Shown here: positions 1 to 64,000 of the stretch, one piece after another
Position numbering within the stretch: position 1 is the first letter of the stretch
How the letters are laid out: each line of letters opens with the position of its first letter
Assembly (NCBI GenBank): GCA_963965975.1
Contig: OZ014422.1
Location: forward strand, 5,869,701-5,933,700
Source of the DNA: Xestospongia bergquistia
Lineage: Eukaryota > Porifera > Demospongiae > Haplosclerida > Petrosiidae
DNA: 64,000 bases
Reading direction: 5' to 3'
The notes under the pieces: generated by a model
The model's input: only the letters and a program-made list of their open reading frames with translations
Told to the model about the DNA's origin: nothing
Database searches by the model: none
Program-made: the position numbers and the translations under genes

Positions 1-280
1 ATGACATGATATTTACTTAACAAAATTTTAAATGATAAGAACAAAAGATGACAGAGAAGACAGAATATGTTTATAAATGGTTGAAGAAGAGAGAGAGAGT
101 TGGAAGGTGACTCAGACCTTGTCTGCCACAAAGATACGTTACAATATTGTATACATATTATATACCAGTATAACAAACAACAAGTAATGTGTGTGAGTAT
201 GTACGTGTCACCAACAACAACTCGAGCTCTTCTCAACTTCTGCTTCCTCATTTTCTCCTAATGCTTTACTACTTGTGCCT

Positions 281-299
281 TGAGAAAGAGGGAGGGAGG

Positions 300-358
<59 letters not shown>
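281..358. repeat. (GA)n microsatellite
   Basis: Near-pure GA dinucleotide run with a few GGGA interruptions, just 3' of the readable Rab exon. It creates a spurious Arg-Glu open frame on the plus strand. Confidence 0.9.
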
Positions 359-363
359 TCAAT

Positions 364-3303
364 CTAATAAACAGCATCTAATAACTCACCTATGGAGCGT
401 GTCTGATAAACATATACATGATTATTTAAACCATTAACTGGATTACTAGGAGGTAAAGGTGATGTAGTGCCACTCATTCGAGTATATGAACTACTTATTG
501 TAGTAGACATTAACAAATGATTTTGATAAAGTTCAATAACACCTTGAGCTACTTTGAGGAAAGCTTCTTTGACTCCTGAAACAGAAAGAGATTAGTCAGA
601 AAATAACAACACGATTAAAATTATATTATCTTTCCTATAGAACTAACAATCACAGTTATTACAATATAAGAAAATCTTTCTACTAAATAGTTATTACAAA
701 TAATATACTACATTATAACTCAGTGTATGTAATAATATAGTACATTATAACTCAGTGTATGTAATAATATAGTATATTATAACTCAGTGTATGTAATAAT
801 ATAGTATATTATAACTCAGTGTATGTAATAATATAGTACATTATAACTCAGTGTATGTAATAATATAGTACATTATAACTCAGTGTATGTAATAATATAG
901 TATATTATAACTCAGTGTATGTAATAATATAGTATATTATAACTCAGTGTATGTAATAATATAGTACATTATAACTCAGTGTATGTAATAATATAGTATA
1001 TTATAACTCAGTGTATGTACCAATATTATCTGCAGCTGATGTTTCAGTAAACATAGCGCCTAATGAGTGTGCAAATTCTTCTCCTCTGTGTCTTGAAACT
1101 ATTCTCTTATCAATAGATAAATCAGTTTTATTACCAACTACACTAATAGCTGAAAAATAAAATATAAAATGTTAATCCATTCATTCACCCATCCATCCAT
1201 CCATCCATCCATTCTAACCCATAGGTGAATCCACTTTGCTCTGTACTTCTATAATACAAAAAACACTATATTCAATATTAGAAATCAAATCAAATCAATC
1301 TATTCACTTGAAATAGTGCTAACATGACCACCTCTAGTGCTCGCATGCACCATTACAAGAAAAGTATTGCATCAGCACTACTTAAAACAGTGACCTAGTA
1401 CTAGTAAACATCAATATAGTGACCTAGTACTAGTAAACATCAATACAGTGACCTAGTACTAGTAAACATCAATACAGTGACCTAGTACTAGTAAACATCA
1501 ATACAGTGACCTAGTACTAGTAAACATCAATACAGTGACCTAGTACTAGTAAACATCAATACAGTGACCTAGTACTAGTAAACATCAATACAGTGACCTA
1601 GTACTAGTAAACATCAATACAGTGACCTAGTACTAGTAAACATCAGTACTGTTAGCAAGGATGGACATAATTTGTTATTATTAGCAATCTCTAGAGCACT
1701 ATTATTCATCATTTCTTTTCATACCATTAAGCCACAATTTAGCTTCTTCAAATGATTTCTCATTAGTAATATCATAGACAATAATAGCTGCATTAGCTCT
1801 TCTATAATACATAGGAGCCTATGATATGGAAATATGAGATCATTATTAATATTAGTATAACTCAACTTACCATTGATCTGAATCTACAGTCAAGAGAAGG
1901 AGGAGAGATAGAGGGATACTTTTTATTGACGTAACATTGACACTCACCTTTCCTGACCTGCTGTGTCCCATACTTGTAGTTTTACTCTAAAACCTGCTAC
2001 AATCCTGATAAAAAATAATGATAACTATTACTAATAAATCTCTCCATATATCCATATAAGTCCATTCAACCATTACTATATAACATGTGATAGCTGACTC
2101 AGTCCTTAAATAAATAATGAAAGTATGTACACTATACAAATGAGCAACTGTCGTTGAGATAATAGAATGAAATAATGTTATTTTATAACTACAATCATTA
2201 CAACAGGTTAGGTCCATAACTAGTACTATAGTTACCAGTAACAAACACAATAGTTATATTTAAAGTAATGTTGACATCTGTTATTATGTTGATACACAGA
2301 CTGGCAACAGAAGAAATGTTATAAGGGAAAATGTCCATATGATTAATGTAACAAGTGAGGGAACATTAAAGTCATGATTCTATATATTTAGGTCACTATT
2401 AGTTCAATAGTTTAAAGACAGCTACTCCAGTTTATTGTAGTAAGAATAGTTCAATAGTTTAAAGACAGCTACTCTAGTTTATTGTAGTAAGAACTATTGA
2501 TGTCAAGAGATATTGCTTACATATTGAAGGAAAAGAAAGAGGCACCAATGGTTGGACTAACACTCTCGGAGAAAATTCCACCCATATTTCGAACTACTAG
2601 TGATGTCTTCCCAACACCTATAAGAAAAACCAAGAGAGATCAATAAATGTATTAATACGTTATCAGATGGTTACCTTATTAGATTACTCAGTATACACAC
2701 CCACAATTAACCTAAAATACCAGCTGGTCTACTGGTGGTCTACTACTAAAATATGATGACATTGGAATGTCTATGATGTGGTATTATTGAAGTTTAACTA
2801 TGAAACTATGGAAACTGAATGACAGATATGTTTTATAATTTACTTTAAATAAAATGTCTAGTTTCGTTAGATATTGTAATGAAACATTGTTCATTTTTAA
2901 GATTCTTTGCAATAAAATCAATTTATTTAATAATAATTATTGTCATTACAATTGATGTTATCTACCACATCACACCAGCCTTCCCCAACAAGACATGGAA
3001 CACAATGCATATATGTCATTGGATCACATGATCAGAGTATCATATATAACATATCAAAGATCATTGCTCATATCACTACAACTATAATCCTATTATAAAA
3101 TGTGCTATATAATACATCAATGTGTGTACACATAAACCTAATAATATCACTGCATCTAATGGCTTCTTTTTACTCTACATTTCCATAGCAGACTGACCTT
3201 GTGCTCCTAAAATGACCACCTTAGCTTCAATTGCTTTCAGTCGATCTCCTGTCGGTACTGTGAGGTGACGTGTTGGGCTGCCATTAGAAGCTGATGCCAT
3301 CAT
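364..3303 (-). CDS. Rab-family small GTPase (Rab5/21/22-like group), 7 exons, 3' end uncertain
   Basis: Small GTPase expected to act in vesicle traffic. Exons read as 3303-3198, 2617-2521, 2004-1948, 1883-1871, 1818-1725, 1149-1021 and 575 downward, all joined in frame with GT-AG borders. The protein shows a P-loop (GAQGVGKTSL), switch I (SPTIGASFF), switch II ([12 protein letters not shown]), [18 protein letters not shown], the base motif GNKTDL and the ETSA motif. These match the Rab5/21/22 branch best, but I cannot name one orthologue. Exon 4 is only 13 nt. The last exon reads to a TAG at 364-366 without any C-terminal prenylation cysteines, but a good donor (ATAG|GTGAGT) at about 390 suggests the true last exon may lie further left or outside the window. 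Introns hold 29-bp and 32-bp minisatellites. The start is the first of two adjacent ATGs. Confidence 0.85.
700..1018. repeat. 32-bp minisatellite in Rab intron 6
   Basis: About nine or ten direct copies of a unit containing ATTATAACTCAGTGTATG followed by TAATAATATAGTA. Copies differ mainly at one position (TACATT or TATATT). It ends at the splice donor of the exon finishing at 1021. Confidence 0.9.
1388..1648. repeat. 29-bp minisatellite in Rab intron 5
   Basis: About nine nearly identical direct copies containing CAGTGACCTAGTACTAG and TAAACATCAATA. No unique spacers separate the copies, so it is a minisatellite. It shares two blocks with the 60-bp repeat in a WDR7 intron at 39.95 kb. Confidence 0.9.
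2400..2495. repeat. Two-copy direct repeat
   Basis: Two adjacent copies of about 47 bp containing AGTTCAATAGTTTAAAGACA and CAGTTTATTGTAGTAAGAA, differing by one base. It lies in a Rab intron. Confidence 0.75.
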
Positions 3304-3466
3304 TTGTTCCTAATTCTTGTACTGTGCCTTTCCTCCTGTTGTCAATACAATAGGCCATATGGTGCAGCCCACTACTAGTTAATTAAGTGTTAATTAATAG
3401 ATCTTTTGAGCGGGGTGGTGCATGCTGTTCCACGTGGTATAGTTGCATAGTGTTGCAGTGAAGATT
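3304..3466. promoter_or_regulatory. Bidirectional promoter between the Rab gene and the 712-aa gene
   Basis: The two start codons are divergent and 163 bp apart, so both promoters must sit here or overlap the genes. A palindromic CCACGTGG (E-box type) lies near 3431-3438, and a duplicated TTAATTAA-like stretch near 3380-3405. Promoter function is inferred from layout. Confidence 0.55.
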
Positions 3467-5922
3467 ATGCCTGTAAAGAGAAAAAAGTAAGTTACAATTA
3501 ATAGATACTACGTAGATTTGAATAAATATAAGTTATGATTCAGTATTTTATATTATTTCAAGAACTAACTCAATTAGATCCTGCAAAGATGGAGAAGATG
3601 TTAAACGAGCTATATATCACAAACCAAAGTTAATCAATACCTTCTCTCGTAAATTTCCACAGCAAATTGTTAACAAACATCATTTCCTGACACCCGATAC
3701 TCCCTATACTGCTGTGTTGGAATTGTCTGATAGTGCAGATCGAATGAGTCATGACACAGTGGAGCAGAAGTCTAGACAAAACAGTGATCACGATAATGAC
3801 TCTCCATTAGGTATGTGTAGTATATTGCAATGTATAATTTGCACAATATCATATCAGAGTGTACTGTGAATACTTCAAAAGATAAAATCAGGTCTCCATT
3901 GACTGATCTCATGGCTTTAAGGTATTGTACAATATATAATAGTGCAAAACTTTAATGTATTCATGTAGGGATCAGAATATCCAAGTTAATTCTAATGTTA
4001 GAGATATATCAATAGTTAAAAGGACTAACATTAATGATAATATAGCTCAGAAGAACAGAGTTGTCAAAAAACAGAAAAACATAAAGAAGAGAACTTCAAT
4101 AAACAAAAAAACAAAATATCAAGCGATGCTAGCTACAAAACAAACCAATGAACATTCTAATAAGTTAACTGATATTAAATATTGCGATCACTTAAAAGAC
4201 AATGTTACAGAAAGTACTGTTTGTTGTACAGCACCATCTTGTAACTTGGAGCTGGTCTCCATGGAATTGACATGTCAAGCAACAGCTTCTTTTGGAACAC
4301 AGTTTATAGCCACTGCAAATGATCCAGAACCAGGAGACCTGGAAGAACCTCCCATTAATACAAGTACACATACTGAGATGGTAGACAAATCTATCCCAAT
4401 GACAGCAGTGAAAGTTGTCAAGGTCAGTTATGTCATGTACATAGTTTTTGATTTTAATGGATTTATTATAGTCTGTGGATGTACATGTTCAAAAAGCAGA
4501 TGATCCTACATTAGAGAGTTCAAATGCAAAAAGAAGAAAGGTTGATAAAAATGACAAAACCAGTGAGAAAGGGGATTCTAATGATGAAGCTACCACAATC
4601 CATCAGACACCCATTACAAGCCCATGTACACAACCTTCAAGTCTACACAGTACATATAGCAGTATTGAATTAGAGAGAGGATTTGCATGTCAGTTCCCTG
4701 GTTCAAGAACATCGCTGTTAGGCTCATTAAAGGATGCCTCTCTCATTAACCCACTCCCTTCCACACCATCACCTAATATGAGCATTGAGAGCCCCTATCT
4801 TCCAACCAAATTATTAACTCATCAAGACTCTCAAGTACTTTGGCGAAAGAGATCAAACTGTCAGGTACCAGTAACTAGTAGTCCAGTTGAAGATGCCAAT
4901 AAATACCAAAATGGAAGCAGTTTGCAAGAGCATTTTGGTAATTTAAATATGGTATGCCAAAAGTAATTTATACATACTCTATATTGTATGTCTTACTAGA
5001 CTCCAATATCACCAGTAAACATAGAAGCGCCACTTCCTAGAAGCTCTTGTCCTGCTTCTCAGAAGCCAAAAGATGCCAACAATAGACACCATGCTTTATT
5101 ACCGCAGCAGACACCCAAACAATCTCATGATGTATTTACTACAGAACCCACTCAGAACAATTCTCTAAGATGTAACACTCGCATTGCCAATAGTAGCAGC
5201 AAAAGGACACCTGCCAAATCCAAGTCATTGGTAGCTTCAAAATGTCCTAATGAGGTAAAAGGTAAGAGTATAAGTTTACATTCATGTAAGTTAATCTCTC
5301 TTTTATTAAAGAGTTAACTGTATCAAGTGGTAAAGGAAAGAAGAGACATCGTCGATCTAAAATATGTATGAAGAATGAAAAGAAAAGAAAGCAAAAATCA
5401 AGATCTGTTGACAGTGGAAATAAGAAAGCATTGACTATTGTTAAGACTCCGCTGACTACAAGGGCCAGTATTACAAAGAGCTTATATCTTTGGAGCAAGA
5501 AAAAAGCATCAACTGACAAAAAAACTGTCTCTCGATTACCATCATATGCTCTTAGACGTCTTAATGTATGTCAGCAGCATCCATCACTGATACTTGACTC
5601 CAACACACTATCCGAGAGTGAGGTAGTTAACTCTAATAATGCACCTGAAAGGGACATATCTAACTCTGTATCCAAAGGGGACATAGCTAGCTCTACTATA
5701 TCTGAGAAGGAGGTAGTTAACCCTCATATGATATCTGAGGTTACAAATAATTCAAATTTAAGAGAAATCTCACCATCTGATAACAGTATTCCTTTGTGCA
5801 TACTGTTAGTACAAGATGTGGGCTACTCCTACCTTATAAGGTCATTTGCTGGTAGTAAAGTTATTGTATGGAGTAGGAACAGTCTACAGGAAAAAGTACC
5901 ACTGGATTGCTTGTTAGAGTAA
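3467..5922 (+). CDS. Unrecognised 712-aa basic, low-complexity protein, 7 exons
   Basis: Exons 3467-3486, 3563-3810, 3858-3921, 3969-4422, 4472-4951, 5000-5261 and 5312-5922 join in frame (2139 nt including stop) with GT-AG borders throughout. The product is rich in Lys, Ser and Thr. It has basic clusters that could be nuclear localisation signals (MPVKRKK at the start, KRRKVDK, GKKRHRRSK, KNEKKRKQKS) and a repeated acidic/Val pattern (SEVVNSN, KEVVNP) near the C-terminus. I see no catalytic domain, membrane segment or signal peptide. A nuclear or chromatin-associated role is only a guess from composition. It is divergent from the Rab gene and convergent with the first receptor gene, about 250 bp away. 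Confidence 0.75.
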
Positions 5923-6174
5923 AGAAACCATATATCATAGCAATGGTAGATAATTATATCATGAGTTTCACTATAATATATTCAATATAATATTATTATA
6001 ATATATTAGTTGTATAGATATTTTATGTCCTATAAATATATACATAACATCCTATTAGATGATCAGTCTTAAAACTTTGAAAGAAAATAATAACTACATC
6101 GAAGGTAAAAATTAATAGCAATTATGAAGTAATCAGAAATTACTTGTTGTAAGCAGCTTACAATGACTGTTGAT

Positions 6175-7802
6175 TTATTCAGTATTTTTTGCTATTGTAG
6201 TATAAATGACAGCATCTGACTTTGGAGGTGATTGTTCTTTAGGTTTAGTGACAGATTTAGCTTTATTCTCCCAGTCAAGTACTGCATAAGTTGGTAATTC
6301 ATTTGAAAAGCCTGCTGAGCTGACAGTGACTGGTTCGTCCTTTATCTCTGTTTCTTTCTTTGATGAGTAAGCTGAGTTGGCAGTAACTTCTATCTCTGTT
6401 TCTTTCTTTTGTGGTTTTGAGGAGTATGGAGGTGGAGGTGAAGGAGGTCGTGGTGGCTTGTTTGACTGGTTTGACTTGGTGTGTTTTATCTCTGTTTCTT
6501 TCTCTTGCTGATTTGAAGAGTATGGAGGTGGCCGTGAAGGAGGTCGTGGTGGCTTGTTTGACTGGTTTGACTTGATATCAGTGAGAGGGTATGATTTATT
6601 ATCATCATTACATTTGCTAAATATAGACATACATTCACAACATGTATGCAAATAAATGAAACACATCACAATTACTAAGTAATATTGTATATATATATAC
6701 ATGTGTTGACAAATATGTGTGTAGGAGTAGGATATCAATGACGTGTTCACTCAAAGGCAAAGCATATATATTCTATCTAATAAGGCGATGTTCAATGGTA
6801 ATATATATGGTACAATTTTGTTATAATTAGAAACTTACCTTGTATTTATTGGTTGTTTTTGTAAGCTTATTTCTATATAAACAACATGATCATTTCATTG
6901 TTTATGAACATAAAGTGACTTACTGTGATGTGGTTGTCTTTTAACAACAACAAAGATGATGATAATTACAGCAGCTATCACTAGTACTAGTGCAGCCAAT
7001 AATATTAATACAGTAACTACTATAACAGCGACAGTAGTGGTATTATTACTAGTCTGATCTGAAGGTATTGGAGTGTTACTGATAACACCTGAAGGTACTG
7101 GGTTATTACTAATAACCCCTGAAAGTATTGGAGTGTTACTGGTAACATCAACAGTGGTTACTGTAGTAGCTCTAGTCATATAAAAGCTAACACCAGGGCT
7201 GACAGTAATTTTACTTTTTGTTTGACTAGTACTGACCACAGCTGTTTCTGTACATATCAATGGAGGTACTGATCCTACTGCACATCTTGCTTGAAGTGTT
7301 GACTGTGTCCCACTACAGGGAGTCATATATCCAGTATCAAACACTGGTGCTTTATTACTAGATATAAATACTTCATTATAAGAGGGATCATTAACTTGAC
7401 ACCAGTAATAACCAGTGTCTGTTTGAGGAGATGTTATAGTCAGATCTGTAATGATACGATCTATGTTAGTAAGATAGAATCCTCTGCTAGTATATATAGT
7501 AAATCTTCCTTGTTCCTCTGTAATATTTCTCCCACACTCACTGATATTCTTACTCCGGTACCAGTCTACAGTGACAGTAGTACTATCACTAGGTACTAGT
7601 ACTGAACATGTTAGTTGAAGGGCAGTCCTCACTGGATTACAATGATTAAAGCTAGTTACTGGTTGTCTCTCATATTGATAGTTTCCTGTACAACCTGTTA
7701 ATATATTAGTGAGTTACAATATATATTAATAACAATTAACTTACCAGTATTAGCTTTGACAGAAGTTGTTGAGAGAAGAATAAATAGGAAATATTGGAGC
7801 AT
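6175..7802 (-). CDS. Ig-receptor A: single V-like Ig domain, TM, class-1 (PPPY/ITIM) tail
   Basis: Type I membrane receptor of 434 aa. Exons 7802-7745 (signal peptide MLQYFLFILLSTTSVKANT), 7694-6924, 6872-6839 and 6616-6175 give an exact frame. The second exon holds the Ig domain (LQLTCSV, VDWYRSKN, DTGYYWCQVND), a Ser/Thr-rich stalk with two NTP repeats, and a Val/Ile-rich transmembrane helix ending VVVKRQPHH. The tail is proline-rich with two PPPYSS sites (PPxY type, expected to bind WW domains), SYPLTDI, PTYAVLDW and a C-terminal VIYTTI that fits the ITIM consensus (I/V/L/S)xYxx(L/V/I). The ligand is unknown; inhibitory signalling through SH2 phosphatases is an inference. It shares its tail class with receptor D only and is the 3'-most member of the array. 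Confidence 0.85.
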
Positions 7803-9224
7803 TTTTAACAAACTCCTTTGTTACTGGGGAATACCTAATAGTGTGGTATGTGGGCGTTTATATAATTAGTGTTGTGTGTTGGGAGTGTTCTACATGTTAT
7901 CACAATGTCTATTTGGGAATGAGTATTATTAACTATTAAAAACTCACAATTTTGTACTATAAATGAGTTTATCTTGATGCATAGATAATGTCTTGTTAGA
8001 GATATAGTGATATAAATAAGTATGACTAAAAGGCATGACTTTTGCTATGGTGCATTATAACAAGAGCCATCAAAAGGAAAATCCGTCAGTAAGATGTCTT
8101 GAGAGAACACAGTCAGACTATAAACTGTATTGCTCTTCAGTTCTTGTTAGTTAGGTATCTATCTATTGGTCTAAGAAAAATATGGTTAAATTAACTAATC
8201 ATTTACCATTCTTTGTGAGGACTATTAAAATCTTATATAGTATAGTATGTTCAATTACATAAGTACAGTATGTATATGGTAGAGAGCTAGATGATAGAAC
8301 TAAATATGTGGATGAGAATAATTGTGAGAAGAAGAAACAGAAAGTACTACAACATTTTGACAATAAAAACATTTGTTAATGCATCCCAATAATAACTTGT
8401 CCACATTAACATAATGTATTAATCTAAACTAAAGAGGAACATTTTGAAGAATAAGGTGTACTATATAAATACAAGTCATGAAGTATCTATATTATTAACA
8501 AATGCTGATATCTTTACAGTTACTTTAGTATCACTCTTCCTCACTACAGCACTGTATATAACAGGTTATATTGTTGATAATGGAGGAGTGTCCTCTGTAT
8601 TACTACAGACATCATGATCTGAATGAGAAAGTGTAAATGACGACATTTTTAATTGTAACTCTATGTAACCATAATGGCAAATAATCAACAGTAACATTCA
8701 CTTTCTACCAGGGAACACTGTGGCAGTTATTATGGCAACTGCCACATTGTTCATTGGTAGGAAGTAATAGTCACTGTAAGAAAATTTTCATTTTTGCAGT
8801 ACAGATTGTAGGATCTGTATGTTCACTAAAAAGAGGATGAGAAGGAGAGGGTGTAAATGTTAAGATATTGCCACTATCATTCCACTTTAACAAGATATAA
8901 CTTTATGAAAATGCTCTCATTGCTTTGTCCTTATAGATTATGATAATGTGATGTAAACTTAGTTAGCAGTTGTTTCTGATAGCTTGAGAGCTAAGTATAA
9001 AATCCATAAGCAACAATTTTGGTCGTAATAGAAACACAAATACATATACTACTTATTATAACATAATATTTGTATTCTGAAACAATATATTAAAATTCTT
9101 ACAAGTAACGTTATTACAATAACACATTGACTGAAACAAAGACAAACAATCATTGCAATTTTAGCATTACAATATAACATAACTGATTTAAAGTATACAT
9201 GCCTTATGTGACTATTATATGATA
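7803..9224 (-). other. Intergenic array DNA with orphan receptor tail exons
   Basis: No intact gene seen. About 8067-8175 resembles a decayed class-2 last exon. About 8478-8660 is a clear orphan class-3 tail exon: read on the minus strand it gives PVIYSAVVRKSDTKVTV and ends NNIDTS-stop. The remainder is AT-rich DNA that recurs between other array members (8020-8460 resembles 10550-10700 and 23100-23500), so the spacer was duplicated with the genes. Confidence 0.6.
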
Positions 9225-10351
9225 TTATTGTTGTGGTATATCATAAATATGTAAGTAGTCAGAAGGAGGATCAGTAACTGATGTATCTTGAGAGAGCACT
9301 GTCAGAATATAAGCTTTATTGTCTTCAGTTGTTACCATATCTGGCTGTTTGGGTATTGATCTAAGTACTAAACATGATTATTTAATGGAATAATAATTTC
9401 CTGACCTTTTTTCTTCTTTAGAAGGATTTTTCACATCTAGACTATTATAATAATTATTAAATATTTGTATGTGACAAATACCTTTTCTACATCTCTGCTT
9501 ATTCCACATTATAGTCAGTAGTCCACCTACTACTACTCCTAAACCAAACATTACTATACTGAGTATAACCAAAACTGATATCAGTCCCTTGTTATTACAA
9601 TTGGATTTTGACACACTTGGTGTCTTATAAGACAAAGTCATAGTTGATGACAAATAAGTGAGTTGTGAAAAATCCTTTAGTTTGAGGCTTTCAGTAGCTT
9701 TAGTAGATGTATGTACAGTACTGTTACCAGTATTAATACTTGATGTTACATATATTGATGTAGTTGTAGTATTTTGTTCAAAATCTGTACTTATAGATGT
9801 AATGGGTAAGACAAAACTAGATGTTGTAAGTACAAATATTGATGGAGGTATTGACCCTACTGCACATTTTGTTTGAAGTGTGTACTGTGTTCTACTGCAA
9901 ATAGTCATAGTTCCAGTATCAAACATTATTAACTTGACACCATCATTAACTTGACACCAGTAATAACCAGTGTCTGTTTGAGGAGATGTTATAGTCAGAT
10001 CTGTAGTGATACGATCTAAGATGTGAAGATCCTCTACTAGCATATATGGTAAATATTCCTTGTTCCTCTGTAATATATCTCCCACACTCACTGATATTCT
10101 TACTCCAGTACCAGTCTACAGAGACAGTAGTACTATCACTAGGTACTAATACTGAACATGTTAGTTGAAGGATAGTCCTCACTGGATTACAATGATTGAA
10201 GCTAGTTACTGGTTGTCTCTCATATTGATAGTTTCCTGTACAACCTGTCATTATATTAGTGAGTTACAATACATATTAATAACAATTAACTTACCAGTAT
10301 TAGCTTTGACGAAGTTGTTGAAAGAAGAATAAACAGGAAATATTGGAGCAC
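9225..10351 (-). pseudogene. Ig-receptor B: broken class-2 receptor
   Basis: Closest to receptor C. Lesions: the start codon in the signal-peptide exon is GTG instead of ATG (10349-10351); one base is missing in that exon (GACGAAG against GACAGAAG); about 8 bp are lost near 10015 in the Ig domain, shifting the frame; and about 40 bp coding the segment around SSNKAPVFDTG is replaced by a short duplicated TTAACTTGACACCA. The stalk, GxxxG-rich transmembrane helix and tail remain open: the last exon still reads KAYILTVLSQDTS...SDYLHIYDIPQQ and stops at 9225. The retained tail suggests recent loss or donor material for gene conversion. Confidence 0.8.
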
Positions 10352-11606
10352 TTTTAACAAACTGCTTTGCTACTAGGAATACTTAATAGTGTGGTATGTG
10401 GGCGTTTATATATGTTGGGTGTGTTCTAAATGTTATCACAATGGGAACGAATTATTAACTATTAAAAAATCACAATTTTTTTTACTATAAATGAGCTCAT
10501 CTTGCTTTGAATAATGCACAGACAATGTCTTGTTAGGGATGTAATGATAATAACAAGTATGACTAAAAGGCATAACTTTTGCTATGGTGTATTAGTATGT
10601 ATATGGTAGAGAGCAAGATGATGGAGCTAAATATTTAGACAAGAATAATTGTAAGAAGAAGATACAGAAAGTACTGCAACATTTTGACAACGAAAAAGCA
10701 TTTGTTTATGTGTCCTAATAATAACATATGTGTTTCTCACACGTCAACATTAACATAATCTATTAATCTAAACTAAAGAGGAATATTTTGAAGAATAAGG
10801 TATACTATATAAGTACAAGTCATGAAGTATCTATATTATCAACAAATGTTGATATCTTTATAGTCATTTAGTATCATTCTTCTTCACTACAGCACTGTAT
10901 ATAAATGTTTTATTGTTGACAATGGAGGAATGTCCTCTGTATTACTACAGACTTCTATCTATAAGACTAATACTGATTATAATCTTGTTAAAGTGGGATG
11001 AAAGTGGGAATATCTTTTAAAGTTTTACACCCTCTCCTTCTTCTCCTCCTTTTAGTAGCATACAGATCCTACAATCTGCACTGCAAAAATGAACATTTTC
11101 TTACAGTGACAATCACTTACTAACAATGAACAATGTGGCAGATGTCATAATAATTGTCAGTGTTCACTGGTACAAAGTGAATGTTACTGTTCATTGTTTG
11201 CCATGTATGGTTACACAGAGTTACAATTAAAAATGTCTTCATTTCCTTCTTCTCATTCAGAATTGTGTTATAAACTTTGGTACTTTTATGAAAATGCTCT
11301 GTCTTTATGGATTATGACAATGTGATGTAAACTTAGTTAGCAGTTGTTTCTGATAGCTTAAGAGGTAAGTATAAAACCTATAAGCAACAATTTTGGTTGT
11401 ATAGAAACATAATACTGATTATAACATAATTCTGTGGGTGAAGCTATACTTGTATTCTGAATAATATATATATTAAAACTCTTAAAACAACATTATTACA
11501 ATAACACATTGACTGAAACAAAGACAAACAATCATTGCAATTTTAACATTACAATATAACATAACTGATTTAAAGTGTATGTGCCTTTTTGTGACTATTA
11601 ATGTTA
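10352..11606 (-). other. Intergenic array DNA with an orphan class-3 tail exon
   Basis: About 10815-10960 is homologous to the class-3 tail exon (TFVDNIDTS end and a decayed VIYSAV area) but has indels. The rest repeats the spacer DNA seen at 8.7-9.2 kb, including a GTAAGAAAATTTTCATT-like block in inverted orientation. No gene is supported. Confidence 0.55.
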
Positions 11607-12766
11607 TTATTGTGGTGTATCATAAACATGTAAGTAGTCAGATGGAAGATCAGTAATTGAGATATATTGAGAGAAGAGTGTCAGACCATAAGCTGTATTG
11701 TCTTCAGTTGTTACCATATCTAGCTGTTTGGTTATTGATCTAAGCACTAAACATGATTATTTAATGGAATAATAAATTGCTGACCTTTTTTCTTCCTTAG
11801 AAGGATTTTTAACATCTAAACTATTGTAATGATTATTAATTATATGATTGTGACAAATACCTTTTCTACATTTCCACTTATTCCACAATACTGTCAGTAG
11901 TCCACCTAGTACACCTCCTAAACCAAACATTACTATACTGAGTACTATCAGACCTGATATCAGTCCCTTGTTATTACAATTGGATGTCGTCACACTTGGT
12001 GTATGATAATACAAACTCATAGTTGATGACGTATATGTGAGTTGTGAAACGTTCTTTACTTTGAGGCTTTCAGTGGGTTTAGTTGATACATATACAGTAC
12101 TGTTACCAGTATTAGTAATTGATGTAACATATATTAGTGTGGTTAAAGTACTTTGTACAAAGTCTGTACTTATAGATGTAATGGGTAAGACAAAATTAGA
12201 TGGTGTAAGTACACATATCAATGGAGGTACTGACCCTACTGCACATTTTGCTTGAAGTGTGGACTGTGTTCCACTGCAAATAGTCATAGTTCCAGTATCA
12301 AACACTGGTGCTTTATTACTAGATATAAATACTCCATTATAAGAGGGATCATTAACTTGACACCAGTAATAACCAGTGTCTGTTTGAGGAGATGTTATAG
12401 TCAGATCTTCAGTGATACGATCTATATTTAAAAAATGTGAAGATCCTCTGTTAGCATATATGGTAAATATTCCTTGTTCCTCTGTAATATATCTCCCACA
12501 CTCATTGATATTCTTACTCCAGTACCAGTCTACAGTGACAGTAGTACTATCACTAGGTACTAGTACTGAACATGTTAGTTGAAGGATAGTCCTCACTGGA
12601 TTACAATGATCAAAGCTAGTTACTGGTTGTCTCTCATATTGATAGTTTCCTGTACAACCTGTCATTATATTAGTGAGTTACAATACATATTAATAACAAT
12701 TAACTTACCAGTATTAGCTTTGACAGAAGTTGTTGAGAGAAGAATAAATAGGAAATATTGGAGCAT
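11607..12766 (-). CDS. Ig-receptor C: single V-like Ig domain, TM, class-2 tail
   Basis: Type I receptor of 339 aa, with the exon structure checked to the base: 12766-12709 (signal peptide MLQYFLFILLSTTSVKANT), 12658-11861, 11815-11785 (31 nt) and 11739-11607. The Ig exon gives CTGNYQYERQ, LQLTCSVLV, VDWYWSKN, DTGYYWCQVND, then conserved cysteines in TICSGTQ, AKCAVGS and PLICV: eight ectodomain cysteines in all. The transmembrane helix is FGLGGVLGGLLTVLW. The tail reads DVKNPSKEEKR, SITKQLDM, NTAYGLTLFSQ and ends SDYLHVYDTPQ; SDYLHV fits the ITIM consensus. Any signalling role is inferred from motifs. An apparent in-frame ATG at 12665 is inside the intron and is not the start. Confidence 0.88.
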
Positions 12767-13019
12767 TTTAACAAACTACTTTTGTTACTGGCAATACTTA
12801 ATATTGCAGTATGTGGCTGTTAACATATAGTAGTGTGTGCATGTTATCATAGCATCCATCAGCTGGGAATGCTAATTATTGAAACTTCTTACTATGTTAT
12901 GCATTAACCATTAACTGATATCGATACATAAACAATGCTATGATTATGTCAGTTACATTGTTTTGTAAGTGTTACTAAGGATATAAATGATAAAACAAGT
13001 AATGTTACTTTTTTATGGT

Positions 13020-13835
13020 CTTTATAAATGCATATAGTAGTCAGAAAAAGGATCAGTTAATAATATATTTGAGAGGACTGACTAAAAGTATATTGTCTTC
13101 AGTTCTTTTAGCTAGATATTGATCTAGAAAATAATGCTTAAATGAACTAATCATTTACCATTCCGTGTGAGGACTATTCAAATCTAAAATAGTATAATTA
13201 ATCAATCATATAAGTACAGTATGTGTATATATATCTCCTCTTATTACATGGTACTGTCAGTATGTAATTCACCAAACATTATATTCACTACTTCCAGACA
13301 TGATATCACTATGTACTGTGACACAGTTATTGCTTGTAGATGACTCATTAGATAAGATATAAATAGTGTTTATAAAACACGTTCAATTCCATTATCTAGA
13401 TGTATCAGTACTGTTGTTGAAGGCATATATGATATAGAACTACTTGATGGAACAGAACATGTGGATGATAATATTAATACAACTGCAGTTTGTTTGAAAT
13501 GTGGATTGTCTTTCATTAGTTAATTATAGTTCCAGTATCGAACACTGGTGCTTTATCACTAGATATTATTATGATATCATTAACTTGACAAGAGTCCTAA
13601 CTAGTGTCTGTCTCAGGAGACATTATAATCAAATCTGTGGTGGTATGATCTACATTAAATTGTGGTGCATATCCTCTAGTGGTATATATAGTAATTTTCT
13701 ATAATATTGATAATCTCTTGGACACCTGCATTTTTTTTTTAATAATGATATGAAGTATTAATATTTCTCACTAGTGTTTGCTTTGACAGAATCCTTGAAA
13801 GAAGAACAACTAGTTGAATTACCTTCATTAATCTA
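13020..13835 (-). pseudogene. Decayed Ig-receptor remnant (psi-1)
   Basis: Remnants in gene order on the minus strand: a signal-peptide-exon relic near 13775-13835, Ig-domain C-terminal half near 13500-13700 (recognisable APVFDTGT and conserved framework codons, with the YYWC area mutated), and a class-2 last-exon relic near 13030-13130. Frames are broken throughout and the N-terminal half of the Ig exon is missing. Confidence 0.65.
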
Positions 13836-14250
13836 TTAATTGTGATTATTGTATTAAATCATTGAAGTTTGTTAAACAAATAGTATGTCACTAACATTAA
13901 TTAATATAACAATGGTATGAACTAAGTAATATGAATTTTGAAGATAACATTTTCAAATTAATTGGCATTTTTACTTAATGAACTCATATACAAAGTGTTA
14001 TTAGGAAAAGTAAACAATTATTAGTGTTCATACAATACTTGAGAGTTGAGACATTGTAGTCAGATCTGTATGCTAAAAGAGATGTCCTATAAATAGTAAT
14101 GTCCTGCAAATATATATGAAACTTTTTACTACATGATTATTCTTAAAACATTAAAAGAGAAATTAAATTGTAGACAAAAATTAATAACAAATATCAAATA
14201 ATCAGACATTATTCATTTTACCAGCTTCTAATTGACTGATAACCTATTAA

Positions 14251-16332
14251 TTATTTTTTTACTATTGTAGTATAAAGGACAGTATCAGATGAGGGAGAGG
14301 GTTTAGTGACAGGTTTGACTTTTTTCTGCCAGTCAAGTACTGCATAAGTTGGTACTTCATTTGAGGAGTCTGCTGAGCTAGCAGTGACTGGTATGTTCTT
14401 TATCTCCATTTCTTTCTCTTGTGGTTCTGAAGAGCCTGATGAGTTAGTAGTGACTGGTTTGTCTTTTATCTCTGTTTCTTTCTTTTGTGGCTTTGAAGAG
14501 TATGGAGGTGGGCGTGAAGGAGGTTGTGAAGGCTTGCTTGACTGGCTTGACTTCTTGTCTTTTATCTCTGTTTCTTTCTCCTGTGGCTTTGAATGGCCTA
14601 CTGAACTGGCAGTGATTGGTGTGTCCTTTACCTCTCTTTCTTTCTCTCGTGGTGTTGAAGATCCTACTGAGCTGGAAGTCATTGGTGTGTCCTTTATCTT
14701 TGTTTCTTTTTCCTGTGGCTTGGAAAAGTATGGAGGTGGTTGTGAAGGAGATTGTGGTGGCTTGCTTGACTGGTTTGACTTGGTATCTTTTATCTCTGTT
14801 TGTTTCTTTTGTGGTTTTGAGGAGTATGCTGAGCAGGCAGTGACTGATTTATCTTTTATCTCTGTTTCTTTCTTTGAAGAGTAAGGAGGTGGCTGTGAAG
14901 GAGGTCGTAATGGCTTGTATGACTGGTTTGACTTGATATCAGTGAGAGAGTAATATTGATTATCCACTTTATGTTTGCTAAATGTAAACACACATTAACT
15001 ACATGTATTGAAGTAAATGGAATGGCAACACAATTTATTAGGTAATGTATTCATATTGTATTTATGTCCTGCTATATAGTACTATAATTCTAGTAGTATA
15101 GTATGTAGGAATAGATAGTAATGAAATTAGCGACATGTTCATTTAAAAACAAAGCATATATGCTTATCCAATTAGGCAAGTGTTCAATAATAATATATTA
15201 TGGAATTTTGTCATAATGTAAGCAATCAACATACCTTATATTTGTAAATTGATATTGTAAGACTACTCCTATACAAATAAGAAAAACACATGACTATATT
15301 ATAAAAAGTGACTTACTGCGATCTGGTTGTCTTTTGATGACAATAAAGATGATGATAATTACAGCAGCTATCACTAGTATTAGTGTAGCCAATAATATTA
15401 ATACAGTAACTACTACTACAATGACAGTAGTGGTATTATTACTAGTCCGGTCTGAAAGTACTGGAGTATTACTGATAACACCTGAAGATATGGAAGGTAC
15501 TACTACAGCAATAGTTGTGGTAATACTGCTAGTCTGACTTGAACTTACTGGAGTATTACTGATAAAACCTGAAGGTACAGAAGATACTACTATAGTAATA
15601 ATAGTTGTAATACTGCTAGTCTGACTTGAAGGTACTGGAGTATTACTGATACCATTAACAAGAGTAGAAGTAATACGAAATGAAGTAGAAAAAATGGTAT
15701 CAAGTAAAATACTGGTAACAACTCCATAACTTGTTGGACTGACTGCAGTAGTTTCAGCATATGTACTAGTACTTACAGTTGTAGTTGTTGACCTAATACA
15801 CATTAATGATGGTGATGATCCTACTGCACAGATTGATTGATTTGTGTACTGTGTTCCACTACATATAGTCATAGTTCCAGTATCAAACACTGGTGCTTTA
15901 TTACTAGATATAAATATTCCATTATAAGAGGGATCATTAACTTGACACCAGTAATAACCAGTGTCATTCTGAGGAGACAATACATATAGATCTGTAACGA
16001 TACGATTATATCCTCTACTAGCATATATGGTAAATCTTCCTTGTTCCTCTGTAATATATCTCCCACACTCACTAATATTCTTACTCCAGTACCAGTCTAC
16101 AGTGACAGTAGTACTATCACTAGGTACTAGTACTGAACATGTTAGTTGAAGGACAGGCCTCACTGGATTACAAGTAGTAAAGTTAGCTGGTGGTTGTTTC
16201 TCATATTGATAGTTTCCTGTACAAACTGTTAATGCATTTTCAAACTATAATGCATTATAATAACATTAACTTACCATCAGTAGCTTTGACAGAAGTGGTT
16301 GAAAGAAGGATAAGGAGGAAATATTGGAACAT
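14251..16332 (-). CDS. Ig-receptor D: single V-like Ig domain, long stalk, expanded class-1 tail
   Basis: Type I receptor of 575 aa. Exons 16332-16275 (signal peptide MFQYFLLILLSTTSVKA), 16225-15317, 15268-15235 and 14977-14251 keep frame exactly. The Ig domain has the array framework (LQLTCSV, VDWYWSKN, DTGYYWCQVND). The stalk carries repeated SNTPV and SSQTSS segments. The transmembrane helix is Val/Ile/Leu-rich. The tail is a run of modules built as KPxxPPSxPPPYSSKPQKKETEIKD-like units with three PPPY sites, then EVPTYAVLDW and a C-terminal VLYTTI (ITIM consensus). It is an expanded version of receptor A's tail. WW-domain and SH2 binding are inferences from motifs. Confidence 0.87.
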
Positions 16333-16599
16333 TTTCACTAACTGCTTTGTTACTAGGGAATATCTTAATGTGTGGTGGGTGGGTCATTATATAATTGCTG
16401 TGTGGGTGTATAGTGTTCATGAACTTCATAATTTTCTTAACTTTAACTGATGCATAGACAACATAATAATTTTATTGATCTAAAAAGTAAAATAATATTA
16501 TTTTAAAATCATTTGCCATTTCCTGGGAGATCATAAGTACTATATACATGAGCACAGCATACCTTTTTTATATGTCTTCTTTTTATTTCACAGTAATAC

Positions 16600-17358
16600 A
16601 GTCAGTAGTTCCTCAAATATCACTTTACTCATTTACTACTAGACCTCTGCTATTGCTTGTCTCATTAGGTGAGATATAGATGGAGATTGTTAGTGATGAT
16701 CAACAAAAGGTAGTTAATAATGAACATGACACAAATATAATTTATGTATCAGTACTTTTAGCAAATTTTCTTGTTGAAGGGAGTTATGGTAGATAACTAC
16801 TTGATGAAACTGAATATATTGATGAGAATACTAATACAAATGTAGTTTGTTCAAAATGTGTATTTTCTTCTAATACAGTCAGTCATAGTTCCAATATCAA
16901 ACACTCGTACTTTATTGCTAGATATAAATACTCCATCATAAGAGGAATCATCAACTTGACACCAGTAATAACCAGTGTCTGTCTCTGGAGATCGTATAGT
17001 TAGATCTATAATGATATGATCTATTTTAGTAAGACAGGATCCTCTGACAAGAGGAAAATATGTCAATTCCTTAATCCTTTGTAAATGTTCCTCTCACACT
17101 CATTGATGCTCTTATTCCATTACTAGTGTACACTGACAGTAATACTAGCACTAGATAGTAGTACTTGAACATATTCTAATAGAAGTGTAATTCTCACTGG
17201 ATTATTGTTATGAGTAAACCTAGGTGTAATTGCTTCTAATTGATAGCTTCCTGAAAATCCTGTCAATATATTAGAGAACTATGGTTAATGCTCTAACTTA
17301 GCCTTGACAGAGGTAGTTGAAATAAGAAAAAACAGAATATTCTATATCATTTTGATAG
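16600..17358 (-). pseudogene. Decayed Ig-receptor remnant E (psi-2)
   Basis: The middle of the Ig exon is still open at 16851-17066 (DLTIRSPETDTGYYWCQVDDSSYDGVFISSNK), but upstream codons for the CxVLVPSDSTT segment are mutated, the VDWYW region is lost to substitutions, and the signal-peptide exon near 17300-17358 lacks a good donor. A relic of the transmembrane region may extend to about 16600. I found no usable full frame. Confidence 0.7.
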
Positions 17359-17459
17359 TGAAGAAAGCAGGTTTATGAACACCACTAATGTGTAAGTGTT
17401 TCTCATGCAGAAATGTGAATTTAATGTGTTGGTCTACATTAAATTAAACATAATATAAT

Positions 17460-17950
17460 TTTTCTTAGTTAAGTATTGATAAGTACAGATATGCTTTTGT
17501 TTATTATGGAAGCAAATTAAACAATGCAAATTACATGTACTGATAACACATATTTAGCCAAGAGGTGGATCAGATGGAACAGAATCAACAACATGCTCTA
17601 GAAAACCACCTCTTGGTTTATTCTTATTTCCTGTAAAGCCTATAGCTCATGCTGACACATCCTAAAGCAAACATTGCTGCTAATTACAGTTCTAATATTT
17701 AATGTTAGTTCTAGATGTTAAAATCACAGTGTAGTATATTAAATGCTAGTTGAAGGTAAACATCAACATTAGTTGTGTTAATATTTTTATTATATATTGG
17801 ATGTGAACGAATAGATTTTGTTAAAGTTAATAATAGTATTAAACCTTCAGGAGCTTTACTCAAAATGACATGGGACACACCCATATTACTGACACAATAT
17901 AACTAAAGTAAAGAGGAATACTTTGAATGAAAAGTTGTACTTAATTAAAT
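17460..17950. repeat. Duplicated spacer block, copy 1 of 3
   Basis: This AT-rich block recurs at about 20155-20560 and 23560-24000. Shared landmarks include TTATTATGGAAGCAAAT, TACATGTACTGATAACACA, TTGGTTTATTCTTATTTC and the following TCTAATATTTAATGTTAG. Its regular place upstream of class-3 tail exons marks it as part of the tandem duplication unit. No coding potential seen. Confidence 0.7.
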
Positions 17951-17954
17951 ACAA

Positions 17955-18160
17955 GTCATGAAGTATCTATATTATCAACAAATGTTGATATCTTTACAGT
18001 CACTTTAGTATCATTCTTCTTCACTACAGTACTATATATAACAGGTTCTATTGTTGATAATGGATGAGTTTCCTCTGTATTACTACAGACTACAGAATCT
18101 GAACTAGAAGGAGGAAATGAAGACATTTTTAATTGTAACTCTGTGTAAGTTATAACTTTA
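17955..18160 (-). pseudogene. Orphan class-3 receptor tail exon
   Basis: Minus-strand reading is homologous to the final exon of receptor H: relics of QLKMSSFPP, SDSVVCSNTE, EPVIYS and STFVDNIDTS-stop. It lies 3' of receptor F's own stop, so it is either a relic of a lost class-3 gene or an alternative terminal exon. One VIYSxV codon is altered (AGCACTG to AGTACTG on the plus strand). Confidence 0.6.
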
Positions 18161-18487
18161 ACATTTGTAACTTGTGTATATCTTCTTTTGGAGTTACTTT
18201 AGAGGAATAAGGAGCTTTTAAAAAATAAAAGTGGAATCATAAATAATATGCATCAAGTTAGTTGTCATATGGACTATTTACTGTAACACTATTCAATTTT
18301 AGCTGAGATAACTAAGAATATTTATTGTGTCCAAAAATAATGCCTTCCTGGGAATAAGTGATCATAACCATACATCTTTTACTTAAAATAACTTTATATT
18401 ATAATAACACATTAACTGAGAGAAAGACAAATACACATAATAACATTCTGCTATCGTTAATGATTTGAAGTAAACATCGCTAAATAA

Positions 18488-19644
18488 TCACTGTTGTGGT
18501 GTATCATAAACACACAAGTAATCAGAAGGATGATCAGTAACTGATGTATCTTGAGAGAACACAGTCAAACCATAAGCTGTATTGACTTCAGTTATTACTT
18601 GTTTGGGTATTGATCTAATAATTAAAATAAGATCTTATTTAAGTAAAAATTTACTAACTCTTTTTCTTCACTGGTAGGATTGTTCAGATCTAAATGGTAT
18701 CATCTTAAGTAATAAGTACGTATCACAAATACCTTTATTATATCTCCTCTTATTCCACAGTATAGTCAGTAGTCCACCTAGTACACCTCCTAGAATAAAC
18801 ATTATTACACTAAGCACAATCAGACCTGATATCAGTCCTTCATTGTGACAAGTGTGTAGAGAAGATGTCATACTGGTTATATCAGAAGATGGAGTCATAT
18901 ATGTGGTATAAGGTGAGACATCCATTATTGAAAATGTATTCATGTTATAGCTGGTAGAACTAGTTGGATATATAACATGTACAATTGTACTTGATCCTGT
19001 AAGTATTGTAGTTATAGATGAAGTAACTGATTGGAAATGTGTAGTAATAACAGCTGTTATGCTATGTACAAAACTAGATGTTGGAATTACACAAATTAAT
19101 GAAGGTACTGATCCTACTGCACATTTGGTTTGAAGTGTGGACTGTGTCCCACTACAGTTAGTCATAGTACCAGTATCAAACACTGATGCTTTATTACTAG
19201 ATGTAAATACTCCATTATAAGAGGGATCATTAACTTGACACCAGTAATAACCAGTGTCTGTCTGAGGAGATGTTATAATCAGATCTGTAGTGATACGATC
19301 TACATTTAAAAGATGTGAGGATGCTCTCATAGTGGTTATAGTAAATCTTCCTTGTTCTTCAGTAATATAACTCCCACACTCACTGATATTCTTACTCCAG
19401 TACCAGTCTACAGTGACAGTAGTACTATCACTAGGTACTAGTACTGCACATTCTAGTGAAAGGACAGTCTTCACTGGATTACAATGAGTGAAGCTAGTTA
19501 GTGGTTGTCTCTCATATTGATAGTTTCCTGTACAACCTGTTAATATATTAGTGAGTTACAGTACATATTTATAACAATTAACTTACCAGTATTAGCTTTG
19601 ACAGAAGTTGTTGAGAGAAGAATAAATAGAAAATATTGGATCAT
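18488..19644 (-). CDS. Ig-receptor F: single V-like Ig domain, class-2 tail
   Basis: Signal peptide MIQYFLFILLSTTSVKANT starts at 19644. The Ig exon (about 19537-18733) has LSLECAVLVPSDSTT, VDWYWSKN, DTGYYWCQVND and the conserved extra cysteines, a stalk containing YPTSSTSYNMNTFS, and the transmembrane helix FILGGVLGGLLTILW. Tail exons read DLNNPTSEEKE and then SIPKQVITEVNTAYGLTVFSQ...SDYLCVYDTPQQ with stop at 18488. SDYLCV fits the ITIM consensus. The donor after EEKE (GTTAGT) is weaker than in receptor C. Very close to receptor G through stalk, membrane helix and tail, so they are recent duplicates. Confidence 0.85.
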
Positions 19645-19799
19645 TTTTAACAAACTCCTTTGTTACTGGGGAATACCTAATAGTGTGGTATGTGGGCGTT
19701 TATACAATTAGTATGTGTGTTGGGAGTGTTCTACATGTTATCACAATGTCTATTTGGGAATGAGTATTTTTAACTATTGAAACTTCACAAATTTCTTAC

Positions 19800-20078
19800 T
19801 ATAAATTGTAAATCTTTCTTGTTCTTCTGTAATATTCCTCCCATGCTCACTGATATTCTTACTCCAGTACCAGTCTACAGTGACACTCATTAATACTAGT
19901 ACTGAACATATACTGTTCACTGGATTATTATCAGTGAACCTAGGTATGGTTGTTTCTAATTTATAGCTTCCTGAACATCCTGTTAATATATCAGTGACCT
20001 AGGGGTTAATGCTCTAACTTAGACTTGACAGAAGTACTTGAAAGAAAAATAAACAGAAAACATTATAACATTTTGACT
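19800..20078 (-). pseudogene. Truncated Ig-receptor remnant (psi-3)
   Basis: Contains a signal-peptide exon relic (about 20020-20078) and only the N-terminal half of the Ig exon: the ITEEQERF, SKNISEHGR and VDWYWSKN segments are recognisable near 19805-19880. The S-D-S-T-T codons are partly deleted and nothing downstream of the C'' region exists. The truncation abuts receptor F's upstream spacer. Confidence 0.7.
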
Positions 20079-20154
20079 GTGAAGGAAGCAATAGCCTGTA
20101 TTGTTTCTAATATGATATATGTTGGTCTATATTAACATATTGTAATTTTTCTTA

Positions 20155-20560
20155 ATTAAGTATTGATGTCTACAGATATGCTTTTGATTATTATGGAAGC
20201 AAATCAAATTACGTGTACTGACAACACGTATCTAGTCAAGAGGTGGATCAGATGGAACACAATCAACAACATGCTCTAGAAAGCCACCTCTTGGTTTATT
20301 CTTATTTCCTATAAAGCCTATAGTTCATGCTGACACATCCTAAAACAAACATTGCTAAATAATAACAGTTCTAATATTTAATGTTAGTTTTAGATGTTAA
20401 AATCATAGTGTAATATATTGCATACTAATTAAAGGTCAACATCAACATTAGTGACGCTAATATTTTTATTATATTGGATGTGAATGAATAAATTTTGTTA
20501 AAGTTACTCAAAATGACAAGGGACACACCCACATTACTGACATAATAATAACTAAATTAA
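20155..20560. repeat. Duplicated spacer block, copy 2 of 3
   Basis: Homologous to 17460-17950 with small indels; it lies between two receptor remnants and carries the same landmarks, including the GAGGTGGATCAGATGGAAC block. Confidence 0.7.
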
Positions 20561-20599
20561 AGAGGAACATTTTGAAGGATAAGGTGTACTATATAAGTA

Positions 20600-21165
20600 T
20601 AAGTCATGAAGTATCTATATTATTAACAAATGTTGATATCTTTATAGTCACTTTAGTATCATTCTTCTTCACTACAGCACTGTATATAACATGTTTTATT
20701 GTTGACAATGGAGGAATGTCCTCTGTATTACTACAGACTACAGGATCAGAACTAGAAGGAGGAAATGAAGACATTTTTAATTGTAACTCTGTGTAAGTTA
20801 TAACTTTAACATTTGTAACTTGTGTATATCTTCTTTTGGAGTTAATTTAGAGGAATAAGGAGCTTTTAGAAGCACTGGTTTCTTTATTACTAGATATAAA
20901 TACATCATTATAAGAGGAATCATTAACTTGACACCAGTACTACCAGTAGGTACTAGTACTGAGCATGTTAGTTGAAGGGTAGTCCTCACTGGATTACAAT
21001 GAGTAAAATTTGTTGGTGGTTATCTCTCATATTGATGGACAACCTGTATATCAGTTTATTAATACGATAACAATATATAGTATACATGTGTTATTTCTTA
21101 CCATTATTTGCTCTGACAGAGTTCTTTGAAAGGAGAAGAGAACAACAAGTTGTATTACCTTCATC
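20600..21165 (-). pseudogene. Internally deleted class-3 Ig-receptor remnant (psi-4)
   Basis: Signal-peptide exon relic near 21100-21165. The Ig exon is collapsed: at 20990-20930 LQLTCSVLVP runs straight into CQVND-type codons, so the central Ig domain is deleted, followed by SSNK relics at about 20890. The class-3 tail exon (about 20600-20830) follows directly, with VVCSNTE, a VIYSAV relic and VDNIDTS-like end. Deletion between the conserved SDSTT and YYWC segments removes most of the fold. Confidence 0.7.
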
Positions 21166-21728
21166 AATCTATTGTGAGTGCTGTATCAAATCATCAAAGT
21201 TTGTTAAAACAAACATTATGTCAGTAACATTAGTTAAAATAACAATGATACGAACTACATACACTACATAACATGAACAAATATCATTTAGAAGACAGCT
21301 TTATTTCAAATTAACCAACTTATTGGACTCTTATACAATGTGTTAATTACTTTTAGGATAAATAAATATTATTGTTGGTCTAATGCAGTACTAGAGACAT
21401 TGTAAACAGATCTGTATGTTGAAGGACATTTGTTCACTTATATATGTAATGTATGTTTGTCCTATTCCATTATTTGTACAGTAACTCGATGACTACTTCT
21501 GTCAAGCCCACTGCTAAAGTAGACAAGGTAATATTGTTGTCACTGACGTTTTGAGAGATTGCCCAGTAGAAAACTATTAATATGACTAACAAAAAAAATA
21601 AAATTGGAATCATACATCTCTTATCTAAAATAACTTTATAATAAAATAACACATTAACTGAGAGAAAGATAAACACAGTGTATAATATTTAGATATCATT
21701 AATGACCTGAGTAAACACTACTAAACTA
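21166..21728. other. Intergenic array spacer
   Basis: AT-rich sequence between psi-4 and the stop of receptor G. I see no convincing gene or exon; short open frames here lack splice context. Confidence 0.5.
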
Positions 21729-22889
21729 TCACTGTTGTGGTATATCATAAACACACAAGTAATCAGAAGGAGGATCAGTAACTGAGGTATCTTGAGAGAA
21801 CACAGTCAAACCATAAGCTGTATTGACTTCAGTTATTACTTGTTTTGGTATTGACCTAATAATTAAAATAAGATCTTATTTAAATAAAAATATACTAACT
21901 CTTTTTCTTCACTGGTAGAATTTTTCAGATCTAAACGGTATCAACTTAAGTAATAAATATGTATGTGACACAAATACCTTTATTATATCTCCTCTTATTC
22001 CACAATATAGTCAGCAGTCCACCTAGTACACTTCCTAGAATAAACATCATTACACTAAGCATAATCAGTCCTGATGTCAGTCCTTCATTGTGACAAATGT
22101 GTAGAGAAGATGTCATACTGGTTATATCAGAAGATGGAGTCATATATGTGGTATAAGGTGAGATGTCCATTACTGAAAATGTATTCATGTTATAGCTGGT
22201 AGAACTAGTTGGATATATAACATGTACAATTGTACTTGATTGTGTCAGTATTGTAGTTATAAATAAAGTAACTGATTGGAAATGTGTAGTAATAACAGTT
22301 GTAATGCTTTGTACTGAACTAGATGTTGTAAGTACACATATCAATGGAGGTACTGATCCTACTGCACATTTTGTTTTAAATGTCGACTGTGTCCCACTAC
22401 AGGTAGTCATAGTTCCAGTATTAAACACTGGTGATTTATTACTAGATATAAATACTCCATTATAAGAGGGATCATTAACTTGACACCAGTAATAACCAGT
22501 GTCTGTCTGAGGAGATGTTATAGTCAGATCTGTAGTGATACGATCTACATTAGTAAGATGTGAAAATCCTCTGTTAGTGTTTTTTGTAAATCTTCCTTGT
22601 TCCTCTGTAATATATCTCCCACACTCACTAATATTCTTACTCCAGTACCAGTCTACAGTGACAGTAGTACTATCACTAGGTACTAGTACTGAACATTGTA
22701 GTTGAAGGACAGTCTTCACTGGATTACAATGATTGAAGCTAGTTACTGGTTGTTTCTCATATTGATAGTTTCCTGTACAACCTGTTACTATATTAGTAAG
22801 TTACAATACATATTAATAACAATTAACTTACCACTATTAGCTTTGACAGAAGTTGTTGAGAGAAGAATAAATAGAAAATATTGGAGCAT
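21729..22889 (-). CDS. Ig-receptor G: single V-like Ig domain, class-2 tail
   Basis: Signal peptide MLQYFLFILLSTTSVKANS starts at 22889 in its own exon. The Ig exon (about 22783-21978) shows CTGNYQYEKQP, LQLQCSVLV, VDWYWSKN, DTGYYWCQVND, then the extra Cys segments TTCSGTQ, TKCAVGS and PLICV. The stalk shares STIVHVIYPTSSTSYNMN with receptor F. The transmembrane helix is FILGSVLGGLLTILW. The last exon reads QVITEVNTAYGLTVFSQ and SDYLCVYDIPQQ, stopping at 21729; SDYLCV fits ITIM. Most F/G differences are in the C''-D region of the Ig domain. Confidence 0.86.
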
Positions 22890-24036
22890 TTTTAACAAAT
22901 TGCTTTGTCACTGGGGAATACTTAATAGTGTGGTATGTGGGCGTTTACATATGTTGGGGTGTTGTACATGTTATTATAATGTGTATTTGGGAATGAGTAT
23001 TATTAATTATTAAAAATTCATAATTTTTTACTATAAATGAGCTTATCTTGCTTTGAATAATATGTAGACAATGTCTTGTTAGGAATATAATGATAAAAAC
23101 AAGTATGACTAAAAGACATAGCTTTTGCTATGGTGTATTATAACAGAAGCCATTATAAGGAGCTTCAGTTAGTAAGATATCTTGAGAGAACACAGTCAGA
23201 CTATAAACTGTATTGCTGTTTAAATTTTGTTAGTTTGTTAGTTTGGTATCTATCTATTGATATAAGAAAAGTAAGGTTAAATTAACTACTCATTTACCAT
23301 TCTCTAGAAGGACTATTAAAATCTAGTATAGTATAGTATAATCAATTACATGAGTACAGTATGTATATGGTAGAAAGCTAGATCATGGAACTAAATATGT
23401 GGATGAGAATAATTGTGAGAAGAAGAAACAGAAAGTGCTACAACATTTTGACAATGAAAAAACATTAATTTTGTTTATGAGCCCAATAATATATAACTTG
23501 TGTGTGTTTCTCATACGCCCACATTAACATAATCTATTAATGAATTTTTTCTTAGTTTTTCTTAGTTAAGTATTGATAAGTAATGTTATTGTTTTAATTA
23601 TTATGGAAGCAAATCAAACAAAACAAATTACATGTACTGATAACACATATGTATTAGCTGATAAAACACAATCAAAAACAAGTACTAAGAAGCAACATCC
23701 TTGTTTATTCTTATTTTCGATACAGTCCATAGTCCATGCCGTACACATTCTGGAACAAACAATGCTACTATTAACAGTACTAGTATATTTAATATTAGTT
23801 CTAGAGGATGTTAAATCACAATGTAGCATATTACATTCAAGGTTGACAGTCAACAATCAAAATTAGTCACATTTTATTATGAATGATTAAATTTTAATAT
23901 AAGCATTAAAAATGTTACCAGTACTACTTGAAATGACAAGTAAATTATTTGAAATGACACCCACATTTCTGACACAATATAACTAAACAAAAAGAGGAAC
24001 ATTTTGAAGGGGAAGATACAGTTAATTAAATACAAG
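22890..24036. other. Intergenic array DNA with tail relic and spacer copy 3
   Basis: About 23165-23260 contains a decayed class-2 last-exon relic on the minus strand (the SQDILL area and an altered TAYGL). About 23560-24000 is the third copy of the spacer block seen at 17.5 and 20.2 kb. No gene supported. Confidence 0.55.
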
Positions 24037-25444
24037 TCATGAAGTATCTATATTATCAACAAATGTTGATATCTTTACAGTCATTTTAGTATCATTCTTC
24101 TTCACTACAGCACTGTATATAACAGGTTCTGTTGTTGATAATGTAGGAGTGTCCTCTGTATTACTACAGACTACAGGATCTGAACTAGTAATAGGAGGAA
24201 ATGAAGACATTTTTAATTGTAACTCTGCATAAGTTATAGCTTTAACATTTGTATCTTGTGTATCTTGTTTTAAAGTTAATTTAGAGGATCCAGAATAAGG
24301 GGCAGGACATGGAGGAGGTGACTTTCTAGTACTTGTAACATTGACTTGAGAACATCTTTTTTCTACTGATGACATATTGTCATCTTTCCTGTAAGAGAGT
24401 CATTCTAACTGTCTGTACATGCAATATCACTTACTGTTCAATGGATGTTGATTTTATTGTTGTCACTTCTATTAATAAAAATACAACATATTGAGTTTGT
24501 TTACTTACTTACCATTGTTGGTCTTCTTTTTAATAATAACTACAACAATGATGATGATAATTGTTATTGGGAGAATTAAAAGTGTTAATAAAGCAAACAC
24601 TGCAACTATAGTACTAATAACAATAATGTTATTGCTTGTCTCTTGTGGAGTTACTGTTGGACTGATGACAATACTATTAGGTGTGATTGATCTCAGTTTG
24701 TGACCATTACTACTAGAGCTTATATGAACAACACTAGTGACTTCACTTCTTATTAAATTTTGAGATGTAGGTTTGAGTATGTTCATGTTAGTAATACTTG
24801 TACTTAGTACAGGTATTACCATTGTAGTTATATTATTTAGTTCATAACTAGTTATAGGGCTGAATGTACTAGTTTTAGTAGGTATCACACATATCATTGA
24901 AGGTACTGATCCTACTGCACAATTTGATTTAATTGTGGACAATTTTACATTATCACAGGTAGTCATAGTTCCAGTATCAAACACTGGTGCTTTATTACTA
25001 GATATAAAAACTCCATTATAAGAAGGATCATTAACTTGACACCAGTAATAACCAGTGTCTGTCTGAGAAGAATTGTCAGTCAGATATGTAATGATACGAT
25101 CTACATTAGGAAGATGTGAAGTTTTTCTGTTATAGGTTATTATAAATCTTCCTTGTTCCTCTGTAATAATCCTCTCACACTCATTGATATTCTTACTCCA
25201 GTACCAGTCTACAGTAACAGTAGTACTACCACTAGGTACTAGTACTGTACATACTAGTTGAAGGCTAGTCTTCACTGGATTACAATCAGTAAAGTTAGTT
25301 GGTGGTTGTCTATAGAATTGATAGTTTCCTGGACAACCTGTCAATACAATGTTAAACTACATGTATGTCAACTAAAAAAATTAACTTACCAGTGGCTTTG
25401 ACATAAGTGATTGAAGGAAGATAAACAAGAAATATCAGTAGCAT
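24037..25444 (-). CDS. Ig-receptor H: single V-like Ig domain, class-3 tail with canonical ITIM
   Basis: Signal peptide MLLIFLVYLPSITYVKATG (25444-25390). The Ig exon (about 25339-24511) has CPGNYQFYRQPPTNF, LQLVCTVLV, VDWYWSKN, DTGYYWCQVND, a Ser/Thr stalk, and an Ile/Val-rich transmembrane helix ending IIKKKTNNG. Small exons follow (EVTTIKSTSIEQ) and then the last exon from about 24388 to 24037: PPPCPAPYSG, ITYAELQL (textbook ITIM), VVCSNTEDTP, VIYSAVV (second ITIM) and STFVDNIDTS-stop. Compared with receptors I and L it lacks the two YDDI exons, so it is the short form of class 3. Inhibitory function is inferred from motifs only. Confidence 0.84.
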
Positions 25445-26393
25445 TTTATTATTGACAACAATCAGCAGCTTTTGGGGATATGTATTAGTGTTGTCATAGT
25501 GAGTGGGTGTTGATAAACACTATAGCTACATCAATTTTAATTAAGATTGTTATTACCAGGTATGTCATGTCATTGATAAATGTTATTGTAACATCTTTCT
25601 AGAAATGATTGTTGTAGAATATTAGAAATTAAAATTGTAGAACATTTATCATTTAAAAGATAAATGTCACTTGCATATCAAGAGGTATTAGAACAGATTG
25701 TTAAGTTATTAATAACAAACTAAAATAATACTGTTATTATCAGAAAGAGTTCTTACAGCTGATATATCTGGAAAAGTATAAACTGTATTGATTAAAAGAC
25801 CTCATGAGTTTCTGGGTAGACTATTGTAGATTGATTTATATTTGATTCACCAAACAAAATTTTGTTATCATTAAACCTTTTTAACAACATGTATATTTTG
25901 TATTAGAGCCATTGATGATATCAATATACATATTGATGTCACAACATTTGGTGCTAATAAATTTTTGTAAATACTGTTGAGTTGTTGAATTAAGTTTATT
26001 AAAACTAATCAATATCACCAAATTAGTTAAAATAAGAATTTGGTTGAACTACTGAATTAGAACATTAACTTGCTAACACAATAGATTATAGTATCTATTA
26101 TCCAAGTTGACTGCAAATAGGAAATGTTTTGAATTTTCACATATAATGTGTTATATACAAGATTATTTGTCATTATAAGAAATTAAATCATTGGTGATTC
26201 AATGCATAATTATAATTAGAAGTAATATATCATTATACTATTGTTATAATAAATAAAATATTAGTTAATATATCTTAAGAGTATGCTAATGCCATCATTT
26301 TTTGTTATACATTTTTATTGTGTATTGACTTAAATGCAAGAAGCTTTATTAAACAAGTATTTTAACTTATTACTTCATTCACTTCACTGACCT
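25445..26393. other. Intergenic AT-rich DNA
   Basis: Between receptor H and the tail of receptor I. No gene or clear receptor relic seen; a few scattered short similarities to array spacers. Confidence 0.5.
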
Positions 26394-28555
26394 TTAACAT
26401 ATCAGAGGAGTGGCCTCTGTATTACTATAGATTGTAAGATCTGAAGTAGTAGTAGTAGGAGGAGGAGAGGGTGTAAACTTTAACTTGTTACCACTATCAT
26501 CCCACTCTAAGTCTGTATAACTTATAACCTTGTTGACTTTAGTGACTGGTATCTCTTCTTTTGAAGTAGTTATATGAGAAGAATAAGGAGTAGGACAGGG
26601 AGGTGGTAGTTGTTTAGTAGTTGATGGACTTTTGATATCATCATATTTTGATTCATCATCCTTTTCATCAACAATAAGTTCATTCTTTCTCACTGATGTA
26701 ACTATGTCATCATATTGTGGATTACTAAACAAGAGGTAAAGTACATATATGTGAGTCATATGATCATCCTTTTACCTTTCATCTGATGATGACAATGTCT
26801 GCATAAATGTATCTATTACAACAAATACAACATGATAGTTGATATAACTAAAGTAATCAATTACAATAACTTACCATTGTTAGTTTTATGTGTATTTGTT
26901 TCTTTAATTTTGTTGACATTATTAACTTGTGTCTCTTCTTTTGAAGTAGTGACATGAGAAGAATAAGGAGTAGGACAAGGAGGTGGTAGTTTTTTAGTAG
27001 TTGATGGAACTGTGACACTGTCATAGTCTGTTTTATCTTCCTTTTCATTGAGATCAGATTCATTCTTTTTAAATTGAGAATAAATGTCATCATATTGTTC
27101 ATGACTATAGAAGACAGATGTATTGAGTGAGTTATCATTCTTCTAACCTTAAAATCACCAAAGTCTTTTTTAGTTTTAATTCACTTTGTATCATATCTAT
27201 TATAACAAAAATAACAAGATAGTTTATAATAGTAAGTGTTCTATTAATGTCACTTACCATTGTTAGTTTTGTATGTTTTCCTTCTTTTAATAATAACAAT
27301 CACTACTATGATACCACATGATAACATACTTATAATCAGTACTATTACTAATGACATAGATATTATTAGTGTAGTGTTGTTAGTAGTAATAGGAACTGCA
27401 GTGTCATTGTATAAAGGAGTAGAAACAATACTGGTAACAATGCTATTTGTTAAATGCATTACTGTGTTTAATGATATCAATGATAGATTTGAAGCATTAC
27501 TATAGCTACTTGTACTGCCATGAACTGTAGCTATATCACTTTTGTGATTTAAGGTGGTATTTGCTACAGTATTCATATAATTGGTTGAATTTATTGTTAA
27601 AATAATGCTTGTTGTTATTAATGAAGTAGTTGTATACATTTTAGAACTTGTATTATTATGATCTGTAATTATACTATTTATATGATTTAAGCTGGTATCT
27701 GCTACAGTCTTGTTATCACTGGTGGAAGTAGCTGTTAAAATAATGCTTGTTGTTATTAATGAAGTAGTTGTATACATTTCAGTACTTGTGCTGTCTAATA
27801 AATGATCTGCTTTAGTTGAGCTAAGATTTGTCACAGATTTTAAAATTTTCTTTGATGTAGTTCCAGACACTGTAGTTACTGTAATGGTCACAGTACTTGA
27901 CATACTTTTTATGTTACTTATAGACATAGCTGTTTCACTATAGCTACTTGTTAATATATTATTGTACATGGATGGAGAAACTGTTTGAGTTGATATGAAG
28001 CACATGAGAAAGTTTGGAGTGTTGATATTTGATGTAATTGCACAAGTTGTCATGCTCATAAATTGTTTCCCACTGCAGATAGTCATAGTTCCAGTATCAA
28101 ATACTGGTGCTTTATTACTAAATATAAATACTCCATTATAAGAGGGATCATTAACTTGACACCAGTAATAACCAGTGTCTGTGTGAGGAGACTCTATTGT
28201 CAGATCTGTAGTGATACGATCTACATTAGTAAGATAGAATCCTCTGTTAGTATATATAGTAAATTTTCCTTGTTCCTCTGTAATATTCACCCCACACTTA
28301 TTGACATTCTTACTCCAGTACCAGTCTACAGTGACTGTAGTACTATCACTAGGTACTAGTACTGAACATGTTAATTGAAGGATAGTCATCACTGGATTAC
28401 AATCAGTAAAGTTAGTTGGTGGTTGTCTCTCATATTGATAGTTTCCTGGACAATCTAAAAGATTAATAATAACAATTAACAAAAATCTTACTAATCTTAC
28501 CTTCAGCTAATATAAGATAGCTCAATACCCACAATAATATCAACAACAAGCTCAT
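26394..28555 (-). CDS. Ig-receptor I: single V-like Ig domain, long mucin-like stalk, long class-3 tail
   Basis: Signal peptide MSLLLILLWVLSYLILAEG (28555-28501). The Ig exon (about 28456 to 27256) carries LQLTCSVLV, VDWYWSKN, DTGYYWCQVND and a Ser/Thr-rich stalk with two tandem copies of a segment containing MYTTTSLITTSIILT, then a helix around VIVLIISMLSCGIIVVIVI. Tail exons lie at about 27165-27212, 26873-27110, 26778-26813 and 26394-26727. They encode EQYDDIYSQF, TDYDSV (TxYxxV, ITSM form), PQYDDI, SKYDDI and ISYTDL (both ITIM form), and LTIYSNTE (YxN, a Grb2-SH2 type site). It stops after ATPLIC, so the C-terminal VIYSAV of H and L is missing. Confidence 0.82.
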
Positions 28556-28865
28556 GACTATCACTGTACACTAAATTATGAACTAGTCCATAGCAGATAT
28601 CAGTTAGTGTGACAAATTAACTGTCAAATGCATGTTTATGTTTCCACCCTGGATTCATTAATACATCACAATCAGCCAAAAATAACACAGCACTAATTGG
28701 TTGATGTTATGGATTTCTGTAAGCATTTCAAACCTTTCAAATGTATAGACTAAACATTTTCATAAAATATAACAAAAGCAGTGTTCTACTAAGGTATTAA
28801 CTTTGTTATTTATTGTGAATATAACCTTACACTGTACAAATAATTAAAGTATATTCCTTAATGTA

Positions 28866-30313
28866 TCACTGTTGTGGTATATCATAAACATGTAAGTAGT
28901 CAGATGGACGATCATCAATGTCTGTGGTATCTTGAGAGAAGACAGTCAGACCATAAGCTGTATTGTCTTCAGTTATAAACACATCTTGTTGAGTGTGTAT
29001 GTTTCTATAAAACAAAAAAGTTATTGAAAAGTTAATAATTTAGTTTACCGACCTCATTCCCTTACTGGTAGGACTTCTTGTATCTATTAATTTATCACAA
29101 ATTGAATAGTAATAAATTTATTACTACTGCTCTACCTTTTCCTCCTCTCTTCTTATTCCACAGTACAGTCAGTAGTCCACCTAGTACACCTCCTAGACCA
29201 AACATTATTATACTGAGTAAAACCAAACCTGATATTAGTTCTATAGTATCATTATCATAACTGTAATTACTACAGTTGATATATCTCGCTAATGTCAGTT
29301 TTGATGAATGTCCTGTAATTGTACTGCTTTGATGACTTGAGAAAATATCACTTGTATGCTTTACTAAATTACTGCTTGTTATTAATGAAGTAGTTGTATA
29401 CATTTCAGAACCTGTACTATCATGATCAGTAATTGTACTATTTATATGATTTAAGCTGGTATCTGCTACAATCTTGTTATCACTGGTGGAAGTAGCTGTT
29501 AAAATAATGCTTGTTGTTATTAATGAAGTAGTTGTATACATTTCAGTGTTTGTGCTGTCTAATAAATGATCTGCTTTAGTTGAGTTAAGATTTGTCACAG
29601 ATTCTAAAATTTTCTTTGATGTAGTTCCAGACACTGTAGTTACTGTAATGGTCACAGTACTTGACATACTTTTTATGTTACTTATAGACATAGCTGTTTC
29701 ACTATAGCTACTTGTTAACATATTATTGTACATGGATGGAGAAACTGTTTGAGTTAATATGAAGCACATGAGAAAGTTTGGAGTGTTGATATTTGATGTA
29801 ATTGCACAAGTTGTCATGATCACATATTGTTTACTACATATAGTCATAGTTCCAGTATCAAACACTGGTGCTTTATTACTAGATGTAAATACTCCATTAT
29901 AAGATGGATCATTAACTTGACACCAGTAATAACCAGTGTTTGTCTGAGGAGACTCTATTGTCAGATCTGTAGTGATACGATCTACATTAGTAAGATAGAA
30001 TCGTCTGCTAGTATATGTAGTAAATCTTCCTTGTTCCTCTATAATATATCTCCCACACTCACTAATATTCTTATTCCAGTACCAGTCTACAGTGACAGTA
30101 GTACTATCACTAGGTACTAGTGCTGTACATGTTAGTTGAAGGACAGTCTTCACTGGATTACAATGAGTAAAGTTAGTTGGTGGTTGTTTCTCATATTGAT
30201 AGTTTCCTGGACAATCTAAAAGATTAATAATAATAATTAACAAAAATCTTACTAATCTTACCTTCAGCCAAAATAAGATAGCTCAATACCCACAATAATG
30301 TAAAAAAGTTCAT
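28866..30313 (-). CDS. Ig-receptor J: mosaic receptor, class-3-like ectodomain with class-2 membrane helix and tail
   Basis: Signal peptide MNFFTLLWVLSYLILAEG starts at 30313. The Ig exon runs from about 30215 to 29138: CPGNYQYEKQPPTNF, LQLTCTALV, VDWYWNKN, NTGYYWCQVND, then a Ser/Thr stalk almost identical to receptor I (SETAMSISNIKSMSS, TTSKKIL), but the end of the stalk and the helix FGLGGVLGGLLTVLW are class 2. Tail exons read DTRSPTSKGM and then NIHTQQDVFITEDNTAYGLTVFSQ...SDYLHVYDIPQQ with stop at 28866 (SDYLHV fits ITIM). The protein switches between two subfamilies within one exon, a sign of recombination or gene conversion. Confidence 0.86.
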
Positions 30314-30785
30314 GACTACTACTGTACACTAAATTGTGTATTGTACAAAAACTGTTTGTTACACTTGTATATGTAGTTTGTTTTCAATCCATTAGTCAGT
30401 GGGTGTCACAAAGTTGATACAGTAGATTATCCATTAATATATGATTTATGTTATATGATAGATACACTTATTGTTTTAAAATCAGCATGTAAAATAACAA
30501 CAGTCTTATGGTTTAGAAATAATGTCATAGAAGCAATATTAATATACAGTGATATCTAATGACAAGGTCATAGTTGCATTATGGGATAAAATATTTGTAT
30601 CTTTTGAATGATCTAAATATTGCAAAGTCATATCTTTCTCTTTACAATTGATAAGTAACTTATTATTGTGAATAAAAATTATTGCATAAATATTAGCAAA
30701 GCAAAACAAATCATCGCTATTAATAATACAATATTTAATTTAACAAACTGTAATATTAATACAATTGTTACTATATTATTATATT
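30314..30785. other. Intergenic spacer before the WDR7 fragment
   Basis: AT-rich; homologous to the spacer between receptor M and WDR7 at 38181-38638 (shared TAACTTATTATTGTGAA and AGTGATATCT blocks). This marks it as part of the duplicated block. No gene. Confidence 0.65.
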
Positions 30786-31755
30786 CTACATTGAGTATCG
30801 ATATCCAATTCCTCCAGGCATATATAATACAATGATCTTATTACTAGCCCACTCTAATCTGACATAACTTGAGTAGGTTGAAGGGGAGGAGCTAGAAATA
30901 GCTGGCCAACTATGAATACACTTAGGAGTAAAGGTAATCATACCACCTAGTAGAGATGAACCAATCTGTGTGTGTGTGTGTGTGTGTGTATGTGTGTGTG
31001 TGTGAAAGAGAGAGTGACATAATCAAGTTACATGACGTTTCCTTACATGCCAGACATGTAGTGTTGAGTCTCCATAAGAATAAGTTGCTAAGAGCTTGCC
31101 ATCTTCTGAGAAACACAGAACAGCCACTTGATGAGTGTGGGCATTGACCATTTGAGTTTTACGTTGTTTGAGGTCATACACACCCACTTGTCCAGAACGT
31201 GCCCCTACAGCTAGCCTCCGAGTTTTCAGAGAATAACTAACATTTGGTAATCTATGTAGCAACAATATGAACATATATTATATGATATATAACTATAATA
31301 GTACAGTTAAATTACATGTACATGTACTTACTTAGTTAAAGATGGAAATAATTCATTGAAATTTCTTCTTTTCAATTCTTCTTGATCTAAACAAAACAAG
31401 ACAATATCAACAATCTAATATATAATATATAATATCAATTTATAATATGATATAATGTCCCTTACATCAAGTAGTTGTAATGAGACAAGTGATGAACACT
31501 TATCTAATACAGTACGTATTAATACTAATATGTCCTCTTTAGCAGCTGGTAATAGAATATTAGCTGGACTCACTATACCTGCAGTATTAGGGGTGGAGAC
31601 TGCCTCACCTACCAAAAGAGTACTCAAAGTAAAACATCTATTACTATGTACTTACTTGTATTGGTGGTAGTGAGGAGTGAGGGAAAGGTGCTCCATGTTG
31701 AGATCCTAAGAACAATGAGACTTCTTTAGCTAAAGCATTAACAACTGTTACTGGA
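30786..31755 (-). pseudogene. Duplicated 3' fragment of WDR7, frameshifted
   Basis: Copy of the last exons of the WDR7 gene at 38639-39600. Recognisable exons: QHGAPFPHSSLPPIQ (about 31650-31755, cut mid-exon), NTAGIVSPANILLPAAKED (about 31467-31610), ELKRRNFNELFPSLTK, then LKTRRLAVGARSGQVGVYD...LLATYSYGDSTLHVWHVRK, and the terminal exon ending RYSM-stop at 30786. One G is missing in a run near 31591 (4 G against 5 in the full gene), which shifts the frame just after the splice acceptor. There is no 5' part or promoter of WDR7. The breakpoint at about 31755 joins DNA like that 3' of receptor M. Confidence 0.88.
30966..31006. repeat. (TG)n microsatellite
   Basis: TG run in the intron of the WDR7 fragment, much longer than the matching tract at 38822-38832 in the intact gene. 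Confidence 0.85.
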
Positions 31756-32231
31756 CATTATATAAAATAACACAATGACATTACTTAATGTTTTGATTAA
31801 AGTAATGGATTAAGTTATTAAGTTATTAACTTTGTTATTTATTTAAACATAGCATTGCATTGAATAATACAACAATTTCAACATATTAATTGATGAATTA
31901 TATAAACTATATAATTAACATAAAATAACACAATACTTAATGGTCATTGATGTTATGGTCCCATAAATGTATATTTCAAACTATTATCAATGTTTTCACT
32001 TACTGTGTTATGAAGTCAAACATCGTTATGGTAAGATATTTTAGATGACTTATATTATAAGGTGTACATTCTCATAAATAAATCTATAGAATAGGTGCAT
32101 ATAAACATCAAAGAGCTATAAAATAGAGAGCAGTGCTCTACTAAGATATTAACATAGTTACTTATTGCGAACATAATTTTGCTCTGTACAAATAATTACA
32201 GCACATTTGTTGATGAATTATATACAAGGTA
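31756..32231. other. Intergenic DNA matching the 3' flank of receptor M
   Basis: About 31930-32060 matches about 36590-36750 (CCCATAAATGTATATTTCAAACTATTATCAATG type). It is the 3' flank of receptor K. No gene. Confidence 0.65.
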
Positions 32232-33566
32232 TCATTGTTGTGGTATATCATAAACATGTAAGTAGTCAGATGGATGATCATCAGACCATAAGCTGTATTG
32301 TCTTCAGTTGTAAATACATCTTGTTGAGTGGGTGTGTTTCTATAAAACAAATAGATCGTTGAAATGTTAATAATGATATAATAATAATCACTAATCTACT
32401 GACCTCATTCTCATACTGGTGTGAATCTCTGTATCTATCAATTTGTTTCAAATGAAATATATAATAAATTATTACTACTGCTCTACCTTTTCCTCCTCTC
32501 TTCTTATTCCACAATACAGTCAGTAGTCCACTTAGTACACCTCCAAGACCAAACATTATTACACTGAGTAAAATCAGACCTGAGATCAGTTCTATAGCGT
32601 TGTTATCATTACTATTACCACAGTTGGTATATGTCACACAGGAGCTAGACTGATATACTGTCAGTTGTAATGAATGTTCTGCAGTTGTACTGCTTTCATG
32701 ACTTGAGAAAATATCACTTGTATGTTTAACTGAAATACTGCTTGTTATTAATGATGTAGTTGAATACATTTCAACACTTGGACTATAGAACAAATGATTT
32801 GTTTGAATTGAGATAATAGCTTCTAAACTTTTCCTTGATGTATTTACAGATGTTGCAGTTATTTTAGTGGTCATAATATTTAAAATACTTCTTATGCTAC
32901 TCATAGACACAGTCATTTCACTATAGCTACTTCTTAACATACTCTTATACATAGTAGGAGATACTGTTTGATTTGATATAAAGCACATGAGAGGACTCGG
33001 AGTGTTAATGTTTAATGCAACTGCACAGGTTATCATGATCTCATATTGGTGTCCACTACATACAGTCATAGTTCCAGTATCAAACACTGGTGCATTATTA
33101 CTAGATATAAATACTCCATTAGAAGAGGGATCATTAACTTGACACCAGTAATAACCAGTGTCTGTCTGAGGAGACTTTATAGTCAGAAGTGTAATGATCC
33201 GATTTACATTAGCAGGAAGTTGTGGATCAGGTAATCTGTAGGTATTTCTTATAAATCTTCCTTGTTCCTCTGTAATATATCTCCCACATTCACTGATATT
33301 CTTACTCCAGTACAGGTCTACAGCGACAGTAGTACTATCATAAAGGTACTAATACATAACATCCAAGTTGAAGAGTTGTCTTCACTGGATTACATTGTTT
33401 GAAAGTGGTTGGTGGCTAGCCCTGTTGCTCATATTGATAGTCTCCTGGACAAATTTTAGAATTTTAATGAAAATGACTTAGACATTGATAACTTACCAGT
33501 ATTAGCATCAATCATCACAATGAGATAGCTCAACAGTATGCACAATTTTATAACCAAGGCTGCCAT
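32232..33566 (-). pseudogene. Ig-receptor K: broken class-2 receptor
   Basis: The signal-peptide exon is intact (MAALVIKLCILLSYLIVIDANTG from 33566). The Ig exon has an in-frame TAG just after DYQYEQQG (about 33419) and a one-base insertion at the PSDST codons (about 33342), which shifts frame. From there the domain is still readable (VDLYWSKN, DTGYYWCQVND, APVFDTGTMTVCSG), as is a stalk close to receptor M and the helix FGLGGVLSGLLTVLW. The last exon has lost the TVFSQDTS segment: TAYGL is followed directly by the DDHPSDYLH codons in a shifted frame. Three independent lesions make expression as a receptor unlikely. Confidence 0.85.
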
Positions 33567-34375
33567 CCCTACAAAATTTTTCTGACCTATTATATTGTAG
33601 TAGATTACACTATGAGCTAGACTACTAACATGGTAACATAAACACCAACAGCCTAATATATATTATTTTACATGACATTTTCAATAACTGTGTTTGTTGA
33701 CATTATTGATGTAATGTATGTTTATGGATTTGTACAAATAATTTGTAACTGAATTATTGTAATAAACATGGAGCTGGTTTGTGTTAGTATGATTTTAGTA
33801 GTTATGGTGGTGTTTGTGGGACACATCATTATTTGACTAGAGGGGTTATTTATTTTTGAACTGTTAGATATGGTTACGGATACAAAACACTGATTGATAC
33901 GATACTTAATAAGAATTTAGAAAGCTAATTGCTTCAATTGTTGCACAGTTTTTCATACCTAACAAACTGTTGTGCAGTACATTTGTTGTTTGTGATTCCA
34001 GTATCAAACAATGGTACTTTATTACTAGATACTACAGTCACAATCAATTTAACGTCTTTGTCTTGACATTTAAAACTATATTAAATTGCTTTAGTAACAT
34101 CACAAATTGTATTGTTTTGATGTTTGTTTGATTATTATTATTAAATGACCTAACAAAATTTTAGTATAGGAACTGAGGAAAGCAAAATTAATAAGCTACT
34201 TGACAACATTGAATTTGACCAATACAAATAATAACCATTACTATTCACTGTGGTGTATCATAAACATGTATGTAATCAGAAAGTACTAGTCAGCAGAATT
34301 ACTTGAAATTACAAGGGCACACCTACATTTCTATACAGTAAAAAGGAAGGATAAAGTGTATCATGTAAGAACAAG
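33567..34375. other. Intergenic array DNA with decayed receptor relics
   Basis: About 33965-34050 retains the VFDTG/SSNK area of an Ig exon, and about 34245-34290 the YLHVYDTPQ end of a class-2 tail, both degenerate. No gene. Confidence 0.55.
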
Positions 34376-36473
34376 TTATGAAGTATCTATATTATCAACA
34401 AATGTTGATATCATTACAGTCACTTTAGTATCATTCTTCTTCACTACAGCACTGTATATAACAGGTTCTGTTGTTGATAATGGAGGAGTGGCCTCTGTAT
34501 TACTACAGACTACAGGATCTAAATTAGTAGTAGGAGGAGGAGTAGAGGGTGTAAACAATAACTTGTTACTACTATCATCCCACTCTAAGTCTGTATAACT
34601 TATAACTTTGTTGACTTTAGTGACTGGTGTCTCTTCTTTTGCAGTAGTTATATGAGAAGAATAAGGATTAGGACAGGGAGGTGGTAGTTGTTTGGAAGTT
34701 GATGGATTTTTAATGTCATCATATTTTGGTTCATCATCCTTTTTATTAACATTAGGTTCATCCTTTCTCTCTGATGTAATAATATCATCATATTGTGGAA
34801 TACTACACAGGAGATAAGGTACATATATGTGAGTTTTGTCATCCTTTACCTTTCATCTGGTGATGACACTGTCTGTATAAATGTATCTATTACAACAAAC
34901 ACAATATGACAATTGATATAATTAAAGTAGTCCATTACAGTCACTTACTATTGTTAGTTTTATGTGAATCTTTCATTTTGTTGACATTAGTGACTTGTTT
35001 CTCTTCTTTTGAAGTATTGATATGAGAAGAATAAGGAGTAGGACAAGAAGGTGGTGGTTGTTTAGTAGTTGATGGATCTTTGACACTGTCATATTCTGTT
35101 TGATCTTCCTTGTCATTGAGATCAGATTCATCTTTTTTAAATTGATAATAAATGTCATCATATTGTTTACGACTATAGAAGACAAATGAATTAAATGAGT
35201 CATTACTGTCCTAACCTTAAAATTACCAAAGTCTGTTTTAGTTTTAATTCACTTTTTATCATATCTATTATAACAAAAAGAACAAGATAGTTTATAATAG
35301 TAAGGTGTTGTATTAATGTCACTTACCATTGTTAGTCCTGTGTGTTTTCCTTTTTTTAATGATAACCATCACTACTATGACACTACATGCTAATATAGTC
35401 ATAATTAGTAGTAATATTAGTAATGATATAGATATTATTAGTGTAGTGTTGTTAGTAGTAAAGGGAACTGCAGCATCATTGTATACAGGAGTAGAGACAG
35501 TAGTGGTAATAATGCTATTTTTAAAATGCATTCCTGTCTTTAATGGTATCGATGATGTAATTAAAGTAGTATACATATTATTACTTGTACTATTCTGACC
35601 TGGAACTGTATGACTTTTCTGAATTGAACTAGTTTCTACTGTAGTCTTCCTATCATTGGTCAAATTATCCATTGAAATAATGCTTGTTGATGATGTAGTT
35701 GTATACATACTAGTACTCGTACTATAGAACAAATGATCTGTTGCAATTACTAAACTCTTTCTTGATGTATTTCCAGATATTGTAGTCACTGTAGTGGTCA
35801 CAATACTTGAAATACTTTTTATGTCACCTATAGATATAGTTGTTTCATTATAGCCACTTGTTAATATACTATTGTAAATGGTAGGAGATACTGTTTGAGT
35901 TGATATAAAGCACGTGAAAGGACTTGGAGTGTTGATGTTTGATATAATTGCACAGGTTGTCACACTTATAGATTGCCTCCCATTACAAAAAGTCATAGTA
36001 CCAGTATCAAACACTGGTGCTTTATTACTAGATATAAATACTCCATTATAAGAGGGATCATTAACTTGACACCAGTAATAACCAGTGTCTGACCTAGGAG
36101 ACTCTATAGTCAGATCTTTAGTAATACGATCTGCATTAAATTGTGGTGCATATTGTCTACTAGTGTGTATGTCAAATCTTCCTTGTTCCTCTGTAATATA
36201 TCTCCCACACTCACTGATATTCTTACTCCAGTACCAGTCTACAGTGACAGTAGTACTATCATGAGGTACTAGTACTGTACATTCTAGTTGAAGGACAGTC
36301 CTCACTGGATTACAATGAGTAAAGTTAGTTGGTGGTTGTCTATTATATTGATAGTTTCCAGGACAACCTTAAATAACAATTATTACAATTAACAACATTT
36401 TACAAATCTTACCTTCAGTCAATATAATACGGCTTAATACCAACAATAGAGTTAACAACAGATTCAGGATCAT
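34376..36473 (-). CDS. Ig-receptor L: single V-like Ig domain, full class-3 tail
   Basis: 612-aa type I receptor with six exons that close exactly: 36473-36413 (signal peptide MILNLLLTLLLVLSRIILTEG), 36367-35327, 35264-35216, 35172-34949, about 34834-34870 and 34802-34376. The Ig domain has LQLECTVLV, VDWYWSKN, DTGYYWCQVND. A long Ser/Thr stalk leads to an Ile-rich transmembrane helix. The tail contains KQYDDIYYQF, TEYDSV (TxYxxV), PQYDDI, PKYDDI, ISYTDLEW (ITIM form), VVCSNTE, VIYSAVV (ITIM form) and ends STFVDNIDTS. The exon containing TEYDSV ends A|GT instead of the usual G|GT, so the joined codon is AAT rather than GAT. Partner of receptor M in the duplicated block. Confidence 0.87.
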
Positions 36474-36862
36474 CACTGCACACTGATGTGTGTACTAAAC
36501 TGTAACAGGTTAGTATGCCCACTAGTTTGTCATATACACCCACACATTGGTTTATGAAATAAGTCACAACATATCAATCATCATAAAACAACACACTGCT
36601 TAATGGTTTGATTGATATCATGTTCCCATAAACGTATATTTCAAACTATTATCAATGTTTTTACTTACTATGTAATGAAGTCAAACATTGTTATTGTGAG
36701 TTATTTTAGATTATTTATATTATAAATATACACATAAAAGAGATTTAAAATAGAGAGCAATGCTCTACTAAGATATTAATATAGTTATTTATTGTGAACA
36801 TAACACTGCATTGAACAATACAATAATTACAACATATTGATTGATGAATTGCTATCATGCTG

Positions 36863-38180
36863 TCATTGTTGTGGTATATCATAAACATGTAAGTAGTCAG
36901 AAGGATGATCATCAAAGGCTGAGGTATCTTGAGAGAACACTGTCAGGCCATAAGCTGTATTATCTTCAGTTGTAAAATCATCTGGTTGAGTGTGTGTGTT
37001 TCTATAAAGCAAAAATACCATTGAAAGATTAATAATCTACTTTACTGACCTCATTCCCTTACTGACTGGACTCCTTATATCTATTAATTTATCACAAATT
37101 AAATAATAAAATTATTACTACTGCTCTACCTTTTCCTCCTCTCTTCTTATTCCACAGTACAGTCAGTAGTCCACCTAGTACACCTCCTAGACCAAACATT
37201 ACTATACTGAATACAATCAGACCTGAGATCAGTTCTATAGTGTTGTTATCATTACTGTTACCACAGTTGGTATATGTCACACAGGAGCTAGACTGATATA
37301 CTGTCAGTTGTAATGAATGTTCTGTAGTTGTGCTGCTTTCGTGACTTGGGAAAATATCACTTGTATGTTTAACTGAATTACTGCTTGTCATTAATGATTT
37401 AGTTGTATACATTTTAACACTTGAACTATAGAATGAATGATCTGTTTGAATTGAGATAAGATCTTTTATAGTTTCTAAACTCTTCTTTGATGTAGTTGAA
37501 GATGTTGCAGTTATTGTAATAATCATAGCATTTAAAAGACTACTCGTAGACACAGGTGTTTCACTATAGCTACTTCTGAACATACTATTGTAAATGGTAG
37601 GAGATACTGTTTGAGTTGATATAAAGCACGTGAAAGGACTTGGAGTGTTGATGTTTGATATAATTGCACAGGTTGTCACACTTATAGATTGCCCCCCATT
37701 ACAAAAAGTCATAGTACCAGTATCAAACACTGGTGCTTTATTACTAGATATAAATACTCTATTATAAGAGGGATCATTAACTTGACACCAGTAATAACCA
37801 GTGTCTGTTTGAGGAGATGTTATAGTCAGATCTTTAGTAATACGATCTGCATTAAATTGTGGTGCATATAGTCTACTAGTGTGTATGTCAAATCTTCCTT
37901 GTTCCTCTGTAATATATCTCCCACATTCATTGATATTCTTACTCCAGTACCAGTCTACAGTAACAGTAGTACTATCATGAGGTACTAGTACTCCACATTC
38001 TAGTTGAAGGACAGTCCTCACTGGATTACAATGAGTAAAGTTAGTTGGTGGTTGTCTATAATATTGATAGTTTCCTGGACAACCTTAAAGAACAATTATA
38101 ACAAATAAAAATCTTATAATCTTACCTTCAGTTAATATAAAATAGCTCAATACCCACAATAGTGTTAACAACAAGTTCAT
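36863..38180 (-). CDS. Ig-receptor M: single V-like Ig domain, class-2 tail
   Basis: 392-aa type I receptor with exons 38180-38126 (signal peptide MNLLLTLLWVLSYFILTEG), 38083-37130, 37080-37050 (31 nt) and 37001-36863, all in frame. The Ig domain: LQLECGVLV, VDWYWSKN, DTGYYWCQVND. Its N-terminal half and first stalk part are nearly identical to receptor L, while the later stalk and the helix FGLGGVLGGLLTVLW match K and J. The tail: DIRSPVSKGM, NTHTQPDDFTTEDNTAYGLTVFSQ, SDYLHVYDIPQQ, with SDYLHV fitting ITIM. It is the 5'-most intact receptor and lies about 460 bp from the WDR7 stop. Confidence 0.88.
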
Positions 38181-38638
38181 TGTTATCACTGCACACTATA
38201 TAGTGTACTAGTCTGTAACAGGTTAGTATGACTTGTTACATTTGTATACAAGCTAGCTTACTTTTTCACTCCATTAATCAGTGGGTGTTGCAATGTTGAT
38301 GCAGTTGATGTCTCCATTAAAATATTATTTATATTATTTAATAGACACACTTATTTGTTTTTAAACCAGCATGTAAAATAACAGATTCAGATAGTAAGGA
38401 ATATTGACATAGAAATATATTAACATATAGTGATATCTTATTGCATAATGCCAGGTCATAATTGTATTATAGGATATAAATAATTATATCTTTGTAATTG
38501 ATAAGTAACTTATTATTGTGAAAATATAATTATTTCACTAATATTAGCAAAATCAAACATTTATTAACAATACAATATTTAGTGAAATATTAGTTTTGTA
38601 AAATCATGTTAACTAAATTGTTACTATAATGCTATATT
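38181..38638. other. Spacer between receptor M and WDR7
   Basis: AT-rich, homologous to 30314-30785. Probably includes the WDR7 polyadenylation region. No gene seen. Confidence 0.6.
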
Positions 38639-41600
38639 CTACATTGAGTATCGATATTCAATTCCTCCAGGCATATATAATACAATGATCTTATTACTAG
38701 CCCACTCTAATCTGACATAACTTGAATAGGTTGAGGGAGAGGAGCTAGAGATAGCTGGCCAACTATGAATACACTTAGGAGTAGAGGTAATTATACCACC
38801 TAGTAGAGATGAACCAATCTATGTGTGTGTGTGAAAGAGAGAGGGACATAATCAAGTTACATATTTCCTTACATGCCAGACAAGTAGTGTTGAGTCTCCA
38901 TAAGAATAAGTTGCTAAGAGCTTGCCATCTTCTGAGAAACACAGAACAGTCACTTGATGAGTGTGGGCATTGACCATTTGAGTTTTACGTTGTTTGAGGT
39001 CATACACACCCACTTGTCCAGAACGTGCACCTACAGCTAGTCTCCGAGTTTTCAGAGAATAACTAACATTTGGTAATCTATGTAGCAACAAAGCAACAAT
39101 ATGAACATGTATTATATAATATATATAGCTATAATAGTACAGTTTAATTACATGTACATGTACTTACTTAGTTAAAGATGGAAATAATTCATTGAAATTT
39201 CTTCTTTTCAATTCTTCTTGATCCAAACAGAACAAGACGATATCAACAATCTAATATATAATATATAATATCAATTTATAATATAATATAATGCCCCTTA
39301 CATCAAGTAGTTGTAATGAGACAAGTGATGAACACTTATCTAATATAGTACGTATTAATACTAATATGTCCTCTTTAGCAGCTGGTAATAGAATATTAGC
39401 TGGACTCACTATACCTGCAGTATTAGGGGGTGGAGACTGCCCCACCTATCAAAAGAGTACTCAAAGTAAAACATTTATTACTATGTACTTACTTGTATTG
39501 GTGGTAGTGAAGAGTGAGGAAAAGGTGCTCCATGTTGAGATCCTAAGAACAATGAGACTTCTTTAGCTAAAGCATTAACAACTGTTATTGGTCGTACTAA
39601 AACCATTAAATTAAGGGCCCGACGAGATATCTCTGATAAAAACTTAGCAGCACGAACTTTTTTGGACATTTTCTCGTCAGTACTACTTGGAGTGGGAAAA
39701 GAATGGATAGCTAGATCAAGAAGTCCCATAATGATAGCTGGTACATCTACATAGTTCTCCCAGAGGTGAAACCCACGTCCCATGAGTTCAGCTGCAGAGC
39801 AACGAAGTGATGAATATAAAGATGATTTATTATCAGGTTTTTCCAGTAAAACAGCTTGTAATGTCTTGGCTGTTTGACGAGCAATTGAGGGATCAAGAAT
39901 TTCAAATTGTTGTAGTGTTGCGTCACCTAAGAAAGGATGGAGTACTTACTACAGTGACCTAGGATAGCTACTACTAGTAAGGTCTATATTAGTAAACATC
40001 AGTACTTACCACAGTCACCTAGGATAGCTACTATTAGTAAGCTCTATACTAGTAAACATCAGTACATACCATAGTGACCTAGGATAGCTACTATTAGTAA
40101 GGTCTATACTAGTAAACATCAGTACATACCATAGTGACCTAGGATAGCTACTATTAGTAAGGTCTATACTAGTAAACATCAGTACATACCATAGTGACCT
40201 AGGATAGCTACTATTAGTAAGGTCTATACTAGTAAACATCAGTACATACCATAGTGACCTAGGATAGCTACTATTAGTAAGGTCTATACTAGTAAACATC
40301 AGTACATACCATAGTGACCTACCAACATCATAACTTACCAGGAGGCAATGATTCTACTTTTCTCTTTGAGCTTTTCTTTATTATTTGAGGAGTAATATTT
40401 TTAGATTCAGAATTAAATTCAGCTCCTATCATACCTAAAATAACAAGAGCTGTCATTTGTTGTTGCTGAGTGGGTGTGGCATGACCACTAATATCAGAGA
40501 AGTCTGTATCATCCTATACAATAAAAGAAAATATCCTAATACCATCATATGACCTCATAGACTATCATTCAGTTCTTATATGGTACTTACATGAGATTTA
40601 CTACGAGAGTCAAACATAGGTCGTCCAAAACTACTTGGAGACTGGAGTTTACCTGCCCATGCATTAACAAGTTGTCTCCGCCCACTCACTCCCACTCGAC
40701 GTAATTCTGCTTGTAATAAAGCTTGGGCTGCTTCACGAATCTGCAAATAAATGATCAATAATGATTACCAAATTATCTGTCCATATAATTATCCATCTGT
40801 CCATTCATCTTTCTATGCATCCATATTCTATTCATTCATTCATCCATTCCTCACAGCTTGACTAGGATCCATAAATCTAGAAGCTAACACCGGTAAATGA
40901 GGAGGTCTAAAATATCCAGCCATTCTCTCTGGTAACATAACACAATGTAATGCTGCTACACGAGACCATGTAGCTCGTATGATATTGTCACGTAAAGTTT
41001 GTTCCTCTTCATCTGATGATCCCTCTGACTCAGTACTCTCACTTTTTTTAACACGACGTACTCCTAGAGAGATTGACAAAGAAATGGTTTAGTGTTTATA
41101 GTCTGTTAGTGGTGATTGTCTGTTCATCTCTCTATCCTTACCTGAACTAGTAGCTAGTGCATGAGCTCCTCCACTTTGATTCATTAAAGTGTTAGTAATA
41201 GAGACTACAGTCAGTAAATGTTGTGTAGTCAATGATCGTGATAACTGCCATCGGACATGATACAATAATTCTGGATGTTCATCTCCCTCCATTTCCTTCT
41301 CTTCATTTTCATCATCAGCTTCTTCTTCCTCTTTACTGTCAGTTTCATTGATACCCTCAGTAATGGCTATAGTATGTGGTATCTCTACTCTACTACCTTC
41401 AACAGGTGAGTCAATCCTTGGACTGGGACCAGCTGTAATATAATACAGATGGAGGTAATTGATTATCATGCTAAAATGTAATGTATTTACTTTTGGTGTT
41501 CATTAGTTGTGTCAAAATACTAATATCTTCTTTCTGTACTCCAGGAGATATAGATTTACTATCTCCACTGGTCTTCTCTGGTGTAGTTAGGTAACTGGTG

Positions 41601-44600
41601 TCTGGCTTTTCTAGTACAAGACCCCACCCTGGTAGGACGAGGGAGAGACAATTTCCTCGACTTAAGAGACCAAATGAAACTGGTCTAGCAGGTTTGACAA
41701 GTCCAAGACTTTGCTCACAGTCCCTGTGAATAGAGGAAGTAATATTATCCATTGATCCATCCATCTATCCATTGGTACACCTATCTGTCCATCAGTACTT
41801 TGAACTACTTTCCATCCATACATTTGCACATCTGCCTGTCCATCCATCAGTACATGTACCTATCCAGTAGAGGGTCCAAATGCCATGCATGTAAACATGA
41901 TACAACTAATCTTGCTATATTAATTGTCATATCAGGAGGTTCTGGTTGTATCACTTCTTGTTTAATACCACCAGCTACAGCATCTCCTATCTTCTCTAGA
42001 GCTTTGACCTGATCTTGAGGAGTAGTGGAAGTAATTGAACGTCTGTAATAGGTACAAGACAACAAGAGGACATTATAAACAGTCTTATATTTAAGCTACA
42101 CTAAATATAGTTTTAGTGTGGAATGATGATAATAGAGCATAAAAAGAGCTTATGTTCTGCCTGCTATAAATGTTTATTGATTCTGTTATTCTCTACCTTT
42201 GAGTGGGTGGGGTTTTACCTCCTCCTGCTACATCAGTTGCTGAGAAATTTCTCCTAGCTGAGATATAGGTACGAAAAGCTCGTGCTTGAGAGGTGTGATG
42301 AGTTGGGCGTGGTTTACTGACCACTTTCTCCATTTTTTGCAATTTATTGATGAGAAATTGTGGATCAAAAAGAAGGATTTGAATGAGAGAGTGATTATCA
42401 CCAATAGACAAATTACGAACCTACAGATGTAGTTAGCACATAAGGAAAAGAAAATATAACTAGATTATAACATGGCATATGAACTTTAAGATATTGAACA
42501 ATCTAGTATAATGTATAGTGCATACATGTTTAGGCATATAGATTACTAGTATATTGTATAACGTAGTCTACTGGTATAATAGAATATAGTGGTTATGATG
42601 GAGTATATTAGTATAATGTAGTCTACTGGTATAATAGAGTATAGTGGTTATGATGGAGTATATTAGTATAATGTAGTCTACTGGTATAATAGAGTATAGT
42701 GATATGATGGAGTGTATTAGTATAATGTATTCTACTGGTATAATAGAGTATAGTGATATGATGGAATATATTAGTATAATGTAGTCTACTGGTATAATAG
42801 AGTATAGTGATATGATGGAATATATTAGTATAATGTAGTCTACTGGTATAATAGAGTACATACCTGTACTGGAGATATTGAAGATGTGGCTGAATGAGGT
42901 TTCATACTTTTAGTTGTATCATCAAGTATAATCTTAGCTGTTTCACCTTCTATACAACGATCAAGTGTACCTATAATAAAAATAACATTATAACATTATA
43001 AACTAAATAGTGTCTTCACCTGTTTCAATCTGCCATACATAGAGTCGTCCATCTGCACAATTTACTAGTAAGAAGTCCTCCTCTAGACGCCAATGTACAG
43101 AGAGTACTGGTGATGTATGACATGAAGCAAGAAGAAGACATTTGTTTTGAGAAGTAGAGAGAATTGCAACTGAATGATCTTCAGCTATTGAACAAACACA
43201 TGTTTGGAGTCTTGGCTGATAAGAAAGGAAGCATTAATACATACATGCAAATTAGAATATCATTTACATTAATATCAGGTGGACAAGTTACAATATTTGT
43301 CACTATCCCACCATGTACAGCAAATGTATGAACAAGTTTTCCTTTATATAAGTCCCATAGTCTGACAGAGAAATCAGCTCCTCCTGATAACAAGTAATTA
43401 CTATCATAAGCTAGACTATAATCACTAGGATATAACAGAGCAGTGATACTACTTGTGTGGCCTTTAAGGTAATAATGATTAGGCCAAGCTAAAGATAGAG
43501 AGAGAAAGAATAATGTTATTTATAACAGACACACTGCACACCTCTAGAAAACTTTCTTTTCTGTAGTAATAGTTTAGTAGCAGCTTCAGTGGCTGAGAGA
43601 ACAACAATTTCTCCATTAGAATGTCCACAAATTAGACGACCAAATTTGGTCAAAAAAAGTGAACATGTAATCTGAGGACATTGGCGGTAATCTTCAGAAT
43701 ACTACAAAAAATAATATAATTTATTTAATAAAGGGCTAATTATTGATACTGACCAGTGCATCTGTCAGTGAACAAGGAAGAGATGGAGATTTCCAAGAAT
43801 CTCCTAATTCACCAGAAAAATGACAACTAAATGTTGGCACAGAGTTAATGTCAGTGGGACTTGGAAGATTACGTAACAAAGTATCAATATGCCAAACTTG
43901 TAGCCTATAATGAAAAAAGAACATGTGTTTCAGTTTCAATATAGTAATAATTTTCTCTTTCAGTTTCAATATAGTAATAATTTTCTCTTTCTTACCGTCC
44001 ACAACTGTCTCCTAAGATATGCCACCTATGGCTAAGAAAAGTGGCATATGAGTGGGTAAGAGGTGTGGCTACACCACAGGATGGTGACGTGGGTGAAAAT
44101 ATAAGCAATAAGCTACAACCAGAGGTTGATATATCTAATAAAGCGAATGATTACAATATTACAATTATAGTAGTGTATCTCACTTTTTCTGGGATCTGCT
44201 GTCTCACAAAGACCAGGTAAAATACTAGAATAAATAAATAAATTATATCCAATTCTTGTTCTAATCATCAAGTCATCCATCCAATTATTAACTAACTGTG
44301 AGTGCAGTTGATACAAGAAGGCATATCCACTTTCTGACCACGTAATTAACATATTATAACTGAGAAAGTTACCATTCATCCAAGACCCTACATTCTTTTC
44401 ACATGGTCTTATCATCAACTGTTTCATTCTCCCTTCACTAGCATCATATAACTATGACAAGAAACATTACATCAAAAATACCATTTAAATTGTCATTAGT
44501 ACATACATTATATTTTTGCTAAAGATTAACAGAAGAAGATTTAAAAATACACAGACAATGTACTAATGTAGAGTGAATGAATATTAGCTTGTCCTACAGC

Positions 44601-45803
44601 AATATTATGTGCAAAAAAATTGTATAAATTTACTTTATACAATGTAAAAATATCTATATAGATATAAATTAACTGCTACACAATAGCTATACTTTATACT
44701 TAGTTACCTGCCACGAGTCTTTACAGACAACTAATGCTACACAACTTGTAGCTACAGAATGCGATGCTAATGCTAGAGGTTGTGATATACCGAGAGCTTT
44801 AGACTTCTCCTCAAACAAATCACCTATTTCTTTCATCTCTGCACTGTTATGAAGGAGCCATAGCTTAAGTGTACCACTAACAGTGATAGCAACAAGAGCA
44901 TCTGAAAAGAAAGAAAGAAAGAGTAATAAAGTTAATGTATTTAATTTTGTATTACAATGTCAGTCTCACCTTGCTTATCAATGTTAGGTATAAAACATAT
45001 TTGAGCAATCCAGTTAGGATTATGTGAAGATTTAAGGACACATATCCGCTAAAGAGATAATATCGTACATTTATATTGGAAACACACACACACACAGGGG
45101 ATGTTTTTCAACTTACATCAAGAGAATTAGAGTCCAATATATATATAGATGAATACTGACCCCATACTGCTATTAGTGTTTCTTTATAAGTTTGTTGAGC
45201 TAAACACTAAAATAAGTACATTATATTCTATAACAGTTCTTTGAAATGACAAAGAGGGAAACTGAGATATTACCTACCATCTTTGTATCACACGTACCTT
45301 TACTCCACTATGTTTGAGATCACTAAGACTAGCATTTGTCTTTAAACATGTACCATCTTTGCCATCCCATAATGAGATATAACTGCAAATATATATATAA
45401 TGTTATATTTTATCTATCCACTTACCCTTTATCACACAAACTAACAATACGGTCTCGATCACCTGACCAGTTACGGACAAATGCCATTGACACAATAGCA
45501 CCATGTGATCCAAATATAAGTAGTCTAGGACATAGCTACGAGAGAGAAAGAGAGATACAGTACAAAATAAGTACTTACTTACCACAAATTCTCCCGAGTT
45601 CCTTTTCCGATACAAATCCCAGATGCATATTTGTCCTGTCTTAGTACCAGAAGCCACACCCTTTTCCAATTCAGTCCTGACAACGAACATATCACACACA
45701 TATTCACAGTCTTCCAAACTTACTGACACAAACATGTAATATCATGTGAAGGAGGGTTACGCCCCCAAAAGACAATGGGCACAGTTACATGTATTGATGA
45801 CAT
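38639..45803 (-). CDS. WDR7: WD repeat-containing protein 7 (Rabconnectin-3 beta), many exons
   Basis: WDR7 pairs with DMXL/Rabconnectin-3 alpha and regulates V-ATPase assembly in known animals. The start (45803) gives MSSIHVTVPIVFWGRNPPSH, matching the conserved N-terminus, followed by a very short intron of about 46 nt and then GTKTGQICIWDLYRK. Further WD40 segments: ITWSESGYAFLYQL (44.3 kb), LICGHSNGEIVVLSATEAA (43.6 kb), SGGADFSVRLWDLYKGKLVHTF (43.3 kb). The middle contains acidic and Ser-rich linkers (41.0-41.4 kb). The C-terminus has RRLAVGARSGQVGVYDLKQ, LLATYSYGDSTLLVWHV and ends GIEYRYSM at 38639. I traced many exons but not every border. Introns carry 60-bp and about 55-bp minisatellites. 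The last exons were copied to 30.8-31.8 kb. Confidence 0.9.
39945..40325. repeat. 60-bp minisatellite in a WDR7 intron
   Basis: About six direct copies containing GTGACCTAGGATAGCTACTA and TATACTAGTAAACATCAGTA. Copies are near-identical. It shares GTGACCTAG and ACTAGTAAACATCA with the 29-bp repeat at 1.4 kb. The open frame on the minus strand is a by-product of unit length. Confidence 0.9.
42545..42862. repeat. About 55-bp minisatellite in a WDR7 intron
   Basis: Five to six copies of a unit with ATGTAGTCTACTGGTATAAT and AGAGTATAGTG; some copies are one or two bases shorter. It abuts the exon whose donor is at about 42864. Confidence 0.85.
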
Positions 45804-46145
45804 GTATTAGCCCCTTAATTAGTAACCTACTATCAGCAAATAAAGTTAATTATATTAATTAAGGAGAATTCTATCAATAAAAGTGAATTATCAAATAGAG
45901 AGTATTAAGAACATGTTATAATGTGTTAGATTATACTTACTAGTAGATACAGTAGAGAGGAAGAAAGAAATCAGACGAATTAATACAGAGCAAACTTGAG
46001 GGCAGTGCCTTAGAGGTGTGGCTGGGAGCGCTCATGAATATCTATATACTTAATTATTCATTATTATTAATATTATTGTGAAATATTATAGAACTATTAT
46101 AAATATGTTATAATAATTACTCCTATACTAACTAAATACCATTTA
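45804..46145. other. Region between WDR7 start and TIMM29 stop
   Basis: Contains the presumed WDR7 promoter and 5' UTR, and the TIMM29 3' UTR. A possible untranslated first exon donor (TACTTACTAG on plus) lies near 45940. No coding gene seen. Confidence 0.5.
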
Positions 46146-46706
46146 TTATTTACAATCACTTAAAGAGTCTTCATTTACATCAAAGTCAATCATATTTTGT
46201 TCTAATAACCACCATTTATTCCAAAATCCTACATCAATTAAACGTTTATGCGTTGTCCACCACTGCGGCTGTAAGTGAGGACATACTTCACTAAAATTAT
46301 AACAGTCCTTATAATTAGGTCGTTCTAGAATTATGGAACACAGACCAAGATTAATGTAGCGTAATAAACCAGAACAATCGAGTAATAAAAGTTTTTCAAT
46401 GTACAACTGTGAACGAGAATTTCTAGTCAATTCACTACACTGTGATAACTCATTAGAATATTGTACAACTTCATCTCTATATCCGTCCATGTCCGGATTT
46501 TTCCACCACATTACTGCACACATGGTGCCAGTTGCACAGATAATGATGAATTTTATTGGTTTTTTCTTTGCAGAATCTACTAGGTCAGTTGCTACGGCAA
46601 CATAATCTGTAAAAATATTCCTTAGAGGTCTACTCCATCGTTCTAACCTCTTACTGGCTCCTCTGGAAAGTTTAAGAAAACGAGGAATTCGAAGGAAAGC
46701 AGACAT
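46146..46706 (-). CDS. TIMM29: Mitochondrial inner-membrane translocase subunit Tim29, single exon
   Basis: 186 aa in one exon. In animals Tim29 is part of the TIM22 carrier translocase of the inner mitochondrial membrane. The signature LRYINLGLCSIILERP, followed by LQPQWW...RLIDVGFWNKWWLLEQNMIDFDVNEDSL, aligns with the conserved region of TIMM29 as I know it. A basic amphipathic N-terminus (MSAFLRIPRFLKLSRGASKR) suits mitochondrial import. A short hydrophobic segment FIIICATGTMCAVMWW is the likely transmembrane helix. It ends soon after the conserved block and lacks the longer C-terminal tail of the human protein. Confidence 0.85.
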   Translation of the reverse strand: MSAFLRIPRFLKLSRGASKRLERWSRPLRNIFTDYVAVATDLVDSAKKKPIKFIIICATGTMCAVMWWKNPDMDGYRDEVVQYSNELSQCSELTRNSRSQLYIEKLLLLDCSGLLRYINLGLCSIILERPNYKDCYNFSEVCPHLQPQWWTTHKRLIDVGFWNKWWLLEQNMIDFDVNEDSLSDCK

Positions 46707-46753
46707 ATTGACGCAACACCCACCACTTAAATTTAACTCCTTAGAACGAACTA
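46707..46753. promoter_or_regulatory. Very short bidirectional promoter TIMM29/ALG13
   Basis: Only 47 bp separate the two divergent start codons, so core promoter elements must overlap the 5' UTRs or coding ends. Function inferred from layout. Confidence 0.6.
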
Positions 46754-47397
46754 ATGGCTAATGTCTTTGTTACAGTAGGGACGACCAAATTTGAAGAGTT
46801 AGTTCAAGCTGTGACCGATGAAAAGTTTCAGAAAGTAACTATTTTTATTTAATGCGTTTATAATCTATTATATGTAGCTCCTTATCTCAAAAGGGTACTC
46901 TCGTTTGGTCATCCAATTAGGTTGTGGTATTTTTGAACCTGATGTCAACGTACCAGGACTGACATTAGAGTGGTATCGATTGAAAGATACATTAGCTCCA
47001 GACATGAAGGAAGCAGCTCTTATCATAAGTCATGGAGGTAAGAGTATTTATCCACTTTTCCCATGATCCAATCTCTCCCTCTGGCTAGGCTCTGGATGTA
47101 TATTTGAGTCACTTAATTTAGGAAAACCATTAGTAGTAGCTATTAATGAGAATTTAATGAATAATCACCAAACAGAATTAGCATCACAGTTGGCAAAAGA
47201 TGGACATTTAGTATTCACAACTTGCAAGTAAGTTCAGCTCATTAGTAACTATATCAAATGACAAATAATTTTATAGATCATTATATGAAACTGTTAAAGA
47301 ACTTGATCCGTCAACATTAATTAAATATCAATCTGGAAATCCTAAATTATTTGGTGACTTTTTAGACAAACTAATGGGATTTGAACAACAACAATAA
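46754..47397 (+). CDS. ALG13: ALG13, UDP-GlcNAc transferase catalytic subunit, 4 exons
   Basis: Catalytic partner of ALG14 adding the second GlcNAc to dolichol-PP-GlcNAc on the cytosolic face of the ER in N-glycan synthesis. Exon 1 starts [20 protein letters not shown]; exon 2 begins [17 protein letters not shown] and ends with AALIISHGG; exon 3 begins [21 protein letters not shown] and includes [12 protein letters not shown]; exon 4 ends GFEQQQ. The HGGSG loop and the NxxMNNHQ segment are typical of GT28-type C-terminal domains. This is the short, single-domain form (about 165-170 aa) without OTU and Tudor domains. Start is the first ATG, directly preceding the conserved VFVTVGTT. Confidence 0.93.
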
Positions 47398-47610
47398 ACT
47401 ATTGTTATTATAACCTCTTTATTATTATTATCTTCTTATTTCCTCTTTATTTTATTATTTTTTTTTCAAACAAATCACAAGTGGCTTTATAGAGAATAAT
47501 AATAACACAATGTAAATACAAAGCCATTAGAAAAAGTGGGCCAAAAAATGAGAATAACACTTTACAAAAATTGCTAAATGTATATATAGTACACCTTGGA
47601 GTCAATAAAG

Positions 47611-50600
47611 TCACATCCTCTTGTTATAGGGAGGTCCCCCACCTCTCATTGTCATGTGTGGAGGAATACGTCGACTGTAGCCATCAGAGTTTGCTCCCTT
47701 GCTCTGAGGTTTTAAAAAAGGACTACTTGAGTTATCAGATATAACAGAAGCACCAAAATTATGCCGACTTCCCATAGAAGGGGTTTGAGAAGAAGTGTGA
47801 TAGCTACCTGAACGGACTTGGGGATAGATATTAGCTGATCCAGAACTCAAACGACTGGCACCAGAGTAAGGAGAAATTTGATTGTATCCAGGAGGAAGAG
47901 AAGGGCTACTGGACTGTCCCATACCACCATGGGTGGCCTGACTAAGTACTTGCGCTGCTTGAGTTAAGAACTCTTTACTAGAGAAGAGATTACTAACTGC
48001 AGCAGCTGCTACTTGTTGACTAGCATAAGGATTAAGACTAGCTGGAAGGTTACCGTAACCAACAGATGAGGAATCACTACGATACTGGCCAAGGCTTCCA
48101 GTAGAATAGCGAACAGGTTGCGGGTATGACACTGGATCAGGAGGAGCTTCTTGTGCAGTATAATTTGTAGTAAGTGCCTCCAGTGCTTTGCTACGAGACT
48201 GGCTTTGAGAATAAGGATTAGAAACAGGTCTATTAGATGAAGATTTAGAACTCTCATATCGACGGTAAGTGACATTAGGAGATATGTGCGTTTCCTTGAC
48301 AATACCGCTTGAGGAACGAGAAGATGGTTGAGCAGGGGTTCCCCCATTGCTAGCACCTCCACTTGTTCCAGCCCTCCCATCTCGTCCACCTAGTCGACCA
48401 AAGACACTGCTATCATCTATTGCAGGACGTTTGGATATGTTAGCTATAGGAGGATAGTCATCTACATATTGACGCTTGGTAGCTCGCTCATTGGTCTCTC
48501 TCTTGCCTTGTTCCTTCTCATCTTGAACACGCCTTTCCCTGTCTTTTCTCTCTTCTTCCTCTTTCTGTCGACGTCCCATTTCATCTTTTATTTTTGCTAA
48601 CTTTTCTTGCTCATCCTTCAACTTCTGCTCCTTTTCCATAATCATTTTTTGTTGCTGTCTCAATTGTTCTTCTAAAGCCTTTCTTTCTCTCTGTTCACGA
48701 AGTTCCTTTTCTTTCAAATTGCGCTCAAACTGGTCACGAATCTGTTTTTCTCTATCTCTTATCTCCTTTTCACGTCTCTCTCTTTCTCTTGTCTCCTTAG
48801 CTTTCAGTTCTCTCTCTTTTGCTTCAAGTTGGGATTGCCGATCTCGGAAAGACCTTTGAAGTTGTTCAAGTTCACGTTGTTGACGTTCATACAAGTCCCG
48901 TTCATGATTCTCACGTTCTCTCAATTCCTGCAACTGACGCAACAATTCCTGTTCCTTTCGAGTTTGCTCTATATGAAACTCACGTCTAAGAGCTTCCCTC
49001 TCTCTTTCTCGTTCACGTTCTCTTTCACTTAACATACGCTGTCTCTCCTCTTGAAGCCTTATCTCAATATCATGAGAATCCATTAACCTACCACCAAGTC
49101 TAAAAAAGATAAAAATGAAGGACATAGTATATATTGATATTATTCTTTTTACCTGTGGTGTACACCTCTTGATTCCATTCTCATTAACTCTCGTCTCATA
49201 GAGGGTGGAGGAGGAGGAGGAGCTGGTATGGGTGGGGGAGGACTTAACCTACGAGATACTATACGGCCTCTAATGAAAACAGAAGATACTATAAAGTATT
49301 GTACATATACCACAGTGACATAGTAGCTACGAAGTTCTAAGCTATAAATCTACTAACCTTGGAGATAATCTTCTACCACGATCACGATGGGGACTACGAC
49401 TACGGACACGACGTTCCTCTCTTCTACGTGTAGTATATAACTCTTTCTTTCCATCCCGACTCTCAACAGATACAATTCGTTTAGCACCTCCACTCCCACT
49501 ACGTCGACGTCCTTTATTACCACTATCCTGTCTATCAGTCCTCCGTCCAGTAGTCTTCCCACTACTACCACTATCAGGTGTCGCTATAAGAAAATACAGT
49601 CTATAATGCACTGTAATAAGAATGTGTCCACTGAGGACAAATGTAAAAAAAGATGTGCTAACTGAAGCTTAAACTCTCAACTTTTGCAACTGGTTCTAAA
49701 ATTTATAATACCCTCAATGCCAGTAAGGACTCGTTCAACTCCCATTATAATACTTTAGTGCATTATTTAATATCTGTGAAAGGTCACTTCTATACAATTT
49801 AAAGTCCACTATTTTACATTGAAAAGTAACTACACTTACATTTTGTAGTGGTATTATTCTGACGACTGTTCTGCTTGGATCCTTTGACATCTTTTTCGTT
49901 ATTAGCAGGGGACTTTGAGGTTTTAGGTGTCCCCGTGTTATTACTGGTGTTATTGGTGGGTGTGGCTTTAACAGCATTAGGAGTAGAGGCAGTTTTGTCT
50001 GGTTCTACTTTCGGTTTGGCGTCAGTTTTCTGTATACACTTACCAACAAATGGAGTAGATTTAGGCTATGGGAATACAAGATACATTCATTGATACAATG
50101 TTTGTTACTTACCACTTCTACAGTAATAACTTTTCCTTTGAGCTCCGTTCCATTTAATGTCTGCACTGCTTTAACACATTGATCTGGTGTTCCCATTATT
50201 ATAAATCCAAATCGTTCATTTTTACTACGAGCTCTAGCTACAACTTTGACAGACACAACCTACAAAAGAGAGTTTATATGTGAGCATGTAGAACAGAATA
50301 TAGTGGATTTTGATGGTGCTTAGAGTTTGCACAACTCACTTGTCCAAAAGGAGAGAAAAGAGTCTTTAAATCAGCAGCAGAAACATTAGCAGCTAGACCA
50401 CTCACCCAAATATTATTTTTGCTGTTGTGTTGAAATAAAACAAAGAACAGTTAACAAAGAAACTCAAAATAGTTTAGTTTACAGTATTAGTAATATGTAA
50501 TTTTTAAAAAGCAGAATCAAATCCACTCCAAAATGATCGGGTTTTATTGGAGCCATCTTCAACAGCTGACAACGTGACATTTTATAAAGCTATTGAGGAT

Positions 50601-53600
50601 AATATATAATTGCCTGTGGTAGTTGCGTTAGCTATTTATAGGAGCAGTGCAAGTTAAAACAATGGTAGTATCTTCTTGTCTAGAGTAACATCACTGGCTT
50701 GAGCCTCAGAACACAAGATCAACCATTAACAGCACATATTTTAACTGTAAAAAGATCTAGAATACTACAATTAATATTATCCTCAATACAACAATATTTA
50801 ACATCAGTGCTCTAGTGAACATTTGACAACATTACACCTCGAAAAGAAAAACCAACTCTCTATGCAAAACCAGCTCAGTTGAGAAAAAGAGCAAACTATA
50901 GAAATATTTCTAAGACAGAAAACAATTCTGGCTAAAACTCCAATAAAATTACACGTGTAGTAAAATATGCTGAAGCATCAAAACTATCTTGATATGTAAG
51001 AAGCTTGAGCTTGAATTCAGAGAAAAAAGCCAGTACTAAGTGTTTCCCAAAATAAGTAAAAATTATAGTAGTATTTAATCTTGTGCTAGGCAGAGTGTAG
51101 ACAGTGTCCAGACATGCAGAAACTTGAGATGTAGAGATCACCAGACAACCTGTGGAGAGAAAAGAACACAGCGACCACATACCAACCTGCTATTATCACT
51201 TTGATTTTTAGATACAGCTGAAGTGGTAGTTGTCGTGGTAACAACAGGTGCTGAGCTATTAGAAGAGGACAAATTATTTTGAAAAGGCATATCTTCTTTA
51301 ATTATGGCCGAGTCATGATCGAGATCTAAATCTTTAGCGTTTACACTGAGTACTAAAACATCTTTATCCTCATCTTCCATTTCTTTATCACCCTCAATAG
51401 ATTCATTTTCAAGATCTCCTTCGTAAATCAGCTCTTCTTCACGAGCATAACTAGGCTCAATATTACTAGCGATACTTTCCAAACGTTTTATAGAATCTTG
51501 AGATGTTGTAACTTCACTAATATCACCTTGTATTGCATCATCTTCAGCTTCTGTGTTGGACTCTTGTTCGTCAAGGTCCATAGAAAAATCAGCAACATAG
51601 CCTTCTCCTTGGCTGTCATCCAGGTCGATTTCACCTACCTGATTGTCTTCTTCAACTGTATCTATGACTGGTGTGAATTTAGTATTATCCTCGATGGGTT
51701 CTTTGATTTCATCTTTGATGTGTGTCATACGTACTATCTTTCTTTTAGCGGAGGATGTATTGTTGGACTCCATTTTCTTTCTAGCACTGAGTCCTGCGTT
51801 TTCAATACAAAATTTTATGAGTTTTTTAAAATTTTTGTTTTGTTTTGTGCGTAATGTGAAGAGACGTTAAAATATAAGTCCATAAAAGAAACAACAAACA
51901 CAAAACAAAACAGACAAAAACTATTTTATACAACATCCTTGTCATCAAACCAATCCTTCTTTAACAGACAAAAGTGCTCTCATTAAAACTACACACACTA
52001 ATGAAGAAATTAGCATCATTATAAAAAGCTAATATTTATTAGCAAATACTTGTTGGTCTTATTAAAACATAATGTCAAAAATGCAACGTTACCATTTTAA
52101 AGAGAATTAAAATATTCTCGATATCAAGACAAGAGAAGTAGATCATCTTCAACCAAGCTAATCCAACCACATCAAGAAACTGTTACTATAGTTACCACCA
52201 ATAGAGTAATACCAGCAGTGAGTGACCCTTGATGCCATAAAAAGCAGTCTTACTTTGATAAAGTAGAAGATGATACTGCATTCACTATATTTCAATACTA
52301 ACTGACTTAAAGCATTAGAACTAAATGTATTAATAACTACCTAATTTCTTATTAATATATCAAGAAAAGCTAAACAATAAAAAAATACTTTTTTTCTAAA
52401 AATCTCAATATCACAAAGCAGATCAGTATTAATCTTGATATAGTAGGAAATACAAAAATGTTAGTTGAAGTAAACCAAACATTATATATCATATAATACT
52501 ATGAAATGTTTTGTTGACAATAAATTCAAATAGAAGCTTCAACACTCAAAACTTGTTGACATGAAAATAGACATAAGAGATAACTTTATGAATTTTAGAC
52601 AAAGCAAACAGATTGATAGGAAAGTCAGTTAAAGTGCTAACATAATTGGTTTTATAGAAGAAGCCATCAAATGCCTGTAGTTAATCCATCACTTGACCTC
52701 TTTCACAAGCCATACATATTGTTCAAGCAACTCTATCCAAAACTTATAATTTATGGCTAAAATTATAACAAAGTCAGACAGAAGCAAGTCATTTGGAGGC
52801 ACTCCCATTTTTAAAAATACTTGTCTTAATTACAACATCATCACAATACCAGTCAGACTCACGAAAAAAATCACTTCCAAGACATTTACTTCCTCCTTGC
52901 TCTGCTGTAATTCCTTCACAGTGACCCAGATGTACTCCCACATCAATACAATTATTCACACAGTAAACTTAACAATCATTACAATACCCAATACATTGTT
53001 AATACTAAAATCACATACATACTACATACGTACATACCTTGTGACATAGCTACCATCTCTGTTGCTGATGACTCCTGAATAAGAAAAGCATGAAAAATAT
53101 AACGTTACTATAGCCAATAGTAGATATGTGATATAGACATGTGATTAATGTTTATCTCAATAGTATAGAATTACAGCAATGTATACTTACTTTGTTAACA
53201 AATTTATCAGAATGCAAGATACTATTTACAGCATTATCAAAAGTGTCCTCTGAGGACCATCCTTTCAAATAAAAAGAATCATCAGCAGAGCTGTCTACTT
53301 GCATATGAGGCTCAACCAAAGAAGCAGTCCCAGTGTCTTTTCCAGAGAGATAAAGATCTTCATCGTTTAGTTTGGGGGAGATAACACACACATGAACACC
53401 AGTATGGCTCTCATCTCTGGTATGTTGACCTGATATAGGTGAGGCCTCTTCATGAGCACTGCTTACATCAGTTGGTGATATTTGAGAGCTGTATTCATCA
53501 GGAGACACCTAAATAACACAACAAAGCATCTTTGTGTGCAGATACACTCGAGAGAGCATACCTGGCTAAGTTTCTCTTGTAAAAGTGCTTTCTCTAGCCT

Positions 53601-53717
53601 TTTAACAAGGACTGGTTTGTTACCTTTCCTTGATTGTTGCCTCTTTCCAAGTTCTTCTTTAATTTCGGCTAATTTAAGATCTTGAATCTTTTTTCCTCGA
53701 AGCAGCAGCTCTGCCAT
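47611..53717 (-). CDS. SAFB-like protein (SAP domain, RRM, coiled coil), multi-exon
   Basis: Nuclear RNA/chromatin-binding protein of the scaffold attachment factor B family. Exon 1 from 53717 encodes a SAP domain (LKLAEIKEELGKRQQS...KPVLVKRLEKAL). Next come an acidic Ser-rich exon (about 53189-53512) and a 38-nt-scale exon ending VAMSQ. Exon 51195-51803 is acidic (GLSARKK, then VEEDNQVGEIDLDD). The RRM is split: NIWVSGLAANVSAADLKTLFSPFGQ (about 50.4 kb) and VVSVKVVARARSKNERFGFIIM (about 50.2 kb), which matches the SAFB RRM well. Then a Lys/Ser region, an RS/KR-rich exon with RRRSGSGGAKR (49.4-49.6 kb), a polyproline exon (49.2 kb), and a long Glu/Arg coiled coil plus Gly/Ser/Pro C-terminus ending PPYNKRM. 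The long intron 51.8-53.0 kb holds no other gene I can see. Confidence 0.87.
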
Positions 53718-53987
53718 TTTGTCGTCTTCTGTTCAGTTTCTCACGTGCTTAACGCCTCTGTCAGAACTACGCATGCTCAGAAGTATACGCCCATTTTAGT
53801 AGGTAAGTCGCTATTAATAACTAGCATTAATTTATAACCAGTGTTAATATATTATAGTTCAGAAGATTATAAATCAATAAATAACAACATAGTCTATTAC
53901 TTTAAATGTACAAAAATTAATATTCTATTACAATCTATATAAAAATAACAACAGTAAACAATTTATATAGTGATGATATATATTAAT

Positions 53988-55948
53988 TTATTCTATAGAT
54001 TTCAAACAAACTGGACATGTTCTTTTCTCAAATAACCATTTATCAATACAGTGTCGATGAAAATTGTGAAAACATGGCAAACATCTTAATACTTGACCAG
54101 CTGTATAGTCACTGAGACAAATACCGCAAGACTTATCAGATAATGTCTAATGAAAAATAATACATAATTAAATATATATCGTGTTGAATTTACTATATTT
54201 ATAATAAATATTATTATTGTTTACCTCTAAATATTTGTACGTTCTTGTCAGTCGTGAAATTTCAGTAGATGTAAAACCACTTGGTACATCTTCAAGCTCT
54301 GAGAGAGCCTACACAATTAACATGATAGATACTGTATTCCAAATATATCTTATATCTACCTCATAAGACATGTCAGAGTCAGCAACTGGTGTACTCTCAT
54401 GGCCAGAGTATAAGCCATGATGCACTAAACTTGTTGAGCTTGAGGGTACTCTGATAGTACTCTCATTGCAATGATGTAAACTAGAGGGTCTCGGTTGACC
54501 TTCAGGAATAGGTGCTGGATGGATTTGTTCAAAAGGCTCAGCATAAGCATCTATAAGGTGTTAATGATTAACAGCAAGTGTACATGGTCATTTAATGTCC
54601 TTACTGTTGGAGGTATGTTGAATGTAAGTGTCCCCTGTACTTTGTTGCATTGCTTGAGCCATTTCTTGATCATAGCTCTCTTGCATTTTACGAGCTATGT
54701 GGTAATCCTCATCAATTATCTTCTCTTGTTTATGACTTCTACAAGCCTAACAATAAGAGTATAAATTATTTCAGTATACTCCCTTTACTTTGCTGACTTT
54801 AGTAGCAGACTGTCCTGTTTGTCTATAAACTGATGATCCTGAATGACTCTTCTCTATTTCTTCTTGTAGAGCAAGAGCAATGGCTTCATCATTACTTGTA
54901 TCATTGTAAGCCTGAGTAGTAGATTCACACATAAGTTTAACATCAGTGATTGTAGGAGGATGACCCAGTAATTATTAAGTATATTCATAGCATTGGTATA
55001 GTAACTATGACAAAGCATTATTCCTGCAGTGTTAGTGTGTATAACAATCATTACTGAAATACCAAAAAAGTAATGTGCTTACACATTACAATACAGTACA
55101 TACCTGTGTCTCCAACCAATTCATTTCCCAGCTATTATCTGAGGACCCAGATAAGGTTGCCATTGGTTTAGCATATGTAGAGAGTCGACCTCTTTCCTTG
55201 ACCTCTTCCTTGCCATTACTCTTTCTCGATAACAATGATAATAAGTTAGTTCTTTCCTCTTTTTCACCTGTTTCCTTTCTTCTTGTGCTGTTACTAACAG
55301 CTAATGTATTAACATAGTGCTTGACACTAGTTGTATGACAATGCATGGATTCTGACTTTATTGATGCTTCATTTATTGTCTGTGTATGTTCCACTTTGTG
55401 TTTACTTTTTTGGACTGGAAATTCTCCATCTGCATATGCTTTTAAAATTTTTCTATTCTCTCTTAGCTTAGTTTGACTCCTCATCAATTGAGCAGTTATA
55501 TCATCATGTATATTAGAATTCACAAACTCTCTCTCCCATTTTTGTCTATGTTTGTCTAAATTAGTAGACTTGATCTCAGTTTCTGCTTGACAAGTCATTG
55601 AATCATTAGTCAATTCTAGTTTTGGTCTTTCAGAAGACTTAGTAGGTTCATTTTTAGTTCCTATAAATATAGTGATAATGACCGCTAAGTTAATCTAACT
55701 AACTTACCAAATGTGGTAACTTGAGGTTGTTCCATTATTGCTTGATCCATGACTGATGAGTGTCCTTGATCTAGTTCTGTATTAAAGGTAAGAATGTTTT
55801 GACTTCCTTGAGTGGTTACATTCAATGATGCTGTCTTTGCTGCAGCCCACTCAGAAATAGTGGCAGGTGAAAGTAAAGAGTGGTCAAGAGGGCGAACAAA
55901 ATCTGATGGCTTCATAAGTACTGGTTTTGGCTTGTATAAGGTAGCCAT
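53988..55948 (-). CDS. RING-H2 E3 ubiquitin ligase, about 7 exons
   Basis: Starts MATLYKPKPVLMKPSDFVRP at 55948. Exons at about 55949-55707, 55662-55105, 54911-54790, 54750-54604, 54552-54361, 54310-54222 and 54148-53988. The C-terminal RING-H2 reads CGICLSDYTAGQVLRCLPC then HNFHRHCIDKWL and TCPVC, with all eight zinc ligands. A DEAIALALQEEIE segment resembles a ubiquitin-interacting motif and DYHIARKMQESYDQEMAQAM may be another. The N-terminal half is Ser/Thr-rich without a known domain. The RING is close to the RNF6/RNF12/RNF38/RNF111 type, but I cannot assign an orthologue. It shares the 5' region at 55949-56207 with the divergent small gene. Confidence 0.82.
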
Positions 55949-56207
55949 GATGCATTAAATTCAATGTGTATGACAATCAGTTTTCATCCTTTTTATAATT
56001 AACAAGTTAATGATGTCATAGAACTACTATTTTTAGAATATAAAGCATAGCATACCTTATATGTACACACAATGATTATGCATATAACATCATGAATGTA
56101 TTTAAAACCCACCCTATCATCTAAATATCGACAAACAAAAAAATAAGATTATAAGGTAAGGAATAATACTCAAATCAGTTAAAATTAATATAAATATTAG
56201 ACAAATC
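55949..56207. promoter_or_regulatory. Divergent promoter region RING ligase / small gene
   Basis: 259 bp between divergent ATGs, AT-rich. Promoter role inferred from layout only. Confidence 0.4.
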
Positions 56208-56543
56208 ATGGCTCAACAGCTGTATTTCAAAGAAGTTGTTACAAAACAAGAATCTTTTTCCGAAGATGAAGATGAACTTTTGATAAAGACTCAAAAAGTC
56301 CCTCTAATACAATTGAAGAACTATATATCTCAAGCTAAAATATGCGGGTCAACAGTCAATCCTTTAAAAGTAGCTGAAGAGCTCAGTGACAAACTCAAAC
56401 AGGCCGGAACACTTTATTATTCGACAACTGACAATATGCCTAGAGATGAGAAAAATATGTTGCAGAGAGGAGACTTTTCACTGAATCAGTATGCAACCAG
56501 TGAAGAGGAGGGACCAGGCTATGTCTATGTTGTAGTTTTTTAA
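56208..56543 (+). CDS. Small unrecognised acidic-tailed protein, 111 aa
   Basis: Single-exon frame starting MAQQLYFKEVV. It has an acidic stretch (ESFSEDEDELL), a central Leu/Lys-rich part (EELSDKLKQAGTLYY) and a distinctive C-terminus EEEGPGYVYVVVF. No signal peptide or transmembrane helix. I do not recognise a family. The sequence at 56920-57076 encodes a related C-terminus (DDGPGFVYIIV), which supports the idea that this is a real gene with a duplicate. Confidence 0.6.
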   Translation: MAQQLYFKEVVTKQESFSEDEDELLIKTQKVPLIQLKNYISQAKICGSTVNPLKVAEELSDKLKQAGTLYYSTTDNMPRDEKNMLQRGDFSLNQYATSEEEGPGYVYVVVF

Positions 56544-56770
56544 AGAATAACTTAATTATTATAATTCCATTATTTTGTTATAAATAGGTAGGCTATTTTC
56601 TGAATAATTAATAGCAGCCCCACCTTTGACAATTTTAGTTAGTCAAGCGAGCAAGATCAGTTGTAAGTGTATTTTACTTCTCTACAGACTGAGCCAATAG
56701 AGTTTCCTTCAATATTCCATACAGATATTCCTCATCTAGGCTACCATTATAAAAAGCTATCTAAAGTCAG

Positions 56771-57076
56771 GCTATGGGTGCTGCTCTCTCAAAGTGGCTG
56801 TTTGGGCTCCAAATTGATGTGGTAAATGTACAGACGGAGAAGAAACTTCATAAATATATGCCATATGGATTATATGCAGGTGCAACAATAGATTCAGAAA
56901 GGCGGGCCAATGAATTTGAATCTGTCAGGTAGACGAGTTATGTATTGCTGGAAGACACGTACCAGTATGAAAAGAGCTGAAAATAGGTTATTGAAACGAA
57001 AAAGTTTTCGATTAAATGATCATGATGAGAGCAATGCAGATGATGGACCTGGTTTTGTGTATATTATTGTTTGATA
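56771..57076 (+). pseudogene. Diverged or broken paralogue of the small 111-aa gene
   Basis: The frame from the ATG at about 56921 reads MNLNLSGRRVMYC...RAENRLLKRKSFRLNDHDES and ends DDGPGFVYIIV-stop at 57076. This aligns along its whole length with the C-terminal half of the 56208 gene. An upstream ATG at about 56771 opens MGAALSKWLFGLQIDV in another frame (a possible N-myristoylation start). I could not find a clean splice joining the two, so it is either a gene with an unresolved intron or a pseudogene. Confidence 0.5.
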
Positions 57077-57112
57077 TTCTTTCAGTTTCCTTTGTTTTGT
57101 TTGCACACAAAT

Positions 57113-57158
57113 GCCCTCTCTCTCTCTCTCTATATATATATATATTATATATATAGAC
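57113..57158. repeat. (CT)n(TA)n microsatellite
   Basis: CT run followed by TA run. The sequence from here to about 57330 has no recognisable gene. Confidence 0.8.
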
Positions 57159-57394
57159 TATGTATTTAGATTTCATTGTAGTCTATAAATCTCAAATTTT
57201 TACTTTACTATTCTTCTGTTGTAGTTTAGTTCTATTGTAATGAGTACAATTTATATCGAGTAGTCGTATGCTACAACTACGCGGTATGTTATTTTTAAAA
57301 GTACTTGCTATTCAGGGTGGTTCTTGGTGTAACTTGCCTATGATGACATCATTGATGACATGTTATGACATCATAGGGTTAATAATGGTAAGTA

Positions 57395-60300
57395 ATACTG
57401 GTATTATAGATAATAATGTTATTATAAGTAATACAGGTATTGTAGGTAATACTGGTATTCTAGGTAATACTGGTATTCTAGGTAATACTGGTATTCTAGG
57501 TAATACAGGTATTGTAGGTAATAGTGGTATTGTGGGTAATATTGGTATTGTAGGTAATACTGGTATTCTAGGTAATATTGGTATTGTGTGTAATACTGGT
57601 ATTCTAGGTAATACAGGTATTGTAGGTAATACAGGTATTGTAGGTAATATTGGTATTGTAGGTAATACTGGTATTCTAGGTAATACTGGTATTGTAGGTA
57701 ATTATGGTATTGTAGGTAATACTGCTATTGTAGGTAATACTGGTATTGTTGGTAATACTGGTATTGTAGGTAATACTGGTATTCTAGGTAATAAAGGTAT
57801 TGTAGGTAATATTGGTATTCTAGGTAATAATGGTATTGTAGGTAATACTGGTATTCTAGGTAATACAGGTATTATAGGTAATACTGGTATTGTAGGTAAT
57901 ACTGGTATTCTAGGTAATACAGGTATTGTAGGTAATAATGGTATTGTAGGTAATAAAGGTATTGTAGGTAATACTGGTATTCTAGGTAATACAGGTATTG
58001 TAGGTAATAATGGTATTGTAGGTAATATTGGTACTCTAGGTAATACTGGTATTGTAGGTAATACAGGTATTATAGGTAATACAGGTATTGTAAGTAATAC
58101 TGGTATTGTAGGTAATACTGGTATTGTAGGTAATACTGGTATTGTAGGTAATACAGGTATTATAGGTAATACTGGTATTGTAGGTAATACTGGTATTGTA
58201 GGTAATACTGGTATTGTTGGTAATACTGGTATTGTAGGTAATACTGGTATTGTAGGTAATACAGGTATTATAGGTAATACAGGTATTGTAGGTAATACTG
58301 GTATTATAGGTAATACTGGTATTCTAGGTAATACAGGTATTCTAGGTAATACTGGTATTCTAGGTAATACAGGTATTCTAGGTAATTATGGTATTGTAGG
58401 TAATACTGGTATTCTAGGTAATACAGGTATTCTAGGTAATACTGGTATTCTAGGTAATACTGGTATTGTAGGTAATTATGGTATTGTAGGTAATACTGGT
58501 ATTGTAGGTAATACAGGTATTGTAGGTAATACAGGTATTGTAAGTAATACTGGTATTGTAGGTAATACTGGTATTGTAGGTAATACAGGTATTATAGGTA
58601 ATACAGGTATTGTAGGTAATATTGGTATTGTAGGTAATACAGGTATTATAGGTAATACAGGTATTGTAGGTAATACTGGTATTGTAGGTAATACTAGTAT
58701 TCTAGGTAATACTGGTATTCTAGGTAATACTGGTATTCTAGGTAATACTGGTATTGTAGGTAATTATGGTATTGTAGGTAATACTGGTATTGTAGGTGAT
58801 ACTGGTATTGTTGGTAATACTGGTATTGTAGGTAATACTGGTATTGTAGGTAATACAGGTATTATAGGTAATACAGGTATTATAGGTAATACTGGTATTG
58901 TAGGTAATACTGGTATTCTAGGTAATACTGGTATTCTAGGTAATACTGGTATTGTAGGTAATATTGGTATTGTAGGTAATACTGGTATTGTAGGTGATAC
59001 TGGTATTGTAGGTAATACAGGTATTATAGGTAATACAGGTATTGTAGGTAATACTGGTATTGTAGATAATACTGGTATTGTTGGTAATACTGGTATTATA
59101 GGTAATACAGGTATTGTAGGTAATACTGGTATTGTAGGTAATTATGGTATTGTAGGTAATACTGGTATTGTTGGTAATACTGGTATTGTAGGTAATACTG
59201 GTATTGTTGGTAATACTGGTATTGTAGGTAATATTGGTATTGTAGGTAATACTGGTATTGTAGGTAATACAGGTATTATTGGAAATACTGGTATTGTAGG
59301 TAATAATGGTATTGTAGGTAATACTGGTATTGTAGGTAATACTGGTATTGTAAGTAATACTGGTATTGTGGTAATACTGGTATTGTTGGTAACACTGGTG
59401 TTGTAGGTAATACTGGTATTCTAGGTAATACTGGTATTATAGGTAATACAGGTATTGTAGGTAATACTGGTATTGTAGGTAATTATGGTATTGTAGGTAA
59501 TACTGGTATTGTTGGTAATACTGGTATTGTAGGTAATACTGGTATTGTAAGTAATACTGGTATTGTAGGTAATACTGGTATTGTAGGTAATACAGGTATT
59601 ATTGGAAATACTGGTATTGTAGGTAATAATGGTATTGTAGGTAATACTGGTATTGTAGGTAATACTGGTATTGTAAGTAATACTGGTATTGTGGGTAATA
59701 CTGGTATTGTTGGTAATACTGGTATTGTAGGTAATACTGGTATTCTAGGTAATACTGGTATTATAGGTAATACAGGTATTGTAGGTAATACTGGTATTGT
59801 AGGTAATTATGGTATTGTAGGTAATACTGGTATTGTTGGTAATACTGGTATTGTAGGTAATACTGGTATTTCTAAGTAATACTGGTATTGTAGGTAATAC
59901 TGGTATTGTAGGTAATACAGGTATTATTGAAAATACTGGTATTGTAGGTAATAATGGTATTGTAGGTAATACTGGTATTGTAAGTAATACTGGTATTGTA
60001 AGTAATACTGGTATTGTGGGTAATACTGGTATTGTTGGTAATACTGGTATTGTAGGTAATACTGGTATTCTAGGTAATACTGGTATTATAGGTAATACAG
60101 GTATTGTAGGTAATACTGGTATTGTAGGTAATTATGGTATTGTAGGTAATACTGGTATTGTTGGTAATACTGGTATTGTAGGTAATACTGGTATTTCTAA
60201 GTAATACTGGTATTGTAGGTAATACTGGTATTGTAGGTAATACAGGTATTATTGAAAATACTGGTATTGTAGGTAATAATGGTATTGTAGGTAATACTGG

Positions 60301-60910
60301 TATTGTAAGTAATACTGGTATTGTAAGTAATACTGGTATTGTGGGTAATACTGGTATTGTTGGTAATACTGGTATTGTAGGTAATACTGGTATTCTAGGT
60401 AATACTGGTATTATAGGTAATACAGGTATTGTAGGTAATACTGGTATTGTAGGTAATTATGGTATTGTAGGTAATACTGGTATTGTTGGTAATACTGGTG
60501 TTGTAGGTAATACTGGTATTATTGGTAATACTGGTAATGTAGGTAATACTGGTATTGTTGTTAATACTGGTATTGTTGGTAATACTGGTATTGTTGGTAA
60601 TACTGGTATTGTAGGTAATTATGGTATTGTAGGTAATACTGGTATTGTTGGTAATACTGGTAATGTAGGTAATACTGGTATTGTTGGTAATACTAGTATT
60701 GTTGGTAATACTGGTAATGTATGGTATTGTAGGTAATACTGGTATTGTAGGTAATACTGGTATTGTTGGTAATACTGTTACTGTAGGAAATACTGGTATT
60801 GTAGGTAATTATGGTATTGTAGGTAATACTGGTATTGTAGGTAATACTGGTAATGTAGGTAATACTGGTATTGTAGGTAATACTCGTATTGTAGGTAATA
60901 CTTGTAAGTA
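57395..60910. repeat. 18-bp minisatellite, left arm of mobile element (about 195 units)
   Basis: Direct array with consensus GGTAATACTGGTATTGTA. Common variants are ACA for ACT, CTA/ATA/GTT for GTA, and AATTAT or AATAAT in place of AATACT. Each unit contains the near-palindrome AATAC-TG-GTATT. Because 18 is divisible by three and the unit has no stop, it yields a long Gly-Asn-Thr-Gly-Ile-Val frame that should not be taken as a gene without expression data. The same unit recurs in inverted orientation from 62495, giving a very long terminal inverted repeat. Confidence 0.95.
59366..60500. repeat. 325-bp higher-order repeat within the minisatellite
   Basis: Blocks starting near 59366, 59691, 60016 and 60341 are spaced 325 bp apart (18 x 18 + 1). 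The blocks at 59691 and 60016 are essentially identical, including a slipped unit reading TATTTCTAAGTAATAC and a variant ATTGAAAATACTGG. This shows recent block duplication. Confidence 0.85.
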
Positions 60911-60985
60911 AATAAGTGATAACAACATTTGGTATTTTATATACTCTCTTCGCAGTAATAATAATAGAATAACACTGTCTACTAC
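60911..60985 (+). repeat. 75-bp inverted repeat, left arm
   Basis: Matches the reverse complement of 62410-62484 with two mismatches; the outer 60 or so bases are perfect. It begins AATAAGTGATAACAACATTT and lies exactly between the minisatellite and the coding core. Confidence 0.93.
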
Positions 60986-61071
60986 GTAATATGTTTGATT
61001 ATGTTGATTACATTAGAACTGAAATTAATGCAATGTCTATATATACATATTGATTTTTCTTAACGTTTTTT

Positions 61072-62420
61072 TTATAATTCTTTACTTGTGTTCCAATCAA
61101 GTTGATTTCTGGACAGCCTTTGGAAGGTAGCTAGATTTTTTTGGTACATGACGAGAAATTTACTTATGTCCTTTTCATTCTTCTGACTTAGAGGTAATGC
61201 AAGACTGGACACTATTGTTGATGCTAAAATTTGTCTATATAATAGTGAAATGTTTTCTGGAGTAGGTTCTATTGCTTCTTCCACACAGTAAACTAGTACA
61301 TTTTTCTGAACAAAAAACTCCATGATAGTTAATGGTCCTGCTGATAAATGTTCCTGCTTACCATCTGCAAATTCAATACTACTGAGGTGACGAAACATTT
61401 GCCATTCATGCTTCCTCCTTTTGCGTTGTTGGACTTCATGTACTACTCTTTTTCCAAGTTCATTACCACAGTTCTTGCAACGACAATATTCAGAACAGGC
61501 TCTTTTGCTTTTCAAGCAAGCGCAACAGATGACTGTTGTATACTTACACTTTATTTCTTGGCAATGGGGTTTGTCTTCTTTGTCATTTTTTCCACAGCTA
61601 CATGTCAGATGCACCTTTGGAGTCTGGTCACCTTTACTCTTAATGAGTACCCCATCATAATGTCCAGAGCCATACTGTGTAAATGCTACCATAATTGGCA
61701 TAGAAATTGTCTGTGTGCGTGGTGATATACAGAAAACTGTATGGCATTCAATGGATGAAAATACTATTATGGTAGTTTGAAGAGCATTTGATAATGCCAA
61801 AATCATTGTGTCTGCTAGGTCCCCGTAGTAGAATCCAGAGGCTAGAAACTTGGAAGCTTCTTGCTGAATGTCCACACTAGGCACGAAGTCTTGATAGTAA
61901 CAATAATTCTCAGTCACTCAGCTACAGCAAGATATCTAAGTTGAGTTGCTATGGCTTGCATATTCATTGATAGATCAATTCCACATGATAGCAGAAACTG
62001 TTTGTTTTCACATGTTGGGTTTGTACTGATGGTGATCAAACCAAAAGCCACAGCTGTAAAACAGCAATTGCCATCTCCTTCAATTTTAGCAAATGCCTTT
62101 TTGACATAGCCCGTGTTACACGCTGTACTGCATGAAATACGTCTAACTTCACAATTGTGTCATTTCCAAATATTAACTTCAGCTTGGATCGAATAAGACA
62201 ACAGTTGTCAACGTATATTGTCAAATGGCTATCTTCAGAAACTTTGGTTCTTTCTTTTAGACTACACAATAGCAAGTGCACTTCATCAATTGAGGTTGAG
62301 TTGGTAAATTGCAAAGTTTCAACTTCACCTTCTTCATTCAACACCATAAACATACTGCCATACTGGGTGACCCACCTTCCATCAGGTCGTAAATATCCAA
62401 CAATAGACAGTAGTAGATAG
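61072..62420 (-). pseudogene. Decayed transposase-like gene: DDE-like segment, OTU-like domain, CXC (tesmin/TSO1-type) domain
   Basis: Three minus-strand frames follow one another. First (62420-62036): RPDGRWVTQYGS, then LTIYVDNCCLIRSKL...IVKLDVFHAVQRVTRAMSKRH, a DDE-transposase-like core with VDN and a second Asp in LDVFH. Second (about 62050-61918): AFGLITIST...LSMNMQAIATQLRYLAVAE. Third (61917-61072): GDLADTMILALSNALQTTIIVFS and QYGSGHYDGV (OTU-like), then the cysteine-rich CSCGKNDK...CCACLKSKRACSEYCRCKNCGNELG, a CXC-type zinc domain. Two frame changes mark it as broken. The N-terminal part that would hold the first catalytic Asp is missing because the inverted repeat follows immediately upstream. 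The superfamily is uncertain. Confidence 0.72.
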
Positions 62421-62484
62421 TATTATTCTATTATTATTACTGCGAAGAGAGTATATAAAATACCAAATGTTGTTATCACTTATT
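62410..62484 (-). repeat. 75-bp inverted repeat, right arm
   Basis: Reverse complement of 60911-60985 with two mismatches. It abuts the truncated 5' end of the transposase-like frame. Confidence 0.93.
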
Positions 62485-62494
62485 GACTTATACA

Positions 62495-64000
62495 AGTATT
62501 ACCTAGAATACCAGTATTACCTAGAATACCAGTATTACCTACAATACCAGTATTACCTACAATACCTGTATTACCTACAATAACAGTATTACCTACAATA
62601 CCAGTATTACCTAGAATACTAGTATTACCTACAATACCAGTATTACCTACAATACCAGTATTACCTAGAATACCAGTATTACCTACAATACCAGTATTAC
62701 CTACAATACATGTATTACCTAGAATACCAGTATTACCTACAATACCAGTATTACCTGGAATACCAGTATTACCTAGAATACCAGTATAACCTACAATACC
62801 AGTATTACATAGAATACCAGTATTACCTAGAATACCAGTATTACCTACAATACCAGTATTACCTACAATACCTGTATTACCTACAATACCAGTATTACCT
62901 ACAATACCAGTATTCCCTAATACCAGTATTACCTAGAATACCTGTATTACCTAGAATACCAGTATTACCTAGAATACCAGTATTACCTACAATACCTGTA
63001 TTACCTACAATACCAGTATTACCTACAATACCAGTATTCCCTAATACCAGTATTACCTAGAATACCTGTATTACCTAGAATACCAGTATTACCTAGAATA
63101 CCAGTATTACCTAGAATACCAGTATTACCTACAATACCAGTATTACCTACAATACCTGTATTACCTACAATACCAGTATTACCTACAATACCAGTATTAT
63201 CTACAATACCAGTATTACCTAGAATACCGATATTACCTACAATACCAATATTACCTACAATACCAGTATTACCTAGAATACCTGTATTACCTACAATACC
63301 AGTATTACCAACAATACCAGTATTACCTACAATACCAGTATTACCTATAATTCCTGTATTACCTAGAATACCAGTATTACCTAGAATACCAATATTACCT
63401 ACAATACCAGTATTACCTAGAATACCAGTATTACCCACAATACCTGTATTACCTATAATACCAGTATTACCTACAATACCAGTATTACCTAGAATACCAG
63501 TATTACCCAAAATACCTGTATTACCTATAATACCAGTATTACCTACAATACCAGTATTACCTACAATACCAGTATTACCTAGAATACCAGTATTACCTAC
63601 AATACCAACATTACCTAGAATACCAATATTACCTACAATATCAGTATTACCTAGAATACCAGTATTACCCACAATACCTGTATTACCTATAATACCAGTA
63701 TTACCTACAATACCAGTATTACCTAGAATACCAGTATTACCTACAATACCTGTATTACCTACAATACCAGTATTACCTACAATACCAGTATTACCTAGAA
63801 TACCTGTATTACCTAGAATACCAGTATTACCTAGAATACCAGTATTACCTAGAATACCAGTATTACCTAGAATACCAGTATTACCTACAATACCAGTATT
63901 ACCTACAATACCGGTATTACCTACAATACCAGTATTACCTACAATACCAGTATTACCTAGAATACCTGTATTACCTACAATACCAGTATTACCAACAATA
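62495..64000. repeat. 18-bp minisatellite, right arm (inverted), runs off window
   Basis: About 84 units of TACAATACCAGTATTACC or its CTAGAATACC variant, which is the reverse complement of the left array. A shortened unit (ATTCCCTAATACC) occurs at about 62915 and again at about 63037 in the same context, another sign of block duplication (about 122-bp period). The end lies outside the window. Confidence 0.95.

Follow-up and report, generated by a model that had tools for sequence, protein, structure and literature searches.

Tandem families of fast-evolving immunoglobulin (Ig) receptors whose tails bear ITIMs, motifs by which vertebrate immune cells are turned off, include the teleost NITRs and the mammalian KIR, LILR, CD300 and SIRP families. 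Their members are often paired, near-identical ectodomains being joined to different tails, and they bind mostly through CDR or CFG surfaces. NITR V domains are further marked by a J-like G strand with a GxG motif.

Allorecognition in Hydractinia and Botryllus offers the closest described systems. As published, Hydractinia Alr comprises clustered IgSF receptors, some of them potential pseudogenes, that are highly polymorphic and thought to act homophilically (PMC11876637); V-set and I-set domains are described for the genes (PMC11999971), and ITIM and ITAM-type motifs for the candidate genes (PMC12065747). The last source, a 2025 Botryllus review, places the FcoR IgSF receptors at an allorecognition locus, with a partner gene adjoining; FcoR tails can carry an ITIM, a hemITAM or a core Y-x-x-I/L/V, and the ectodomain combines one V-type Ig domain with a sushi domain and a pair of C2-type Ig domains. 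It presents candidate allorecognition proteins as not conserved among sponges, cnidarians and ascidians, and mentions ITIM-type motifs in cnidarians and ascidians (PMC12065747). In arthropod Dscam1 Ig7 and chelicerate sDscam Ig1, an outward ABED face is variable and the CFG face conserved, and the position directly ahead of the B-strand Cys is a key one (PMC10154414).

The locus described here lies in a 64,000-nucleotide stretch of the Xestospongia bergquistia genome (the window). Like Alr, it consists of clustered Ig receptors with broken copies and ITIM-type tails. However, it departs from the Alr description (V-set plus I-set): each sponge gene encodes a single Ig domain, this domain is shared by three tail classes, and the phylum is another. 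The best reading is that the array may work like Alr yet stand outside that family. The single Ig domain likewise distinguishes the sponge genes from FcoR. With the vertebrate families they share tandem arrangement and ITIM tails but, unlike NITR, they have no J-like G strand: GxG is absent from the G region, which reads NKAPVFDTG in most copies. Their Ig domain resembles Dscam1 Ig7 and sDscam Ig1 in its variable outward ABED residues, its conserved CFG face and the key position preceding the B-strand Cys. In contrast, Dscam and sDscam are described as multi-domain adhesion molecules diversified by splicing or by tandem 5' cassettes, and homophily, demonstrated for those proteins, is suggested only by analogy for the sponge domain. 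Sponge aggregation factors and the Geodia Ig-RTK, which were put forward earlier as recognition candidates or described as Ig proteins in sponges, differ in architecture from the array. In the open-licence literature on sponge ITIM, Ig, SH2 and histocompatibility, no description of a sponge ITIM-tailed Ig array of this kind was found among the matches listed.

An array of single-Ig receptor genes

Ten genes on the minus strand give complete receptors of 339-632 aa when spliced at GT..AG introns: g7, g12, g16, g19, g22, g25, g28, g30, g36 and g38. The ATG of the first is at 38180 and the stop of the last at 6175, exactly the span (6175..38180) for which a sequence-only reading had proposed at least ten intact genes of one design. 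Each of the ten encodes, in order, a signal peptide, one Ig domain (on a single Ig exon), a Ser/Thr-rich stalk, one transmembrane (TM) helix and a tyrosine tail. The layout proposed at that time (a signal-peptide exon, an exon for Ig, stalk and TM, then tail exons) holds with a correction: the tails fall into three classes (A, B and C), in all of which the TM exon is followed directly by a short exon (31-49 nt); a second short exon, of 37 nt, is present in g36 and g28. The 31-nt exon resolves the phases of class B tails, and its borders are kept in 7/7 copies in a paralogue alignment. Intron retention or read-through as an explanation of class B tails was ruled out because the phase-1 donor is incompatible with the phase-2 acceptor.

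Class A tails combine PPPY with an ITIM. They are found in g7 (6175..7802, 434 aa; exons 7802-7745, 7694-6924, 6872-6839 and 6616-6175), whose Ig fold was predicted and whose tail contains PPPY motifs, PTYAVL and the ITIM VIYTTI, and in g16 (14251..16332, 575 aa), with PPPY motifs, PTYAVL and VLYTTI. In class B, an ITIM of the form SDYLxV runs into YDxP: SDYLHV with YDTP in g12 (11607..12766, 339 aa; its 31-nt exon 3 placed by paralogue alignment), SDYLCV with YDTP in g19 (18488..19644, 339 aa), SDYLCV with YDIP in g22 (21729..22889, 339 aa), and SDYLHV with YDIP in both g30 (28866..30313, 433 aa) and g38 (36863..38180, 392 aa). Class C tails carry ITIMs, accompanied in 2/3 genes by YDDI/YDSV. 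Its members are g25 (variant C2; 24037..25444, 421 aa), with ITYAEL and VIYSAV; g28 (26394..28555, 632 aa), with YDDI motifs, TDYDSV and ISYTDL; and the six-exon g36 (34376..36473, 612 aa), with YDDI motifs, TEYDSV, ISYTDL and VIYSAV. Every motif named in the sequence-only reading (VIYTTI, VLYTTI, SDYLHV, SDYLCV, ITYAEL, ISYTDL, SKYDDI, VIYSAV, TDYDSV, TEYDSV) lies in a spliced frame; VIYSAV, however, does so in g25 and g36 but is not reached by g28, which ends before the distal copy.

Broken genes, put at six originally, do exist, but the count is seven broken Ig copies, one of them merely a short, weak fragment (33967..34074; tblastn, E 0.003). All are on the minus strand. Two are class B receptors, one at 9228..10351 (Ig with frame breaks and a gap, signal peptide lacking its ATG) and one at 32235..33451 (Ig with a stop and a frame break, tail with a break). 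A fragment at 13525..13698, a copy with a signal peptide remnant at 16875..17335 and a further copy at 19792..20071 were located by tblastn; the copy at 20607..21138 is followed by a class C tail. Orphan class C tail remnants occur besides, on the same strand, at 8479..8902 (containing a stop) and 10823..10952, both from tblastn, and downstream of g19 at 17959..18198 (VITYTEL, VIYSTV).

A V-like Ig domain with a variable face

The array domain has the B- and F-strand Cys, the C-strand Trp and the DxGxYxC of Ig domains. AlphaFold2, given g7 as query with distant relatives from contigs C1 and C13, returned an Ig fold at high confidence (pLDDT 87), its Cys-Cys spacing V-like, which bears out the original Ig assignment; an earlier model of the g38 Ig had been weak (pLDDT 64.6). 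Structural matches of the predicted domain include both I-set and V-set domains. The curated Pfam V-set cut-off (26 bits) was reached by 0/10 proteins (E 5.7e-5 to 0.073), and a phmmer search of the PDB with one Ig exon gave four weak matches, none an Ig chain. The "V" of the sequence-only reading is right in the sense of V-like: the spacing agrees with it, but given the mixed structural matches and the scores below cut-off in 10/10 the domain is classed as V-like rather than as a V-set domain proper.

With faces assigned from strand order and residue parity rather than from measured exposure, variability is concentrated where residues of strands B, D and E point outward, strands C and F being almost fixed. 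In 72 sequences, hardly any change is seen in strands C, F and G or in the F-G loop, and the variation along strand B alternates in outward phase. Entropy is 1.04 bits for ABED and 1.54 for outward residues under strict (DSSP) strand limits, versus 1.15 and 1.69 under limits extended by one residue beyond DSSP at B, D and E; the contrasts persist under the strict limits (p 0.002 and 0.012), to be read with the fact that the ten genes recombine and so are not independent samples in statistics of variability or selection. With the same proviso, omega at outward B+D+E codons is 2.06 (p 0.06) under strict limits and 2.52 (p 0.019) under the wider ones, weakly suggesting positive selection on the outward face. 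Positive selection over the whole Ig domain was unsupported (omega 1.11, p 0.35, by minimum changes; 0.97 by pairwise means).

TM and tail sequences sort by class and the Ig domain does not, which indicates recombination between the module for recognition and the module for signalling. Low Ig dS was rejected as a sign of a young array, given class-mean dS values of 0.36-1.03 for stalk/TM; the low values would be better explained by conversion, or by swapping, of the 5' module.

Tail motifs and putative phosphatase partners

At least one strict ITIM ([ILVS]xYxx[ILV]) is found in each of the ten intact tails. The total of 14, which includes SQYISI (g12) and SKYDDI (g28), compares with a mean of 2.3 in composition-preserving shuffles, 0/5000 of which scored as high (p 2e-4); in the ectodomain-plus-TM control, 4 were observed versus 12.7 expected. 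The excess persists with one gene per class (5 versus 0.52, p 4e-4; 4 versus 0.86, p 0.01), and the shuffles with their control rule out chance ITIMs. ITIM positions in class C are invariant in 27/27 aligned tails, two of them orphan remnants, with Ile at position -2 in all 27. The tyrosine motifs of the sequence-only reading are, in sum, above background. Every ITIM core in the array also fits the AP-2 sorting signal YxxPhi, and class C tails show no purifying selection when taken as a whole, omega averaging 1.00 for the class and being 1.32 for g28/g36 (212 codons). YDDI is close to the pYEEI optimum of Src-type SH2 domains.

The genome has seven complete SHP-type phosphatase ORFs, five in one tandem array, and encodes many other SH2 domains. 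Judged from these ORFs, a putative SH2-phosphatase partner for the ITIM tails is encoded, and multiplied, in the same genome.

Relatives and other Ig arrays

Relatives occur in other sequence sources. On a 175,754-base contig, the probable second haplotype, matched genes differ by 2 to 17% in Ig. On other ENA contigs, 54/58 array proteins match the nearest window gene at just 50-80% in stalk plus TM; relatives outside the array stay alignable between sources at 76-83%. In one relative, on contig C1, no ITIM is seen by eye in the predicted tail. Protein-database clusters have one or two members for most array proteins and 3-9 for relatives outside the array, sizes that may hint at array polymorphism, though the accompanying contig count is 1 in every entry, which makes them a poor guide.

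Five other Ig arrays in the genome, viewed by eye in one 10-kb stretch each, are not of this receptor design: they contain tandem Ig modules, Ig beside adhesion-GPCR-like parts, SRCR parts, and Ig-tyrosine kinases. An Ig-TM-tyrosine-kinase array, separate from the one in the window, lies on contig C11 (read by eye). The mitochondrial contig starts with a layout known from demosponges, in agreement with the initial impression of a sponge-like genome. No silicatein-type Cys-to-Ser change was seen in 30 scanned loci of 76 Peptidase_C1 matches.

Discussion

The Ig fold, the motif excess, the relatives and the SHP-type phosphatases all favour the array's original, avowedly inferential, description as a candidate allorecognition or immune-inhibitory system. 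We put at slightly under one half (about 0.48) the probability that its products are type I receptors at the cell surface that tell self from non-self, acting by homophilic Ig pairing and ITIM-to-SHP signalling. The variable ABED face would pair, in Dscam-like fashion, with the same or almost the same face on the adjoining cell; Src-type kinases, their SH2 domains binding YDDI, would phosphorylate the tails, and the ITIMs would then recruit SHP phosphatases that restrain rejection or phagocytosis. Where different tails carry nearly the same Ig domain, one binding event might be read in several ways, as in paired receptors. Between genetically different sponges the match would be lost and the brake removed. 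A more specific proposal, possible though doubtful, is that single-domain homophilic Ig receptors form a polymorphic self-recognition locus, with ABED as an identity tag recombined over three tails and read by co-expanded SHP phosphatases. Against the self/non-self model we counted the relaxed class C tails, the missing distal ITIM of g28, the ITIM-less predicted tail of the C1 relative, the YxxPhi fit of the ITIM cores, the sub-threshold V-set scores, the PDB phmmer search that returned no Ig chain, and the weak outward-face selection.

The same anatomy and SHP set would serve inhibitory or paired immune receptors that, like NITR, LILR or CD300, recognise microbes or symbionts and not conspecifics, the face being shaped by pathogens or microbiota and ITIM-SHP signalling tuning phagocytosis; the seemingly fast turnover of the array, seen in the stalk and TM comparison above, also agrees with this. 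Most heterophilic V-set receptors use the CFG face, however, and here variability spares that face and the CDR3-like F-G region, peaking on outward ABED residues, so that we consider recognition of microbes unlikely. Nearly invariant C, F and G strands and F-G loop, in a single V-like domain with an ITIM tail, could instead point to a single conserved partner that docks on the fixed CFG face, a brake on phagocytosis of the SIRP-alpha/CD47 kind, with ABED variation driven by evasion or neutral, as the weak nonsynonymous excess there would allow. Yet homophilic ABED domains equally predict a conserved CFG face, and the outward alternation along strand B speaks against such a brake, which we find improbable. 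A cell-sorting or adhesion family devoid of immune role, its tyrosine motifs mainly YxxPhi endocytosis signals beside PPxY ubiquitin-ligase sites, would account for the YxxPhi fit of all ITIM cores and the PPPY of class A tails. But position -2 is irrelevant to YxxPhi and is nonetheless fixed as Ile in class C, the motif excess was found with the -2 requirement included, and SHP phosphatases are multiplied in the genome; this makes a pure sorting role improbable.

The receptors of sponge graft rejection are not settled. If self/non-self recognition is the function of the array, an ITIM-tailed, homophilic-looking sponge Ig array together with multiplied SHPs would be a third case after those of cnidarians and ascidians. 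With Hydractinia and Botryllus, ITIM-type allorecognition would then extend over sponges, cnidarians and chordates, its receptors convergent on one ancient phosphatase switch. The array is a concrete candidate for self/non-self discrimination in a very early-branching animal.

A tandem array of receptors with a single Ig domain

This 64-kb window comes from a genome of 146.46 Mb (21 contigs). It contains complete spliced coding sequences for ten genes, all on the minus strand, from position 38180 down to 6175. The predicted proteins measure 392 (g38), 612 (g36), 433 (g30), 632 (g28), 421 (g25), 339 (g22), 339 (g19), 575 (g16), 339 (g12) and 434 (g7) amino acids. The gene models are predictions drawn from open reading frames, from splice signals and from conservation among paralogues. 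Introns have GT..AG borders, and exon lengths place both the signal-peptide intron and the intron behind the transmembrane (TM) exon in phase 1 in all ten genes. Borders after the latter intron are set by short exons of length 3n+1.

Three types of cytoplasmic tail are found. Class A (g7, g16) combines PPPY motifs and PTYAVL with VIYTTI or VLYTTI at the C-terminus. Class B (g12, g19, g22, g30, g38) is short and ends with TAYGLT...SDYLHV or SDYLCV, which continues into YDIP or YDTP. Class C (g25, g28, g36) has ISYTDL or ITYAEL, preceded in g28 and g36 by YDDI and YDSV; a distal VIYSAV is present in g25 and g36, and g28 stops ahead of it. The short exon measures 31 nt in class B (solved by aligning seven copies), 34 nt in class A and g25, and 49 nt in g36 and g28, which have a second one of 37 nt. 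We put the probability that this is a receptor array of single-V-like-Ig, TM, ITIM-tail design, as proposed in the sequence-only reading, at about 0.95.

Seven more Ig copies are broken, and one of these is no more than a short, weakly matching fragment. Orphan tails of class C occur on the minus strand at 17959-18198, 10823-10952 and 8479-8902. Read by eye, the gene order shows seven class B genes, intact or broken, of which six (the exception being the broken copy at 32235-33451) have a class C gene or the remnant of a class C tail downstream, as if a B-C pair were the unit of duplication. Exons of the flanking WD40-repeat gene (38642-41088) reappear as a fragment within the array (30789-31757), which suggests unequal exchange at its edge. 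Elsewhere in the window, a very large, strand-skewed minisatellite (57244-60736 and 62480-63060) translates into GNTGIV and LPTIPV repeats on opposite strands. The minus-strand ORFs between its two parts (61072-62422) appeared by eye transposon-like and Cys/His-rich; a Pfam search with them gave no match.

Tail motifs and candidate phosphatase partners

Every tail carries at least one strict ITIM ([ILVS]xYxx[ILV]). The ten tails hold 14 such motifs versus 2.3 in shuffled sequences (p 2e-4, the lowest value that 5000 shuffles can give), and the excess persists with one gene per class (5 vs 0.52, p 4e-4; 4 vs 0.86, p 0.01). Ectodomain motifs are below expectation (4 vs 12.7). Class C tails were aligned from 22 ENA proteins and five frames of the window, of which two belong to orphan or broken-gene remnants. 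All 27 tails have Ile at -2, the Tyr and Leu at +3 in ISYTDL/ITYAEL; because just 25 of the 128 columns filled by 20 or more rows are invariant, invariance at all three positions has a p value of 0.007. VIYSAV retains the -2 Val in 24/24 and the Tyr in 24/25 tails, with V, I or L at +3. The conserved -2 residue favours an ITIM over a simple YxxPhi sorting motif. Mean pairwise omega is 1.00 for class C tails (1.32 for g28/g36), which speaks against strong constraint on these tails; their motifs are therefore conserved in the absence of overall purifying selection. Class B tails average 0.54 (single pairs 0.32 to 1.14), and the one class A pair gives 0.70.

At least 81 SH2 matches occur in the genome, together with seven complete SHP-type (SH2-SH2-PTP) genes, all single-exon. 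Five of these, with two broken or partial copies, form a cluster at C3:1265000-1284800 (loci L009 and L010); the others stand singly at C3:916 kb (L011) and C7:8.318 Mb (L012). A match to both SH2 domains at C6:199.6 kb contains internal stops and is perhaps spread over exons. The best solved match of the one SHP-type protein tested was SHP-2 (PTPN11; E 1e-152). Pfam identified PTP and SH2 domains in all seven ORFs submitted to it (one cut by a locus end). The Cys and Arg of the PTP signature are retained in seven of seven; in two complete copies WPD is replaced by WPE, a change that may lower activity. Signalling by the array receptors from ITIM to SHP is likely. A separate cluster of ten SH2 matches (C6:1.62-1.70 Mb) has frames of 398-500 aa, which match Src-type kinases in size, and may encode such enzymes.

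Variability and probable exchange of the Ig domain

Identity sorts by tail class in the TM (0.768 vs 0.493, p 6e-4) and tail (0.789 vs 0.487, p 0.001); Ig identity shows no such sorting (0.891 vs 0.888, p 0.30) and is slightly higher between neighbouring genes (0.905 vs 0.885, p 0.013). The neighbouring intact pairs g36/g38 (C/B), g28/g30 (C/B) and g7/g12 (A/B) share Ig identities of 0.96, 0.92 and 0.94, and TM identities of 0.44-0.49. Mean dS is 0.127 for the Ig (45 pairs) and 0.36-1.03, by class, for stalk/TM. The simplest reading of these comparisons is that a 5' recognition module has been exchanged between tails. P0037 is encoded on an ENA contig 175,754 bases long; its Ig is 93% like that of g25, and its stalk and TM come closest to class B. 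Judged by similarity, this contig looks like another haplotype of the array: among the six of seven proteins that gave rows, P0065 is 98-99% like g38, P0045 92-94% like g25, and P0008 83% (Ig) and 89% (stalk/TM) like g7.

Per-site entropy was calculated from ten window and 62 ENA proteins (one of the type found on contig C1; 45-49 rows at the N-terminus), excluding three distant relatives in the same alignment. Strand B alternates strictly, residues 25, 27, 29 and 31 having 2.4-2.9 bits and 26, 28, 30 and 32 less than 0.6. Within strict DSSP strands, A, B, D and E average 1.04 bits versus 0.34 for C, C', F and G (p 0.002). On B, D and E, outward residues average 1.54 bits, compared with 0.67 for inward ones (p 0.012) and with 0.29 for outward residues on C and F (p 0.002); orientation was assigned by parity from the conserved Cys, Trp, Phe and Leu rather than by computed exposure. 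Slightly wider limits give 1.15 (A, B, D, E) and 1.69 bits (outward B, D, E), with smaller p values. Conservation is seen in the CDR3-like F-G region. At outward B+D+E codons, the ten window genes differ by a minimum of 36 nonsynonymous and 6 synonymous changes under strict limits (omega 2.06, p 0.06), and by 48.5 and 6.5 under wider ones (omega 2.52, p 0.019); omega is 0.93 and 0.80 for the rest of the domain and 1.11 for the whole. The variable-face pattern is thus firm, and the test for positive selection only suggestive.

Relatives in the genome and in other sources

In protein searches of the genome, the family outside the array comprised an intact gene and a fragment on contig C1, another fragment on C11, and two distant relatives (35%) on C13; all eight class C tail matches lie in the array. 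The C1 gene (L014, 7412-8308 and downstream) has, by eye, a predicted tail ending in EPLYDSK, without ITIM; tandem EGF-like receptor genes adjoin it. The C13 genes, in opposite orientation (L020, 3185-5428 plus and 6085-7703 minus), each show by eye an Ig-TM frame and, after it, a large one with many YxxL/I/V motifs; they are possible founder-type genes. One of them has a conserved counterpart, at about 83%, in another source.

The Ig exon had 80 matches in the protein database (8 the window's own), the tail had 24 (2 own) and the distant set 33 (2 own); the remainder are labelled ena only (one also lgn). The C1 and C13 relatives align between sources at 76-83%. Outside the probable second haplotype, 54 of 58 array proteins are just 50-80% like the nearest window gene in stalk and TM (66 rows from 72 proteins).

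Other large Ig arrays, by eye of different design, occur at C7:1.04-1.34 Mb, C7:7.20-7.32 Mb, C11:5.92-6.07 Mb, C2:10.96-11.33 Mb and C3:7.86-8.42 Mb; they include Ig-TM-tyrosine-kinase genes (L018) and Ig domains with adhesion-GPCR-like or SRCR parts (L017, L019, L021). Contigs C1, C2 and C3 measure 28.2, 16.1 and 11.5 Mb. The 18,997-base C21 begins trnF, small rRNA, trnG, trnV, large rRNA, a mitochondrial layout known from demosponges. PMC12398682 names X. bergquistia as a sequenced sister species of Xestospongia muta, for which it gives an 18.99-kb mitochondrial genome and a steeply graded chromosome set. The present genome is presumably that of a Xestospongia.

Possible function

PMC10154414 describes 40 sDscam isoforms with a poorly conserved outward ABED face and a highly conserved CFG face, homophilic ABED dimers in sDscam and Dscam1 Ig7, and a contact made by the residue preceding the B-strand Cys. 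The Ig domain of the array is alike in its variable outward ABED face and conserved CFG face; its residue before that Cys, residue 29, is the most variable in strands A to G. Homophilic recognition through the ABED face is a tentative proposal. The array receptors would work like Hydractinia Alr or paired inhibitory receptors and are not classed as members of any of these families; that allorecognition is the purpose of the array may be rated at slightly under an even chance.
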